Below, piece by piece: positions 1 through 64,000 of a DNA stretch of 64,000 nucleotides. The translations under genes and the position numbers were made by a program. This stretch comes from Thysanoteuthis rhombus (lineage: Eukaryota > Mollusca > Cephalopoda > Oegopsida > Thysanoteuthidae): the NCBI GenBank assembly GCA_963457665.1, contig OY735218.1, positions 45,183,158-45,247,157 on the forward strand. The letters run 5' to 3'. Each line of letters starts with the position of its first letter. Position 1 is the stretch's first letter. The notes beneath the pieces are model-generated. The model was not told where the DNA came from. It was given only the letters and a program-made list of their open reading frames with translations, and made no database searches.

Positions 1-933
1 CCCAAAAAAACAGAATTGACAGTTTTAAAAAAATCACCCCCCAAAGAAACACAATTGACAGTCCTAAAAAAATCTTCCCCCCAAAAAACTGAAATAACAA
101 CTTTGAAAAAATCCCCCCCCAAAAAAACAGAACTGACAACATCTCCCAGACACACACCGAGACACACACCCAAGAAAAATCAGACAGTGCCAGAACCTAC
201 ACCTTCTCCAACTCCTCCATTGCCGCCCACTCTACTGTTATTTTCACAACCTCCCCCGCCACCGCCGCCGCCGCCGCCGCCATCACCGCCGCCGTCGTCG
301 TCCCCCCCATCAACACCATCAACAACAATATCAACAACAACAACACCTACACAAACACCAACACAATCGGCCTCACAAAAGAGGCCGAGAAGCCCAGCCG
401 GGGGAGACGCCGGCGAGCCTACCAAAAAAGAAAAAAAAGTACGACACAAGAGAGGGGTCCACATCTGCCGTGTCGACCCGGACATTTTAGAAAAATCGAA
501 GCTTCAGCAGCAAGCCCTAAGGAATTTAAAAGTCCTCCACAGTTTCCGGTTCGTCGAGCCCGGAAGACGCGACGTGGAGGACCCCACCTTGTTCCCAGGG
601 CTTAAAAAGCTGCTGACGGTAGTCCGGGTCGGAGACACCTCGCGGCAGGTGTGGGATATGCTCCGGGAGGCCAATGGGGCCTTCCAAATGACCACACCAC
701 TGGCTGTCTGGCATCATCCGGACTTGCAGAAACTGAAGAACTTTTGTTCAGGGAGGGTCCCCGTCTACATGCACCCCTCCCTTTATAGGGCAGCAAAACT
801 AACATTCCCTAGGCACGTCGGCGGCGTGTCCCTGGATGGCACCATCAGAACTGAGATGGGCACTGATCCTATGGGACCCGCTGTCGGTGTGCTATCACCG
901 GCAATGTTCGCGTCAGGAGGGCAACGCCAATAG
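1..933 (+). CDS. LINE ORF1, C-terminal part (U1)
   Basis: The frame is open from base 1, so this is a partial gene, not a gene starting near base 16 (the codon there is TTG). It covers the KSPPKKTELT-type repeats, the proline-rich linker (CCG-rich at about 250-312) and the conserved C-terminal region beginning KRGVHICRVDPDIL. ORF1 proteins of this LINE group bind element RNA. The part with the zinc knuckle lies upstream of the window. The stop is TAG at 931-933, and ORF2 begins nine bases later in the same frame. The sequence type matches U2 (PVYMHPS near the end). Confidence 0.85.
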   Translation, partial: PKKTELTVLKKSPPKETQLTVLKKSSPQKTEITTLKKSPPKKTELTTSPRHTPRHTPKKNQTVPEPTPSPTPPLPPTLLLFSQPPPPPPPPPPPSPPPSSSPPSTPSTTISTTTTPTQTPTQSASQKRPRSPAGGDAGEPTKKEKKVRHKRGVHICRVDPDILEKSKLQQQALRNLKVLHSFRFVEPGRRDVEDPTLFPGLKKLLTVVRVGDTSRQVWDMLREANGAFQMTTPLAVWHHPDLQKLKNFCSGRVPVYMHPSLYRAAKLTFPRHVGGVSLDGTIRTEMGTDPMGPAVGVLSPAMFASGGQRQ

Positions 934-942
934 ATTAACAAG

Positions 943-3900
943 ATGGCTCTCTATTTAGCAAGTTTGAATGGTCGTGGTTGCCGGAATGAGTCGAGAAGAG
1001 CTAGACTCTGTCGTCTCCTCCGGCACCTCGACGTGAGTATTTGTTGTTTACAGGAGACTCATTTTATTTCGAGCGACAATGAGAGTGTGCTGTCTCGAGA
1101 TTTCCGTCTCTTTTCAGCATATTTTGATTACCGCTCCAGAGGTGTCTCTTGGCTAATAAGCCATTCTTTGAATGCGGTGTGTTCCCTTGTGTATGCAGAC
1201 CCGGCGGGCAGATTGTGCGTCGTTGATGTTACCATAAGAGGGGAGGCTTTTCGTTTGATTGGGGTTTATGCGCCCAACGGCCAGGGTGAGCGAATCAACT
1301 TCTTTCGGCAGATCGATCAGTTCGTAGTTCCGTCGAGACGGCTAGTGTTAGCGGGTGATTGGAATGCCGTCCTTGATCCCGATATAGACCGAGGGGTAAA
1401 TAGGGGAACTAACAACGGTGACGTGATTCCGTTTCGGGATTTGATCAACAGGCTTGACCTGGTGGATAAATTCCGAAACGAACACCCCCGCCAAGTAGTA
1501 TGGACTTGGACTAATAGTGGCGACCCGAGTTCGGTGCAACGTTCCAGTTACATCGATCGGGTCTTAGCTAGAAGAGTCGACCATAAGTTTTTGGAATGTC
1601 CAAGTTTCCATAGCGTCCCCTTTTCGGACCATAGATTAGTAAGGGCCCGAATGAATTTAGGTATAGCTAAGCCCTTCAAGTCTGGTTACTGGAAATTCAA
1701 CACATCCCTCGTGGATATGGAGGATTTTCGGGACCAGCTAACATCACTAATCCAGCGGGAACTGACGGGGGCTATCCTGGGTAATAAATTCTGGGGGAAC
1801 CTCAAAAATAAAATTAGGTCTTTTGCTGCCGATTACAGTAGGCGACTCAACCTAGTGAGACTAGCGGCACAAAAGGCACTAGAAGATCGGATCGAGAGGG
1901 CGGTGGAGGGAGGGGACTCTAGCCAGGTTAAGATAGCTAAGGCAGAGTTGGCCTCCTTGCATGCCAAGAAGGATCAAGCTCTAGTAGTTAGAGCTAGATT
2001 AAAAAGAATGTCCCCCGAGGCAACGAATATGGCCGATGAGCTGAGGCTAGAAGAAATGAGGAGTGCGTCTAGTCGGTATATCTCCAGCGTCACATCGCCG
2101 GACGGACGTCTTGTGACCACAAACGAAGGTATCTGTGAGGTGTTTCGTGCCAATTTTCAGGAACTATTCACCAGGGAAGCTAGACTGAATTCGGCTCAGT
2201 TCGACGCCTATTTAGCTGACTTCCCTCGCCTTGAGGCGACTGAAGCAGCTGGGTGCGAGGGGCCCATAACAGAGGATGAAATCCGGGAAGCGTTAAAGAG
2301 CACCGAGAAGGAGAAGACACCGGGGATCGATGGTTTACCTTACGAAGTGTATTTGAGGCTGTCGCCCATTTTTGTTCACTTGCTGGCTTTGATCTTTAAC
2401 CACTGGTTAAAGCAGGGGAGAATCCCCAGCCGCTTTACCAGAGGGGTAGTGAAATTGCTATGCAAGGACAAAAATGGAGGGGACGGGGTAGATAACTTCA
2501 GGCCCATAACTCTGCTCAATACAGAGTTAAAGATTTTGGCCAAGGTCCTCGCCAACCGACTGCAGACTGTGCTGGAGAGTCTGATTGGCCCCGAACAGAC
2601 TTGCTCTGTAAAGGGTCGGACTATCCAAGACAATCTGCACACGGTGCGCACGATCATTGAGAAAGTCGACAATGGAGCCGCGCTGATCAAGTTAGATCAG
2701 TCCAAAGCATTCGATAGGGTCGACCATCGTTTTCTCGAGTCCGTCTTATCCGCGTCTGGCTTCGGTGAGATCTTTCGCTCCTGGATTCGTCTCTTGTATG
2801 CATCCCCCAGCTCGGTGGTGGAAGTGAATGGAGTGAGGTCGAAAGCCTTTCAGTTGTCCAGATCAGTTCGTCAAGGTTGTCCACTTTCGCCGATGCTGTA
2901 CATTCTTGCGCTGGAACCTTTCCTGCGCAAAGTAAAGGCGAATCCGGTCCTGCGCGGGCTAACCTTGCCTGGTGGTCACACGCCAGTCAAGTATACCGCC
3001 TACGTTGATGACATAACTTTGCTTGTAACGAGCAGTGCCGAGATCAGGGAAATCAGCGTAGAGATCCAAAGGTATGAGACGGTGACAGGGGCCAAAGCCA
3101 ACTGCGGCAAGTCTGAGGGCTTGTTGCTGGACTCGTGGAGAGGGCGCTCTCTCCCTGGTCCCTTTGCCTGGACGGAAGGGCCGTGCAAGATACTCGGCGT
3201 CTGGTTCGGTCCCGACCTCCAGTTGGAGAAAAATTGGTCGGGTGTACTGGAAAAGGTAGAGAAAGCAGTTGATCTGTGGACTCGGAGGAAGCTCTCCTTC
3301 AAGGGTAGGGCCGAGGTGTGCGTCTCTCACATCTACCCCCTTATCCTTTACCGACTTTCAGTGCTCCCTCTTCCGTGTACCGACCAACAAAAGTTGGAAG
3401 GTGCCATGTTTCGACTCCTATGGGGTCACAGGCACCCCATGGTATCTCGCAAGATCTGTCAGCTCCAACCTGCGGAAGGCGGCCTAGGAATGCCGAACAT
3501 CAAAGCTCGGCAACATAGTCTACGCTTGACTTTCTTAGGTCGGATGTGTACGCAAGAAGAGCAGAACGGCGAATTCTGGAAAGAAGACGCCAGGAAGGCT
3601 TTCCCAGCCTTAAGAAACGTGCATTCTGACGACGGGGGTGAGGCCCGCCGTAGACCCCGGGCGGAATGCTCTTTCTATCGAGAATGCCGACACGCTCTCC
3701 GAGTTTTTTCTCGGGTGAAGGTATGCCTCAACGACACCCGGTCGTTGTCGAGGAGGGCATTATATCGGGTAATAGTGAGGGGGGTCCGTTCGAGACGAAA
3801 TGATCGAGGGGCTCGGTTTAACGAAGGCGGAGAGTCGCTCAATCTGGCCTTGGACGCCCGGACTGAGGTGCCTCAATAACAACGAGGCGTCCCTCACCTG

Positions 3901-4393
3901 GCTAGTCATACGGAATGCTCTCTGGGTCGGCAAACGGCTTTTTGCAGCGGGTCTGGTAGTTTCACCAGAGTGCATGCGCTGTGGTGGAATGGAGGAGTCT
4001 ATTGAGCACGCCTTCTTCCACTGCAGCGTGGTGCAACCGCTGTGCAAGCTGGTTGAAGGCCACATGGTTCGCATCGTCGGGGCACGGTTTTTTGCCTTGG
4101 ATGCCAGTGTTGTCTGCAGCAATGTGTTCCCATCGTTGGAGAAGGACGCACATATAGTGCTAATGTGCTTACTTGGCGTGATGCGAATGGTGATTTGGAC
4201 GACGCGTCAGAAGGGGTTCCACGAAGGAGAGCGCTTCACTCCCGAACAACTGATTGCGTTCTTTGGGCACCAGCTCAAAGTCAAAATCAGGGTCGAGAGG
4301 GGGAGGCTCCCTTGGTCGGAATTCAACGGAAGGTGGGTGAGAGTTGCCCGACTGTGTCGAGTGAAAGGTGCTGAATTAGAGTGGTTTTTTTGA
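943..4393 (+). pseudogene. LINE ORF2 (endonuclease + reverse transcriptase), U1, one frameshift
   Basis: This is the same protein as the intact 1149-aa ORF2 of U2 (see 7589-11038), but a G-run at 3779-3784 has six G where other units have five. The frame is lost at about residue 945, after the RT domain and before the C-terminal CCHC. The first frame then stops at 3879, and the rest of the protein continues in the next frame to 4393. Endonuclease and RT motifs are unchanged. The change is a single base in a homopolymer, so a sequencing error is possible. If real, this copy makes a protein without its C-terminal zinc-binding region. Confidence 0.85.
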
Positions 4394-5269
4394 AAGTCTA
4401 TTGGTTAGTAAGGATTTTGCAGTCCTGACACGAACGTGCTAACCCAGCCCAGGTTAGGATAGATTAGATTTTCCTTTTCTGTTAGCCAACAGTTTCTTAG
4501 CTAGGGAGAGAATGATCATCGGCCCCCCTTTTTTTTTCTGTCCTCCACTTTTTTCGATTCCCATCCCCTCCCCCTCTAGATGACAGAAGGTAAAGTTTTC
4601 CAGAGGATGTTTGAGAGATTTTTTTTTTTTTTTTCTGTCTCAACATCCATCTTTTCGTCTGGTTAACTTACTGTTCTGCCATGTTAGGTCTTTTGTGGGG
4701 GGTCACATACTAATTTCGTTTTCGTTTTTTTTTTCTGTAAATATATATCAGTCATTGGGGTTCATTTTTATTTGTAAATATTTATCATAATTTTATTCCC
4801 CCCCCACACACAAAAATTGTAAATAGGGGTTTAGAGTAGTTTTTACATCATAGAGAGAATCTGACTTTATGGTAAATGCAGTATGAAAGAGACCAGGAAA
4901 AATGTGTTGTTTTGGTGAATGGATGTATATAGTGTGATTGGGTCAGTGCATGAGACTAGCTAAGATAAGATTAGGAATAGAGTTGACCAGTCCTTATACC
5001 CCATTCCCCCCTTCGACTTCATGTCATATTTCTCTCTTTCAGAGAATAAATAATCACAGATCGCTCACCGGGATTGTTGTTACCTTTTTTTGACTAAGAA
5101 AGACAAGTTTCCTGCGACCACACCGAACAAGATTACGGACTAGTAGGACCCCCTTGAAACTCTAGTTCGAAAAGATAAGCCCTTGTTGTTTTTTCGATTT
5201 GATTCGATTTTTTTTTTGTTCCGATTTTTTTGTTGTTTGTCTTAATTTTGTATTTTTTTCTCTCCCTTC
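4394..5269 (+). other. U1 3' UTR, U1/U2 junction and U2 5' UTR
   Basis: No gene. The 3' UTR has T-runs (about 4619-4634), a C8 run followed by an ACACACA tract near 4798-4812, and AATAAA at 5045-5050. CACAGAT at 5055-5061 marks the junction. The U2 5' UTR begins TCGCTCACCGGGATT and differs here from other units, which read TCGCTCGAC. It then shows the T-rich, CGATT-containing stretch (5190-5268) of the U2/U6 type. No TATA box is evident; LINE promoters are often internal, which cannot be judged here. Confidence 0.75.
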
Positions 5270-7579
5270 ATGGCCGACGAGGCCAGGAGGGCCTTGTTTG
5301 CTTCCCCCGATAAGGGGGAGGGCGGGGGCACATCCACACCCCCTAAAATAGGGAAAAAAAAACAAAAAAAACAAGAAAAAATGTCTACAACACAGACAAA
5401 CAGTACAAGTGAAAAGAATTCAGACATGAAAAAATCCCCCGTCCATGAAGGGAGGGGGGAAAATACAGACTCGCCGATTCCGGCGGGACAACAACAGCAA
5501 CAAGAAAAGACAAGTGGGGACTCTCCTAACGTTTGGTCATCCCCTCCCGTAATAAATACAGTCAATGTGGCGGAATTCGTCAAGCGTTGCCAGACATACA
5601 GTCACCTTGTAAAAGAGGACGGCTTACTGGTGGACTTGGTCGAATTGAAAGACATTGAGAAAAAAATGGTGTCCGTCTTTTTGGTCGACAAGAAGTCAAA
5701 CCGAATTGTCCGATCAAACAAAGACATAGTGTTGAAAGCACTGGCTAGCTTAGGAATCAAAGCCAAACAAGTTGTTAAAGGCGATGGCTTTGCGATGTGG
5801 GACGTACTATTGCCCACTGAACAGGACTGTTCAGATCTCCTGCGCCGAGAGCTCCAAACCAAGGAGTACTTTATTCGCGTTGAGTATCTCGGCCGGAGAA
5901 GGACCCGGGTAATAGCACATGAGGTGCCCAGCTTCGTACTCGGGGAACATATCGGGGCTTTTCTCCTGAAATACGGAGAAATTGTCTCGGTTGACTCCGA
6001 GGCGATGCGTGGGGAGTGGCGTTTTGATCTGATGATCGACAGGAAGGCGTTCCTGGCCATTCCCAACTATTTGGACATAGGTGGTCGGAGGCGACTGCCT
6101 CTTATCGTAAAAGGTAGGAGGCCAGTCTGCTGGATATGCGGGGAGGCCGGTCACCTCGCCGCTATCTGCAAAAAGAAACCGTCCAGCCTGACGCAAGACC
6201 CTTCCCACTCAGTTTCTGTGACCGCCCAAAAGGAGGCTCCCGTAGTCTCGCCTACTGCCATGACTGGAGGAATCCAGTCAGATGCCGGGAGAGGTAAAAG
6301 TCTCCCCTCACCTAAACCGTCGACTCCGTCACCAAAGGTGGTGGCACAAAAAGAGAAGACGGAGGGGGAGTGGCAGGTAGTAGGTCGTAGTGGGAAGAAG
6401 GCCCAAATAGAGGTACCCCTGTTGCCACATAGCCTAAAGCGAACCGACACCGACAGTCCCCAAGGAGAGACCCCGCAGTCTTATGCGGAACGGGCTAGAG
6501 TGGGGGGTTATGCTAGTCCAAGTCGTGAAAAAAAAGAAATGGCGGCGGCGTTGCTCATAAAACTTAAGTCCAGACAGCCAGCAGAGAGGGTTACCCCTCC
6601 ACCCTCTCCCCGAACAATACACAGTCCTTCAATAAAAAAATCACCCCCCAAAAAAACAGAATTGACAGTTTTAAAAAAATCACCCCCCAAAGAAACACAA
6701 TTGACAGTCCTAAAAAAATCTTCCCCCCAAAAAACTGAAATAACAACTTTGAAAAAATCCCCCCCCAAAAAAACAGAACTGACAACATCTCCCAGACACA
6801 CACCGAGACACACACCCAAGAAAAATCAGACAGTGCCAGAACCTACACCTTCTCCAACTCCTCCATTGCCGCCCACTCTACTGTTATTTTCACAACCTCC
6901 CCCGCCACCGCCGCCGCCGCCGCCGCCATCACCGCCGCCGTCGTCGTCCCCCCCATCAACACCATCAACAACAATATCAACAACAACAACACCTACACAA
7001 ACACCAACACAATCGGCCTCACAAAAGAGGCCGAGAAGCCCAGCCGGGGGAGACGCCGGCGAGCCTACCAAAAAAGAAAAAAAAGTACGACACAAGAGAG
7101 GGGTCCACATCTGCCGTGTCGACCCGGACATTTTAGAAAAATCGAAGCTTCAGCAGCAAGCCCTAAGGAATTTAAAAGTCCTCCACAGTTTCCGGTTCGT
7201 CGAGCCCGGAAGACGCGACGTGGAGGACCCCACCTTGTTCCCAGGGCTTAAAAAGCTGCTGACGGTAGTCCGGGTCGGAGACACCTCGCGGCAGGTGTGG
7301 GATATGCTCCGGGAGGCCAATGGGGCCTTCCAAATGACCACACCACTGGCTGTCTGGCATCATCCGGACTTGCAGAAACTGAAGAACTTTTGTTCAGGGA
7401 GGGTCCCCGTCTACATGCACCCCTCCCTTTATAGGGCAGCAAAACTAACATTCCCTAGGCACGTCGGCGGCGTGTCCCTGGATGGCACCATCAGAACTGA
7501 GATGGGCACTGATCCTATGGGACCCGCTGTCGGTGTGCTATCACCGGCAATGTTCGCGTCAGGAGGGCAACGCCAATAG
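5270..7579 (+). CDS. LINE ORF1 nucleic-acid-binding protein, U2 (769 aa)
   Basis: The start is the first ATG in frame, in the context TTCATGGCC. The N-terminus (1-90) is charged and low-complexity. Residues about 100-280 are globular; the part about 195-280 (RVIAHEVPSFVLGEHIGAFL onward) looks like the RRM-plus-knuckle arrangement seen in Tx1-type ORF1 and ZCCHC3-like proteins. A CCHC knuckle, CWICGEAGHLAAIC, lies at 287-300 (C-X2-C-X4-H-X4-C). Residues about 456-510 are Lys/Ser/Pro repeats, followed by a run of prolines. The last 160 residues, from KRGVHICRVDPD, are strongly conserved between units but match no domain I know. The inferred role is binding of the element's RNA in an RNP. The TAG stop is nine bases before ORF2 in the same frame. 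Confidence 0.88.
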   Translation: MADEARRALFASPDKGEGGGTSTPPKIGKKKQKKQEKMSTTQTNSTSEKNSDMKKSPVHEGRGENTDSPIPAGQQQQQEKTSGDSPNVWSSPPVINTVNVAEFVKRCQTYSHLVKEDGLLVDLVELKDIEKKMVSVFLVDKKSNRIVRSNKDIVLKALASLGIKAKQVVKGDGFAMWDVLLPTEQDCSDLLRRELQTKEYFIRVEYLGRRRTRVIAHEVPSFVLGEHIGAFLLKYGEIVSVDSEAMRGEWRFDLMIDRKAFLAIPNYLDIGGRRRLPLIVKGRRPVCWICGEAGHLAAICKKKPSSLTQDPSHSVSVTAQKEAPVVSPTAMTGGIQSDAGRGKSLPSPKPSTPSPKVVAQKEKTEGEWQVVGRSGKKAQIEVPLLPHSLKRTDTDSPQGETPQSYAERARVGGYASPSREKKEMAAALLIKLKSRQPAERVTPPPSPRTIHSPSIKKSPPKKTELTVLKKSPPKETQLTVLKKSSPQKTEITTLKKSPPKKTELTTSPRHTPRHTPKKNQTVPEPTPSPTPPLPPTLLLFSQPPPPPPPPPPPSPPPSSSPPSTPSTTISTTTTPTQTPTQSASQKRPRSPAGGDAGEPTKKEKKVRHKRGVHICRVDPDILEKSKLQQQALRNLKVLHSFRFVEPGRRDVEDPTLFPGLKKLLTVVRVGDTSRQVWDMLREANGAFQMTTPLAVWHHPDLQKLKNFCSGRVPVYMHPSLYRAAKLTFPRHVGGVSLDGTIRTEMGTDPMGPAVGVLSPAMFASGGQRQ
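6634..6789 (+). repeat. ORF1 internal peptide repeat (about 4 x 12-13 residues), U2
   Basis: Four imperfect copies of a Lys-Lys-Ser-Pro-Pro-Lys-Lys-Thr-Glu-Leu-Thr-type unit lie in tandem within ORF1. The same block is present in U1, U3, U6 and U7. In U4, U5 and U8 it is replaced by shorter, diverged versions, so this linker is the most variable part of the element. Confidence 0.8.
6896..6958 (+). repeat. CCG-rich polyproline tract in ORF1, U2
   Basis: The CCG/CCT/CCA run encodes a stretch of consecutive prolines, then Ser/Pro. It gives long antisense glycine-rich open frames in all type-A units; these are by-products. Equivalent tracts lie near 250-312, 13555-13615, 33385-33445 and 40070-40130, and shorter ones in U4, U5 and U8. 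Confidence 0.85.
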
Positions 7580-7588
7580 ATTAACAAG

Positions 7589-10500
7589 ATGGCTCTCTAT
7601 TTAGCAAGTTTGAATGGTCGTGGTTGCCGGAATGAGTCGAGAAGAGCTAGACTCTGTCGTCTCCTCCGGCACCTCGACGTGAGTATTTGTTGTTTACAGG
7701 AGACTCATTTTATTTCGAGCGACAATGAGAGTGTGCTGTCTCGAGATTTCCGTCTCTTTTCAGCATATTTTGATTACCGCTCCAGAGGTGTCTCTTGGCT
7801 AATAAGCCATTCTTTGAATGCGGTGTGTTCCCTTGTGTATGCAGACCCGGCGGGCAGATTGTGCGTCGTTGATGTTACCATAAGAGGGGAGGCTTTTCGT
7901 TTGATTGGGGTTTATGCGCCCAACGGCCAGGGTGAGCGAATCAACTTCTTTCGGCAGATCGATCAGTTCGTAGTTCCGTCGAGACGGCTAGTGTTAGCGG
8001 GTGATTGGAATGCCGTCCTTGATCCCGATATAGACCGAGGGGTAAATAGGGGAACTAACAACGGTGACGTGATTCCGTTTCGGGATTTGATCAACAGGCT
8101 TGACCTGGTGGATAAATTCCGAAACGAACACCCCCGCCAAGTAGTATGGACTTGGACTAATAGTGGCGACCCGAGTTCGGTGCAACGTTCCAGTTACATC
8201 GATCGGGTCTTAGCTAGAAGAGTCGACCATAAGTTTTTGGAATGTCCAAGTTTCCATAGCGTCCCCTTTTCGGACCATAGATTAGTAAGGGCCCGAATGA
8301 ATTTAGGTATAGCTAAGCCCTTCAAGTCTGGTTACTGGAAATTCAACACATCCCTCGTGGATATGGAGGATTTTCGGGACCAGCTAACATCACTAATCCA
8401 GCGGGAACTGACGGGGGCTATCCTGGGTAATAAATTCTGGGGGAACCTCAAAAATAAAATTAGGTCTTTTGCTGCCGATTACAGTAGGCGACTCAACCTA
8501 GTGAGACTAGCGGCACAAAAGGCACTAGAAGATCGGATCGAGAGGGCGGTGGAGGGAGGGGACTCTAGCCAGGTTAAGATAGCTAAGGCAGAGTTGGCCT
8601 CCTTGCATGCCAAGAAGGATCAAGCTCTAGTAGTTAGAGCTAGATTAAAAAGAATGTCCCCCGAGGCAACGAATATGGCCGATGAGCTGAGGCTAGAAGA
8701 AATGAGGAGTGCGTCTAGTCGGTATATCTCCAGCGTCACATCGCCGGACGGACGTCTTGTGACCACAAACGAAGGTATCTGTGAGGTGTTTCGTGCCAAT
8801 TTTCAGGAACTATTCACCAGGGAAGCTAGACTGAATTCGGCTCAGTTCGACGCCTATTTAGCTGACTTCCCTCGCCTTGAGGCGACTGAAGCAGCTGGGT
8901 GCGAGGGGCCCATAACAGAGGATGAAATCCGGGAAGCGTTAAAGAGCACCGAGAAGGAGAAGACACCGGGGATCGATGGTTTACCTTACGAAGTGTATTT
9001 GAGGCTGTCGCCCATTTTTGTTCACTTGCTGGCTTTGATCTTTAACCACTGGTTAAAGCAGGGGAGAATCCCCAGCCGCTTTACCAGAGGGGTAGTGAAA
9101 TTGCTATGCAAGGACAAAAATGGAGGGGACGGGGTAGATAACTTCAGGCCCATAACTCTGCTCAATACAGAGTTAAAGATTTTGGCCAAGGTCCTCGCCA
9201 ACCGACTGCAGACTGTGCTGGAGAGTCTGATTGGCCCCGAACAGACTTGCTCTGTAAAGGGTCGGACTATCCAAGACAATCTGCACACGGTGCGCACGAT
9301 CATTGAGAAAGTCGACAATGGAGCCGCGCTGATCAAGTTAGATCAGTCCAAAGCATTCGATAGGGTCGACCATCGTTTTCTCGAGTCCGTCTTATCCGCG
9401 TCTGGCTTCGGTGAGATCTTTCGCTCCTGGATTCGTCTCTTGTATGCATCCCCCAGCTCGGTGGTGGAAGTGAATGGAGTGAGGTCGAAAGCCTTTCAGT
9501 TGTCCAGATCAGTTCGTCAAGGTTGTCCACTTTCGCCGATGCTGTACATTCTTGCGCTGGAACCTTTCCTGCGCAAAGTAAAGGCGAATCCGGTCCTGCG
9601 CGGGCTAACCTTGCCTGGTGGTCACACGCCAGTCAAGTATACCGCCTACGTTGATGACATAACTTTGCTTGTAACGAGCAGTGCCGAGATCAGGGAAATC
9701 AGCGTAGAGATCCAAAGGTATGAGACGGTGACAGGGGCCAAAGCCAACTGCGGCAAGTCTGAGGGCTTGTTGCTGGACTCGTGGAGAGGGCGCTCTCTCC
9801 CTGGTCCCTTTGCCTGGACGGAAGGGCCGTGCAAGATACTCGGCGTCTGGTTCGGTCCCGACCTCCAGTTGGAGAAAAATTGGTCGGGTGTACTGGAAAA
9901 GGTAGAGAAAGCAGTTGATCTGTGGACTCGGAGGAAGCTCTCCTTCAAGGGTAGGGCCGAGGTGTGCGTCTCTCACATCTACCCCCTTATCCTTTACCGA
10001 CTTTCAGTGCTCCCTCTTCCGTGTACCGACCAACAAAAGTTGGAAGGTGCCATGTTTCGACTCCTATGGGGTCACAGGCACCCCATGGTATCTCGCAAGA
10101 TCTGTCAGCTCCAACCTGCGGAAGGCGGCCTAGGAATGCCGAACATCAAAGCTCGGCAACATAGTCTACGCTTGACTTTCTTAGGTCGGATGTGTACGCA
10201 AGAAGAGCAGAACGGCGAATTCTGGAAAGAAGACGCCAGGAAGGCTTTCCCAGCCTTAAGAAACGTGCATTCTGACGACGGGGGTGAGGCCCGCCGTAGA
10301 CCCCGGGCGGAATGCTCTTTCTATCGAGAATGCCGACACGCTCTCCGAGTTTTTTCTCGGGTGAAGGTATGCCTCAACGACACCCGGTCGTTGTCGAGGA
10401 GGGCATTATATCGGGTAATAGTGAGGGGGTCCGTTCGAGACGAAATGATCGAGGGGCTCGGTTTAACGAAGGCGGAGAGTCGCTCAATCTGGCCTTGGAC

Positions 10501-11038
10501 GCCCGGACTGAGGTGCCTCAATAACAACGAGGCGTCCCTCACCTGGCTAGTCATACGGAATGCTCTCTGGGTCGGCAAACGGCTTTTTGCAGCGGGTCTG
10601 GTAGTTTCACCAGAGTGCATGCGCTGTGGTGGAATGGAGGAGTCTATTGAGCACGCCTTCTTCCACTGCAGCGTGGTGCAACCGCTGTGCAAGCTGGTTG
10701 AAGGCCACATGGTTCGCATCGTCGGGGCACGGTTTTTTGCCTTGGATGCCAGTGTTGTCTGCAGCAATGTGTTCCCATCGTTGGAGAAGGACGCACATAT
10801 AGTGCTAATGTGCTTACTTGGCGTGATGCGAATGGTGATTTGGACGACGCGTCAGAAGGGGTTCCACGAAGGAGAGCGCTTCACTCCCGAACAACTGATT
10901 GCGTTCTTTGGGCACCAGCTCAAAGTCAAAATCAGGGTCGAGAGGGGGAGGCTCCCTTGGTCGGAATTCAACGGAAGGTGGGTGAGAGTTGCCCGACTGT
11001 GTCGAGTGAAAGGTGCTGAATTAGAGTGGTTTTTTTGA
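7589..11038 (+). CDS. LINE ORF2: APE endonuclease, reverse transcriptase, CCHC, U2 (1149 aa)
   Basis: This enzyme nicks the target and copies element RNA into DNA (target-primed reverse transcription). The APE-type endonuclease spans 1-235: N9 (SLNGRG), E38 (QETH), Y109 (GVYAPN), D139/N141 (GDWNAV), S202/D205 (SYIDRV) and D229-H230 (SDHRLV). The RT spans about 440-760: KTPGIDGLPYEVY near 458, LDQSKAFDRVD near 585, RQGCPLSP at 643-650 and the AYVDD catalytic box at 686-690. A C-terminal zinc motif (C-X2-C-X8-H-X4-C, ECMRCGG...) starts near 1010. The endonuclease box order and the RT region around FRPITLLNTELKILAKVLAN are typical of the Tx1/L1 group. No RNase H domain was seen. The ATG lies nine bases after the ORF1 stop. 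Confidence 0.92.
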   Translation: MALYLASLNGRGCRNESRRARLCRLLRHLDVSICCLQETHFISSDNESVLSRDFRLFSAYFDYRSRGVSWLISHSLNAVCSLVYADPAGRLCVVDVTIRGEAFRLIGVYAPNGQGERINFFRQIDQFVVPSRRLVLAGDWNAVLDPDIDRGVNRGTNNGDVIPFRDLINRLDLVDKFRNEHPRQVVWTWTNSGDPSSVQRSSYIDRVLARRVDHKFLECPSFHSVPFSDHRLVRARMNLGIAKPFKSGYWKFNTSLVDMEDFRDQLTSLIQRELTGAILGNKFWGNLKNKIRSFAADYSRRLNLVRLAAQKALEDRIERAVEGGDSSQVKIAKAELASLHAKKDQALVVRARLKRMSPEATNMADELRLEEMRSASSRYISSVTSPDGRLVTTNEGICEVFRANFQELFTREARLNSAQFDAYLADFPRLEATEAAGCEGPITEDEIREALKSTEKEKTPGIDGLPYEVYLRLSPIFVHLLALIFNHWLKQGRIPSRFTRGVVKLLCKDKNGGDGVDNFRPITLLNTELKILAKVLANRLQTVLESLIGPEQTCSVKGRTIQDNLHTVRTIIEKVDNGAALIKLDQSKAFDRVDHRFLESVLSASGFGEIFRSWIRLLYASPSSVVEVNGVRSKAFQLSRSVRQGCPLSPMLYILALEPFLRKVKANPVLRGLTLPGGHTPVKYTAYVDDITLLVTSSAEIREISVEIQRYETVTGAKANCGKSEGLLLDSWRGRSLPGPFAWTEGPCKILGVWFGPDLQLEKNWSGVLEKVEKAVDLWTRRKLSFKGRAEVCVSHIYPLILYRLSVLPLPCTDQQKLEGAMFRLLWGHRHPMVSRKICQLQPAEGGLGMPNIKARQHSLRLTFLGRMCTQEEQNGEFWKEDARKAFPALRNVHSDDGGEARRRPRAECSFYRECRHALRVFSRVKVCLNDTRSLSRRALYRVIVRGSVRDEMIEGLGLTKAESRSIWPWTPGLRCLNNNEASLTWLVIRNALWVGKRLFAAGLVVSPECMRCGGMEESIEHAFFHCSVVQPLCKLVEGHMVRIVGARFFALDASVVCSNVFPSLEKDAHIVLMCLLGVMRMVIWTTRQKGFHEGERFTPEQLIAFFGHQLKVKIRVERGRLPWSEFNGRWVRVARLCRVKGAELEWFF

Positions 11039-11927
11039 AAGTCTATTGGTTAGTAAGGATTTTGCAGTCCTGACACGAACGTGCTAACCCAGCCCAGGTT
11101 AGGATAGATTAGATTTTCCTTTTCTGTTAGCCAACAGTTTCTTAGCTAGGGAGAGAATGATCATCGGCCCCCCTTTTTTTTTCTGTCCTCCACTTTTTTC
11201 GATTCCCATCCCCTCCCCCTCTAGATGACAGAAGGTAAAGTTTTCCAGAGGATGTTTGAGAGATTTTTTTTTTTTTTTTCTGTCTCAACATCCATCTTTT
11301 CGTCTGGTTAACTTACTGTTCTGCCATGTTAGGTCTTTTGTGGGGGGTCACATACTAATTTCGTTTTCGTTTTTTTTTTCTGTAAATATATATCAGTCAT
11401 TGGGGTTCATTTTTATTTGTAAATATTTATCATAATTTTATTCCCCCCCCACACACAAAAATTGTAAATAGGGGTTTAGAGTAGTTTTTACATCATAGAG
11501 AGAATCTGACTTTATGGTAAATGCAGTATGAAAGAGACCAGGAAAAATGTGTTGTTTTGGTGAATGGATGTATATAGTGTGATTGGGTCAGTGCATGAGA
11601 CTAGCTAAGATAAGATTAGGAATAGAGTTGACCAGTCCTTATACCCCATTCCCCCCTTCGACTTCATGTCATATTTCTCTCTTTCAGAGAATAAATAATC
11701 ACAGATCGCTCGACTGGATTGTTGTTACTTTTTTGGCAAAAAAAAAAAAGACAAGTTTCCTGCGACCACACCGAACAAGATAACGGACTAGTAGGACCCC
11801 CTTGAAACTCTAGTTCGAAAAGATAAGCCCTTGGTTTTTTGACTCGATTTGACTCAAATTGACTCGATTTTTTTTATTATTTCGATTTTGTTGTTTGTCT
11901 CGATTTTGTATTTTTTTCTTTCCCTTC
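11039..11927 (+). other. U2 3' UTR, U2/U3 junction and U3 5' UTR
   Basis: No gene. The 3' UTR matches that of U1. AATAAA is at 11690-11695 and CACAGAT at 11700-11706, followed by CGCTCGACTGGATTG. The U3 5' UTR has an A-run near 11739-11749 and three GACTC motifs within 30 bp (11841-11865), the 5' UTR type shared with U4, U5, U7 and U8. Confidence 0.75.
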
Positions 11928-14240
11928 ATGGCCGACGAGGCCAGGAGGGCCTTGTTTGCTTCCCCCGATAAGGGGGAGGGCGGGGGCACATCCACACCCC
12001 CTAAAATAGGGAAAAAAAACAAAAAAAAACAAGAAAAAATGTCTACAACACAGACAAACAGTCCAGTTAAAAAGAATACAGACATGAAAAAATCCCCCGT
12101 CCATGAAGGGAGGGGGGAAAATACAGACTCGCCGATTCCGGCGGGACAACAACAACAACAAGAAAAGACAAGTGGGGACTCTCCTAACGTTTGGTCATCC
12201 CCTCCCGTAATAAATACAGTCAATGTGGCGGAATTCGTCAAGCGTTGCCAGACATACAGTCACCTTGTAAAAGAGGACGGCTTACTGGTGGACTTGGTCG
12301 AATTGAAAGACATTGAGAAAAAAATGGTGTCCGTCTTTTTGGTCGACAAGAAGTCAAACCGAATTGTCCGATCAAACAAAGACATAGTGTTGAAAGCACT
12401 GGCTAGCTTAGGAATCAAAGCCAAACAAGTTGTTAAAGGCGATGGCTTTGCGATGTGGGACGTACTATTGCCCACTGAACAGGACTGTTCAGATCTCCTG
12501 CGCCGAGAGCTCCAAACGAAGGAGCATTACATTCGTGTTGAGTATCTCGGCCGGAGAAGGACCCGGGTAATAGCACATGAGGTGCCCAGCTTCGTACTCG
12601 GGGAACATATCGGGGCTTTTCTCCTGAAATACGGAGAAATTGTCTCGGTTGACTCCGAGGCGATGCGTGGGGAGTGGCGTTTTGATCTTATGATCGACAG
12701 GAAGGCGTTCCTGGCCATTCCCAACTATTTGGACATAGGTGGTCGGAGGCGACTGCCTCTTATCGTAAAAGGTAGGAGGCCAGTCTGCTGGATATGCGGG
12801 GAGGCCGGTCACCTCGCCGCTATCTGCAAAAAGAAACCGTCCAGCCTGACGCAAGACCCTTCCCACTCAGTTTCTGTGACCGCCCAAAAGGAGGCTCCCG
12901 TAGTCTCGCCTACTGCCATGACTGGAGGAATCCAGTCAGATGCCGGGAGAGGTAAAAGTCTCCCCTCACCTAAACCGTCGACTCCGTCACCAAAGGTGGT
13001 GGCACAAAAAGAGAAGACGGAGGGGGAGTGGCAGGTAGTAGGTCGTAGTGGGAAGAAGGCCCAAATAGAAGCACCCCTGTTGCCACATATCCTAAAGCGA
13101 ACCGACACCGACAGTCCCCAAGGAGAGACCCCGCAGTCTTATGCGGAACGGGCTAGAGTAGGGGGTTATGCTAGTCCGAGTCGTGAAAAAAAAGAAATGG
13201 CGGCGGCGTTGCTCATAAAACTTAAGTCCAGGCAGCCAGCAGAGAGGGTTACCCCTCCACCCTCTCCCCGAACAATACACAGTCCTTCAATCAAAAAATC
13301 ACCCCCAAAAAAAACAGAATTGACAGTTTTAAAAAAATCACCCCCCAAAGAAACACAATTGACAGTCCTAAAAAAATCTTCCCCCCAAAAAACTGAAATA
13401 ACAACTTTGAAAAAATCCCCCCCCAAAAAAACAGAACTGACAACATCTCCCAGACACACACCGAGACACACACCCAAGAAAAATCAGACAGTGCCAGAAC
13501 CTACACCTTCTCCAACTCCTCCATTGCCGCCCACTCTACTATTATTTTCACAACCTCCCCCGCCACCGCCGCCGCCGCCGCCGCCATCACCGCCGCCGTC
13601 GTCGTCCCCCCCATCAACACCATCAACAACAATATCAACAACAACAACACCTACACAAACACCAACACAATCGGCCTCACAAAAGAGGCCGAGAAGCCCA
13701 GCCGGGGGAGACGCCGGCGAGCCAACAACAAAAAAAGAAAAAAAAGTGAGACACAAGAGAGGGGTCCACATCTGCCGTGTCGACCCGGACATTATAGAAA
13801 AATCGAAGCTTCAGCAGCAAGCCCTAAGGAATTTAAAAGTCCTCCACAGTTTCCGGTTCGTCGAGCCCGGAAGACGCGACGTGGAGGACCCCACCTTGTT
13901 CCCAGGGCTTAAAAAGCTGCTAACAGTAGTCCGGGTCGGAGACACCTCGCGGCAGGTGTGGGATATGCTCCGGGAGGCCAATGGGGCCTTCCAAATGACC
14001 ACACCACTGGCTGTCTGGCATCATCCGGACTTGCAGAAACTAAAGAACTTTTGCTCTGGGAGGGTCCCCGTCTTCATGCACCCCTCCCTTTATAGGGCAG
14101 CAAAACTAACATTCCCTAGGCACGTCGGCGGCGTGTCCCTGGATGGCACCATCAGAACTGAGATGGGCACTGATCCTATGGGACCCGCTGTCGGTGTGCT
14201 ATCACCGGCAATGTTCGCGTCAGGAGGGCAACGCCAATAG
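11928..14240 (+). CDS. LINE ORF1 nucleic-acid-binding protein, U3 (770 aa)
   Basis: Same domain order as the U2 protein, with the knuckle, type-A repeats and polyproline tract present. The frame is open upstream to a TTG, but the first ATG is the one used here and the upstream peptide would only translate T-rich UTR. Differences from U2 include NSPVKKNTD near residue 46, TKEHYIRV instead of TKEYFIRV, an extra Thr before KKEKKV, DIIEKSK for DILEKSK, and PVFMHPS for PVYMHPS. These same markers occur in U7. The stop is TAG, with ORF2 nine bases on in frame. Confidence 0.88.
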   Translation: MADEARRALFASPDKGEGGGTSTPPKIGKKNKKKQEKMSTTQTNSPVKKNTDMKKSPVHEGRGENTDSPIPAGQQQQQEKTSGDSPNVWSSPPVINTVNVAEFVKRCQTYSHLVKEDGLLVDLVELKDIEKKMVSVFLVDKKSNRIVRSNKDIVLKALASLGIKAKQVVKGDGFAMWDVLLPTEQDCSDLLRRELQTKEHYIRVEYLGRRRTRVIAHEVPSFVLGEHIGAFLLKYGEIVSVDSEAMRGEWRFDLMIDRKAFLAIPNYLDIGGRRRLPLIVKGRRPVCWICGEAGHLAAICKKKPSSLTQDPSHSVSVTAQKEAPVVSPTAMTGGIQSDAGRGKSLPSPKPSTPSPKVVAQKEKTEGEWQVVGRSGKKAQIEAPLLPHILKRTDTDSPQGETPQSYAERARVGGYASPSREKKEMAAALLIKLKSRQPAERVTPPPSPRTIHSPSIKKSPPKKTELTVLKKSPPKETQLTVLKKSSPQKTEITTLKKSPPKKTELTTSPRHTPRHTPKKNQTVPEPTPSPTPPLPPTLLLFSQPPPPPPPPPPPSPPPSSSPPSTPSTTISTTTTPTQTPTQSASQKRPRSPAGGDAGEPTTKKEKKVRHKRGVHICRVDPDIIEKSKLQQQALRNLKVLHSFRFVEPGRRDVEDPTLFPGLKKLLTVVRVGDTSRQVWDMLREANGAFQMTTPLAVWHHPDLQKLKNFCSGRVPVFMHPSLYRAAKLTFPRHVGGVSLDGTIRTEMGTDPMGPAVGVLSPAMFASGGQRQ

Positions 14241-14249
14241 ATTAACAAG

Positions 14250-17200
14250 ATGGCTCTCTATTTAGCAAGTTTGAATGGTCGTGGTTGCCGGAATGAGTCG
14301 AGAAGAGCTAGACTCTGTCGTCTCCTCCGGCACCTCGACGTGAGTATTTGTTGTTTACAGGAGACTCATTTTATTTCGAGCGACAATGAGAGTGTGCTGT
14401 CTCGAGATTTCCGTCTCTTTTCAGCATATTTTGATTACCGCTCCAGAGGTGTCTCTTGGCTAATAAGCCATTCTTTGAATGCGGTGTGTTCCCTTGTGTA
14501 TGCAGACCCGGCGGGCAGATTGTGCGTCGTTGATGTTACCATAAGAGGGGAGGCTTTTCGTTTGATTGGGGTTTATGCGCCCAACGGCCAGGGTGAGCGA
14601 ATCAACTTCTTTCGGCAGATCGATCAGTTCGTAGTTCCGTCGAGACGGCTAGTGTTAGCGGGTGATTGGAATGCCGTCCTTGATCCCGATATAGACAGAG
14701 GGGTAAATAGGGGAACTAACAACGGTGACGTGATTCCGTTTCGGGATTTGATCAACAGGCTTGACCTGGTGGATAAATTCCGAAACGAACACCCCCGCCA
14801 AGTAGTATGGACTTGGACTAATAGTGGCGACCCGAGTTCGGTGCAACGTTCCAGTTACATCGATCGGGTCTTAGCTAGAAGAGTCGACCATAAGTTTTTG
14901 GAATGTCCAAGTTTCCATAGCGTCCCCTTTTCGGACCATAGATTAGTAAGGGCCCGAATGAATTTAGGTATAGCTAAGCCCTTCAAGTCTGGTTACTGGA
15001 AATTCAACACATCCCTCGTGGATATGGAGGATTTTCGGGACCAGCTAACATCACTAATCCAGCGGGAACTGACGGGGGCTATCCTGGGTAATAAATTCTG
15101 GGGGAACCTCAAAAACAAAATTAGGTCTTTTGCTGCCGATTACAGTAGGCGACTCAACCTAGTGAGACTAGCGGCACAAAAGGCACTAGAAGATCGGATC
15201 GAGCGGGCGGTGGAGGGAGGGGACTCTAGCCAGGTTAAGATAGCTAAGGCAGAGTTGGCCTCCTTGCATGCCAAGAAGGATCAAGCTCTAGTAGTTAGAG
15301 CTAGATTAAAAAGAATGTCCCCCGAGGCAACGAATATGGCCGATGAGCTGAGGCTAGAAGAAATTAGGAGTGCGTCTAGTCGGTATATCTCCAGCGTCAC
15401 ATCGCCGGACGGACGTCTTGTGACCACAAACGAAGGTATCTGTGAGGTGTTTCGTGCCAATTTTCAGGAACTATTCACCAGGGAAGCTAGACTGAATTCG
15501 GCTCAGTTCGACGCCTATTTAGCTGACTTCCCTCGCCTTGAGGCGACTGAAGCAGCTGGGTGCGAGGGGCCCATAACAGAGGATGAAATCCGGGAAGCGT
15601 TAAAGAGCACCGAGAAGGAGAAGACACCGGGGATCGATGGTTTACCTTACGAAGTGTATTTGAGGCTGTCGCCCATTTTTGTTCACTTGCTGGCTTTGAT
15701 CTTTAACCACTGGTTAAAGCAGGGGAGAATCCCCAGCCGCTTTACCAGAGGGGTAGTGAAATTGCTATGCAAGGACAAAAATGGAGGGGACGGGGTAGAT
15801 AACTTCAGGCCCATAACTCTGCTCAATACAGAGTTAAAGATTTTGGCCAAGGTCCTCGCCAACCGACTGCAGACTGTGCTGGAGAGTCTGATTGGCCCCG
15901 AACAGACTTGCTCTGTAAAGGGTCGGACTATCCAAGACAATCTGCACACGGTGCGCACGATCATTGAGAAAGTCGACAATGGAGCCGCGCTGATCAAGTT
16001 AGATCAGTCCAAAGCATTCGATAGGGTCGACCATCGTTTTCTCGAGTCCGTCTTATCCGCGTCTGGCTTCGGTGAGATCTTTCGCTCCTGGATTCGTCTC
16101 TTGTATGCATCCCCCAGCTCGGTGGTGGAAGTGAATGGAGTGAGGTCGAAAGCCTTTCAGTTGTCCAGATCAGTTCGTCAAGGTTGTCCACTTTCGCCGA
16201 TGCTGTACATTCTTGCGCTGGAACCTTTCCTGCGCAAAGTAAAGGCGAATCCGGTCCTGCGCGGGCTAACCTTGCCTGGTGGTCACACGCCAGTCAAGTA
16301 TACCGCCTACGTTGATGACATAACTTTGCTTGTAACGAGCAGTGCCGAGATCAGGGAAATCAGCGTAGAGATCCAAAGGTATGAGACGGTGACAGGGGCC
16401 AAAGCCAACTGCGGCAAGTCTGAGGGCTTGTTGCTGGACTCGTGGAGAGGGCGCTCTCTCCCTGGTCCCTTTGCCTGGACGGAAGGGCCGTGCAAGATAC
16501 TCGGCGTCTGGTTCGGTCCCGACCTCCAGTTGGAGAAAAATTGGTCGGGTGTACTGGAAAAGGTAGAGAAAGCTGTTGATCTGTGGACTCGGAGGAAGCT
16601 CTCCTTCAAGGGTAGGGCCGAGGTGTGCGTCTCTCACATCTACCCCCTTATCCTTTACCGACTTTCAGTGCTCCCTCTTCCGTGTACCGACCAACAAAAG
16701 TTGGAAGGTGCCATGTTTCGACTCCTATGGGGTCACAGGCACCCCATGGTATCTCGCAAGATCTGTCAGCTCCAACCTGCGGAAGGCGGCCTAGGAATGC
16801 CGAACATCAAAGCTCGGCAACATAGTCTACGCTTGACTTTCTTAGGTCGGATGTGTACGCAAGAAGAGCAGAACGGCGAATTCTGGAAAGAAGACGCCAG
16901 GAAGGCTTTCCCAGCCTTAAGAAACGTGCATTCCGACGACGGGGGTGAGGCCCGCCGTAGACCCCGGGCGGAATGCTCTTTCTATCGAGAATGCCGACAC
17001 GCTCTCCGAGTTTTTTCTCGGGTGAAGGTATGCCTCAACGACACCCGGTCGTTGTCGAGGAGGGCATTATATCGGGTAATAGTGAGGGGGTCCGTTCGAG
17101 ACGAAATGATCGAGGGGCTCGGTTTAACGAAGGCGGAGAGTCGCTCAATCTGGCCTTGGACGCCCGGACTGAGGTGCCTCAATAACAACGAGGCGTCCCT

Positions 17201-17699
17201 CACCTGGCTAGTCATACGGAATGCTCTCTGGGTCGGCAAACGGCTTTTTGCAGCGGGTCTGGTAGTTTCACCAGAGTGCATGCGCTGTGGTGGAATGGAG
17301 GAGTCTATTGAGCACGCCTTCTTCCACTGCAGCGTGGTGCAACCGCTGTGCAAGCTGGTTGAAGGCCACATGGTTCGCATCGTCGGGGCACGGTTTTTTG
17401 CCTTGGATGCCAGTGTTGTCTGCAGCAATGTGTTCCCATCGTTGGAGAAGGACGCACATATAGTGCTAATGTGCTTACTTGGCGTGATGCGAATGGTGAT
17501 TTGGACGACGCGTCAGAAGGGGTTCCACGAAGGAGAGCATTTCACTCCCGAACAACTGATTGCGTTCTTTGGGCACCAGCTCAAAGTCAAAATCAGGGTC
17601 GAGAGGGGGAGGCTCCCTTGGTCGGAATTCAACGGAAGGTGGGTGAGAGTTGCCCGACTGTGTCGAGTGAAAGGTGCTGAATTAGAGTGGTTTTTTTGA
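14250..17699 (+). CDS. LINE ORF2: APE endonuclease, reverse transcriptase, CCHC, U3 (1149 aa)
   Basis: Full length and open, with all endonuclease and RT residues listed for U2. Marker changes are EEIRSASS (Met to Ile) and GEHFTPEQ (Arg to His) near the C-terminus. It has the KSTEKEK/CKDKNGG type in the RT N-terminal part, like U1, U2 and U6. The C-terminal region is the common type (ECMRCGG). Confidence 0.92.
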   Translation: MALYLASLNGRGCRNESRRARLCRLLRHLDVSICCLQETHFISSDNESVLSRDFRLFSAYFDYRSRGVSWLISHSLNAVCSLVYADPAGRLCVVDVTIRGEAFRLIGVYAPNGQGERINFFRQIDQFVVPSRRLVLAGDWNAVLDPDIDRGVNRGTNNGDVIPFRDLINRLDLVDKFRNEHPRQVVWTWTNSGDPSSVQRSSYIDRVLARRVDHKFLECPSFHSVPFSDHRLVRARMNLGIAKPFKSGYWKFNTSLVDMEDFRDQLTSLIQRELTGAILGNKFWGNLKNKIRSFAADYSRRLNLVRLAAQKALEDRIERAVEGGDSSQVKIAKAELASLHAKKDQALVVRARLKRMSPEATNMADELRLEEIRSASSRYISSVTSPDGRLVTTNEGICEVFRANFQELFTREARLNSAQFDAYLADFPRLEATEAAGCEGPITEDEIREALKSTEKEKTPGIDGLPYEVYLRLSPIFVHLLALIFNHWLKQGRIPSRFTRGVVKLLCKDKNGGDGVDNFRPITLLNTELKILAKVLANRLQTVLESLIGPEQTCSVKGRTIQDNLHTVRTIIEKVDNGAALIKLDQSKAFDRVDHRFLESVLSASGFGEIFRSWIRLLYASPSSVVEVNGVRSKAFQLSRSVRQGCPLSPMLYILALEPFLRKVKANPVLRGLTLPGGHTPVKYTAYVDDITLLVTSSAEIREISVEIQRYETVTGAKANCGKSEGLLLDSWRGRSLPGPFAWTEGPCKILGVWFGPDLQLEKNWSGVLEKVEKAVDLWTRRKLSFKGRAEVCVSHIYPLILYRLSVLPLPCTDQQKLEGAMFRLLWGHRHPMVSRKICQLQPAEGGLGMPNIKARQHSLRLTFLGRMCTQEEQNGEFWKEDARKAFPALRNVHSDDGGEARRRPRAECSFYRECRHALRVFSRVKVCLNDTRSLSRRALYRVIVRGSVRDEMIEGLGLTKAESRSIWPWTPGLRCLNNNEASLTWLVIRNALWVGKRLFAAGLVVSPECMRCGGMEESIEHAFFHCSVVQPLCKLVEGHMVRIVGARFFALDASVVCSNVFPSLEKDAHIVLMCLLGVMRMVIWTTRQKGFHEGEHFTPEQLIAFFGHQLKVKIRVERGRLPWSEFNGRWVRVARLCRVKGAELEWFF

Positions 17700-18582
17700 G
17701 ATCTATTGGTTAATTAAGGATTTTGCAGTCCTGACACGAACGTGCTAACCCAGCCCAGGTTAGGATAGATTAGATTTTCCTTTTCTGTTAGCCAACAGTT
17801 TCTTAGCTAGGGAGAGAATGATCATCAGCCCCCCTTTTTTTTCTGTCCTCCACTTTTTTCGATTCCCATCCCCTCCCCCTCTAGATGACAGAAGGTAAAG
17901 TTTTCCAGAGGATGTTTGAGAGATTTTTCTTTTCTGTCTCGACATCCATCTTTTCGTCTGGTTAACTTACTGTTCTGCCATGTTAGGTCTTTTGTGGGGG
18001 GTCACATACTAATTTCGTTTTCGTTTTTTTTTTTTTCTGTAAATATATATCAGTCATTGGGGTTCATTTTTATTTGTAAATATTCATCATAATTTTATTC
18101 CCCCCCCACACACAAAATTGTATATAGGGGTTTAGAGTAGTTTTTACATCATAGAGAGAATCTGACTTTATGGTAAATGCAGTATGAAAGAGACCAGGAA
18201 AAATGTGTTGTTTTGGTGAATGGATGTATATAGTGTGATTGGGTCAGTGCATGAGACTAGCTAAGATAAGATTAGGAATAGAGTTGACCAGTCCTTATAC
18301 CCCATTCCCCCCTTCGACTTCATGTCATATTTCTCTCTTTCAGAGAATAAATAATCACAGATCGCTCGACTGGATTGTTGTTACTTTTTTGGCAAAAAAA
18401 AAAAGACAAGTTTCCTGCGACCACACCGAACAAGATAACGGACTAGTAGGACCCCCTTGAAACTCTAGTTCGAAAAGATAAGCCCTTGGTTTTTTGACTC
18501 GATTTGACTCAAATTGACTCGATTTTTTTTATTATTTCGATTTTGTTGTTTGTCTCGATTTTGTATTTTTTTCTTTCCCTTC
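17700..18582 (+). other. U3 3' UTR, U3/U4 junction and U4 5' UTR
   Basis: No gene. The long T-run of other units is here only a short interrupted tract (TTTTTCTTTTC near 17924). AATAAA is at 18346-18351, CACAGAT at 18356-18362, then the GACTC-type 5' UTR of U4. Confidence 0.75.
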
Positions 18583-20811
18583 ATGGCCGACGAGGCCAGG
18601 AGGGCCTTGTTTGCTTCCCCCGATAAGGGGGAGGGCGGGGGCACATCCACACCCCCTAAAATAGGGAAAAAAAACAAAAAAAAACAAGAAAAAATGTCTA
18701 CATCACAGACAGTCAGTACAAGTGAAAAGAATTCAGACATGAAAAAATCCCCCGTCCATGAAGGGAGGGGGGAAAATACAGACTCGCCGATTCCGGCGGG
18801 ACAACAACAACAACAAGAAAAGACAAGTGGGGACTCTCCTAACGTTTGGTCATCCCCTCCCGTAATAAATACAGTCAATGTGGCGGAATTCGTCAAGCGT
18901 TGCCAGACATACAGTCACCTTGTAAAAGAGGACGGCTTACTGGTGGACTTGGTCGAATTGAAAGACATTGAAAAGAAAATGGTGTCCGTCTTTTTGGTCG
19001 ACAAGAAGTCAAACCGAATTGTCCGATCAAACAAAGACATAGTGTTGAAAGCACTGGCTAGCTTAGGAATCAAAGCCAAACAAGTTGTTAAAGGCGATGG
19101 CTTTGCGATGTGGGACGTACTATTGCCCACTGAACAGGACTGTTCAGATCTCCTGCGCCGAGAGCTCCAAACCAAGGAGTACTTTATTCGCGTTGAGTAT
19201 CTCGGCCGGAGAAGGACCCGGGTAATAGCACATGAGGTGCCCAGCTTCGTACTCGGGGAACATATCGGGGCTTTTCTCCTGAAATACGGAGAAATTGTCT
19301 CGGTTGACTCCGAGGTGATGCGTGGGGAGTGGCGTTTTGATCTTATGATCGACAGGAAGGCGTTCCTGGCCATTCCCAACTATTTGGACATAGGTGGTCG
19401 GAGGCGACTGCCTCTTATCGTAAAAGGTAGGAGGCCAGTCTGCTGGATATGCGGGGAGGCCGGTCACCTCGCCGCTATCTGCAAAAAGAAACCGTCCAGC
19501 CTGACGCAAGACCCTTCCCACTCAGTTTCTGTGACCGCCCAAAAGGAGGCTCCCGTAGTCTCGCCTACTGCCATGACTGGAGGAATCCAGTCAGATGCCG
19601 GGAGAGGTAAAAGTCTCCCCTCACCTAAACCGTCGACTCCGTCACCAAAGGTGGTGGCACAAAAAGAGAAGACGGAGGGGGAGTGGCAGGTAGTAGGTCG
19701 TAGTGGGAAGAAGGCCCAAATAGAAGCACCCCTGTTGCCACATATCCTAGAGCGAACCGACACCGACAGTCCCCAAGGAGAGACCCCGCAGTCTTATGCG
19801 GAACGGGCTAGAGTGGGGGGTTACGCTAGTCCAGGACGAATAGGGAAGGAAAAGGCGGCGGCACTTCTTCAACAACTAAAGTCCAGGCAGCCAGCAGGGA
19901 GGGTTACCCCTCCGCCCTCCCCGAAAACATTACAAAGTCCACCGATAAAAAATTCATCCACAGAAAAAACAAAACTAACGGTATTGAAAAAAAAATCTAC
20001 CCCCCTGAAAACTCCTGAAAAACAAATACCATCCCCTACACCACCATTACCGCCCACATCACCGCTACCTCCGCCGCCGCCTCCGCCGTTGATTATGATT
20101 CCTCCCTCTACAACAACAACACCAGCAGCCACACCAAAACCTTCTCCTAAAACAACACCAGCAGCCACACCAACCTCCAAATTAACTCCATCACCAGCAA
20201 CAACAGCAGCAACAACAACAACACCCATGTCTCCCACACAATCGGCCTCACAAAAGAGGCCGAGAAGCCCAGCCGGGGGCGATACCGGCGAACCAACAAC
20301 AAAAAAAGAAAAAAAAATCAGGCACAAGAGAGGGGTCCACATCTGCCGTGTCGACCCGGACATTCTCGACAAGACAAAGCTCCAGCAGCAGGCCCTGAGG
20401 GATTTAAAGGTCCTCCACAACTTCCGGTTCGTTGAACCTGGAAGACGTGATGTGGAGGACCCTACCTTGTTCCCAGGGCTAAAGAAAGTACTGACTGTGG
20501 TCCGGGTTGGTGACACCTCACGGCAGGTGTGGGACATGTTAAAAGAAGCCAACTCAGCATTTAAAATGTCATCACCGCTGGCTGTCTGGCATCATCCAGA
20601 CCTCCAGAAACTGAAAAACTTTTGTTCGGGGAGGGTCCCTGTTTTTATGCACCCCTCCCTTTATAGGGCAGCTAAATTAACATTCCCCAGGCACGTCGGC
20701 GGCGTGTCCCTGGAGTGCTCCATCAAGACTGAGATGGGCACAGATCCTATGGGACCCGCTGTCGGTGTGCTATCACCGGCAATGTTCGCGTCAGGAGGGC
20801 AACGCCAATAG
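18583..20811 (+). CDS. LINE ORF1 nucleic-acid-binding protein, U4 (742 aa, type-B linker)
   Basis: The N-terminal half and CCHC knuckle match the other units, with markers TSQTVSTSEK and DSEVMRGE shared only with U5. From SPGRIGKEKAAALLQQ on, the sequence switches to type B: the four KSPPKKTELT repeats are replaced by one diverged copy, then PPPPPPP, then Thr/Ala/Pro-rich sequence. The C-terminus has DILDKTKLQ, KVLHNF and LECSIKTEMG in place of the type-A residues. The linker is nearly free in sequence while the knuckle and C-terminus are kept, suggesting the linker is a flexible spacer. TAG stop, then ORF2 in frame after nine bases. Confidence 0.88.
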   Translation: MADEARRALFASPDKGEGGGTSTPPKIGKKNKKKQEKMSTSQTVSTSEKNSDMKKSPVHEGRGENTDSPIPAGQQQQQEKTSGDSPNVWSSPPVINTVNVAEFVKRCQTYSHLVKEDGLLVDLVELKDIEKKMVSVFLVDKKSNRIVRSNKDIVLKALASLGIKAKQVVKGDGFAMWDVLLPTEQDCSDLLRRELQTKEYFIRVEYLGRRRTRVIAHEVPSFVLGEHIGAFLLKYGEIVSVDSEVMRGEWRFDLMIDRKAFLAIPNYLDIGGRRRLPLIVKGRRPVCWICGEAGHLAAICKKKPSSLTQDPSHSVSVTAQKEAPVVSPTAMTGGIQSDAGRGKSLPSPKPSTPSPKVVAQKEKTEGEWQVVGRSGKKAQIEAPLLPHILERTDTDSPQGETPQSYAERARVGGYASPGRIGKEKAAALLQQLKSRQPAGRVTPPPSPKTLQSPPIKNSSTEKTKLTVLKKKSTPLKTPEKQIPSPTPPLPPTSPLPPPPPPPLIMIPPSTTTTPAATPKPSPKTTPAATPTSKLTPSPATTAATTTTPMSPTQSASQKRPRSPAGGDTGEPTTKKEKKIRHKRGVHICRVDPDILDKTKLQQQALRDLKVLHNFRFVEPGRRDVEDPTLFPGLKKVLTVVRVGDTSRQVWDMLKEANSAFKMSSPLAVWHHPDLQKLKNFCSGRVPVFMHPSLYRAAKLTFPRHVGGVSLECSIKTEMGTDPMGPAVGVLSPAMFASGGQRQ

Positions 20812-20820
20812 ATTAACAAG

Positions 20821-23800
20821 ATGGCTCTCTATTTAGCAAGTTTGAATGGTCGTGGTTGCCGGAATGAGTCGAGAAGAGCTAGACTCTGTCGTCTCCTCCG
20901 GCACCTCGACGTGAGTATTTGTTGTTTACAGGAGACACACTTTATTTCGAGCGACAATGAGAGTGTGCTGTCTCGAGACTTTCGTCTCTTTTCAGCATAC
21001 TTTGATAGCCACTCCAGAGGTGTCTCTTGGCTAATAAGCCATTCTTTGAATGCGATGTGTTCCCTTGTGTATGCAGACCCGGCGGGCAGATTGTGCGTCG
21101 TTGATGTTACCATAAGAGGGGAGGCTTTTCGTTTGATTGGGGTTTATGCGCCCAACGGCCAGGGTAAGCGAATCAACTTCTTTCGGCAGATCGATCAGTT
21201 CGTAGTTCCGACGAGACGGCTAGTGTTAGCGGGTGATTGGAATGCCGTCCTTGATCCCGATATAGACCGAGGGGTAAATAGGGGAACTAACAACGGTGAC
21301 GTGATTCCGTTTCGGGATTTGATCAACAGGCTTGACCTGGTGGATAAATTCCGAAACGAACACCCCCGCCAAGTAGTATGGACTTGGACTAATAGTGGCG
21401 ACCCGAGTTCGGTGCAACATTCCAGTTACATCGATCGGGTCTTAGCTAGAAGAGTCGACCATAAGTTTTTGGAATGTCCAAGTTTCCATAGCGTCCCCTT
21501 TTCGGACCATAGATTAGTAAGGGCCCGAATGAATTTAGGTATAGCTAAGCCCTTCAAGTCTGGTTACTGGAAATTCAACACATCCCTCGTGGATATGGAG
21601 GATTTTCGGGACCAGCTAACATCACTAATCCAGCGGGAACTGACGGGGGCTATCCTGGGAAATAAATTCTGGGGGAACCTCAAAAACAAAATTAGGTCTT
21701 TTGCTGCCGATTACAGTAGGCGACTCAACCTAGTGAGACTAGCGGCACAAAAGGCACTAGAAGATCGGATCGAGCGGGCGGTGGAGGGAGGGGACTCTAG
21801 CCAGGTTAAGATAGCTAAGGCAGAGTTGGCCTCCTTGCATGCCAAGAAGGATCAAGCTCTAGTAGTTAGAGCTAGATTAAAGAGAATGTCCCCCGAGGCA
21901 ACGAATATGGCCGATGAGCTGAGGCTAGAAGAAATTAGGAGTGCGTCTAGTCGGCATATCTCCAGCGTCACATCGCCGGACGGACGTCTTGTGACCACAA
22001 ACGAAGGTATCTGTGAGGTGTTTCGTGCCAATTTTCAGGAACTATTCACCAGGGAAGCTAGACTGAATTCGGCTCAGTTCGACGCCTATTTAGCTGACTT
22101 CCCTCGCCTTGAGGCGACTGAAGCAGCTGGGTGCGAGGGGCCCATAACAGAGGATGAAATCCGGGAAGCGTTAAAGAGCATCGAGAAGGAGAAGACACCG
22201 GGGATCGATGGTTTACCTTACGAAGTGTATTTGAGGCTGTCGCCCATTTTTGTTCACTTGCTGGCTTTGATCTTTAACCACTGGTTAAAGCAGGGGAGAA
22301 TCCCCAGCCGCTTTACCAGAGGGGTAGTGAAATTGCTATGCAAGGACAAAGATGGAGGGGACGGGGTAGATAACTTCAGGCCCATAACTCTGCTCAATAC
22401 AGAGTTGAAGATTTTGGCCAAGGTCCTCGCCAACCGACTGCAGACTGTGCTGGAGAGTCTGATTGGCCCCGAGCAGACTTGCTCTGTAAAGGGTCGGACT
22501 ATCCAAGACAATCTGCACACGGTGCGCACGATCATTGAGAAAGTCGACAATGGAGCCGCGCTGATCAAGTTAGATCAGTCCAAAGCATTCGATAGGGTCG
22601 ACCATCGTTTTCTCGAGTCCGTCTTATCCGCGTCTGGCTTCGGTGAGATCTTTCGCTCCTGGATTCGTCTCTTGTATGCATCCCCCAGCTCGGTGGTGGA
22701 AGTGAATGGAGTGAGGTCGAAAGCCTTTCAGTTGTCCAGATCAGTTCGTCAAGGTTGTCCACTTTCGCCGATGCTGTACATTCTTGCGCTGGAACCTTTC
22801 CTGCGCAAAGTAAAGGCGAATCCGGTCCTGCGCGGGCTAACCTTGCCTGGTGGTCACACGCCAGTCAAGTATACCGCCTACGTTGATGACATAACTTTGC
22901 TTGTAACGAGCAGTGCCGAGATCAGGGAAATCAGCGTAGAGATCCAAAGGTATGAGACGGTGACAGGGGCCAAAGCCAACTGCGGCAAGTCTGAGGGCTT
23001 GTTGCTGGACTCGTGGAGAGGGCGCTCTCTCCCTGGTCCCTTTGCCTGGACGGAAGGGCCGTGCAAGATACTCGGCGTCTGGTTCGGTCCCGACCTCCAG
23101 TTGGAGAAAAATTGGTCGGGTGTACTGGAAAAGGTAGAGAAAGCAGTTGATCTGTGGACTCGGAGGAAGCTCTCCTTTAAGGGTAGGGCCGAGGTGTGCG
23201 TCTCTCACATCTACCCCCTTATCCTTTACCGACTTTCAGTGCTCCCTCTTCCGTGTACCGACCAACTAAAGTTGGAAGGTGCCATGTTTCGACTCCTATG
23301 GGGTCACAGGCACCCTATGGTATCTCGCAAGATCTGTCAGCTCCAACCTGCGGAAGGCGGCCTAGGAATGCCGAACATCGAAGCTCGGCAACATACCCTG
23401 CGCTTGACTTTCTTAGGTCGGATGTGTACGCAAGAAGAGCAGAACGGCGAATTCTGGAAAGAAGACGCCAGGAAGGCTTTCCCAGCCTTAAGAAACGTGC
23501 ATTCCGACGACGGGGGTGAGGCCCGCCGTAGACCCCGGGCGGAATGCTCTTTCTATCGAGAATGCCGACACGCTCTCCGAGTTTTTTCTCGGGTGAAGGA
23601 ATGCCTCAACGACACCCAGTCGTTGTCGAGGAGGGCATTATATCGGGTAATAGTGAGGGGGTCCGTTCGAGACGGAATGATCGAGGGGCTCGGTTTGACG
23701 AAGGCGGAGAGTCGCTCAATCTGGCCTTGGACGCCCGGACTGAGGTGCCTCAATAACAACGAGGCGTCCCTCACCTGGCTAGTCATACGGAATGCTCTCT

Positions 23801-24270
23801 GGGTCGGCAAACGGCTTTTTCTAGCGAATCTGGTAGATTCACCAGAGTGCATACGCTGTGGTGGAATGGAGGAGTCTATTGAGCACGCCTTCTTCCACTG
23901 CAGCGTGGTGCATCCGCTGTGCAAGCTGGTTGAAGGCTACATGGTCCGCATCGTCGGGGCACGGTTTTTTGCCTTGGATGCCAGTGTTGTCTGCAGCAAT
24001 GTGCTCCCATCGTTGGAGAAGGACGCACATATAGTGCTAATGTGCTTACTTGGCGTGATGCGAATGGTGATTTGGACGACGCGTCAGAAGGGGTTCCACG
24101 AAGGAGAGCATTTCACTCCCGAACAACTGATTGCGTTCTTTGGGCACCAGCTCAAAGTCAAAATCAGGGTCGAGAGGGAGAGGCTCCCTTGGTCGGAATT
24201 CAACGGAAGGTGGGTGAGAGTTGCGCGACTGTGTCGAGTGAAAGGTGCTGAATTAGAGTGGTTTTTTTGA
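20821..24270 (+). CDS. LINE ORF2: APE endonuclease, reverse transcriptase, CCHC, U4 (1149 aa)
   Basis: Full length, catalytic motifs intact. Private changes include YFDSHSRG, NAMCSL, GQGKRIN, VVPTRR, SRHISS and ERERLPW. The RT N-terminal part has KSIEKEK and CKDKDGG. The C-terminal 350 residues are a distinct variant shared with U7: TDQLKLEG, NIEARQHTL, VKECLNDTQS, LFLANLVDSPECIRCGG, VEGYMVR, CSNVLPS. The zinc motif cysteines and histidine are kept. Confidence 0.92.
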   Translation: MALYLASLNGRGCRNESRRARLCRLLRHLDVSICCLQETHFISSDNESVLSRDFRLFSAYFDSHSRGVSWLISHSLNAMCSLVYADPAGRLCVVDVTIRGEAFRLIGVYAPNGQGKRINFFRQIDQFVVPTRRLVLAGDWNAVLDPDIDRGVNRGTNNGDVIPFRDLINRLDLVDKFRNEHPRQVVWTWTNSGDPSSVQHSSYIDRVLARRVDHKFLECPSFHSVPFSDHRLVRARMNLGIAKPFKSGYWKFNTSLVDMEDFRDQLTSLIQRELTGAILGNKFWGNLKNKIRSFAADYSRRLNLVRLAAQKALEDRIERAVEGGDSSQVKIAKAELASLHAKKDQALVVRARLKRMSPEATNMADELRLEEIRSASSRHISSVTSPDGRLVTTNEGICEVFRANFQELFTREARLNSAQFDAYLADFPRLEATEAAGCEGPITEDEIREALKSIEKEKTPGIDGLPYEVYLRLSPIFVHLLALIFNHWLKQGRIPSRFTRGVVKLLCKDKDGGDGVDNFRPITLLNTELKILAKVLANRLQTVLESLIGPEQTCSVKGRTIQDNLHTVRTIIEKVDNGAALIKLDQSKAFDRVDHRFLESVLSASGFGEIFRSWIRLLYASPSSVVEVNGVRSKAFQLSRSVRQGCPLSPMLYILALEPFLRKVKANPVLRGLTLPGGHTPVKYTAYVDDITLLVTSSAEIREISVEIQRYETVTGAKANCGKSEGLLLDSWRGRSLPGPFAWTEGPCKILGVWFGPDLQLEKNWSGVLEKVEKAVDLWTRRKLSFKGRAEVCVSHIYPLILYRLSVLPLPCTDQLKLEGAMFRLLWGHRHPMVSRKICQLQPAEGGLGMPNIEARQHTLRLTFLGRMCTQEEQNGEFWKEDARKAFPALRNVHSDDGGEARRRPRAECSFYRECRHALRVFSRVKECLNDTQSLSRRALYRVIVRGSVRDGMIEGLGLTKAESRSIWPWTPGLRCLNNNEASLTWLVIRNALWVGKRLFLANLVDSPECIRCGGMEESIEHAFFHCSVVHPLCKLVEGYMVRIVGARFFALDASVVCSNVLPSLEKDAHIVLMCLLGVMRMVIWTTRQKGFHEGEHFTPEQLIAFFGHQLKVKIRVERERLPWSEFNGRWVRVARLCRVKGAELEWFF

Positions 24271-24494
24271 AGGTCTATTGGTCAGCAAGGATTTTGCAGT
24301 CCTGACGCGAACGTGTTAACCCAGCCCAGGTTAGGATAGATTAGATTTTCCTTTTCTGTTAGCCAACAGTTTCTTAGCTAGGGAGAGAATGATCATCGGC
24401 CCCCCCTTTTTTTCTGTCCTTCACTTTTTTTTCGATTCCCATCCCCTCCCCCTCTAGATGACAGAAGGTAAAGTTTTCCAGAGGATGTTTGAGA

Positions 24495-24535
<41 letters not shown>

Positions 24536-25197
24536 CTTCTCTCTCGACATCCATCTTTTCGTCTGGTTAACTTGCTGTTCTGCCACGTTAGGTCTTTTGT
24601 GGGGGGTCACATACTAATTTCGTTTTCGTTTTTTTTTTTCTGTAAATATATATCAGTCATTGGGGTTCATTTTTATTTGTAAATATTTATCATAATTTTA
24701 TTCCCCCCCCACACACAAAATTGTAAATAGGGGTTTAGAGTAGCATCATAGAGAGAATCTGACTTTATGGTAAATGCAGTATGAGAGAGACCAGGAAAAA
24801 TGTGTTGTTTTGGTGAACGGATGTATATAGTGTGATTGGGTCAGTGCATGAGACTAGCTAAGATAAGATTAGGAATAGAGTCGACCAGTCCTACTACCCA
24901 TTCCCCCCTCCGACTATATGTCAAATTTCTCTCTCTTTTTATATTTGTAGAGAATAAATAAGGGTAAGAGCACAGATCGCTCGACTGGATTGTTGTTACT
25001 TTTTTGGCAAAAAAAAAAAGACAAGTTTCCTGCGACCACACCGAACAAGATAACGGACTAGTAGGACCCCCTTGAAACTCTAGTTCGAAAAGATAAGCCC
25101 TTGGTTTTTTGACTCGATTTGACTCAAATTGACTCGATTTTTTTTATTATTTCGATTTTGTTGTTTGTCTCGATTTTGTATTTTTTTCTTTCCCTTC
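24271..25197 (+). other. U4 3' UTR, variant U4/U5 junction and U5 5' UTR
   Basis: No gene. This spacer has a 38-base T-run (24498-24535), lacks the TTTTTA stretch before CATCATAGAG seen elsewhere, and ends with a different pre-end sequence (TTTTTATATTTGTAGAG). AATAAA is at 24953-24958. Between ATAAATAA and CACAGAT (24971-24977) it has GGGTAAGAG where other junctions have a single T, which helps place the element boundary just before CACAGAT. Confidence 0.78.
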
Positions 25198-27420
25198 ATG
25201 GCCGACGAGGCCAGGAGGGCCTTGTTTGCTTCCCCCGATAAGGGGGAGGGCGGGGGCACATCCACACCCCCTAAAATAGGGAAAAAAAACAAAAAAAAAC
25301 AAGAAAAAATGTCTACATCACAGACAGTCAGTACAAGTGAAAAGAATTCAGACATGAAAAAATCCCCCGTCCATGAAGGGAGGGGGGAAAATACAGACTC
25401 GCCGATTCCGGCGGGACAACAACAACAACAAGAAAAGACAAGTGGGGACTCTCCTAACGTTTGGTCATCCCCTCCCGTAATAAATACAGTCAATGTGGCG
25501 GAATTCGTCAAGCGTTGCCAGACATACAGTCACCTTGTAAAAGAGGACGGCTTACTGGTGGACTTGGTCGAATTGAAAGACATTGAAAAGAAAATGGTGT
25601 CCGTCTTTTTGGTCGACAAGAAGTCAAACCGAATTGTCCGATCAAACAAAGACATAGTGTTGAAAGCACTGGCTAGCTTAGGAATCAAAGCCAAACAAGT
25701 TGTTAAAGGCGATGGCTTTGCGATGTGGGACGTACTATTGCCCACTGAACAGGACTGTTCAGATCTCCTGCGCCGAGAGCTCCAAACCAAGGAGTACTTT
25801 ATTCGCGTTGAGTATCTCGGCCGGAGAAGGACCCGGGTAATAGCACATGAGGTGCCCAGCTTCGTACTCGGGGAACATATCGGGGCTTTTCTCCTGAAAT
25901 ACGGAGAAATTGTCTCGGTTGACTCCGAGGTGATGCGTGGGGAGTGGCGTTTTGATCTTATGATCGACAGGAAGGCGTTCCTGGCCATTCCCAACTATTT
26001 GGACATAGGTGGTCGGAGGCGACTGCCTCTTATCGTAAAAGGTAGGAGGCCAGTCTGCTGGATATGCGGGGAGGCCGGTCACCTCGCCGCTATCTGCAAA
26101 AAGAAACCGTCCAGCCTGACGCAAGACCCTTCCCACTCAGTTTCTGTGACCGCCCAAAAGGAGGCTCCCGTAGTCTCGCCTACTGCCATGACTGGAGGAA
26201 TCCAGTCAGATGCCGGGAGAGGTAAAAGTCTCCCCTCACCTAAACCGTCGACTCCGTCACCAAAGGTGGTGGCACAAAAAGAGAAGACGGAGGGGGAGTG
26301 GCAGGTAGTAGGTCGTAGTGGGAAGAAGGCCCAAATAGAAGCACCCCTGTTGCCACATATCCTAAAGCGAACCGACACCGACAGTCCCCAAGGAGAGACC
26401 CCGCAGTCTTATGCGGAACGGGCTAGAGTGGGGGGTTACGCTAGTCCAGGACGAATAGGGAAGGAAAAGGCGGCGGCACTTCTTCAACAATTAAAGTCCA
26501 GGCAGCCAGCAGGGAGGGTTACCCCTCCGCCCTCCCCGAAAACATTACAAAGTCCACCGATAATAAAAAATTCATCCACAGAAAAAACAAAACTAACGGT
26601 ATTGAAAAAAAAATCTACCCCCCTGAAAACTCCTGAAAAACAAATACCATCCCCTACACCACCATTACCGCCCACATCACCGCTACCTCCGCCGCCGCCT
26701 CCGCCGTTGATTATGATTCCTCCCTCTACAACAACAACACCAGCAGCCACACCAAAACCTTCTCCTAAAACAACACCAGCAGCCACACCAACCTCCAAAT
26801 TAACTCCATCACCAGCAGCAACAACAACAACACCCATGTCACCCACACAATCGGCCTCACAAAAGAGGCCGAGAAGCCCAGCCGGGGGCGATACCGGCGA
26901 ACCAACAACAAAAAAAGAAAAAAAAATCAGGCACAAGAGAGGGGTCCACATCTGCCGTGTCGACCCGGACATTCTCGACAAGACAAAGCTCCAGCAGCAG
27001 GCCCTGAGGGATTTAAAGGTCCTCCACAACTTCCGGTTCGTCGAACCCGGAAGACGTGATGTGGAGGACCCTACCTTGTTCCCAGGGCTGAAGAAACTAT
27101 TAACTGTGGTCCGGGTCGGCGACACCTCACGGCAGGTGTGGGACATGTTAAAAGAAGCCAACTCAGCATTTAAAATGTCATCACCGCTGGCTGTCTGGCA
27201 TCATCCAGACCTCCAGAAACTGAAAAACCTTTGTTCGGGGAGGGTCCCTGTTTTTATGCACCCCTCCCTTTATAGGGCAGCTAAATTAACATTCCCCAGG
27301 CACGTCGGCGGCGTGTCCCTGGAGTGCTCCATCAAGACTGAGATGGGCACAGATCCTATGGGACCCGCTGTCGGTGTGCTATCACCGGCAATGTTCGCGT
27401 CAGGAGGGCAACGCCAATAG
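25198..27420 (+). CDS. LINE ORF1 nucleic-acid-binding protein, U5 (740 aa, type-B linker)
   Basis: Nearly identical to U4 ORF1. Differences are small indels in the linker (an extra Ile in PPIIKNS, loss of a few Thr/Ala residues before TTTTPMSP), PHILKRT, LKKLLTV for LKKVLTV, and KNLCSG for KNFCSG. The CCHC knuckle and C-terminal region are intact. TAG stop, then the ORF2 start nine bases on. Confidence 0.88.
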   Translation: MADEARRALFASPDKGEGGGTSTPPKIGKKNKKKQEKMSTSQTVSTSEKNSDMKKSPVHEGRGENTDSPIPAGQQQQQEKTSGDSPNVWSSPPVINTVNVAEFVKRCQTYSHLVKEDGLLVDLVELKDIEKKMVSVFLVDKKSNRIVRSNKDIVLKALASLGIKAKQVVKGDGFAMWDVLLPTEQDCSDLLRRELQTKEYFIRVEYLGRRRTRVIAHEVPSFVLGEHIGAFLLKYGEIVSVDSEVMRGEWRFDLMIDRKAFLAIPNYLDIGGRRRLPLIVKGRRPVCWICGEAGHLAAICKKKPSSLTQDPSHSVSVTAQKEAPVVSPTAMTGGIQSDAGRGKSLPSPKPSTPSPKVVAQKEKTEGEWQVVGRSGKKAQIEAPLLPHILKRTDTDSPQGETPQSYAERARVGGYASPGRIGKEKAAALLQQLKSRQPAGRVTPPPSPKTLQSPPIIKNSSTEKTKLTVLKKKSTPLKTPEKQIPSPTPPLPPTSPLPPPPPPPLIMIPPSTTTTPAATPKPSPKTTPAATPTSKLTPSPAATTTTPMSPTQSASQKRPRSPAGGDTGEPTTKKEKKIRHKRGVHICRVDPDILDKTKLQQQALRDLKVLHNFRFVEPGRRDVEDPTLFPGLKKLLTVVRVGDTSRQVWDMLKEANSAFKMSSPLAVWHHPDLQKLKNLCSGRVPVFMHPSLYRAAKLTFPRHVGGVSLECSIKTEMGTDPMGPAVGVLSPAMFASGGQRQ

Positions 27421-27429
27421 ATTAACAAG

Positions 27430-30400
27430 ATGGCTCTCTATTTAGCAAGTTTGAATGGTCGTGGTTACCGGAATGAGTCGAAAAGAGCTAGACTCTGTCG
27501 TCTCCTCCGGCACCTCGACGTGAGTGTTTGTTGTATACAGGAGACACACTTTATTCCGAGCGACAATGAGAGTGTGCTGTCTCGAGATTTCCGTCTCTTT
27601 TCAGCATATTTTGATTACCGCTCCAGAGGTGTCTCTTGGCTAATAAGCCATTCTTTGAATGCGGTGTGTTCCCTTGTGTATGCAGACCCGGCGGGCAGAT
27701 TGTGCGTCGTTGATGTTACCATAAGAGGGGAGGCTTTTCGTTTGATTGGGGTTTATGCGCCCAACGGCCAGGGTGAGCGAATCAACTTCTTTCGGCAGAT
27801 CGATCAGTTCGTAGTTCCGTCGAGACGGCTAGTGTTAGCGGGTGATTGGAATGCCGTCCTTGATCCCGATATAGACCGAGGGGTAAATAGGGGAACTAAC
27901 AACGGTGACGTGATTCCGTTTCGGGATTTGATCAACAGGCTTGACCTGGTGGATAAATTCCGAAACGAACACCCCCGCCAAGTAGTATGGACTTGGACTA
28001 ATAGTGGCGACCCGAGTTCGGTGCAACGTTCCAGTTACATCGATCGGGTCTTAGCTAGAAGAGTCGACCATAAGTTTTTGGAATGTCCAAGTTTCCATAG
28101 CGTCCCCTTTTCGGACCATAGATTAGTAAGGGCCCGAATGAATTTAGGTATAGCTAAGCCCTTCAAGTCTGGTTACTGGAAATTCAACACATCCCTCGTG
28201 GATATGGAGGATTTTCGGGACCAGCTAACATCACTAATCCAGCGGGAACTGACGGGGGCTATCCTGGGTAATAAATTCTGGGGGAACCTCAAAAACAAAA
28301 TTAGGTCTTTTGCTGCCGATTACAGTAGGCGACTCAACCTAGTGAGACTAGCGGCACAAAAGGCACTAGAAGATCGGATCGAGAGGGCGGTGGAGGGAGG
28401 GGACTCTAGCCAGGTTAAGATAGCTAAGGCAGAGTTGGCCTCCTTGCATGCCAAGAAGGATCAAGCTCTAGTAGTTAGAGCTAGATTAAAAAGAATGTCC
28501 CCCGAGGCAACGAATATGGCCGATGAGCTGAGGCTAGAAGAAATGAGGAGTGCGTCTAGTCGGTATATCTCCAGCGTCACATCGCCGGACGGACGTCTTG
28601 TGACCACAAACGAAGGTATCTGTGAGGTGTTTCGTGCCAATTTTCAGGAACTATTCACCAGGGAAGCTAGACTGAATTCGGCTCAGTTCGACGCCTATTT
28701 AGCTGACTTCCCTCGCCTTGAGGCGACTGAAGCAGCTGGGTGCGAGGGGCCCATAACAGAGGATGAAATCCGGGAAGCGTTAAAGAGCATCGAGAAGGAG
28801 AAGACACCGGGGATCGATGGTTTACCTTACGAAGTGTATTTGAGGCTGTCGCCCATTTTTGTTCACTTGCTGGCTTTGATCTTTAACCACTGGTTAAAGC
28901 AGGGGAGAATCCCCAGCCGCTTTACCAGAGGGGTAGTGAAATTGCTATGCAAGGACAAAGATGGAGGGGACGGGGTAGATAACTTCAGGCCCATAACTCT
29001 GCTCAATACAGAGTTGAAGATTTTGGCCAAGGTCCTCGCCAACCGACTGCAGACTGTGCTGGAGAGTCTGATTGGCCCCGAGCAGACTTGCTCTGTAAAG
29101 GGTCGGACTATCCAAGACAATCTGCACACGGTGCGCACGATCATTGAGAAAGTCGACAATGGAGCCGCGCTGATCAAGTTAGATCAGTCCAAAGCATTCG
29201 ATAGGGTCGACCATCGTTTTCTCGAGTCCGTCTTATCCGCGTCTGGCTTCGGTGAGATCTTTCGCTCCTGGATTCGTCTCTTGTATGCATCCCCCAGCTC
29301 GGTGGTGGAAGTGAATGGAGTGAGGTCGAAAGCCTTTCAGTTGTCCAGATCAGTTCGTCAAGGTTGTCCACTTTCGCCGATGCTGTACATTCTTGCGCTG
29401 GAACCTTTCCTGCGCAAAGTAAAGGCGAATCCGGTCCTGCGCGGGCTAACCTTGCCTGGTGGTCACACGCCAGTCAAGTATACCGCCTACGTTGATGACA
29501 TAACTTTGCTTGTAACGAGCAGTGCCGAGATCAGGGAAATCAGCGTAGAGATCCAAAGGTATGAGACGGTGACAGGGGCCAAAGCCAACTGCGGCAAGTC
29601 TGAGGGCTTGTTGCTGGACTCGTGGAGAGGGCGCTCTCTCCCTGGTCCCTTTGCCTGGACGGAAGGGCCGTGCAAGATACTCGGCGTCTGGTTCGGTCCC
29701 GACCTCCAGTTGGAGAAAAATTGGTCGGGTGTACTGGAAAAGGTAGAGAAAGCAGTTGATCTGTGGACTCGGAGGAAGCTCTCCTTCAAGGGTAGGGCCG
29801 AGGTGTGAGTCTCTCACATCTACCCCCTTATCCTTTACCGACTTTCAGTGCTCCCTCTTCCGTGTACCGACCAACAAAAGTTGGAAGGTGCCATGTTTCG
29901 ACTCCTATTGGGTCACAGGCACCCCATGGTATCTCGCAAGATCTGTCAGCTCCAACCTGCGGAAGGCGGCCTAGGAATGCCGAACATCAAAGCTCGGCAA
30001 CATAGCCTACGCTTGACTTTCTTAGGTCGGATGTGTACGCAAGAAGAGCAGAACGGCGAATTCTGGAAAGAAGACGCCAGGAAGGCTTTCCCAGCCTTAA
30101 GAAACGTGCATTCCGACGACGGGGGTGAGGCCCGCCGTAGACCCCGGGCGGAATGCTCTTTCTATCGAGAATGCCGACACGCTCTCCGAGTTTTTTCTCG
30201 GGTGAAGGTATGCCTCAACGACACCCGGTCGTTGTCGAGGAGGGCATTATATCGGGTAATAGTGAGGGGGTCCGTTCGAGACGAAATGATCGAGGGGCTC
30301 GGTTTAACGAAGGCGGAGAGTCGCTCAATCTGGCCTTGGACGCCCGGACTGAGGTGCCTCAATAACAACGAGGCGTCCCTCACCTGGCTAGTCATACGGA

Positions 30401-30879
30401 ATGCTCTCTGGGTCGGCAAACGGCTTTTTGCAGCGGGTCTGGTAGTTTCACCAGAGTGCATGCGCTGTGGTGGAATGGAGGAGTCTATTGAGCACGCCTT
30501 CTTCCACTGCAGCGTGGTGCAACCGCTGTGCAAGCTGGTTGAAGGCCACATGGTTCGCATCGTCGGGGCACGGTTTTTTGCCTTGGATGCCAGTGTTGTC
30601 TGCAGCAATGTGTTCCCATCGTTGGAGAAGGACGCACATATAGTGCTAATGTGCTTACTTGGCGTGATGCGAATGGTGATTTGGACGACGCGTCAGAAGG
30701 GGTTCCACGAAGGAGAGCGTTTCACTCCCGAACAACTGATTGCGTTCTTTGGGCACCAGCTCAAAGTCAAAATCAGGGTCGAGAGGGGGAGGCTCCCTTG
30801 GTCGGAATTCAACGGAAGGTGGGTGAGAGTTGCCCGACTGTGTCGAGTGAAAGGTGCTGAATTAGAGTGGTTTTTTTAA
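27430..30879 (+). pseudogene. LINE ORF2, U5, interrupted by one in-frame TGA
   Basis: The frame is that of the 1149-aa ORF2, but a TGA at 29806-29808 replaces the TGC seen in other units, giving a 792-aa product that ends just after the RT domain. Downstream the same frame is open again to the normal end, so this is one point change. The endonuclease and the YVDD box lie before the stop. Private changes include GRGYRNESKRAR, SVCCIQETHFIPS and RLLLGHRH. The product would lack the C-terminal CCHC, so I expect it to be inactive or impaired. Confidence 0.9.
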
Positions 30880-31758
30880 GATCTATTGGTTAATTAAGGA
30901 TTTTGCAGTCCTGACACGAACGTGCTAACCCAGCCCAGGTTAGGATGGATTAGATTTTCCTTTTCTGTTACCCAACAGTTTCTTAGCTAGGGAGAGAATG
31001 ATCATCAGCCCCCCTTTTTTTTTTCTGTCCTCCACTTTTTTCGATTCCCATCCCCTCCCCCTCTAGATGACAGAAGGTAAAGTTTTCCAGAGGATGTTTG
31101 AGAGATTTTTTTTTTTTTTCTGTCTCGACATCCATCTTTTCGTCTGGTTAACTTACTGTTCTGCCATGTTAGGTCTTTTGTGGGGGGTCACATACTAATT
31201 TCGTTTTCGTTTTTTTTTTCTGTAAATATATATCAGTCATTGGGGTTCATTTTTATTTGTAAATATTCATCATAATTTTATTCCCCCCCCACACACAAAA
31301 ATTGTAAATAGGGGTTTAGAGTAGTTTTTACATCATAGAGAGAATCTGACTTTATGGTAAATGCAGTATGAAAGAGACCAGGAAAAATGTGTTGTTTTGG
31401 TGAATGGATGTATATAGTGTGATTGGGTCAGTGCATGAGACTAGCTAAGATAAGATTAGGAATAGAGTTGACCAGTCCTTATACCCCATTCCCCCCTTCG
31501 ACTTCATGTCATATTTCTCTCTTTCAGAGAATAAATAATCACAGATCGCTCGACGGGATTACTGTTACATTTTTTGGCAAAAAAAAAAAGACAAGTTTCC
31601 TGCGACCACACCGAACAAGATTACGGACTAGTAGGACCCCCTTGAAACTCTAGTTCGAAAAGATAAGCCCTTGTTGTTTTTTCGATTTGATTCGATTTTT
31701 TTTTTTGTTCCGATTTTTTTGTTGTTTGTCTTGATTTTGTATTTTTTTCTTTTCCTTC
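30880..31758 (+). other. U5 3' UTR, U5/U6 junction and U6 5' UTR
   Basis: No gene. AATAAA is at 31530-31535 and CACAGAT at 31540-31546, followed by CGCTCGACGGGATTACTG. The U6 5' UTR returns to the U2 type (TTTTTTCGATTTGATTCGATT, no GACTC triplet). Confidence 0.75.
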
Positions 31759-34068
31759 ATGGCCGACGAGGCCAGGAGGGCCTTGTTTGCTTCCCCCGAT
31801 AAGGGGGAGGGCGGGGGCACATCCACACCCCCTAAAATAGGGAAAAAAAAACAAAAAAAACAAGAAAAAATGTCTACAACACAGACAAACAGTACAAGTG
31901 AAAAGAATTCAGACATGAAAAAATCCCCCGTCCATGAAGGGAGGGGGGAAAATACAGACTCGCCGATTCCGGCGGGACAACAACAGCAACAAGAAAAGAC
32001 AAGTGGGGACTCTCCTAACGTTTGGTCATCCCCTCCCGTAATAAATACAGTCAATGTGGCGGAATTCGTCAAGCGTTGCCAGACATACAGTCACCTTGTA
32101 AAAGAGGACGGCTTACTGGTGGACTTGGTCGAATTGAAAGACATTGAGAAAAAAATGGTGTCCGTCTTTTTGGTCGACAAGAAGTCAAACCGAATTGTCC
32201 GATCAAACAAAGACATAGTGTTGAAAGCACTGGCTAGCTTAGGAATCAAAGCCAAACAAGTTGTTAAAGGCGATGGCTTTGCGATGTGGGACGTACTATT
32301 GCCCACTGAACAGGACTGTTCAGATCTCCTGCGCCGAGAGCTCCAAACCAAGGAGTACTTTATTCGCGTTGAGTATCTCGGCCGGAGAAGGACCCGGGTA
32401 ATAGCACATGAGGTGCCCAGCTTCGTACTCGGGGAACATATCGGGGCTTTTCTCCTGAAATACGGAGAAATTGTCTCGGTTGACTCCGAGGCGATGCGTG
32501 GGGAGTGGCGTTTTGATCTTATGATCGACAGGAAGGCGTTCCTGGCCATTCCCAACTATTTGGACATAGGTGGTCGGAGGCGACTGCCTCTTATCGTAAA
32601 AGGTAGGAGGCCAGTCTGCTGGATATGCGGGGAGGCCGGTCACCTCGCCGCTATCTGCAAAAAGAAACCGTCCAGCCTGACGCAAGACCCTTCCCACTCA
32701 GTTTCTGTGACCGCCCAAAAGGAGGCTCCCGTAGTCTCGCCTACTGCCATGACTGGAGGAATCCAGTCAGATGCCGGGAGAGGTAAAAGTCTCCCCTCAC
32801 CTAAACCGTCGACTCCGTCACCAAAGGTGGTGGCACAAAAAGAGAAGACGGAGGGGGAGTGGCAGGTAGTAGGTCGTAGTGGGAAGAAGGCCCAAATAGA
32901 AGCACCCCTGTTGCCACATATCCTAATGCGAACCGACACCGACAGTCCCCAAGGAGAGACCCCGCAGTCTTATGCGGAACGGGCTAGAGTAGGGGGTTAT
33001 GCTAGTCCGAGTCGTGAAAAAAAAGAAATGGCGGCGGCGTTGCTCATAAAACTTAAGTCCAGGCAGCCAGCAGAGAGGGTTACCCCTCCACCCTCTCCCC
33101 GAACAATACACAGTCCTTCAATCAAAAAATCACCCCCCAAAAAAACAGAATTGACAGTTTTAAAAAAATCACCCCCCAAAGAAACACAATTGACAGTCCT
33201 AAAAAAATCTTCCCCCCAAAAAACTGAAATAACAACTTTGAAAAGATCCCCCCCCAAAAAAACAGAACTGACAACATCTCCCAGACACACACCCAGACAC
33301 ACACCAAAGAAAAACCAGACAGTGCCAGAACCTACATCTTCTCCAACTCCTCCATTGCCGCCCACTCTACTGTTATTTTCACAACCTCCCCCGCCACCGC
33401 CGCCGCCGCCGCCGCCATCACCGCCGCCGTCGTCGTCCCCCCCATCAACACCATCAACAACAATATCAACAACAACAACACCTACACAAACACCAACACA
33501 ATCGGCCTCACAAAAGAGGCCGAGAAGCCCAGCCGGGGGAGACGCCGGCGAGCCGACCAAAAAGGAGAAAAAAGTACGACACAAGAGAGGGGTCCACATC
33601 TGCCGTGTCGACCCGGACATTTTAGAAAAATCGAAGCTTCAGCAGCAAGCCCTAAGGAATTTAAAAGTCCTCCACAGTTTCCGGTTCGTCGAGCCCGGAA
33701 GACGCGACGTGGAGGACCCCACCTTGTTCCCAGGGCTTAAAAAGCTGCTGACGGTAGTCCGGGTCGGAGACACCTCGCGGCAGGTGTGGGATATGCTCCG
33801 GGAGGCCAATGGGGCCTTCCAAATGACCACACCACTGGCTGTCTGGCATCATCCGGACTTGCAGAAACTGAAGAACTTTTGTTCAGGGAGGGTCCCCGTC
33901 TACATGCACCCCTCCCTTTATAGGGCAGCAAAACTAACATTCCCTAGGCACGTCGGCGGCGTGTCCCTGGATGGCACCATCAGAACTGAGATGGGCACTG
34001 ATCCTATGGGACCCGCTGTCGGTGTGCTATCACCGGCAATGTTCGCGTCAGGAGGGCAACGCCAATAG
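31759..34068 (+). CDS. LINE ORF1 nucleic-acid-binding protein, U6 (769 aa)
   Basis: Same length and type as U2 ORF1 (TKEYFIRV, type-A repeats, PVYMHPS). Differences include PHILMRT, one Lys to Arg in the repeat block (LKRSPPKK) and EPTSSPTPP. The CCHC knuckle and unknown C-terminal region are intact. TAG, nine bases, ORF2 in frame. Confidence 0.88.
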   Translation: MADEARRALFASPDKGEGGGTSTPPKIGKKKQKKQEKMSTTQTNSTSEKNSDMKKSPVHEGRGENTDSPIPAGQQQQQEKTSGDSPNVWSSPPVINTVNVAEFVKRCQTYSHLVKEDGLLVDLVELKDIEKKMVSVFLVDKKSNRIVRSNKDIVLKALASLGIKAKQVVKGDGFAMWDVLLPTEQDCSDLLRRELQTKEYFIRVEYLGRRRTRVIAHEVPSFVLGEHIGAFLLKYGEIVSVDSEAMRGEWRFDLMIDRKAFLAIPNYLDIGGRRRLPLIVKGRRPVCWICGEAGHLAAICKKKPSSLTQDPSHSVSVTAQKEAPVVSPTAMTGGIQSDAGRGKSLPSPKPSTPSPKVVAQKEKTEGEWQVVGRSGKKAQIEAPLLPHILMRTDTDSPQGETPQSYAERARVGGYASPSREKKEMAAALLIKLKSRQPAERVTPPPSPRTIHSPSIKKSPPKKTELTVLKKSPPKETQLTVLKKSSPQKTEITTLKRSPPKKTELTTSPRHTPRHTPKKNQTVPEPTSSPTPPLPPTLLLFSQPPPPPPPPPPPSPPPSSSPPSTPSTTISTTTTPTQTPTQSASQKRPRSPAGGDAGEPTKKEKKVRHKRGVHICRVDPDILEKSKLQQQALRNLKVLHSFRFVEPGRRDVEDPTLFPGLKKLLTVVRVGDTSRQVWDMLREANGAFQMTTPLAVWHHPDLQKLKNFCSGRVPVYMHPSLYRAAKLTFPRHVGGVSLDGTIRTEMGTDPMGPAVGVLSPAMFASGGQRQ

Positions 34069-34077
34069 ATTAACAAG

Positions 34078-37000
34078 ATGGCTCTCTATTTAGCAAGTTT
34101 GAATGGTCGTGGTTGCCGGAATGAGTCGAGAAGAGCTAGACTCTGTCGTCTCCTCCGGCACCTCGACGTGAGTATTTGTTGTTTACAGGAGACTCATTTT
34201 ATTTCGAGCGACAATGAGAGTGTGCTGTCTCGAGACTTCCGTCTCTTTTCAGCATATTTTGATTACCGCTCCAGAGGTGTCTCTTGGCTAATAAGCCATT
34301 CTTTGAATGCGGTGTGTTCCCTTGTGTATGCAGACCCGGCGGGCAGATTGTGCGTCGTTGATGTTACCATAAGAGGGGAGGCTTTTCGTCTGATTGGGGT
34401 TTATGCGCCCAACGGCCAGGGTGAGCGAATCAACTTCTTTCGGCAGATCGATCAGTTCGTAGTTCCGTCGAGACGGCTAGTGTTAGCGGGTGATTGGAAT
34501 GCCGTCCTTGATCCCGATATAGACCGAGGGGTAAATAGGGGAACTAACAACGGTGACGTGATTCCGTTTCGGGATTTGATCAACAGGCTTGACCTGGTGG
34601 ATAAATTCCGAAACGAACACCCCCGCCAAGTAGTATGGACTTGGACTAATAGTGGCGACCCGAGTTCGGTGCAACGTTCCAGTTACATCGATCGGGTTTT
34701 AGCTAGAAGAGTCGACCATAAGTTTTTGGAATGTCCAAGTTTCCATAGCGTCCCCTTTTCGGACCATAGATTAGTAAGGGCCCGAATGAATTTAGGTATA
34801 GCTAAGCCCTTCAAGTCTGGTTACTGGAAATTCAACACATCCCTCGTGGATATGGAGGATTTTCGGGACCAGCTAACATCACTAATCCAGCGGGAACTGA
34901 CGGGGGCTATCCTGGGTAATAAATTCTGGGGGAACCTCAAAAACAAAATTAGGTCTTTTGCTGCCGATTACAGTAGGCGACTCAACCTAGTGAGACTAGC
35001 GGCACAAAAGGCACTAGAAGATCGGATCGAGCGGGCGGTGGAGGGAGGGGACTCTAGCCAGGTTAAGATAGCTAAGGCAGAGTTGGCCTCCTTGCATGCC
35101 AAGAAGGATCAAGCTCTAGTAGTTAGAGCTAGATTAAAAAGAATGTCCCCCGAGGCAACGAATATGGCCGATGAGCTGAGGCTAGAAGAAATGAGGAGTG
35201 CGTCTAGTCGGTATATCTCCAGCGTCACATCGCCGGACGGACGTCTTGTGACCACAAACGAAGGTATCTGTGAGGTGTTTCGTGCCAATTTTCAGGAACT
35301 ATTCACCAGGGAAGCTAGACTGAATTCGGCTCAGTTCGACGCCTATTTAGCTGACTTCCCTCGCCTTGAGGCGACTGAAGCAGCTGGGTGCGAGGGGCCC
35401 ATAACAGAGGATGAAATCCGGGAAGCGTTAAAGAGCACCGAGAAGGAGAAGACACCGGGGATCGATGGTTTACCTTACGAAGTGTATTTGAGGCTGTCGC
35501 CCATTTTTGTTCACTTGCTGGCTTTGATCTTTAACCACTGGTTAAAGCAGGGGAGAATCCCCAGCCGCTTTACCAGAGGGGTAGTGAAATTGCTATGCAA
35601 GGACAAAAATGGAGGGGACGGGGTAGATAACTTCAGGCCCATAACTCTGCTCAATACAGAGTTAAAGATTTTGGCCAAGGTCCTCGCCAACCGACTGCAG
35701 ACTGTGCTGGAGAGTCTGATTGGCCCCGAACAGACTTGCTCTGTAAAGGGTCGGACTATCCAAGACAATCTGCACACGGTGCGCACGATCATTGAGAAAG
35801 TCGACAATGGAGCCGCGCTGATCAAGTTAGATCAGTCCAAAGCATTCGATAGGGTCGACCATCGTTTTCTCGAGTCCGTCTTATCCGCGTCTGGCTTCGG
35901 TGAGATCTTTCGCTCCTGGATTCGTCTCTTGTATGCATCCCCCAGCTCGGTGGTGGAAGTGAATGGAGTGAGGTCGAAAGCTTTTCAGTTGTCCAGATCA
36001 GTTCGTCAAGGTTGTCCACTTTCGCCGATGCTGTACATTCTTGCGCTGGAACCTTTCCTGCGCAAAGTAAAGGCGAATCCGGTCCTGCGCGGGCTAATCT
36101 TGCCTGGTGGTCACACGCCAGTCAAGTATACCGCCTACGTTGATGACATAACTTTGCTTGTAACGAGCAGTGCCGAGATCAGGGAAATCAGCGTAGAGAT
36201 CCAAAGGTATGAGACGGTGACAGGGGCCAAAGCCAACTGCGGCTTGTTGCTGGACTCGTGGAGAGGGCGCTCTCTCCCTGGTCCCTTTGCCTGGACGGAA
36301 GGGCCGTGCAAGATACTCGGCGTCTGGTTCGGTCCCGACCTCCAGTTGGAGAAAAATTGGTCGGGTGTACTGGAAAAGGTAGAGAAAGCAGTTGATCTGT
36401 GGACTCGGAGGAAGCTCTCCTTCAAGGGTAGGGCCGAGGTGTGCGTCTCTCACATCTACCCCCTTATCCTTTACCGACTTTCAGTGCTCCCTCTTCCGTG
36501 TACCGACCAACAAAAGTTGGAAGGTGCCATGTTTCGACTCCTATGGGGTCACAGGCACCCCATGGTATCTCGCAAGATCTGTCAGCTCCAACCTGCGGAA
36601 GGCGGCCTAGGAATGCCGAACATCAAAGCTCGGCAACATAGCCTACGCTTGACTTTCTTAGGTCGGATGTGTACGCAAGAAGAGCAGAACGGCGAATTCT
36701 GGAAAGAAGACGCCAGGAAGGCTTTCCCAGCCTTAAGAAACGTGCATTCCGACGACGGGGGTGAGGCCCGCCGTAGACCCCGGGCGGAATGCTCTTTCTA
36801 TCGAGAATGCCGACACGCTCTCCGAGTTTTTTCTCGGGTGAAGGTATGCCTCAACGACACCCAGTCGTTGTCGAGGAGGGCATTATATCGGGTAATAGTG
36901 AGGGGGTCCGTTCGAGACGAAATGATCGAGGGGCTCGGTTTAACGAAGGCGGAGAGTCGCTCAATCTGGCCTTGGACGCCCGGACTGAGGTGCCTCAATA

Positions 37001-37515
37001 ACAACGAGGCGTCCCTCACCTGGCTAGTCATACGGAATGCTCTCTGGGTCGGCAAACGGCTTTTTGCAGCGGGTCTGGTAGTTTCACCAGAGTGCATGCG
37101 CTGTGGTGGAATGGAGGAGTCTATTGAGCACGCCTTCTTCCACTGCAGCGTGGTGCAACCGCTGTGCAAGCTGGTTGAAGGCCACATGGTTCGCATCGTC
37201 GGGGCACGGTTTTTTGCCTTGGATGCCAGTGTTGTCTGCAGCAATGTGTTCCCATCGTTGGAGAAGGACGCACATATAGTGCTAATGTGCTTACTTGGCG
37301 TGATGCGAATGGTGATTTGGACGACGCGTCAGAAGGGGTTCCACGAAGGAGAGCGTTTCACTCCCGAACAACTGATTGCGTTCTTTGGGCACCAGCTCAA
37401 AGTCAAAATCAGGGTCGAGAGGGGGAGGCTCCCTTGGTCGGAATTCAACGGAAGGTGGGTGAGAGTTGCCCGACTGTGTCGAGTGAAAGGTGCTGAATTA
37501 GAGTGGTTTTTTTAA
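34078..37515 (+). CDS. LINE ORF2: APE endonuclease, reverse transcriptase, CCHC, U6 (1145 aa)
   Basis: Open through its length. Residues Lys-Ser-Glu-Gly, at about 723-726 in the other copies, are missing through a 12-base in-frame deletion next to 36243; a repeated GGC at its edges suggests slippage or short-homology repair. The site is about 35 residues after the YVDD box, toward the end of the RT domain, so activity could be reduced. A Thr to Ile change (RGLILPGG) is also seen. Endonuclease, RT boxes and the C-terminal CCHC are otherwise as in U2. Confidence 0.9.
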   Translation: MALYLASLNGRGCRNESRRARLCRLLRHLDVSICCLQETHFISSDNESVLSRDFRLFSAYFDYRSRGVSWLISHSLNAVCSLVYADPAGRLCVVDVTIRGEAFRLIGVYAPNGQGERINFFRQIDQFVVPSRRLVLAGDWNAVLDPDIDRGVNRGTNNGDVIPFRDLINRLDLVDKFRNEHPRQVVWTWTNSGDPSSVQRSSYIDRVLARRVDHKFLECPSFHSVPFSDHRLVRARMNLGIAKPFKSGYWKFNTSLVDMEDFRDQLTSLIQRELTGAILGNKFWGNLKNKIRSFAADYSRRLNLVRLAAQKALEDRIERAVEGGDSSQVKIAKAELASLHAKKDQALVVRARLKRMSPEATNMADELRLEEMRSASSRYISSVTSPDGRLVTTNEGICEVFRANFQELFTREARLNSAQFDAYLADFPRLEATEAAGCEGPITEDEIREALKSTEKEKTPGIDGLPYEVYLRLSPIFVHLLALIFNHWLKQGRIPSRFTRGVVKLLCKDKNGGDGVDNFRPITLLNTELKILAKVLANRLQTVLESLIGPEQTCSVKGRTIQDNLHTVRTIIEKVDNGAALIKLDQSKAFDRVDHRFLESVLSASGFGEIFRSWIRLLYASPSSVVEVNGVRSKAFQLSRSVRQGCPLSPMLYILALEPFLRKVKANPVLRGLILPGGHTPVKYTAYVDDITLLVTSSAEIREISVEIQRYETVTGAKANCGLLLDSWRGRSLPGPFAWTEGPCKILGVWFGPDLQLEKNWSGVLEKVEKAVDLWTRRKLSFKGRAEVCVSHIYPLILYRLSVLPLPCTDQQKLEGAMFRLLWGHRHPMVSRKICQLQPAEGGLGMPNIKARQHSLRLTFLGRMCTQEEQNGEFWKEDARKAFPALRNVHSDDGGEARRRPRAECSFYRECRHALRVFSRVKVCLNDTQSLSRRALYRVIVRGSVRDEMIEGLGLTKAESRSIWPWTPGLRCLNNNEASLTWLVIRNALWVGKRLFAAGLVVSPECMRCGGMEESIEHAFFHCSVVQPLCKLVEGHMVRIVGARFFALDASVVCSNVFPSLEKDAHIVLMCLLGVMRMVIWTTRQKGFHEGERFTPEQLIAFFGHQLKVKIRVERGRLPWSEFNGRWVRVARLCRVKGAELEWFF

Positions 37516-37737
37516 GATCTATTGGTTAATTAAGGATTTTGCAGTCCTGACACGAACGTGCTAACCCAGCCCAGGTTAGGATAGATTAGATTTTCCTTTT
37601 CTGTTAGCCAACAGTTTCTTAGCTAGGGAGAGAATGATCATCAGCCCCCCTTTTTTTTTCTGTCCTCCACTTTTTTCGATTCCCATCCCCTCCCCCTCTA
37701 GATGACAGAAGGTAAAGTTTTCCAGAGGATGTTTGAG

Positions 37738-37777
<40 letters not shown>

Positions 37778-38437
37778 CTCTCTGTCTCGACATCCATCTT
37801 TTCGTCTGGTTAACTTACTGTTCTGCCATGTTAGGTCTTTTGTGGGGGGTCACATACTAATTTCGTTTTCGTTTTCGTTTTTTTTTCTGTAAATATATAT
37901 CAGTCATTGGGGTTCATTTTTATTTGTAAATATTCATCATAATTTTATTCCCCCCCCACACACAAAAATTGTAAATAGGGGTTTAGAGTAGTTTTTACAT
38001 CATAGAGAGAATCTGACTTTATGGTAAATGCAGTATGAAAGAGACCAGGAAAAATGTGTTGTTTTGGTGAATGGATGTATATAGTGTGATTGGGTCAGTG
38101 CATGAGACTAGCTAAGATAAGATTAGGAATAGAGTTGACCAGTCCTTATACCCCATTCCCCCCTTCGACTTCATGTCATATTTCTCTCTTTCAGAGAATA
38201 AATAATCACAGATCGCTCGACGGGATTGTTGGTACTTTTTTTGGCAAAAAAAAAAAAAGACAAGTTTCCTGCGACCACACCGAACAAGATTACGGACTAG
38301 TAGGACCCCCTCGAAACTCTAGTTCGAAAAGATAAGCCCTTGGTTTTTTGACTCGATTTGACTCAAATTGACTCGATTTTTTTTTATTATTTCGATTTTG
38401 TTGTTTGTCTCGATTTTGTATTTTTTTCTTTCCCTTC
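37516..38437 (+). other. U6 3' UTR, U6/U7 junction and U7 5' UTR
   Basis: No gene. T37 run at 37741-37777, AATAAA at 38197-38202, CACAGAT at 38207-38213. The U7 5' UTR is of the GACTC type and reads CCCCTCGAAACTC where U2-U6 read CCCCTTGAAACTC, a marker shared only with U8. Confidence 0.75.
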
Positions 38438-40750
38438 ATGGCCGACGAGGCCAGGAGGGCCTTGTTTGCTTCCCCCGATAAGGGGGAGGGCGGGGGCACA
38501 TCCACACCCCCTAAAATAGGGAAAAAAAAACAAAAAAAACAGGAAAAAATGTCTACAACACAGACAAACAGTACAAGTGAAAAGAATTCAGACATGAAAA
38601 AATCCCCCGTCCATGAAGGGAGGGGGGAAAATACAGACTCGCCGATTCCGGCGGGACAACAACAGCAACAAGAAAAGACAAGTGGGGACTCTCCTAACGT
38701 TTGGTCATCCCCTCCCGTAATAAATACAGTCAATGTGGCGGAATTCGTCAAGCGTTGCCAGACATACAGTCACCTTGTAAAAGAGGACGGCTTACTGGTG
38801 GACTTGGTCGAATTGAAAGACATTGAGAAAAAAATGGTGTCCGTCTTTTTGGTCGACAAGAAGTCAAACCGAATTGTCCGATCAAACAAAGACATAGTGT
38901 TGAAAGCACTGGCTAGCTTAGGAATCAAAGCCAAACAAGTTGTTAAAGGCGATGGCTTTGCGATGTGGGACGTACTATTGCCCACTGAACAGGACTGTTC
39001 AGATCTCCTGCGCCGAGAGCTCCAAACGAAGGAGCATTACATTCGTGTTGAGTATCTCGGCCGGAGAAGGACCCGGGTAATAGCACATGAGGTGCCCAGC
39101 TTCGTACTCGGGGAACATATCGGGGCTTTTCTCCTGAAATACGGAGAAATTGTCTCGGTTGACTCCGAGGCGATGCGTGGGGAGTGGCGTTTTGATCTTA
39201 TGATCGACAGGAAGGCGTTCCTGGCCATTCCCAACTATTTGGACATAGGTGGTCGGAGGCGACTGCCTCTTATCGTAAAAGGTAGGAGGCCAGTCTGCTG
39301 GATATGCGGGGAGGCCGGTCACCTCGCCGCTATCTGCAAAAAGAAACCGTCCAGCCTGACGCAAGACCCTTCCCACTCAGTTTCTGTGACCGCCCAAAAG
39401 GAGGCTCCCGTAGTCTCGCCTACTGCCATGACTGGAGGAATCCAGTCAGATGCCGGGAGAGGTAAAAGTCTCCCCTCACCTAAACCGTCGACTCCGTCAC
39501 CAAAGGTGGTGGCACAAAAAGAGAAGACGGAGGGGGAGTGGCAGGTAGTAGGTCGTAGTGGGAAGAAGGCCCAAATAGAAGCACCCCTGTTGCCACATAG
39601 CCTAAAGCGAACCGACACCGACAGTCCCCAAGGAGAGACCCCGCAGTCTTATGCGGAACGGGCTAGAGTGGGGGGTTATGCTAGTCCAAGTCGTGAAAAA
39701 AAAGAAATGGCGGCGGCGTTGCTCATAAAACTCAAGTCCAGGCAGCCAGCAGAGAGGGTTACCCCTCCACCCTCTCCCCGAACAATACACAGTCCTTCAA
39801 TCAAAAAATCACCCCCCAAAAAAACAGAATTGACAGTTTTAAAAAAATCACCCCCCAAAGAAACACAATTGACAGTCCTAAAAAAATCTTCCCCCCAAAA
39901 AACTGAAATAACAACTTTGAAAAAATCCCCCCCCAAAAAAACAGAACTGACAACATCTCCCAGACACACACCGAGACACACACCCAAGAAAAATCAGACA
40001 GTGCCAGAACCTACACCTTCTCCAACTCCTCCATTGCCGCCCACTCTACTATTATTTTCACAACCTCCCCCGCCACCGCCGCCGCCGCCGCCGCCATCAC
40101 CGCCGCCGTCGTCGTCCCCCCCATCAACACCATCAACAACAATATCAACAACAACAACACCTACACAAACACCAACACAATCGGCCTCACAAAAGAGGCC
40201 GAGAAGCCCAGCCGGGGGAGACGCCGGCGAGCCAACAACAAAAAAAGAAAAAAAAGTGAGACACAAGAGAGGGGTCCACATCTGCCGTGTCGACCCGGAC
40301 ATTATAGAAAAATCGAAGCTTCAGCAGCAAGCCCTAAGGAATTTAAAAGTCCTCCACAGTTTCCGGTTCGTCGAGCCCGGAAGACGCGACGTGGAGGACC
40401 CCACCTTGTTCCCAGGGCTTAAAAAGCTGCTAACAGTAGTCCGGGTCGGAGACACCTCGCGGCAGGTGTGGGATATGCTCCGGGAGGCCAATGGGGCCTT
40501 CCAAATGACCACACCACTGGCTGTCTGGCATCACCCGGACTTGCAGAAACTAAAGAACTTTTGCTCTGGGAGGGTCCCCGTCTTCATGCACCCCTCCCTT
40601 TATAGGGCAGCAAAACTAACATTCCCTAGGCACGTCGGCGGCGTGTCCCTGGATGGCACCATCAGAACTGAGATGGGCACTGATCCTATGGGACCCGCTG
40701 TCGGTGTGCTATCACCGGCAATGTTCGCGTCAGGAGGGCAACGCCAATAG
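38438..40750 (+). CDS. LINE ORF1 nucleic-acid-binding protein, U7 (770 aa)
   Basis: Type-A ORF1 with the U3 markers TKEHYIRV, TTKKEKKV, DIIEKSK and PVFMHPS, but with the N-terminal TTQTNSTSEK of U2/U6. The ATG at 38438 is the first in frame; the frame is open upstream only to a TTG. Knuckle, repeats, polyproline run and C-terminal region are all present. TAG stop, ORF2 start nine bases later. Confidence 0.88.
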   Translation: MADEARRALFASPDKGEGGGTSTPPKIGKKKQKKQEKMSTTQTNSTSEKNSDMKKSPVHEGRGENTDSPIPAGQQQQQEKTSGDSPNVWSSPPVINTVNVAEFVKRCQTYSHLVKEDGLLVDLVELKDIEKKMVSVFLVDKKSNRIVRSNKDIVLKALASLGIKAKQVVKGDGFAMWDVLLPTEQDCSDLLRRELQTKEHYIRVEYLGRRRTRVIAHEVPSFVLGEHIGAFLLKYGEIVSVDSEAMRGEWRFDLMIDRKAFLAIPNYLDIGGRRRLPLIVKGRRPVCWICGEAGHLAAICKKKPSSLTQDPSHSVSVTAQKEAPVVSPTAMTGGIQSDAGRGKSLPSPKPSTPSPKVVAQKEKTEGEWQVVGRSGKKAQIEAPLLPHSLKRTDTDSPQGETPQSYAERARVGGYASPSREKKEMAAALLIKLKSRQPAERVTPPPSPRTIHSPSIKKSPPKKTELTVLKKSPPKETQLTVLKKSSPQKTEITTLKKSPPKKTELTTSPRHTPRHTPKKNQTVPEPTPSPTPPLPPTLLLFSQPPPPPPPPPPPSPPPSSSPPSTPSTTISTTTTPTQTPTQSASQKRPRSPAGGDAGEPTTKKEKKVRHKRGVHICRVDPDIIEKSKLQQQALRNLKVLHSFRFVEPGRRDVEDPTLFPGLKKLLTVVRVGDTSRQVWDMLREANGAFQMTTPLAVWHHPDLQKLKNFCSGRVPVFMHPSLYRAAKLTFPRHVGGVSLDGTIRTEMGTDPMGPAVGVLSPAMFASGGQRQ

Positions 40751-40759
40751 ATTAACAAG

Positions 40760-43700
40760 ATGGCTCTCTATTTAGCAAGTTTGAATGGTCGTGGTTGCCG
40801 GAATGAGTCGAGAAGAGCTAGACTCTGCCGTCTCCTCCGGCACCTCGACGTGAGTATTTGTTGTTTACAGGAGACTCATTTTATTTCGAGCGACAATGAG
40901 AGTGTGCTGTCTCGAGATTTCCGTCTCTTTTCAGCATATTTTGATTACCGCTCCAGAGGTGTCTCTTGGCTAATAAGCCATTCTTTGAATGCGGTGTGTT
41001 CCCTTGTGTATGCAGACCCGGCGGGCAGATTGTGCGTCGTTGATGTTACCATAAGAGGGGAGGCTTTTCGTTTGATTGGGGTTTATGCGCCCAACGGCCA
41101 GGGTGAGCGAATCAACTTCTTTCGGCAGATCGATCAGTTCGTAGTTCCGTCGAGACGGCTAGTGTTAGCGGGTGATTGGAATGCCGTCCTTGATCCCGAT
41201 ATAGACCGAGGGGTAAATAGGGGAACTAACAACGGTGACGTGATTCCGTTTCGGGATTTGATCAACAGGCTTGACCTGGTGGATAAATTCCGAAACGAAC
41301 ACCCCCGCCAAGTAGTATGGACTTGGACTAATAGTGGCGACCCGAGTTCGGTGCAACATTCCAGTTACATCGATCGGGTCTTAGCTAGAAGAGTCGACCA
41401 TAAGTTTTTGGAATGTCCAAGTTTCCATAGCGTCCCCTTTTCGGACCATAGATTAGTAAGGGCCCGAATGAATTTAGGTATAGCTAAGCCCTTCAAGTCT
41501 GGTTACTGGAAATTCAACACATCCCTCGTGGATATGGAGGATTTTCGGGACCAGCTAACATCACTAATCCAGCGGGAACTGACGGGGGCTATCCTGGGAA
41601 ATAAATTCTGGGGGAACCTCAAAAACAAAATTAGGTCTTTTGCTGCCGATTACAGTAGGCGACTCAACCTAGTGAGACTAGCGGCACAAAAGGCACTAGA
41701 AGATCGGATCGAGAGGGCGGTGGAGGGAGGGGACTCTAGCCAGGTTAAGATAGCTAAGGCAGAGTTGGCCTCCTTGCATGCCAAGAAGGATCAAGCTCTA
41801 GTAGTTAGAGCTAGATTAAAGAGAATGTCCCCCGAGGCAACGAATATGGCCGATGAGCTGAGGCTAGAAGAAATTAGGAGTGCGTCTAGTCGGTATATCT
41901 CCAGCGTCACATCGCCGGACGGACGTCTTGTGACCACAAACGAAGGTATCTGTGAGGTGTTTCGTGCCAATTTTCAGGAACTATTCACCAGGGAAGCTAG
42001 ACTGAATTCGGCTCAGTTCGACGCCTATTTAGCTGACTTCCCTCGCCTTGAGGCGACTGAAGCAGCTGGGTGCGAGGGGCCCATAACAGAGGATGAAATC
42101 CGGGAAGCGTTAAAGAGCATCGAGAAGGAGAAGACACCGGGGATCGATGGTTTACCTTACGAAGTGTATTTGAGGCTGTCGCCCATTTTTGTTCACTTGC
42201 TGGCTTTGATCTTTAACCACTGGTTAAAGCAGGGGAGCATCCCCAGCCGCTTTACCAGAGGGGTAGTGAAATTGCTATGCAAGGACAAAGATGGAGGGGA
42301 CGGGGTAGATAACTTCAGGCCCATAACTCTGCTCAATACAGAGTTAAAGATTTTGGCCAAGGTCCTCGCCAACCGACTGCAGACTGTGCTGGAGAGTCTG
42401 ATTGGCCCCGAGCAGACTTGCTCTGTAAAGGGTCGGACTATCCAAGACAATCTGCACACGGTGCGCACGATCATTGAGAAAGTCGACAATGGAGCCGCGC
42501 TGATCAAGTTAGATCAGTCCAAAGCATTCGATAGGGTCGACCATCGTTTTCTCGAGTCCGTCTTATCCGCGTCTGGCTTCGGTGAGATCTTTCGCTCCTG
42601 GATTCGTCTCTTGTATGCATCCCCCAGCTCGGTGGTGGAGGTGAATGGAGTGAGGTCGAAAGCCTTTCAGTTGTCCAGATCAGTTCGTCAAGGTTGTCCA
42701 CTTTCGCCGATGCTGTACATTCTTGCGCTGGAACCTTTCCTGCGCAAAGTAAAGGCGAATCCGGTCCTGCGCGGGCTAACCTTGCCTGGTGGTCACACGC
42801 CAGTCAAGTATACCGCCTACGTTGATGACATAACTTTGCTTGTAACGAGCAGTGCCGAGATCAGGGAAATCAGCGTAGAGATCCAAAGGTATGAGACGGT
42901 GACAGGGGCCAAAGCCAACTGCGGCAAGTCTGAGGGCTTGTTGCTGGACTCGTGGAGAGGGCGCTCTCTCCCTGGTCCCTTTGCCTGGACGGAAGGGCCG
43001 TGCAAGATACTCGGCGTCTGGTTCGGTCCCGACCTCCAGTTGGAGAAAAATTGGTCGGGTGTACTGGAAAAGGTAGAGAAAGCAGTTGATCTGTGGACTC
43101 GGAGGAAGCTCTCCTTCAAGGGTAGGGCCGAGGTGTGCGTCTCTCACATCTACCCCCTTATCCTTTACCGACTTTCAGTGCTCCCTCTTCCGTGTACCGA
43201 CCAACTAAAGTTGGAAGGTGCCATGTTTCGACTCCTATGGGGTCACAGGCACCCTATGGTATCTCGCAAGATCTGTCAGCTCCAGCCTGCGGAAGGCGGC
43301 CTAGGAATGCCGAACATCGAAGCTCGGCAACATACCCTGCGCTTGACTTTCTTAGGTCGGATGTGTACGCAAGAAGAGCAGAACGGCGAATTCTGGAAAG
43401 AAGACGCCAGGAAGGCTTTCCCAGCCTTAAGAAACGTGCATTCCGACGACGGGGGTGAGGCCCGCCGTAGACCCCGGGCGGAATGCTCTTTCTATCGAGA
43501 ATGCCGACACGCTCTCCGAGTTTTTTCTCGGGTGAAGGAATGCCTCAACGACACCCAGTCGTTGTCGAGGAGGGCATTATATCGGGTAATAGTGAGGGGG
43601 TCCGTTCGAGACGGAATGATCGAGGGGCTCGGTTTAACGAAGGCGGAGAGTCGCTCAATCTGGCCTTGGACGCCCGGACTGAGGTGCCTCAATAACAACG

Positions 43701-44209
43701 AGGCGTCCCTCACCTGGCTAGTCATACGGAATGCTCTCTGGGTCGGCAAACGGCTTTTTCTAGCGAATCTGGTAGATTCACCAGAGTGCATACGCTGTGG
43801 TGGAATGGAGGAGTCTATTGAGCACGCCTTCTTCCACTGCAGCGTGGTGCATCCGCTGTGCAAGCTGGTTGAAGGCTACATGGTCCGCATCGTCGGGGCA
43901 CGGTTTTTTGCCTTGGATGCCAGTGTTGTCTGCAGCAATGTGCTCCCATCGTTGGAGAAGGACGCACATATAGTGCTAATGTGCTTACTTGGCGTGATGC
44001 GAATGGTGATTTGGACGACGCGTCAGAAGGGGTTCCACGAAGGAGAGCATTTCACTCCCGAACAACTGATTGCGTTCTTTGGGCACCAGCTCAAAGTCAA
44101 AATCAGGGTCGAGAGGGGGAGGCTCCCTTGGTCGGAATTCAACGGAAGGTGGGTGAGAGTTGCCCGACTGTGTCGAGTGAAAGGTGCTGAATTAGAGTGG
44201 TTTTTTTGA
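40760..44209 (+). CDS. LINE ORF2: APE endonuclease, reverse transcriptase, CCHC, U7 (1149 aa)
   Basis: Full length with all catalytic motifs. The endonuclease region is of the common type but has VQHSSYID, a marker shared with U4. The RT part has KSIEKEK and CKDKDGG plus a private KQGSIPSRF. The last 350 residues are the U4-type variant (LFLANLVDSPECIRCGG and linked changes) but with ERGRLPW as in most units. Confidence 0.92.
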   Translation: MALYLASLNGRGCRNESRRARLCRLLRHLDVSICCLQETHFISSDNESVLSRDFRLFSAYFDYRSRGVSWLISHSLNAVCSLVYADPAGRLCVVDVTIRGEAFRLIGVYAPNGQGERINFFRQIDQFVVPSRRLVLAGDWNAVLDPDIDRGVNRGTNNGDVIPFRDLINRLDLVDKFRNEHPRQVVWTWTNSGDPSSVQHSSYIDRVLARRVDHKFLECPSFHSVPFSDHRLVRARMNLGIAKPFKSGYWKFNTSLVDMEDFRDQLTSLIQRELTGAILGNKFWGNLKNKIRSFAADYSRRLNLVRLAAQKALEDRIERAVEGGDSSQVKIAKAELASLHAKKDQALVVRARLKRMSPEATNMADELRLEEIRSASSRYISSVTSPDGRLVTTNEGICEVFRANFQELFTREARLNSAQFDAYLADFPRLEATEAAGCEGPITEDEIREALKSIEKEKTPGIDGLPYEVYLRLSPIFVHLLALIFNHWLKQGSIPSRFTRGVVKLLCKDKDGGDGVDNFRPITLLNTELKILAKVLANRLQTVLESLIGPEQTCSVKGRTIQDNLHTVRTIIEKVDNGAALIKLDQSKAFDRVDHRFLESVLSASGFGEIFRSWIRLLYASPSSVVEVNGVRSKAFQLSRSVRQGCPLSPMLYILALEPFLRKVKANPVLRGLTLPGGHTPVKYTAYVDDITLLVTSSAEIREISVEIQRYETVTGAKANCGKSEGLLLDSWRGRSLPGPFAWTEGPCKILGVWFGPDLQLEKNWSGVLEKVEKAVDLWTRRKLSFKGRAEVCVSHIYPLILYRLSVLPLPCTDQLKLEGAMFRLLWGHRHPMVSRKICQLQPAEGGLGMPNIEARQHTLRLTFLGRMCTQEEQNGEFWKEDARKAFPALRNVHSDDGGEARRRPRAECSFYRECRHALRVFSRVKECLNDTQSLSRRALYRVIVRGSVRDGMIEGLGLTKAESRSIWPWTPGLRCLNNNEASLTWLVIRNALWVGKRLFLANLVDSPECIRCGGMEESIEHAFFHCSVVHPLCKLVEGYMVRIVGARFFALDASVVCSNVLPSLEKDAHIVLMCLLGVMRMVIWTTRQKGFHEGEHFTPEQLIAFFGHQLKVKIRVERGRLPWSEFNGRWVRVARLCRVKGAELEWFF

Positions 44210-45103
44210 GATCTATTGGTTAATTAAGGATTTTGCAGTCCTGACACGAACGTGCTAACCCAGCCCAGGTTAGGATAGATTAGATTTTCCTTTTCTGTTA
44301 GCCAACAGTTTCTTAGCTAGGGAGAGAATGATCATCAGCCCCCCTTTTTTTTTCTGTCCTCCACTTTTTTCGATTCCCATCCCCTCCCCCTCTAGATGAC
44401 AGAAGGTAAAGTTTTCCAGAGGATGTTTGAGAGGTTTTTTTTTTTTTTTTTTTCTCTCTCGACATCCATCTTTTCGTCTGGTTAACTTGCTATTCTGCCA
44501 TGTTAGGTCTTTTGTGGGGGGTCACATACTAATTTCGTTTTCGTTTTTTTTTCTGTAAATATATATCAATCATTGGGGTTCATTTTTATTTGTAAATATT
44601 TATCATAATTTTATTCCCCCCCCACACACAAAATTGTAAATAGGGGTCTAGAGTAGTTTTTTACATCATAGAGAGAATCTGACTTTATGGTAAATGCAGT
44701 ATGAAAGAGACCAGGAAAAATGTGTTGTTTTGGTAAATGGATGTATATAGTGTGATTGGGTCAGTGCATGAGACTAGCTAAGATAAGATTAGGAATAGAG
44801 TTGACCAGTCCTTATACCCCACTCCCCCCTTCGACTTCATGTCATATTTCTCTCTTTCAGAGAATAAATAATCACAGATCGCTCGACGGGATTGTTGGTA
44901 CTTTTTTTGGCGAAAAAAAAAAAAGACAAGTTTCCTGCGACCACACCGAACAAGATTACGGACTAGTAGGACCCCCTCGAAACTCTAGTTCGAAAAGATA
45001 AGCCCTTGGTTTTTTGACTCGATTTGACTCAAATTGACTCGATTTTTTTTTATTATTTCGATTTTGTTGTTTGTCTCGATTTTGTATTTTTTTCTTTCCC
45101 TTC
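44210..45103 (+). other. U7 3' UTR, U7/U8 junction and U8 5' UTR
   Basis: No gene. T-run near 44436-44452, AATAAA at 44863-44868, CACAGAT at 44873-44879. The U8 5' UTR is nearly identical to that of U7. Confidence 0.75.
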
Positions 45104-47320
45104 ATGGCCGACGAGGCCAGGAGGGCCTTGTTTGCTTCCCCCGATAAGGGGGAGGGCGGGGGCACATCCACACCCCCTAAAATAGGGAAAAAAAAACAAA
45201 AAAAACAGGAAAAAATGTCTACAACACAGACAAACAGTACAAGTGAAAAGAATTCAGACATGAAAAAATCCCCCGTCCATGAAGGGAGGGGGGAAAATAC
45301 AGACTCGCCGATTCCGGCGGGACAACAACAGCAACAAGAAAAGACAAGTGGGGACTCTCCTAACGTTTGGTCATCCCCTCCCGTAATAAATACAGTCAAT
45401 GTGGCGGAATTCGTCAAGCGTTGCCAGACATACAGTCACCTTGTAAAAGAGGACGGCTTACTGGTGGACTTGGTCGAATTGAAAGACATTGAGAAAAAAA
45501 TGGTGTCCGTCTTTTTGGTCGACAAGAAGTCAAACCGAATTGTCCGATCAAACAAAGACATAGTGTTGAAAGCACTGGCTAGCTTAGGAATCAAAGCCAA
45601 ACAAGTTGTTAAAGGCGATGGCTTTGCGATGTGGGACGTACTATTGCCCACTGAACAGGACTGTTCAGATCTCCTGCGCCGAGAGCTCCAAACGAAGGAG
45701 CATTACATTCGTGTTGAGTATCTCGGCCGGAGAAGGACCCGGGTAATAGCACATGAGGTGCCCAGCTTCGTACTCGGGGAACATATCGGGGCTTTTCTCC
45801 TGAAATACGGAGAAATTGTCTCGGTTGACTCCGAGGCGATGCGTGGGGAGTGGCGTTTTGATCTTATGATCGACAGGAAGGCGTTCCTGGCCATTCCCAA
45901 CTATTTGGACATAGGTGGTCGGAGGCGACTGCCTCTTATCGTAAAAGGTAGGAGGCCAGTCTGCTGGATATGCGGGGAGGCCGGTCACCTCGCCGCTATC
46001 TGCAAAAAGAAACCGTCCAGCCTGACGCAAGACCCTTCCCACTCAGTTTCTGTGACCGCCCAAAAGGAGGCTCCCGTAGTCTCGCCTACTGCCATGACTG
46101 GAGGAATCCAGTCAGATGCCGGGAGAGGTAAAAGTCTCCCCTCACCTAAACCGTCGACTCCGTCACCAAAGGTGGTGGCACAAAAAGAGAAGACGGAGGG
46201 GGAGTGGCAGGTAGTAGGTCGTAGTGGGAAGAAGGCCCAAATAGAAGCACCCCTGTTGCCACATAGCCTAAAGCGAACCGACACCGACAGTCCCCAAGGA
46301 GAGACCCCGCAGTCTTATGCGGAACGGGCTAGAGTGGGGGGTTACGCTAGTCCAGGACGAATAGGGAAGGAAAAGGCGGCGGCACTTCTTCAACAACTAA
46401 AGTCCAGGCAGCCAGCAGGGAGGGTTACCCCTCCGCCCTCCCCAAAAACATTACAAAGTCCACCCACGAAAAAATCAACCCCAGAAAAACCAAAACTGAC
46501 AGTACTAGGAAAAAAATCTACCCCCCAAAAAACACCAATACCTTCACCTACACCCCCATTACCGTCCACATCACCGCTACCTCCGCCGCCGCCTCCACCG
46601 TTGATTATGTTTCCTCCCTCAACAACAGCAACACCAGCAGCCACACCAAAACCTTCCCCAAAAGTAACACCATCAGCATCACCAGCAACAACACCAGCAA
46701 CAACACCAACATCAGCAACAACAACAACAAGCACACCCATGTCACCTACACAATCGGCCTCACAAAAGAGGCCGAGAAGCCCAGCCGGGGGTGATACCGG
46801 CGAGCCCACCAAAAAAGAGAAAAAAATCAGACACAAGAGAGGGGTCCACATCTGCCGTGTCGACCCGGACATTCTCGACAAGACAAAGCTCCAGCAGCAG
46901 GCCCTGAGGGATTTAAAGGTCCTCCACAACTTCCGGTTCGTTGAACCTGGAAGACGTGATGTGGAGGACCCTACCTTGTTCCCAGGGCTAAAGAAAGTAC
47001 TGACTGTGGTCCGGGTTGGTGACACCTCACGGCAGGTGTGGGACATGTTAAAAGAAGCCAACTTAGCTTTCAAAATGTCATCACCGCTGGCTGTCTGGCA
47101 TCATCCAGACCTCCACAAACTGAAAAACTTTTGTTCAGGGAGGGTCCCCGTCTTCATGCACCCCTCCCTTTATAGGGCAGCAAAACTAACATTCCCTAGG
47201 CACGTCGGCGGCGTGTCCCTGGATAGCACCATCAAGACTGAGATGGGCACTGATCCTATGGGACCCGCTGTCGGTGTGCTATCACCGGCAATGTTCGCGT
47301 CAGGAGGGCAACGCCAATAG
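45104..47320 (+). CDS. LINE ORF1 nucleic-acid-binding protein, U8 (738 aa, third linker type)
   Basis: The N-terminal half equals U7 (TKEHYIRV, PHSLKRT), then switches at SPGRIGKEK to a type-B-like half. The linker is a third version (KKSTPEKPKLTVLGKK, ending in Thr/Ser/Ala/Pro-rich sequence). The C-terminus mixes types: DILDKTK and KVLHNF as in U4/U5, but LDSTIKTEMG is private. CCHC knuckle intact. TAG, nine bases, ORF2 in frame. This is a clear within-gene mosaic. Confidence 0.88.
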   Translation: MADEARRALFASPDKGEGGGTSTPPKIGKKKQKKQEKMSTTQTNSTSEKNSDMKKSPVHEGRGENTDSPIPAGQQQQQEKTSGDSPNVWSSPPVINTVNVAEFVKRCQTYSHLVKEDGLLVDLVELKDIEKKMVSVFLVDKKSNRIVRSNKDIVLKALASLGIKAKQVVKGDGFAMWDVLLPTEQDCSDLLRRELQTKEHYIRVEYLGRRRTRVIAHEVPSFVLGEHIGAFLLKYGEIVSVDSEAMRGEWRFDLMIDRKAFLAIPNYLDIGGRRRLPLIVKGRRPVCWICGEAGHLAAICKKKPSSLTQDPSHSVSVTAQKEAPVVSPTAMTGGIQSDAGRGKSLPSPKPSTPSPKVVAQKEKTEGEWQVVGRSGKKAQIEAPLLPHSLKRTDTDSPQGETPQSYAERARVGGYASPGRIGKEKAAALLQQLKSRQPAGRVTPPPSPKTLQSPPTKKSTPEKPKLTVLGKKSTPQKTPIPSPTPPLPSTSPLPPPPPPPLIMFPPSTTATPAATPKPSPKVTPSASPATTPATTPTSATTTTSTPMSPTQSASQKRPRSPAGGDTGEPTKKEKKIRHKRGVHICRVDPDILDKTKLQQQALRDLKVLHNFRFVEPGRRDVEDPTLFPGLKKVLTVVRVGDTSRQVWDMLKEANLAFKMSSPLAVWHHPDLHKLKNFCSGRVPVFMHPSLYRAAKLTFPRHVGGVSLDSTIKTEMGTDPMGPAVGVLSPAMFASGGQRQ

Positions 47321-47329
47321 ATTAACAAG

Positions 47330-50300
47330 ATGGCTCTCTATTTAGCAAGTTTGAATGGTCGTGGTTGCCGGAATGAGTCGAGAAGAGCTAGACTCTGTCG
47401 TCTCCTCCGGCACCTCGACGTGAGTATTTGTTGTTTACAGGAGACTCATTTTATTTCGAGCGACAATGAGAGTGTGCTGTCTCGAGATTTCCGTCTCTTT
47501 TCAGCATATTTTGATTACCGCTCCAGAGGTGTCTCTTGGCTAATAAGCCATTCTTTGAATGCGGTGTGTTCCCTTGTGTATGCAGACCCGGCGGGCAGAT
47601 TGTGCGTCGTTGATGTTACCATAAGAGGGGAGGCTTTTCGTTTGATTGGGGTTTATGCGCCCAACGGCCAGGGTGAGCGAATCAACTTCTTTCGGCAGAT
47701 CGATCAGTTCGTAGTTCCGTCGAGACGGCTAGTGTTAGCGGGTGATTGGAATGCCGTCCTTGATCCCGATATAGACCGAGGGGTAAATAGGGGAACTAAC
47801 AACGGTGACGTGATTCCGTTTCGGGATTTGATCAACAGGCTTGACCTGGTGGATAAATTCCGAAACGAACACCCCCGCCAAGTAGTATGGACTTGGACTA
47901 ATAGTGGCGACCCGAGTTCGGTGCAACGTTCCAGTTACATCGATCGGGTCTTAGCTAGAAGAGTCGACCATAAGTTTTTGGAATGTCCAAGTTTCCATAG
48001 CGTCCCCTTTTCGGACCATAGATTAGTAAGGGCCCGAATGAATTTAGGTATAGCTAAGCCCTTCAAGTCTGGTTACTGGAAATTCAACACATCCCTCGTG
48101 GATATGGAGGATTTTCGGGACCAGCTAACATCACTAATCCAGCGGGAACTGACGGGGGCTATCCTGGGTAATAAATTCTGGGGGAACCTCAAAAATAAAA
48201 TTAGGTCTTTTGCTGCCGATTACAGTAGGCGACTCAACCTAGTGAGACTAGCGGCACAAAAGGCAGTAGAAGATCGGATCGAGAGGGCGGTGGAGGGAGG
48301 GGACTCTAGCCAGGTTAAGATAGCTAAGGCAGAGTTGGCCTCCTTGCATGCCAAGAAGGATCAAGCTCTAGTAGTTAGAGCTAGATTAAAAAGAATGTCC
48401 CCCGAGGCAACGAATATGGCCGATGAGCTGAGGCTAGAAGAAATTAGGAGTGCGTCTAGTCGGTATATCTCCAGCGTCACATCGCCGGACGGACGTCTTG
48501 TGACCACAAACGAAGGTATCTGTGAGGTGTTTCGTGCCAATTTTCAGGAACTATTCACCAGGGAAGCTAGACTGAATTCGGCTCAGTTCGACGCCTATTT
48601 AGCTGACTTCCCTCGCCTTGAGGCGACTGAAGCAGCTGGGTGCGAGGGGCCCATAACAGAGGATGAAATCCGGGAAGCGTTAAAGAGCATCGAGAAGGAG
48701 AAGACACCGGGGATCGATGGTTTACCTTACGAAGTGTATTTGAGGCTGTCGCCCATTTTTGTTCACTTGCTGGCTTTGATCTTTAACCACTGGTTAAAGC
48801 AGGGGAGAATCCCCAGCCGCTTTACCAGAGGGGTAGTGAAATTGCTATGCAAGGACAAAGATGGAGGGGACGGGGTAGATAACTTCAGGCCCATAACTCT
48901 GCTCAATACAGAGTTGAAGATTTTGGCCAAGGTCCTCGCCAACCGACTGCAGACTGTGCTGGAGAGTCTGATTGGCCCCGAGCAGACTTGCTCTGTAAAG
49001 GGTCGGACTATCCAAGACAATCTGCACACGGTGCGCACGATCATTGAGAAAGTCGACAATGGAGCCGCGCTGATCAAGTTAGATCAGTCCAAAGCATTCG
49101 ATAGGGTCGACCATCGTTTTCTCGAGTCCGTCTTATCCGCGTCTGGCTTCGGTGAGATCTTTCGCTCCTGGATTCGTCTCTTGTATGCATCCCCCAGCTC
49201 GGTGGTGGAAGTGAATGGAGTGAGGTCGAAAGCCTTTCAGTTGTCCAGATCAGTTCGTCAAGGTTGTCCACTTTCGCCGATGCTGTACATTCTTGCGCTG
49301 GAACCTTTCCTGCGCAAAGTAAAGGCGAATCCGGTCCTGCGCGGGCTAACCTTGCCTGGTGGTCACACGCCAGTCAAGTATACCGCCTACGTTGATGACA
49401 TAACTTTGCTTGTAACGAGCAGTGCCGAGATCAAGGAAATCAGCGTAGAGATCCAAAGGTATGAGACGGTGACAGGGGCCAAAGCCAACTGCGGCAAGTC
49501 TGAGGGCTTGTTGCTGGACTCGTGGAGAGGGCGCTCTCTCCCTGGTCCCTTTGCCTGGACGGAAGGGCCGTGCAAGATACTCGGCGTCTGGTTCGGTCCC
49601 GACCTCCAGTTGGAGAAAAATTGGTCGGGTGTACTGGAAAAGGTAGAGAAAGCAGTTGATCTGTGGACTCGGAGGAAGCTCTCCTTCAAGGGTAGGGCCG
49701 AGGTGTGCGTCTCTCACATCTACCCCCTTATCCTTTACCGACTTTCAGTGCTCCCTCTTCCGTGTACCGACCAACAAAAGTTGGAAGGTGCCATGTTTCG
49801 ACTCCTATGGGGTCACAGGCACCCCATGGTATCTCGCAAGATCTGTCAGCTCCAACCTGCGGAAGGCGGCCTAGGAATGCCGAACATCAAAGCTCGGCAA
49901 CATAGCCTACGCTTGACTTTCTTAGGTCGGATGTGTACGCAAGAAGAGCAGAACGGCGAATTCTGGAAAGAAGACGCCAGGAAGGCTTTCCCAGCCTTAA
50001 GAAACGTGCATTCCGACGACGGGGGTGAGGCCCGCCGTAGACCCCGGGCGGAATGCTCTTTCTATCGAGAATGCCGACACGCTCTCCGAGTTTTTTCTCG
50101 GGTGAAGCTATGCCTCAACGACACCCGGTCGTTGTCGAGGAGGGCATTATATCGGGTAATAGTGAGGGGGTCCGTTCGAGACGAAATGATCGAGGGGCTC
50201 GGTTTAACGAAGGCGGAGAGTCGCTCAATCTGGCCTTGGACGCCCGGACTGAGGTGCCTCAATAACAACGAGGCGTCCCTCACCTGGCTAGTTATACGGA

Positions 50301-50779
50301 ATGCTCTCTGGGTCGGCAAACGGCTTTTTGCAGCGGGTCTGGTAGTTTCACCAGAGTGCATGCGCTGTGGTGGAATGGAGGAGTCTATTGAGCACGCCTT
50401 CTTCCACTGCAGCGTGGTGCAGCCGCTGTGCAAGCTGGTTGAAGGCCACATGGTTCGCATCGTCGGGGCACGGTTTTTTGCCTTGGATGCCAGTGTTGTC
50501 TGCAGCAATGTGTTCCCATCGTTGGAGAAGGACGCACATATAGTGCTAATGTGCTTACTTGGCGTGATGCGAATGGTGATTTGGACGACGCGTCAGAAGG
50601 GGTTCCACGAAGGAGAGCGTTTCACTCCCGAACAACTGATTGCGTTCTTTGGGCACCAGCTCAAAGTCAAAATCAGGGTCGAGAGGGGGAGGCTCCCTTG
50701 GTCGGAATTCAACGGAAGGTGGGTGAGAGTTGCCCGACTGTGTCGAGTGAAAGGTGCTGAATTAGAGTGGTTTTTTTGA
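47330..50779 (+). CDS. LINE ORF2: APE endonuclease, reverse transcriptase, CCHC, U8 (1149 aa)
   Basis: Full length and open, with the endonuclease, YVDD and C-terminal CCHC as in U2. Private changes are AQKAVEDRI, AEIKEISVE and VKLCLNDTRS. RT markers are KSIEKEK/CKDKDGG (as in U4, U5, U7) and the C-terminus is the common type. Confidence 0.92.
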   Translation: MALYLASLNGRGCRNESRRARLCRLLRHLDVSICCLQETHFISSDNESVLSRDFRLFSAYFDYRSRGVSWLISHSLNAVCSLVYADPAGRLCVVDVTIRGEAFRLIGVYAPNGQGERINFFRQIDQFVVPSRRLVLAGDWNAVLDPDIDRGVNRGTNNGDVIPFRDLINRLDLVDKFRNEHPRQVVWTWTNSGDPSSVQRSSYIDRVLARRVDHKFLECPSFHSVPFSDHRLVRARMNLGIAKPFKSGYWKFNTSLVDMEDFRDQLTSLIQRELTGAILGNKFWGNLKNKIRSFAADYSRRLNLVRLAAQKAVEDRIERAVEGGDSSQVKIAKAELASLHAKKDQALVVRARLKRMSPEATNMADELRLEEIRSASSRYISSVTSPDGRLVTTNEGICEVFRANFQELFTREARLNSAQFDAYLADFPRLEATEAAGCEGPITEDEIREALKSIEKEKTPGIDGLPYEVYLRLSPIFVHLLALIFNHWLKQGRIPSRFTRGVVKLLCKDKDGGDGVDNFRPITLLNTELKILAKVLANRLQTVLESLIGPEQTCSVKGRTIQDNLHTVRTIIEKVDNGAALIKLDQSKAFDRVDHRFLESVLSASGFGEIFRSWIRLLYASPSSVVEVNGVRSKAFQLSRSVRQGCPLSPMLYILALEPFLRKVKANPVLRGLTLPGGHTPVKYTAYVDDITLLVTSSAEIKEISVEIQRYETVTGAKANCGKSEGLLLDSWRGRSLPGPFAWTEGPCKILGVWFGPDLQLEKNWSGVLEKVEKAVDLWTRRKLSFKGRAEVCVSHIYPLILYRLSVLPLPCTDQQKLEGAMFRLLWGHRHPMVSRKICQLQPAEGGLGMPNIKARQHSLRLTFLGRMCTQEEQNGEFWKEDARKAFPALRNVHSDDGGEARRRPRAECSFYRECRHALRVFSRVKLCLNDTRSLSRRALYRVIVRGSVRDEMIEGLGLTKAESRSIWPWTPGLRCLNNNEASLTWLVIRNALWVGKRLFAAGLVVSPECMRCGGMEESIEHAFFHCSVVQPLCKLVEGHMVRIVGARFFALDASVVCSNVFPSLEKDAHIVLMCLLGVMRMVIWTTRQKGFHEGERFTPEQLIAFFGHQLKVKIRVERGRLPWSEFNGRWVRVARLCRVKGAELEWFF

Positions 50780-51429
50780 AATCTATTGGTTAATTAAGGA
50801 TTTTGCAGTCCTGACACGAACGTGCTAACCCAGCCCAGGTTAGGATAGATTAGATTTTCCTTTTCTGTTAGCCAACAGTTTCTTAGCTAGGGAGAGAATG
50901 ATCATCAGCCCCCCTTTTTTTTCTGTCCTCTACTTTTTTCGATTCCCATCCCCTCCCCCTCTAGATGACAGAAGGTAAAGTTTTCCAGAGGATGTTTGAG
51001 AGATTTTTTTTTGTCTTGACATCCATCTTTTCGTCTGGTTAACTTACTGTTCTGCCACGTTAGGTCTTTTGTGGGGGGTCACATACTAATTTCGATTTCG
51101 TTTTTTTTTTCTGTAAATATATATCAGTCATTGGGGTTCATTTTTATTTGTAAATATTCATCATAATTTTATTCCCCCCCCACACACAAAATTGTAAATA
51201 GGGGTCTAGAGTAGTTTTTACATCATAGAGAGAATCTGATTTTATGGTAAATGCAGTATGAAAGAGACCAGGAAAAATGTGTTGTTTTGGTAAATGGATG
51301 TATATAGTGTGATTGGGTCAGTGCATGAGACTAGCTAAGATAAGATTAGGAATAGAGTTGACCAGTCCTTATACCCCACTCCCCCCTTCGACTTCATGTC
51401 ATATTTCTCTCTTTCAGAGAATAAATAAT
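50780..51429 (+). other. U8 3' UTR
   Basis: About 650 bp without a gene. It has the shortest T-run of the array (about 51004-51013), a C8 run followed by an ACACACA tract near 51174-51187, and AATAAA at 51420-51425, four bases before the element end. A polyadenylation signal so close to the end suggests that the transcript end and the integrated end nearly coincide. Confidence 0.7.
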
Positions 51430-51444
51430 CACAGATTGCGAGAC
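51430..51444 (+). repeat. 15-bp direct repeat, copy 1, at the array border (possible target site)
   Basis: CACAGATTGCGAGAC directly follows the last unit. Unit junctions inside the array read CACAGATCGCTCGAC, which matches at 12 of 15 positions. An identical copy lies at 52163-52177. It could be the chosen target sequence of the LINE or a target-site duplication. Confidence 0.6.
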
Positions 51445-51563
51445 AGAGGGTAGAAGCAGCATATTAATCTTTCGGCAAAGAGGTACATTTCTTTCCTTGA
51501 ATGATTTCTGGTGATTGACTTTGAAAACTAACTCAGACTAAACTCTTATATGTATATTGTCTC

Positions 51564-51588
51564 AATAATAATAATAATAATAATAACA
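51564..51588. repeat. (AAT)n microsatellite, left of the second LINE
   Basis: About eight AAT units followed by AT-rich sequence. A second (AAT)n lies just after the second LINE at 56261-56287. The pair could be the two halves of one microsatellite split by insertion. Confidence 0.85.
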
Positions 51589-51673
51589 ATAATTTTAATA
51601 ATTTTAATTATAATTATAAGTGGTAGTTGTAACATTTGGACCGCAGGCCACTACCCTGAATGAGCCCTGTGAT

Positions 51674-51800
51674 GATTTTCGAAGGTTCAAAAGATATTTT
51701 ACTTTAGGCTTTAAGTGACTATTCTTGATATTTTGATTTTTGAAGGTTCAAAAGATATGTTACTTTAGGCTTTAAGAATGATTATTCTTGACATATTGAT
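51674..51800. repeat. 61-bp tandem duplication (two copies)
   Basis: Copy 1 is at about 51674-51734 and copy 2 at 51735-51800. Both contain GAAGGTTCAAAAGATAT and ACTTTAGGCTTTAAG. Copy 2 has a few changes and small insertions. Confidence 0.8.
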
Positions 51801-51892
51801 ATTTCTACTTCTGAGATGGTTTTCCTTGCGATTCCGATAAGTTTTCACCTGGATGAATTGCCCACTGCCAGATTCTGCCTAATGAAAAAGAC

Positions 51893-51919
51893 AAAAAAAA
51901 AAAAAAAAAAAAAAAAAAA
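51893..51919. repeat. A27 homopolymer
   Basis: A run of 27 A, preceded by GAAAAAGAC. It could be the tail of a short 3'-end retroinsert on the + strand ending at 51919, but no element body is recognised. Confidence 0.8.
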
Positions 51920-52162
51920 GTTGAGAGAGTGGTCTGTTGTTTCTTGGAGCTGCACGTGGGTAAGTGGAATTAAATTTATAATTTATAATTTAAAATTAAT
52001 AACTCTCCACCCCCCCCCACCGAGATAAGAGGTGTCTTATGGGAAAGTAATGCCTAGCTACCCCTCCCCCGAGTATGAATGAATGGAGTCTGTCCACCAC
52101 TGACCGTTAGGACCCCTCAGTAGATATAAGCTAGCAGGGGGAAATCCACCGTGGGGGAAGAA

Positions 52163-52177
52163 CACAGATTGCGAGAC
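52163..52177 (+). repeat. 15-bp direct repeat, copy 2
   Basis: A second exact CACAGATTGCGAGAC, 733 bp after the first. The bases on either side differ from copy 1, so only the 15-mer is shared. Confidence 0.75.
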
Positions 52178-52410
52178 TTATACTAAGTCAAGACTTAGAA
52201 GATTTAAGGGAGACGTATGATCCCCAAGGTTGTTAATTTCACGCAGACGAAGCTTAGTGCTAATTTTTAGGCCTGAATTTAGGAGGGGATGGTCATACCA
52301 CCAAATAGATATATCTGTGCAGCAGAATGGCCTATCCACGTAAGGTCGTACCATGGGTTGTAAGAACTGGTGGAACTCTGAGAATGCCACTGAACTCATT
52401 GCCCTCAACG

Positions 52411-52538
52411 AACCCACCAAGGTCTGGTGCTACCTTAAAAGAACCAAAAAGAGCTGGTGGGGCTCTTCGGTTATTTCTGAACCACATCGGTCTTAACCAA
52501 CCCACCAAGGTCTGGCGCTACCTCAAAGAACCAAAAAA
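52411..52538 (+). repeat. Direct repeat upstream of the R4/Dong-like ORF (period 88 bp)
   Basis: Two copies of about 40 bp, at about 52411-52450 and 52499-52538, share AACCCACCAAGGTCTGG and a following CTACCT...AAAGAACCAAAAA segment. They lie just before the start codon at 52547. A short + frame (52327-52635) runs through them and shows the repeat as two similar peptides, but I do not consider it a gene. Confidence 0.75.
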
Positions 52539-52546
52539 CCCCTATC

Positions 52547-55500
52547 ATGACAGTACAACCAAACCATTTTACCGCAAAAAACGGGGCACAAATTCAAGAT
52601 TTGTGTGTCGTAACCGGCAGGTGTTCCCTTGTTAGCCACCAGGAGGGACCCGGTCGTCATCCTGTGACTGCTGGCCAAAACTCCGGCTCGTGTACCCTTA
52701 ATGGCCTTCAGGAGGGACACAGTCGTCACATAGCTACTGTTGGCCAAGACTCATATACCTCTAACGACACCCAGGGAAGGCGCGGTCCTCTCGGAGTGAC
52801 TGCTATAAAAAACAAGAGAAAGAGATGGACAAGGGAGGAGAATAGGCTAGTTATGTATTGTTACTTTAAAAGCAAGCCTTCAGTGCGATCTTATAGGGAG
52901 CGTATGCTCCAAATATGGAGGGAAAAATCTGATGTGGAAGTATCGAACCAACGCCTTGCTGACCAAGTAAAGCAAATTCAAAAGAAGAAATGGCTGTCTG
53001 AGACTGAACTACTAGAGATTCGCATTAATGTAGAGAGAGGTTCAGGTGACACATCTGAAGAATGCCCCCCCAGCACAATTAGTACCAATAACAAAACTAG
53101 AATAACTCCCCATGAGACCCCCACAGTAAGCTATGTATCAGAGGGTGACGACGAGGCACCAACGGAAGAAGAGAACACCAAAATACAAGCTTTGAAAGAG
53201 ATCATGCGAGGAGAGAAAACAACACTCCCCTCCCTAAGAGACAAAGACAGAAAGAAAGTCGGAGAAGTGACCGAGCAGGTCAACTGCCTCTTACAGCACA
53301 TAGAAACAAACACCCTCCTAGAACTTAACAACCTAATTTACGCAGGGGCGAAAATGGTAGCACAAAGCTTTACAACACAAGATAGGAGCCCGAGCAATAA
53401 TAGGGAAGGGAAACCCAACTGGGAGAGAAGGTTACAAAGGCAGATCTCCCAACTACAGAGAGATGAAGTACTGCTTAGAAATACACCACACACAGACAGA
53501 CCACGAGTAAGACTTTATAACAAATACAAGGTAACGCAAAAAGGCATCGCCACTGTAGTCGAAGAGTTACACCAGAAAAGACTAGCCAAAGAGGCAAGAC
53601 TAAAAAGATACAGACTAAGAACGGCCCAATACACACAAAACCGCACATTCCAAAACAATGAGAAAAAGTTTTATCGAGATTTAAATGGGGAAAGAAGGCA
53701 GGACATGAAACCAGATGCCACAGAGGCCAAGAACTATTGGGAAAGCATATGGGGGCACCCAAAAAGACATAACGTAACACCGCAATGGTTAGGAAACATG
53801 AGAAAAGAACTAGGAGATATAGACAAGGGAGAACCAATAGTACTGAATGAAACCACATTGAAACATACTCTTAGGAAAGTAGCCAACTGGAAAGCACCGG
53901 GTCCCGACGGGATCCATGGGTATTGGTTCAAAAAATTTACCACGTTACACGGCAGACTCACTCACCTACTCCAAAATTGTCTGAATGAAGGCAAAGCACC
54001 AGAATGGATGACTAAAGGCAGAACCACCCTCATCCAAAAAGACCCGGGAAAGGGGAACATAGCAAGCAACTATAGACCAATCACTTGCCTACCACTTATG
54101 TGGAAAATCCTGACCGGGCAAATAGCAGAGAGAATATACATGTCAATGGATAGAAGGGGGCTACTACCAGAAGAACAGAAAGGATGTAGGATAGGAACCA
54201 AAGGGGCAAACGATTTACTCTACATAGACCAGATGATCTTAAAAGAAGTAAGGAAAAGGAGAAAGAATATCGCAATGGGATGGATAGATTACAGAAAGGC
54301 ATACGATATGATCCCACATAGCTGGATACTCGAATGCCTTAGAATGTTCAAAATTAGCGAACCGGTGGTTAAATTCATTGGTAATTCAATGGAAGACTGG
54401 AAAGTAGATTTGACAGCTGCAGGGGACAAACTAGCCGAGGTAGGGATAAAAAGGGGGATCTTCCAAGGGGACTCGTTGTCCCCACTGTTATTTGTTCTAA
54501 CAATGATACCGCTTAACAGAATCCTGAAAAACAGCAAAGGATACCACTTCTCTAAAACAAAAGGAAAGGTCAACCACTTAATGTACATGGACGATATTAA
54601 ATTGTTCGCGAAAAACAGGGGAGAGCTTGAGACTCTGTTCAACGAAGTAAGGGAATATAGTGAGGACATAGGAATGGAGTTTGGGATAGAAAAATGCGCA
54701 ATAATGGTGATGCATAAAGGAAGGCTTTCAATGACTGAGGGAATTGAACTTCCGGACAACAACAAGATTAGGGCATTGACTGCACAAGACCGATACAAGT
54801 ACCTAGGTGTCCTTGAATGTGACACGATAAAACGGGAAGAGATGAAGGAGAAAATTAAGAGGGAATACCTTAGAAGGATAAGGAAAATATTAGAAACCAA
54901 ATTAAATAGCAGAAATCTAATAAAAGGAATGAACACCTGGGCTGTGTCAGTAGTTAGGTATACAGGACCATTCTTAGGATGGACAAAGGAAGAGCTCCAA
55001 TCAATGGATAGGCGAACAAGGAAACTTATGACGATGCATAAAGCATTACACCCTAGGGATGATACAGATAGACTATACGTTAAGAGAAAAGAAGGTGGTA
55101 GGGGGCTCATCAGCATAGAAGATTGTGTCCAGAGAGCTAGAGTAGTCCTAGATAAATATGTGCAAACAAATAGTGAAGAAATCATAAAGAGCGCGAGGGA
55201 TAGTGCAACAAACAAAGTAGAAAGCAATGGAACGGTACAGCAAACTAGAAAAGAAAAGTGGGAAGGGAAAAAATTGTACGGCGAGTTTAAAAGACAGATA
55301 AAAGATATAGCAGACGAGAAGTCATGGACGTGGTTACGAAAGGGAAACCTTAAGAGAGAAACAGAATCGCTCATCATGGCAGCCCAAAACAAAAGCATAA
55401 GGACAAACTACATAAAAGCTAAAATCGACAGAACACAGGCAAACAGCAAATGCCGCATGTGCGGTGAAAGAGATGAGACAGTAAACCACATAACTAGTGA

Positions 55501-56017
55501 ATGTAGTCAACTCGCCCAGAAGGAGTATAAGCATAGACACGATAGAGTAGCAACGATGATACACTGGGAACTAAGTAAACAAATGGGATTCAACCATGGG
55601 GAAAAGTGGTATCAGCACAAGCCAGAGGCAGTTTTGGAGAATGACAACCACAAACTACTGTGGGATTTTGACATCCAAACTGACCACCTCATCCAGGCAA
55701 GAAGGCCGGACTTAGTAATAGTAGACAAAAAAAAGAAGGCCTGCCAAATAGTAGACGTGGCTGTGCCAGCAGACCATAGAGTAAAAAAGAAGGAGGGTGA
55801 AAAAAGGGAAAAATACCAGGACCTAGCAAGGGAGTTAAAGAAAATGTGGAACATGAAAACTAGGGTAGTACCAGTCATAGTGGGAGCACTAGGAACTGTC
55901 CCCAGAACGCTGAGGGAGAGACTGGAGGAGATCGGGATTAGGGGGAGGATAGAGACCGTACAGACCACAGCACTACTGGGAACTGCACGGGTACTGAGGA
56001 AGGTGCTAGAGATATAA
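52547..56017 (+). CDS. R4/Dong-type LINE polyprotein: Myb-like, RT, CCHC, restriction-like endonuclease (1156 aa)
   Basis: The start is the first ATG after an in-frame TGA at 52478. Residues about 25-85 form two or three degenerate 21-23-residue repeats (QEGPGRHPVTAG / QEGHSRHIATVG / QGRRGPLGVTA). Residues about 88-130 (KRKRWTREENRLVMYCY) look Myb/SANT-like, as in N-terminal DNA-binding regions of RLE-type LINEs. RT: WKAPGPDGIHG near 449, DYRKAYDMIPHSW, GDSLSPLLF and YMDD at 680-683. A zinc motif C969-X2-C972-X8-H981-X4-C986 is followed by RPD (D1055) and D1070, the PD-X14-D pattern of the restriction-like endonuclease. There is no APE domain at the N-terminus. The zinc-then-PD...D order places it with R2/R4/Dong-type elements; the R4/Dong choice also rests on the AAT flanks. 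Confidence 0.85.
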   Translation: MTVQPNHFTAKNGAQIQDLCVVTGRCSLVSHQEGPGRHPVTAGQNSGSCTLNGLQEGHSRHIATVGQDSYTSNDTQGRRGPLGVTAIKNKRKRWTREENRLVMYCYFKSKPSVRSYRERMLQIWREKSDVEVSNQRLADQVKQIQKKKWLSETELLEIRINVERGSGDTSEECPPSTISTNNKTRITPHETPTVSYVSEGDDEAPTEEENTKIQALKEIMRGEKTTLPSLRDKDRKKVGEVTEQVNCLLQHIETNTLLELNNLIYAGAKMVAQSFTTQDRSPSNNREGKPNWERRLQRQISQLQRDEVLLRNTPHTDRPRVRLYNKYKVTQKGIATVVEELHQKRLAKEARLKRYRLRTAQYTQNRTFQNNEKKFYRDLNGERRQDMKPDATEAKNYWESIWGHPKRHNVTPQWLGNMRKELGDIDKGEPIVLNETTLKHTLRKVANWKAPGPDGIHGYWFKKFTTLHGRLTHLLQNCLNEGKAPEWMTKGRTTLIQKDPGKGNIASNYRPITCLPLMWKILTGQIAERIYMSMDRRGLLPEEQKGCRIGTKGANDLLYIDQMILKEVRKRRKNIAMGWIDYRKAYDMIPHSWILECLRMFKISEPVVKFIGNSMEDWKVDLTAAGDKLAEVGIKRGIFQGDSLSPLLFVLTMIPLNRILKNSKGYHFSKTKGKVNHLMYMDDIKLFAKNRGELETLFNEVREYSEDIGMEFGIEKCAIMVMHKGRLSMTEGIELPDNNKIRALTAQDRYKYLGVLECDTIKREEMKEKIKREYLRRIRKILETKLNSRNLIKGMNTWAVSVVRYTGPFLGWTKEELQSMDRRTRKLMTMHKALHPRDDTDRLYVKRKEGGRGLISIEDCVQRARVVLDKYVQTNSEEIIKSARDSATNKVESNGTVQQTRKEKWEGKKLYGEFKRQIKDIADEKSWTWLRKGNLKRETESLIMAAQNKSIRTNYIKAKIDRTQANSKCRMCGERDETVNHITSECSQLAQKEYKHRHDRVATMIHWELSKQMGFNHGEKWYQHKPEAVLENDNHKLLWDFDIQTDHLIQARRPDLVIVDKKKKACQIVDVAVPADHRVKKKEGEKREKYQDLARELKKMWNMKTRVVPVIVGALGTVPRTLRERLEEIGIRGRIETVQTTALLGTARVLRKVLEI

Positions 56018-56260
56018 GTACTGCAACGAATTGTAACTCTGTCATGATATGCGAAAGAGGGAGGAGACGGTAGCTGAAGACCTGAGGAGACTTATTGTCA
56101 CTCAGCCCTCAGCGATAACCACTGGGCAACCGGTGTGAAACTGTAAATCGCAGAATTACTGCGACCTGCTAGTACTAGGAGAGGAGGGCTGGAGACTTGA
56201 GGAGACTTGCTGTCACTCAAACTCCAGCGGTTACCACCAGGCAACTGGTGTGAGATTCCT
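56018..56260 (+). other. 3' UTR of the R4/Dong-like LINE, with an internal imperfect repeat
   Basis: Two related segments, at about 56050-56140 and 56170-56253, share GAGGAGACTT.TGTCACTCA, a CCAGCGGTTACCAC-like part and GGCAAC.GGTGTGA. Such a duplicated 3' end could be the part bound by the RT, but that is inference. No AATAAA is seen near the end. Confidence 0.65.
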
Positions 56261-56287
56261 AATAATAATAATAATAATAATAATAAT
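56261..56287. repeat. (AAT)9 microsatellite between two LINEs
   Basis: Lies exactly between the 3' end of the R4/Dong-like element (+) and the 3' end of an RTE-like fragment (-). It could be the RTE tail, the Dong target, or both. Confidence 0.9.
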
Positions 56288-56805
56288 CAGCCTTTTGGCG
56301 CCCGTCGTTGGATATTTCCCAAAGATTTGCCAGAGGTCGCAGGGCCAGTAGAATTTGTCTAGCTCGTCACGCCATCTTACTTTCTGTCTGCTATGATTTT
56401 GCATTTGATCTCTGGGGATACATGTTGTTAGTCATGATGTTCAGCGGTTGTCTGATATTCTTACAGTTTGTCTAGCCCATTGCCATTTTTAATGGATTTT
56501 ACGATACCTCGGATTCCTATCTTTTCTCTAATATAATGTGCTGTCTTAACATCTTTCCGATAGGGTTGAACATGGTTCTCTCGGGTACACGTTAATGATT
56601 CTCAGTTTGAGGATCAATATTTTGATTCGGTTCCTTGTCTCTGCTTCATAAATGAGGATACATTGTATCCCCAACTTCTTAGGATTTTCTCCGGTATTCG
56701 CCGTCTATTCTGATCCTTTTGTGTTCCCAGTTTAGGTTTTGGAAGATCATCCCATGGCAGGCCATGAAGAGTCGGGGTGAGCTGGTATCACCTTGTATCA
56801 CTCTC
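56288..56805 (-). mobile_element. RTE-type LINE fragment, decayed 3' part
   Basis: On the minus strand the right part reads like QGDTSSPRLFMA...NWEHKRIRIDGEY, matching the RTE RT region after the catalytic core. The left part is clearly the same family as the better copy at 58877-59493, by shared sequence such as CTCTGGGGATACATG versus CCCTGGGGATCCTTG. Many changes and an internal deletion remove any open frame. The 3' end abuts (AAT)n. Confidence 0.75.
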
Positions 56806-58836
56806 TTTTTTTTTTTTTGTTAAAACGGCTTAGAGTCTGTAGCCTGAAAAAGAAACTACTGTGTTGGTAGATACGTTGCAGTACTCAGCGAAATTGATTA
56901 GATAAAGCAGTGCTGCCAACTCTCATTATTTTGTCGAGAGTCATACGATCTTAAGATCTCACGATTCGGTGTCCTTTTCGCATGGTTTTTAATATATTTA
57001 TAGTAAACTTTCACGAACAACCATTTCAAACAAACTTAACAATTTTTCATTAGTTCTTTTGCGATCACTTCATTTGATTAAAACATTCTCACATTTGCAT
57101 TTAAATTACCTGCAATATTGTTGCATTTTTCCTACATGTTTTTAAATACATTGTATGGTTGCTGACTGAGCTACAAGATTTAAGGAGTCTCACGTGTCAC
57201 AAATGGCAACCAGACGATGACCTTATGAAAAAGGCAAAGAATGCAACAGTCAACAATAACAATAACAACAGATATTTCGATTAAAGAATGGAAGAATTCA
57301 ATCATTCGCTCATTTATTTTCACATTTTTAATATCATTCCAATATCTCCAGATTTCAAAAAGATAATTTAATTTTTTTTTATTGATATACGGTTTTTTGC
57401 TGTTTGAAGGTTGGCTGGTCTGGATAAAGTATAATTCGAAGTTCTGTAACAGATTGATATCTCCAGTCATTTAAATCAATAACACGTTTATCTGACCGCA
57501 CAATTTTGTTCCTAATCAGTTCATCAAAACACACAAGATAATGGCGCCAGGTGCAATGGCACAGAAATTCGACCAGGTTAAGAAAATGTTTTAATAGGAG
57601 ATAACACATTTTGTTGGATTGCATGAGTCCTTAAACCCTTTATCCACAATCACAAACATTAATTTTATCTAAGCCCTATCCTAAACTCGGAGTATAGAAA
57701 AAGACGACTTCTAATTCGCTTCGATTTAGAGTAAGATCTCAATAGGGAGCATCCTAGAAAGAATGAATTTTGAATTTCACACTTCTATATTCTTCCTTTT
57801 CTATACAAGAGACACATATGATTCAATCTTTGGCAGTTTTCTCTCGTGTCCATCTCAAAGGTTGGCACGAGAGAAATGGATTCACATACCACAATGCGCA
57901 TCTTCAACCATTTCAATGATATACGTACACATACGCATACATACTTATGTACGCACATGATCATGCACATTGAACTATTAATAACATTATTCCAACGAGT
58001 AGTAAATCAATTTTAAAAGTACATTTGCTTCTCCTCTTATGAGAATTACGATAGAATCATGCACATTTTATCTGCATCTTTTCCAATGCAATGCGACTTG
58101 CATTAACTGCTTTATTTAATCCTTGTAACGATCTTCTATGCCGACATTTTTAGAGAAGTGAAGAAATTTTCCTTTGCATGCATTTAAATTATTATTATTT
58201 CTTTATCTCTGACATCTCCAGCCGCTATCAGTAAAAGACTCGTGCCCAGTTAATCTAACCTGCTTCATTGTAATTCCTGTTTTTGTATTGAGTCTATATC
58301 TAAATGCAGTATGGATTTTTATTATACTAAATTCGTCTATGTCATGATATTGACAATGAATAGATAGTTCAGCATCAGACTCACTATCAGTGTCAATTAA
58401 TTTTTCTATTTACAAAACTGGGTTTATTGTTATATTTCCCTTGGTGGTTAGAAGAAAATTCTAATTCATTTATTTTAGTATCACTATTAAGTCATTTAGT
58501 TAATGTAACATCTGCTGCTGAACAACAACATGAACAAAAATGAAAGAATAGTAATATTTCGGTGTACACTGTCATCAGCCATCGAGAAAACCATGTATGG
58601 TGGGATGGAAGTGACTAAATACGGCTGTATATAAATAGGGCTAAAATTGTAAGGATTGTTTTTATGAATTTCAGTTTTTGAAACGATTATCTTTGTGTGT
58701 AGATTTGAAAAAACTTACAATTACCCCAATAGCAAGAATGATTGCTTCTTCTAAGTCAGATACATAAACAACATTTTTTATATACACTGACGGAGAAGCA
58801 AAACTTGTCAACTTTTTTAAACACATAAATTCTACA
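56806..58836. other. AT-rich stretch without recognised gene
   Basis: Begins with a T-run (about 56806-56818) next to the RTE fragment, possibly an unrelated tail. Apart from a run of GTACACATACGCATACATAC-like sequence near 57923-57950, I see no gene, RNA or repeat that I can name. Short open frames on both strands have no recognisable domains. Confidence 0.6.

Positions 58837-58876
<40 letters not shown>
58837..58876. repeat. (CAT)13 microsatellite, tail of an RTE fragment
   Basis: About 13 CAT units directly at the 3' end of the minus-strand RTE-like fragment. RTE elements commonly end in short tandem repeats, so this is probably its tail. Confidence 0.9.
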
Positions 58877-58877
<1 letters not shown>

Positions 58878-59493
58878 GTTTAATGTCCGTCGGCGGACAT
58901 AGACTTCCCCCAGGATCCGTCGCACTTTTCTATCGTGTGCGTCGCAGAGCCAGTATTTTCTAAATTTGTTTAGTTCATCTCTCCATCTTGTATTCTGTCA
59001 GCCTCGCATGTGATCCCTGGGGATCCTTGTGAGTCGTGATGTCCATTGTTTGTCTGTCATTCTTGCAACATGGCCTGCCCATTGCCACTTAAGTTTTCTA
59101 ATAGATTCTATGATGTCTCTGACTCCCATTTTCTGCCTTATATACTGTGCTGTCTTGTGATCTTTCCATATGAGGTTGAGTATGATTCTCTCATGAGCGC
59201 GTTGCATGTTTCTAAGTTTGCAAGTCTGTCTCTCGCTTAGGTTCCATGTTTCAGCTCCATAAGTGACTGTCGGGAGGATGCATTGGTTGTATACTCTTCT
59301 TTTTAGGATTATTGGAATCGTCTGGTTTTTGAAGGTTGAGCTTCCTCTGTCGAAGGCTTGCCATCCTAGGATGATTATCCGCTTGATTTCTTCTTCATTT
59401 GTGTGTTTCATAGAGATACGTTGTCCTGGGTAGATGTAGTGGTCCACTTTTCCCAGTTTTGCATCTTCGATTTCGACAGTTATGTCTTTATTC
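58877..59493 (-). mobile_element. RTE-type LINE, 5'-truncated 3' end
   Basis: A minus-strand frame at 58998-59447 (149 aa) encodes the C-terminal region typical of RTE ORF2: VDHYIYPGQRIS, LPTVTYGAETW, MQRAHERIILN, LKWQWAGHVARM. The reading extends a little upstream to about 59493 (EIEDAKLGKVDHY) and then stops abruptly where a Penelope-like fragment starts. The part before this (endonuclease and RT core) is absent, so it is a 5'-truncated insertion. The 3' UTR is short and ends in (CAT)n. Confidence 0.85.
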
Positions 59494-59499
59494 GATTAT

Positions 59500-60430
59500 G
59501 TATGATTATTTCATCGCATTCTTAAATACCCTTATTTACATAGATAAAAATAGACTCCTCCAAACTGCATCATATATTAAACCCATTGACACACATAATT
59601 ACCTACATGCCAAGCCAGCCCATCCCTTACATCTTAAAAATAATCTTCAATACTCACAGGCAATCAGAATCAGAAGGATCTGCTCAAAGGTAGGGAACTC
59701 AATAAACACAATCACCAACTTACCCAACTAATCTCAGCACGGGTATACTCTGACACCCAAATTAACAATTAGATTAAAAGAGCGATCTCAATCTCCAGAG
59801 AAGATACCCTAAAACTAACTCATGCGAACAGATCATACCACTCATTAGTATCACTCACGACTCGCTTCCCCTACCATAAAAAATAATTGAAAAAAAGATA
59901 TGACATCCTTACATTAAAACCTGAATCGAGAGAAACCTTTGAAGAACCAGACCCCAAAAAACTAATAGCATAATTAGTTCCAATACCATAGAGGATAATA
60001 AAGTGTACCGTAGAACAACCATGTGACAGCAGAGAATGACTGTTGTGATTACCTTAAACTCACCAACTCCATCACTCATTCCACCGCCAAAAATACCTAC
60101 AATATTTACCACAGCTCAAACTGCAAAAGTTGCTTCACTATCTACTTTTTCGAATGTGTACAATGCTACAATGCTAAGTAGAGAAGGGAAGTCTAAGTAG
60201 CCTTTCAAGATCAGACTCAATAATTGCAGGCATTAAGTTAGATCCAATAATAAAAACAATATGGTATGATGTACTCCTGATAGAGCAGCACTTTAGCCTC
60301 TCAAACCATTACTTTCTCAATGATACTAAATTCATCATTATCACAAAGCTACAAAAATCCTCGAGAATCATAGAAATTCTCTCCCTTAATGGACTAAATA
60401 TCAAAAATGACAACCTGACATCCAACTCCA
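59500..60430 (+). mobile_element. Penelope-like element fragment, decayed (RT end and GIY-YIG region)
   Basis: The + strand frame at 59459-59731 includes FLNTLIYIDKN, YIKPIDTHNYLHAKPAHP and YSQAIRIRRICSK, which match the end of the Penelope-type RT and its linker. Further on, in other frames, TYNIYHSSNCKSCFTIYFFE followed by CVQC (about 60108-60170) resembles the cysteine-rich start of the GIY-YIG endonuclease. EQHFSLSNHYF near 60283 and SLNGLNI near 60393 resemble its C-terminal end. The frame is broken several times, so the copy is dead. The RT core upstream is missing; the fragment begins at the RTE border. Confidence 0.72.
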
Positions 60431-61124
60431 ACCCATAATATTATTACATCACAACAGAATACCCAAATTGCTCACAAGCCCAAAACACCACCATAAACCA
60501 AAAGATTACTATTAACACCAAAAATCAAAAACATTTTTCATAACAACCCTAAGGACAACCCCAACCAGGAATAGAAAATTATAATCGCATTAAAAGTACA
60601 AAATAAGTAAACAAATGAACATACAGACGAATTAATTTTATTTTCAAATTTGAAAAAAATGGAAGATTAAAACTCAAATTGATTGCGTCTACAATAATGT
60701 AAGGACATCTAATCAATGATGCACTTCCAATGCGCAATATTATCTGAAATGGTTCTTTAAAACCGAGATTCCAGATCATAAGCCACCCCAGTTTCAATCC
60801 CCTTATTCTATTACACATTTTCTCTTCCCACCCGGAATATCCCCATGGCAACCAGTCTCTTAGAGATCTGTTCCCTGGATGACCACTACTCACACAAGCC
60901 ATTAACAAATTTTCAAGACAGCCATCACCATTAATTCAGTTAGCTGAACCACAGTTGTAATGAAATGTCTCATTTTACTGATTCTAAACAATAATATACT
61001 CCTCAGATCTTTCCGCTAAAGATGAAGCTATTTCGCTTCGAAACAAGTTTGGAATGACTCTATGTAATTAACTACTCCATATACACAACCCACTCTGGTT
61101 CTGTCTCAACTATTAACTGTACAA

Positions 61125-61125
<1 letters not shown>
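60431..61125. other. Stretch without a supported gene; possible remnant repeat
   Basis: A minus-strand frame at 60579-60908 (109 aa, with SSGHPGNRSLRDWLPWGYSG) has no domain I recognise and is probably repeat-derived. A 5-bp perfect hairpin GAAGC/GCTTC with a 6-base loop followed by GAAAC lies at 61024-61044. Confidence 0.45.

Positions 61126-61126
<1 letters not shown>

Positions 61127-61182
<56 letters not shown>
61127..61182. repeat. (AT)28 microsatellite
   Basis: Uninterrupted AT dinucleotides. Confidence 0.95.
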
Positions 61183-61184
<2 letters not shown>

Positions 61185-62040
61185 TCACGAATCTGTCTTG
61201 ATAAATTGGAAACGAAATCCTGCATTGTGCTTGGACAATCAAATTCCTTAGCAACAGATCTGTGCTGTCGCTTACATCTGGTCTACAATACAACTCCAAG
61301 GACGAAATCATGTGATCTCATCTCGGAACTTTTTCCCCGTTTTGGTTGTGGTTCAAGAATACTGTCAACACGCGAGCTGAATATTGTTTTTGTGATAAAT
61401 GTCTTTTGGTAATCCTATTTAAATTGGCCAAATCCACTTTTTTTTTCAATTTCAAATGTTTTTTTAAATTTTTTGAATTTTTATTATTATTATTTATTTA
61501 TATTGTTCGTCGATATTTGAGTTGCTTTTCAAATGTCACGTATTTTGGGTTTTAATTTTTTTTCGTCTTTACTTAATCGAAAATTCTCTTTATTTCCTTT
61601 TTTTTCGGGTACACTTTTTTAGCAATCATCCCACTCCCTGTTTCTCCCCTACCACTTCCTCCCCCCTCCTGATTTTATAGAAGAAACCGTCAATCTTTGC
61701 TGTCAACATTGCTGGCTGACGATGCACACACGTTGCACCAATGGAGCTACAGGACTGAACATTCAGACACTTACGCCTTATTATGTATACAATTTTGTTT
61801 GAATATACCCCGATCGGTTTCGTTGTTGTTGTTGTTGTTGTTGTTTTTACTGGGGGAGTGAATTTACGATGTGAATTCATGCTAAATTGATCCTTTAGTT
61901 TTAGCTCGTTTTAGAAAAATCAGACATTTTTAGTGATCACCACCCAGCTAATCGATCACCCTACCACGGCATGATTGTAAAAGACGTTGGTCACGTGACA
62001 GCTTCTATAACAGGACTATCCAGACACGTCTTCATGTAAT
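61183..62040. other. AT-rich stretch without recognised gene
   Basis: Contains T-rich sequence (61436-61620) and a (GTT)n run at 61822-61845. A short + frame at 61206-61412 has no recognisable domain. I see no RNA gene. Confidence 0.5.
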
Positions 62041-62640
62041 CTTGCATCCTTTATTTTCTTCCTTTCCTTCTTTCCCTCCATTCCTTGTATTTTATTTATT
62101 TGTCTTCCTCTCATTCGTTTCTCTCCCATTTTTATACCTCTTCTTTCATTTCCTTTATTCTCTTTCCGTTTTTCTTTACTTCTTTTGCTTTTTTTTCATT
62201 TGGTCTTTTTTTCTTTTGTTTCATGTTTCCCTCATTTTTCATTCGCTCCGTCGTTTTTTTTATCGATAGTTTTTCTCCCTCGCATCTTTCTTTTATCATT
62301 CTCTCATTTTCTTTCTTTCCTTTCCTTGGTTATATTCATTGTCTCTCTTCTTTTTTCTCACATCTTTTACATTTATTTCCTCTCCACTATTGTCATCTTT
62401 TCTTCTTCCCATCTTTCTTTCCAACAATCGTCCCTTGCTTTCTTTTTCTTTCTCTCTCTCTCGGTCTCCTTTTCTCTTTCTTTTCTTTTTACAGTTTTAA
62501 TCTATTGTTTTTTTTATCTCTTCCCCAAATATTTTATCCGCCTCTTTTTTTCTCGCCTTAATTTCTCTTCATCTTCTCACCCATTCAATGACCCCACCCA
62601 CTTTTTTCTTCCATCTTTTCCCCCTGCCTTCTTCTTCACA
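62041..62640. repeat. Long pyrimidine-rich (C/T) low-complexity tract
   Basis: About 600 bp dominated by T and C on the + strand, with TTTC, CTTT and TCTC motifs. Long open frames in it are Phe/Ser/Leu-rich by composition only. Confidence 0.8.
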
Positions 62641-62699
62641 CACAACAGAGAGCCAAATGCGAAATTGGTAAGTACTAATCGATTGTATGTATAGAATTT

Positions 62700-62926
62700 G
62701 TCTTCAAACTGAAAGTTCAAGAAAAGAAGAAAGAATATCGAAAGAAAGATAAAAGGCCAAATAATTCAATTCTTCTCGCTTTTGCATAAGATGTGTGAAC
62801 GTCAAACAAACTTCATTCAAACCGAATGGGTGGCCATGTTGACTGAAAACCGGAACGATGGACAAGTCATTCATCAAATGGCTCAGCGCGATACTTTTTC
62901 TAGAAGGAAGGAGAGATAGCCAAACA

Positions 62927-62986
<60 letters not shown>

Positions 62987-63293
62987 GTAGAAGTAGTAGT
63001 AGTAACAATGGGAGACAGAGAGAAGGGTAACGATAGATTAGGGAGAAGGAATAATCTGCGATAATGTGGGGCAAATGGACTGAGAGTAAGGAAAGAGAGA
63101 GAGAGACAGAGAGAGACAGAGAGAGAGAGAGAGAGAGGAATGAAATATGTAGATTGACAGAAAGGGGTGACTAGTAGAAGTAGTAGTAGTAACAATGGGA
63201 GACAGAGAGAGAAGGGTAACGATAGATTAGGGAGAAGGAATAATCTGCGATAATGTGGGGCAAATGGACTGAGAGTAAGGAAAGTGAGGGAGA

Positions 63294-63342
<49 letters not shown>

Positions 63343-63500
63343 GGACAGACACAGATAGGACGGGGAATATTCAGGGGGATTGGAGAAATACTCTCCGATA
63401 CAGTTGTGAAAATAGATGAAGTTGGGCACAGAGAGGAAGTGACAGAATGAGAGAAATAAATAGAAGAACAGAGGCAGAGGCAAAGATAGACAGAGAAAAT
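62700..63500. repeat. Purine-rich region with (GA)n arrays
   Basis: (GA)n runs lie at about 62934-62980, 63093-63137 and 63293-63339, within G/A-rich sequence. The minus-strand frame of 259 aa across it is a Leu/Ser repeat by composition and is not a gene. Confidence 0.8.
62981..63284. repeat. Duplication, period about 187 bp, within the purine-rich region
   Basis: Copy 1 is at about 62981-63093 and copy 2 at about 63168-63281. Both contain TGACTAGTAGAAGTAGTAGT, AGGGTAACGATAGATTAGGG and ATAATGTGGGGCAAATGGAC. They differ mainly by one GA unit and are separated by a (GA)n stretch. Confidence 0.85.
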
Positions 63501-64000
63501 AAATATTTTTCTATCTTAATTCTATTTGAAAAGTAAATTCTTTCTCTGGAGCACGATTCACAAAACAGCTTCAATGACAAAAAACAAGAAAAATCAAGAA
63601 AAGTAAAACAACCTTTTCGATTTCATTGAAAAAATCCATAGAAATACTAAATAGAAAAATGTGTAGGCTTTCTCAATTTTTATTCCCTATTTGCTTTTAA
63701 ATATTAAAAAAAAAAAAAACCAAGAAGCATAAAGTCTTTTTACCAACACAACAACACGTATGTGTTATATACCAGAGTATGAAGAACTCATATTTCATTA
63801 TCCTTCTGTATTTTTTGTTAAGAAAGTTACTGAAAATATGCGGTATTACTTCGTGACTAACACGATTCTTGTATTATACAAGTACTTGATAGGGTGGGAA
63901 ATTAGTATAAAATTGAAGCAACTTATCAGATATTTTAAACGTCGTAAGCATATTGGCACTTCGCACAATATGTCTCTATTTATATCAAATGATTCCCAAC
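63501..64000. other. AT-rich stretch, nothing recognised
   Basis: AT-rich with an A-run near 63707-63719. No gene, RNA gene or known repeat seen. Confidence 0.5.

Follow-up and report, generated by a model that had tools for sequence, protein, structure and literature searches.

Head-to-tail arrays of an L1/Tx1-group LINE at a monomer border in the 5′ UTR of another LINE in Thysanoteuthis rhombus

Organization of the LINE Array

The window, i.e., the whole stretch of 64,000 nucleotides that was analyzed (C21:45183158-45247157), belongs to the Thysanoteuthis rhombus assembly, which was searched (2.73 Gb, 514 contigs). In this assembly, a contig bearing mitochondrial sequence (C198) has two COX1 copies per 20,544 bases and uses TGA for tryptophan; a duplication of cox1-3 has been reported for an oegopsid squid (PMC7800340), which makes an oegopsid origin probable. 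The window contains eight LINE copies in register, all on the plus strand and with a spacing of 6,570-6,694 bases. They comprise one partial unit (1-5054) and seven complete units (5055-51429) of about 6.6 kb. The junctions between the units are exact with the single exception of 9 extra bases ahead of 24971, which bears out the head-to-tail arrangement of eight same-direction copies described in an earlier note on this DNA. Using 80 kb fetched leftward, the start of the array was located at C21:45161614, 21.5 kb left of the window. From there to window position 51429, where it ends, the array contains 11 complete units in 72,973 bp. The earlier note was right that the array overruns the left edge of the window, but the size that it called unknown is finite, and an open-ended left side is rejected.

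Unit 4 of 11 is represented in the window by its right part only (1..5054; unit start at -1591), with an open ORF1 and an ORF2 cut to 978 aa. The complete unit 5 (5055..11699) carries ORF1 at 5270-7579 (769 aa, with a putative CCHC-like knuckle) and ORF2 at 7589-11038 (1149 aa, with APE-type endonuclease, reverse transcriptase (RT) and zf-RVT). Both ORFs are also open in the complete units 6 (11700..18355) and 7 (18356..24970) as well as in unit 9 (31540..38206; ORF2 of 1145 aa), unit 10 (38207..44872) and the rightmost unit 11 (44873..51429). Unit 7 has a diverged ORF1 middle and a 'Y' type 3′ end, followed by the 9-base junction tag GGGTAAGAG (24962..24970, plus strand) at the border to the 5′ end of unit 8. 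In unit 8 (24971..31539), ORF1 is open and ORF2 is broken (792 aa). It is the one exception among the seven complete units of the window, six of which keep both ORFs, as had been read from the sequence before.

Over the whole array, ORF1 is open in all 11 units (738-770 aa) and ORF2 has a length of 1,145-1,149 aa in nine of them. Between units, 0 to 302 mismatches were counted in about 6.6 kb. The identity between neighbors is 95.65-100%, and nine of the ten neighbor pairs differ; units 4 and 5 show zero mismatches and one indel. For ORF2, the pN/pS was found to be 0.38, pooled over 14 copies with 1,149 aa (17 units read from two arrays), which suggests selection on active copies. The middle of ORF1 occurs in two forms about 15-20% apart, the remainder being much closer (C21 and C36b units, approximately columns 1500-2500 of the alignment). 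This pattern suggests module exchange.

In a profile search, ORF2 matched Exo_endo_phos (1.2e-13), RVT_1 (4.7e-32) and zf-RVT (1.5e-9) and thus combines an APE-type endonuclease with a LINE reverse transcriptase, as is typical of the L1/Tx1 group. Among solved proteins, human L1 ORF2p comes closest (2.5e-77 over residues 5-856), compared to 2.4e-22 for the best R2 protein, so that the earlier assignment to the L1 group is supported. The zf-CCHC match of ORF1 (7.5e-4) reached 19.9 bits, slightly below the curated cut-off of 20.8.

Target Site in the 5′ UTR of the Host LINE

Both flanks of the C21 array were identified as the 5′ UTR of another, abundant LINE (host LINE), a target that the first reading had missed. 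The sequence left of unit 1 ends with AAATCCACCGTGGGAAAAGAT. Right of unit 11 it continues with CACAGATTGCGAGAC (51430..51444), which is the right half of the target and the start of a host-LINE 5′ UTR monomer of 733 bp (51430..52162). A second, empty copy of the 15-base site is located at 52163..52177, at the start of the unique 5′ region of the host LINE, and the host LINE ORF (1156 aa) at 52547..56017; all of these features are on the plus strand. The profile search of this ORF yielded RVT_1 and zf-RVT only, the latter with 23.1 bits and below the cut-off of 27.5, and no APE domain. Its best solved relatives are R2 proteins (1.3e-23). An R2-related reverse transcriptase lacking an APE endonuclease corresponds to elements of the R2/HERO/R4 type. 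A motif that may belong to a restriction-like endonuclease was noticed by eye. Elsewhere in the window, a short open frame on the minus strand (58998-59495) resembles, by eye, the end of the reverse transcriptase protein of another LINE.

In copies of the host LINE, the monomers are 730-974 bp in length between starts bearing the same 15 bases, and within the stretch read at least two monomer starts were present in four of the seven copies checked. The border pattern had 707 matches genome-wide, filled and empty sites pooled. Among 100 of these that were listed, 98 carry the host letters (ATTGC) and two the element letters (ATCGC); one of the 98, on C3, is actually filled, which makes the count of empty sites inexact. 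On C3 (30537323-30589168), dozens of host-LINE 5′ UTR borders follow in succession, mostly about 1 kb apart; here the host LINE seems to be building a long satellite from its promoter-like monomers.

A small RNA gene was also considered as the target and is not supported for the C21 array, the target of which is the monomer border of the host LINE. The search of the window against Rfam gave no match reaching the gathering score, and around one unit only three matches at chance level were found (E 2.7-4.3). In the C12 and C9 flanks and at the junctions L137-L139, nothing was detected in Rfam up to E 0.1. On these results, the presence of a known RNA, such as a self-cleaving ribozyme, within the unit or at its junctions is rejected.

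Distribution of the Family in the Genome

The 5′-end pattern of the array LINE was matched 106 times genome-wide with up to 3 mismatches. Among the 100 5′ ends listed, 96 have a same-strand neighbor within 9 kb, or 93 are clustered if three pairs separated by about one host monomer are counted as apart. The spacing is 6.5-6.75 kb in 74 of 78 cases. Besides the window's array, both other arrays and solo copies, which the earlier note had thought worth looking for, are present in the genome: the listed 5′ ends form 22 clusters of 1 to 11, and there are single insertions, of which those on C3 and C4 and the second one on C30 were missed by the pattern. Arrays are the typical state of the family.

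A 40-mer from ORF2 had 258 matches compared to 228 for a marker 0.46 kb from the 5′ end, so strongly 5′-cut copies seem to be few. Many further copies are clustered on C12 (2.07-4.36 Mb) and C9 (52.5-53.0 Mb), with other sequences at the junctions read. One off-target copy, on C17, adjoins unrelated DNA with CACAGATCGCTCGAC at its 5′ end, and this 15-mer can therefore be borne by the element. It agrees with the target 15-mer in 12 positions, for which random letters in this register would have a chance of 1.2e-5.

A unit spacing of 8,260 bases, about 1.6 kb above the usual value, was found at C36:12400069-12408329 and is probably due to an insertion within a unit. At C36:12428166-12428902 and C26:6626109-6627021, two arrays, or an array and a single copy, lie about one host monomer apart, which indicates that adjacent monomers of one host LINE were struck separately.

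Target Site Duplications and Junction Tags

In total, 91 junction windows of 1 kb were read, covering 89 of the 100 listed 5′ ends and two on C10. They consist of 21 left host borders, 34 untagged and 35 tagged internal junctions, and the C17 copy. The left host borders have the form CCACCGTGGG plus 7 bases, followed by CACxxAT. The right border, CACAGATTGC, is the same monomer start in 20 of 21 flanks and belongs to the unique 5′ region of the host in one, the right ends having been located with a pattern requiring CACAGATYGC.

A clean duplication of 8 bp, GAGAAGAA, was found at single insertions on C12 and C13. The single insertion on C3 is flanked by a clean duplication of the 15 bp CACAGATTGCGAGAC, 14 bases of which are duplicated on C30. 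Clean target duplications thus flank these four solo copies; other single insertions lack them, such as the one on C4, with altered left letters. In a run of copies on C12, all four junctions read (left border, right end and two internal ones) carry a 35-base duplication, which adjoins unrelated DNA at the right end. A 27-mer of this duplication has 33 exact matches, all on the minus strand of C12. The left neighbor of the C12 run (L137, C12:2825600-2826300) appears by eye to be the 3′ UTR of a related but distinct LINE, followed by the same 35 bases. Different LINE families may share one site on C12.

At most arrays, the letters of the left border (e.g., GGNAAGAG, CACxxATCGC) are unlike those of empty sites (GGGAAGAA, CACAGATTGC). 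Most 5′ junctions are consequently not simple duplications. The array LINE shows the precise insertion at one sequence and the target duplication of a target-specific LINE, clean duplications coming from four single insertions and the one C12 run, with altered letters at the remaining left borders. Tx1L is a target-specific LINE of the Tx1 clade. Target-specific LINEs of this clade, Keno among them, were reportedly treated by Kojima and Fujiwara in 2004.

The tag at an internal junction (last 7 letters) is identical to the left-edge tag of its own array in 28 of 31 cases, for which the left border of the array was read; four of the 35 tags had no such border for comparison. Compared with the left borders of other arrays, tags matched 69 times out of 634. 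Of the three that disagree with their own array, two are in C36b and one is the sole tag of the window's C21 array (GGGTAAGAG). Units of different haplotype within one array carry the same tag, so the tag derives from the site. That the 7 bases CACxxAT are fixed to element lineages was rejected, as one 5′ UTR haplotype occurs with CACAGAT, CACAAAT and CACCGAT.

Similarity of 5′ and 3′ Ends Between Units

For the comparison of neighbors, 65 units with both ends read were used, with 343 bases at the 5′ end and near-identity defined as at most one mismatch. Near-identical 5′ ends were found in 17 of 52 neighbor pairs, in 10 of 147 other pairs of the same array and in 2 of 1881 pairs between arrays. 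For the 3′ UTRs, the corresponding numbers were 7/52, 10/147 and 40/1881. When the order was shuffled within arrays, the observed neighbor count was reached in 0 of 5000 trials for the 5′ ends compared to 1149 of 5000 for the 3′ ends; these tests use related sequences, so that P values are rough. Units with a local near-identical 5′ end are more frequent in the left halves of nine arrays (23/33) than in the right halves (14/33; P 0.0001).

The 3′ UTRs differ by 7.4-7.6 mismatches on average inside arrays and by 14.9 between arrays, since arrays tend toward one of two 3′ types. Only 33 of 69 units had their nearest 3′ UTR within their own array. Near-identity at both ends was observed in 3 of the 52 neighbor pairs, and some whole-unit duplications do occur, as in units 4 and 5 of C21.

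In C21, C26 and C36a, the 5′ end of the leftmost unit recurs in the unit next to it; in C29 and C36b it recurs in unit 3. The leftmost unit is preceded by host DNA and its partner by another unit, so the shared tract stops at the junction. In C21, tracts in common with the right neighbor range between 13 and 1,520 bases (one mismatch allowed, the identical pair apart). They are limited to 13-21 bases in C36b because the likeness there is to the second neighbor: unit 1 equals unit 3 along its entire length, a perfect 6.6-kb copy, while unit 2 equals unit 4 over the first 1 kb only and then continues with another body. The ends in C29 are in the same order, as judged from the unit ends; the full footprint was seen once, in C36b.

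Model of Array Formation

Starting from the observed target, the exact junctions, the duplicated letters in some single insertions and the array-specific tags, we consider it likely that the arrays were formed by repeated site-specific insertion at a renewed left border, with 5′ ends often completed by copying of resident units. The copying is a step that we infer. The L1/Tx1-group LINE inserts at a single border within the tandemly repeated 5′ UTR monomers of the host LINE. The left border of an existing unit would stay a good target, with the host half of the site kept at the left and the right half restored either through target duplication or by the 5′ end of the element itself (12 of 15 positions matching). 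Each new copy would tend to land ahead of the last one, and arrays would grow leftward, a direction drawn from the tags and from the counts in left and right halves (23/33 vs. 14/33). The unfinished 3′ end of the new cDNA would often anneal to the 5′ part of a unit already in place and copy it up to the host border.

Repeated insertion at a left-renewed site would explain the target, the tags, the exact joints and the mixed subfamilies. Copying of the 5′ part at insertion would account for the polarity and the C36b footprint, and also for the small number of cut copies and the inheritance of tags within arrays. Against the model stand the altered letters at most left borders, including the single C4 insertion, the three of 31 tags that disagree, among them the only one of the window's array, and the 3′ UTRs, which are also tied to arrays (7.4-7.6 vs. 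14.9 mismatches).

It is possible, if rather unlikely, that repeated insertions hit a persistent target without any copying and that ordinary gene conversion then made the 5′ ends alike. This reading fits the target duplications and the array-specific tags, and gene conversion is common in tandem arrays. However, conversion should affect 3′ ends too, and those of neighbors match the shuffled order; moreover, the leftmost units share their 5′ ends with the next unit or with unit 3 in tracts that stop at the junction. Part of the pattern would be reproduced by a conversion limited to 5′ ends, which counts against the model of copying.

Unequal crossing-over, or replication-linked tandem duplication, from one founding insertion seems improbable as the source of the arrays. 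It would account for C21 units 4 and 5, which have no mismatch, for the identity of C36b units 1 and 3, for the three neighbor pairs near-identical at both ends and for 3′ UTRs that are on average closer within arrays than between them. Yet in crossing-over chimeras the 3′ end should match that of the left neighbor equally often, and neighboring 3′ ends are no closer than in shuffled order. In addition, units of one array are up to 302 mismatches apart, the nearest 3′ UTR is in the same array for 33 of 69 units only, and the body of C36b unit 2 is absent from its 5′ twin, unit 4.

Multimeric or circular intermediates, such as two-unit read-through RNA or LINE-derived circles, could be inserted as ready tandems, and an excerpt of PMC3510499 describes circular products of a fungal L1-clade element in yeast. 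This origin is very improbable given that nine of ten neighbor pairs in C21 differ, with identity down to 95.65%, and that the C36b footprint combines two sources within one unit. That the arrays are a product of the assembly, from which the C21 array is known, is extremely unlikely: the 100 listed 5′ ends fall into 22 clusters, the units differ in sequence and the tags are of several kinds. Unit differences of 0 to 302 mismatches argue against assembly stutter.

Of the two explanations offered in the earlier note, repeated insertion at a kept or rebuilt site is supported by the target duplications, the array-specific tags and the single target, whereas crossing-over alone is not supported, as 5′ but not 3′ ends are tied.

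The model of repeated insertion with copied 5′ ends can tentatively be extended to a self-extending array, a reading that we hold to be slightly less probable than its opposite. Each insertion would renew the target upstream, unfinished cDNAs would be completed by strand invasion and copying of resident units (up to more than one unit), and the arrays would provide templates for repair, through which the family stays active and full length.

LINE copies elsewhere are often 5′-truncated. The completion of LINE insertion is described as poorly understood in an excerpt of PMC6895275. In the arrays, one site has kept the traces of many successive insertions, and a possible template is still present next to each product, so that the sequence reveals where each 5′ end came from. 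Residence in the promoter-like repeats of another LINE would be a way for a LINE to multiply without hitting genes.

Comparison With Known Systems

Site-specific LINEs, transposons as their targets and occasional tandem insertion are already known, as far as an excerpt of PMC4640811 goes; it lists transposons among the targets of target-specific LINEs and mentions one Utopia family 'occasionally inserted in tandem in U2 genes'. Among the titles and abstracts searched, no report described a site-specific LINE that usually stands in arrays, or 5′ ends copied from neighbors, subscription journals being mostly outside this coverage.

The target-specific LINEs of the Tx1 clade are similar to the array LINE in having an APE-type endonuclease and one site in a multicopy sequence. 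They differ from the array LINE, most listed copies of which are arranged head-to-tail and which targets a monomer border within the 5′ UTR of another LINE. Utopia, as characterized in the excerpt, is site-specific like the array LINE, but it has a restriction-like endonuclease and its tandem insertion is occasional, whereas tandem is the usual state here.

Like the array LINE, the Zepp LINEs of a green alga are clustered on several chromosomes, with copies of one LINE in a cluster (PMC3446292, in excerpt). According to the same partial source, Zepp clusters are nested, one per chromosome and probably centromeric, whereas the units of the array LINE are full length and abut at one target.

The Drosophila telomere LINEs are HeT-A, TART and TAHRE (excerpt of PMC10088271). 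Their arrays are, as in the present case, built of LINEs. As presented in that part of the source, they make up the chromosome ends. A head-to-tail arrangement is common to HeT-A, TART and TAHRE. In contrast to these chromosome ends, the arrays described here are internal and tied to one target sequence.
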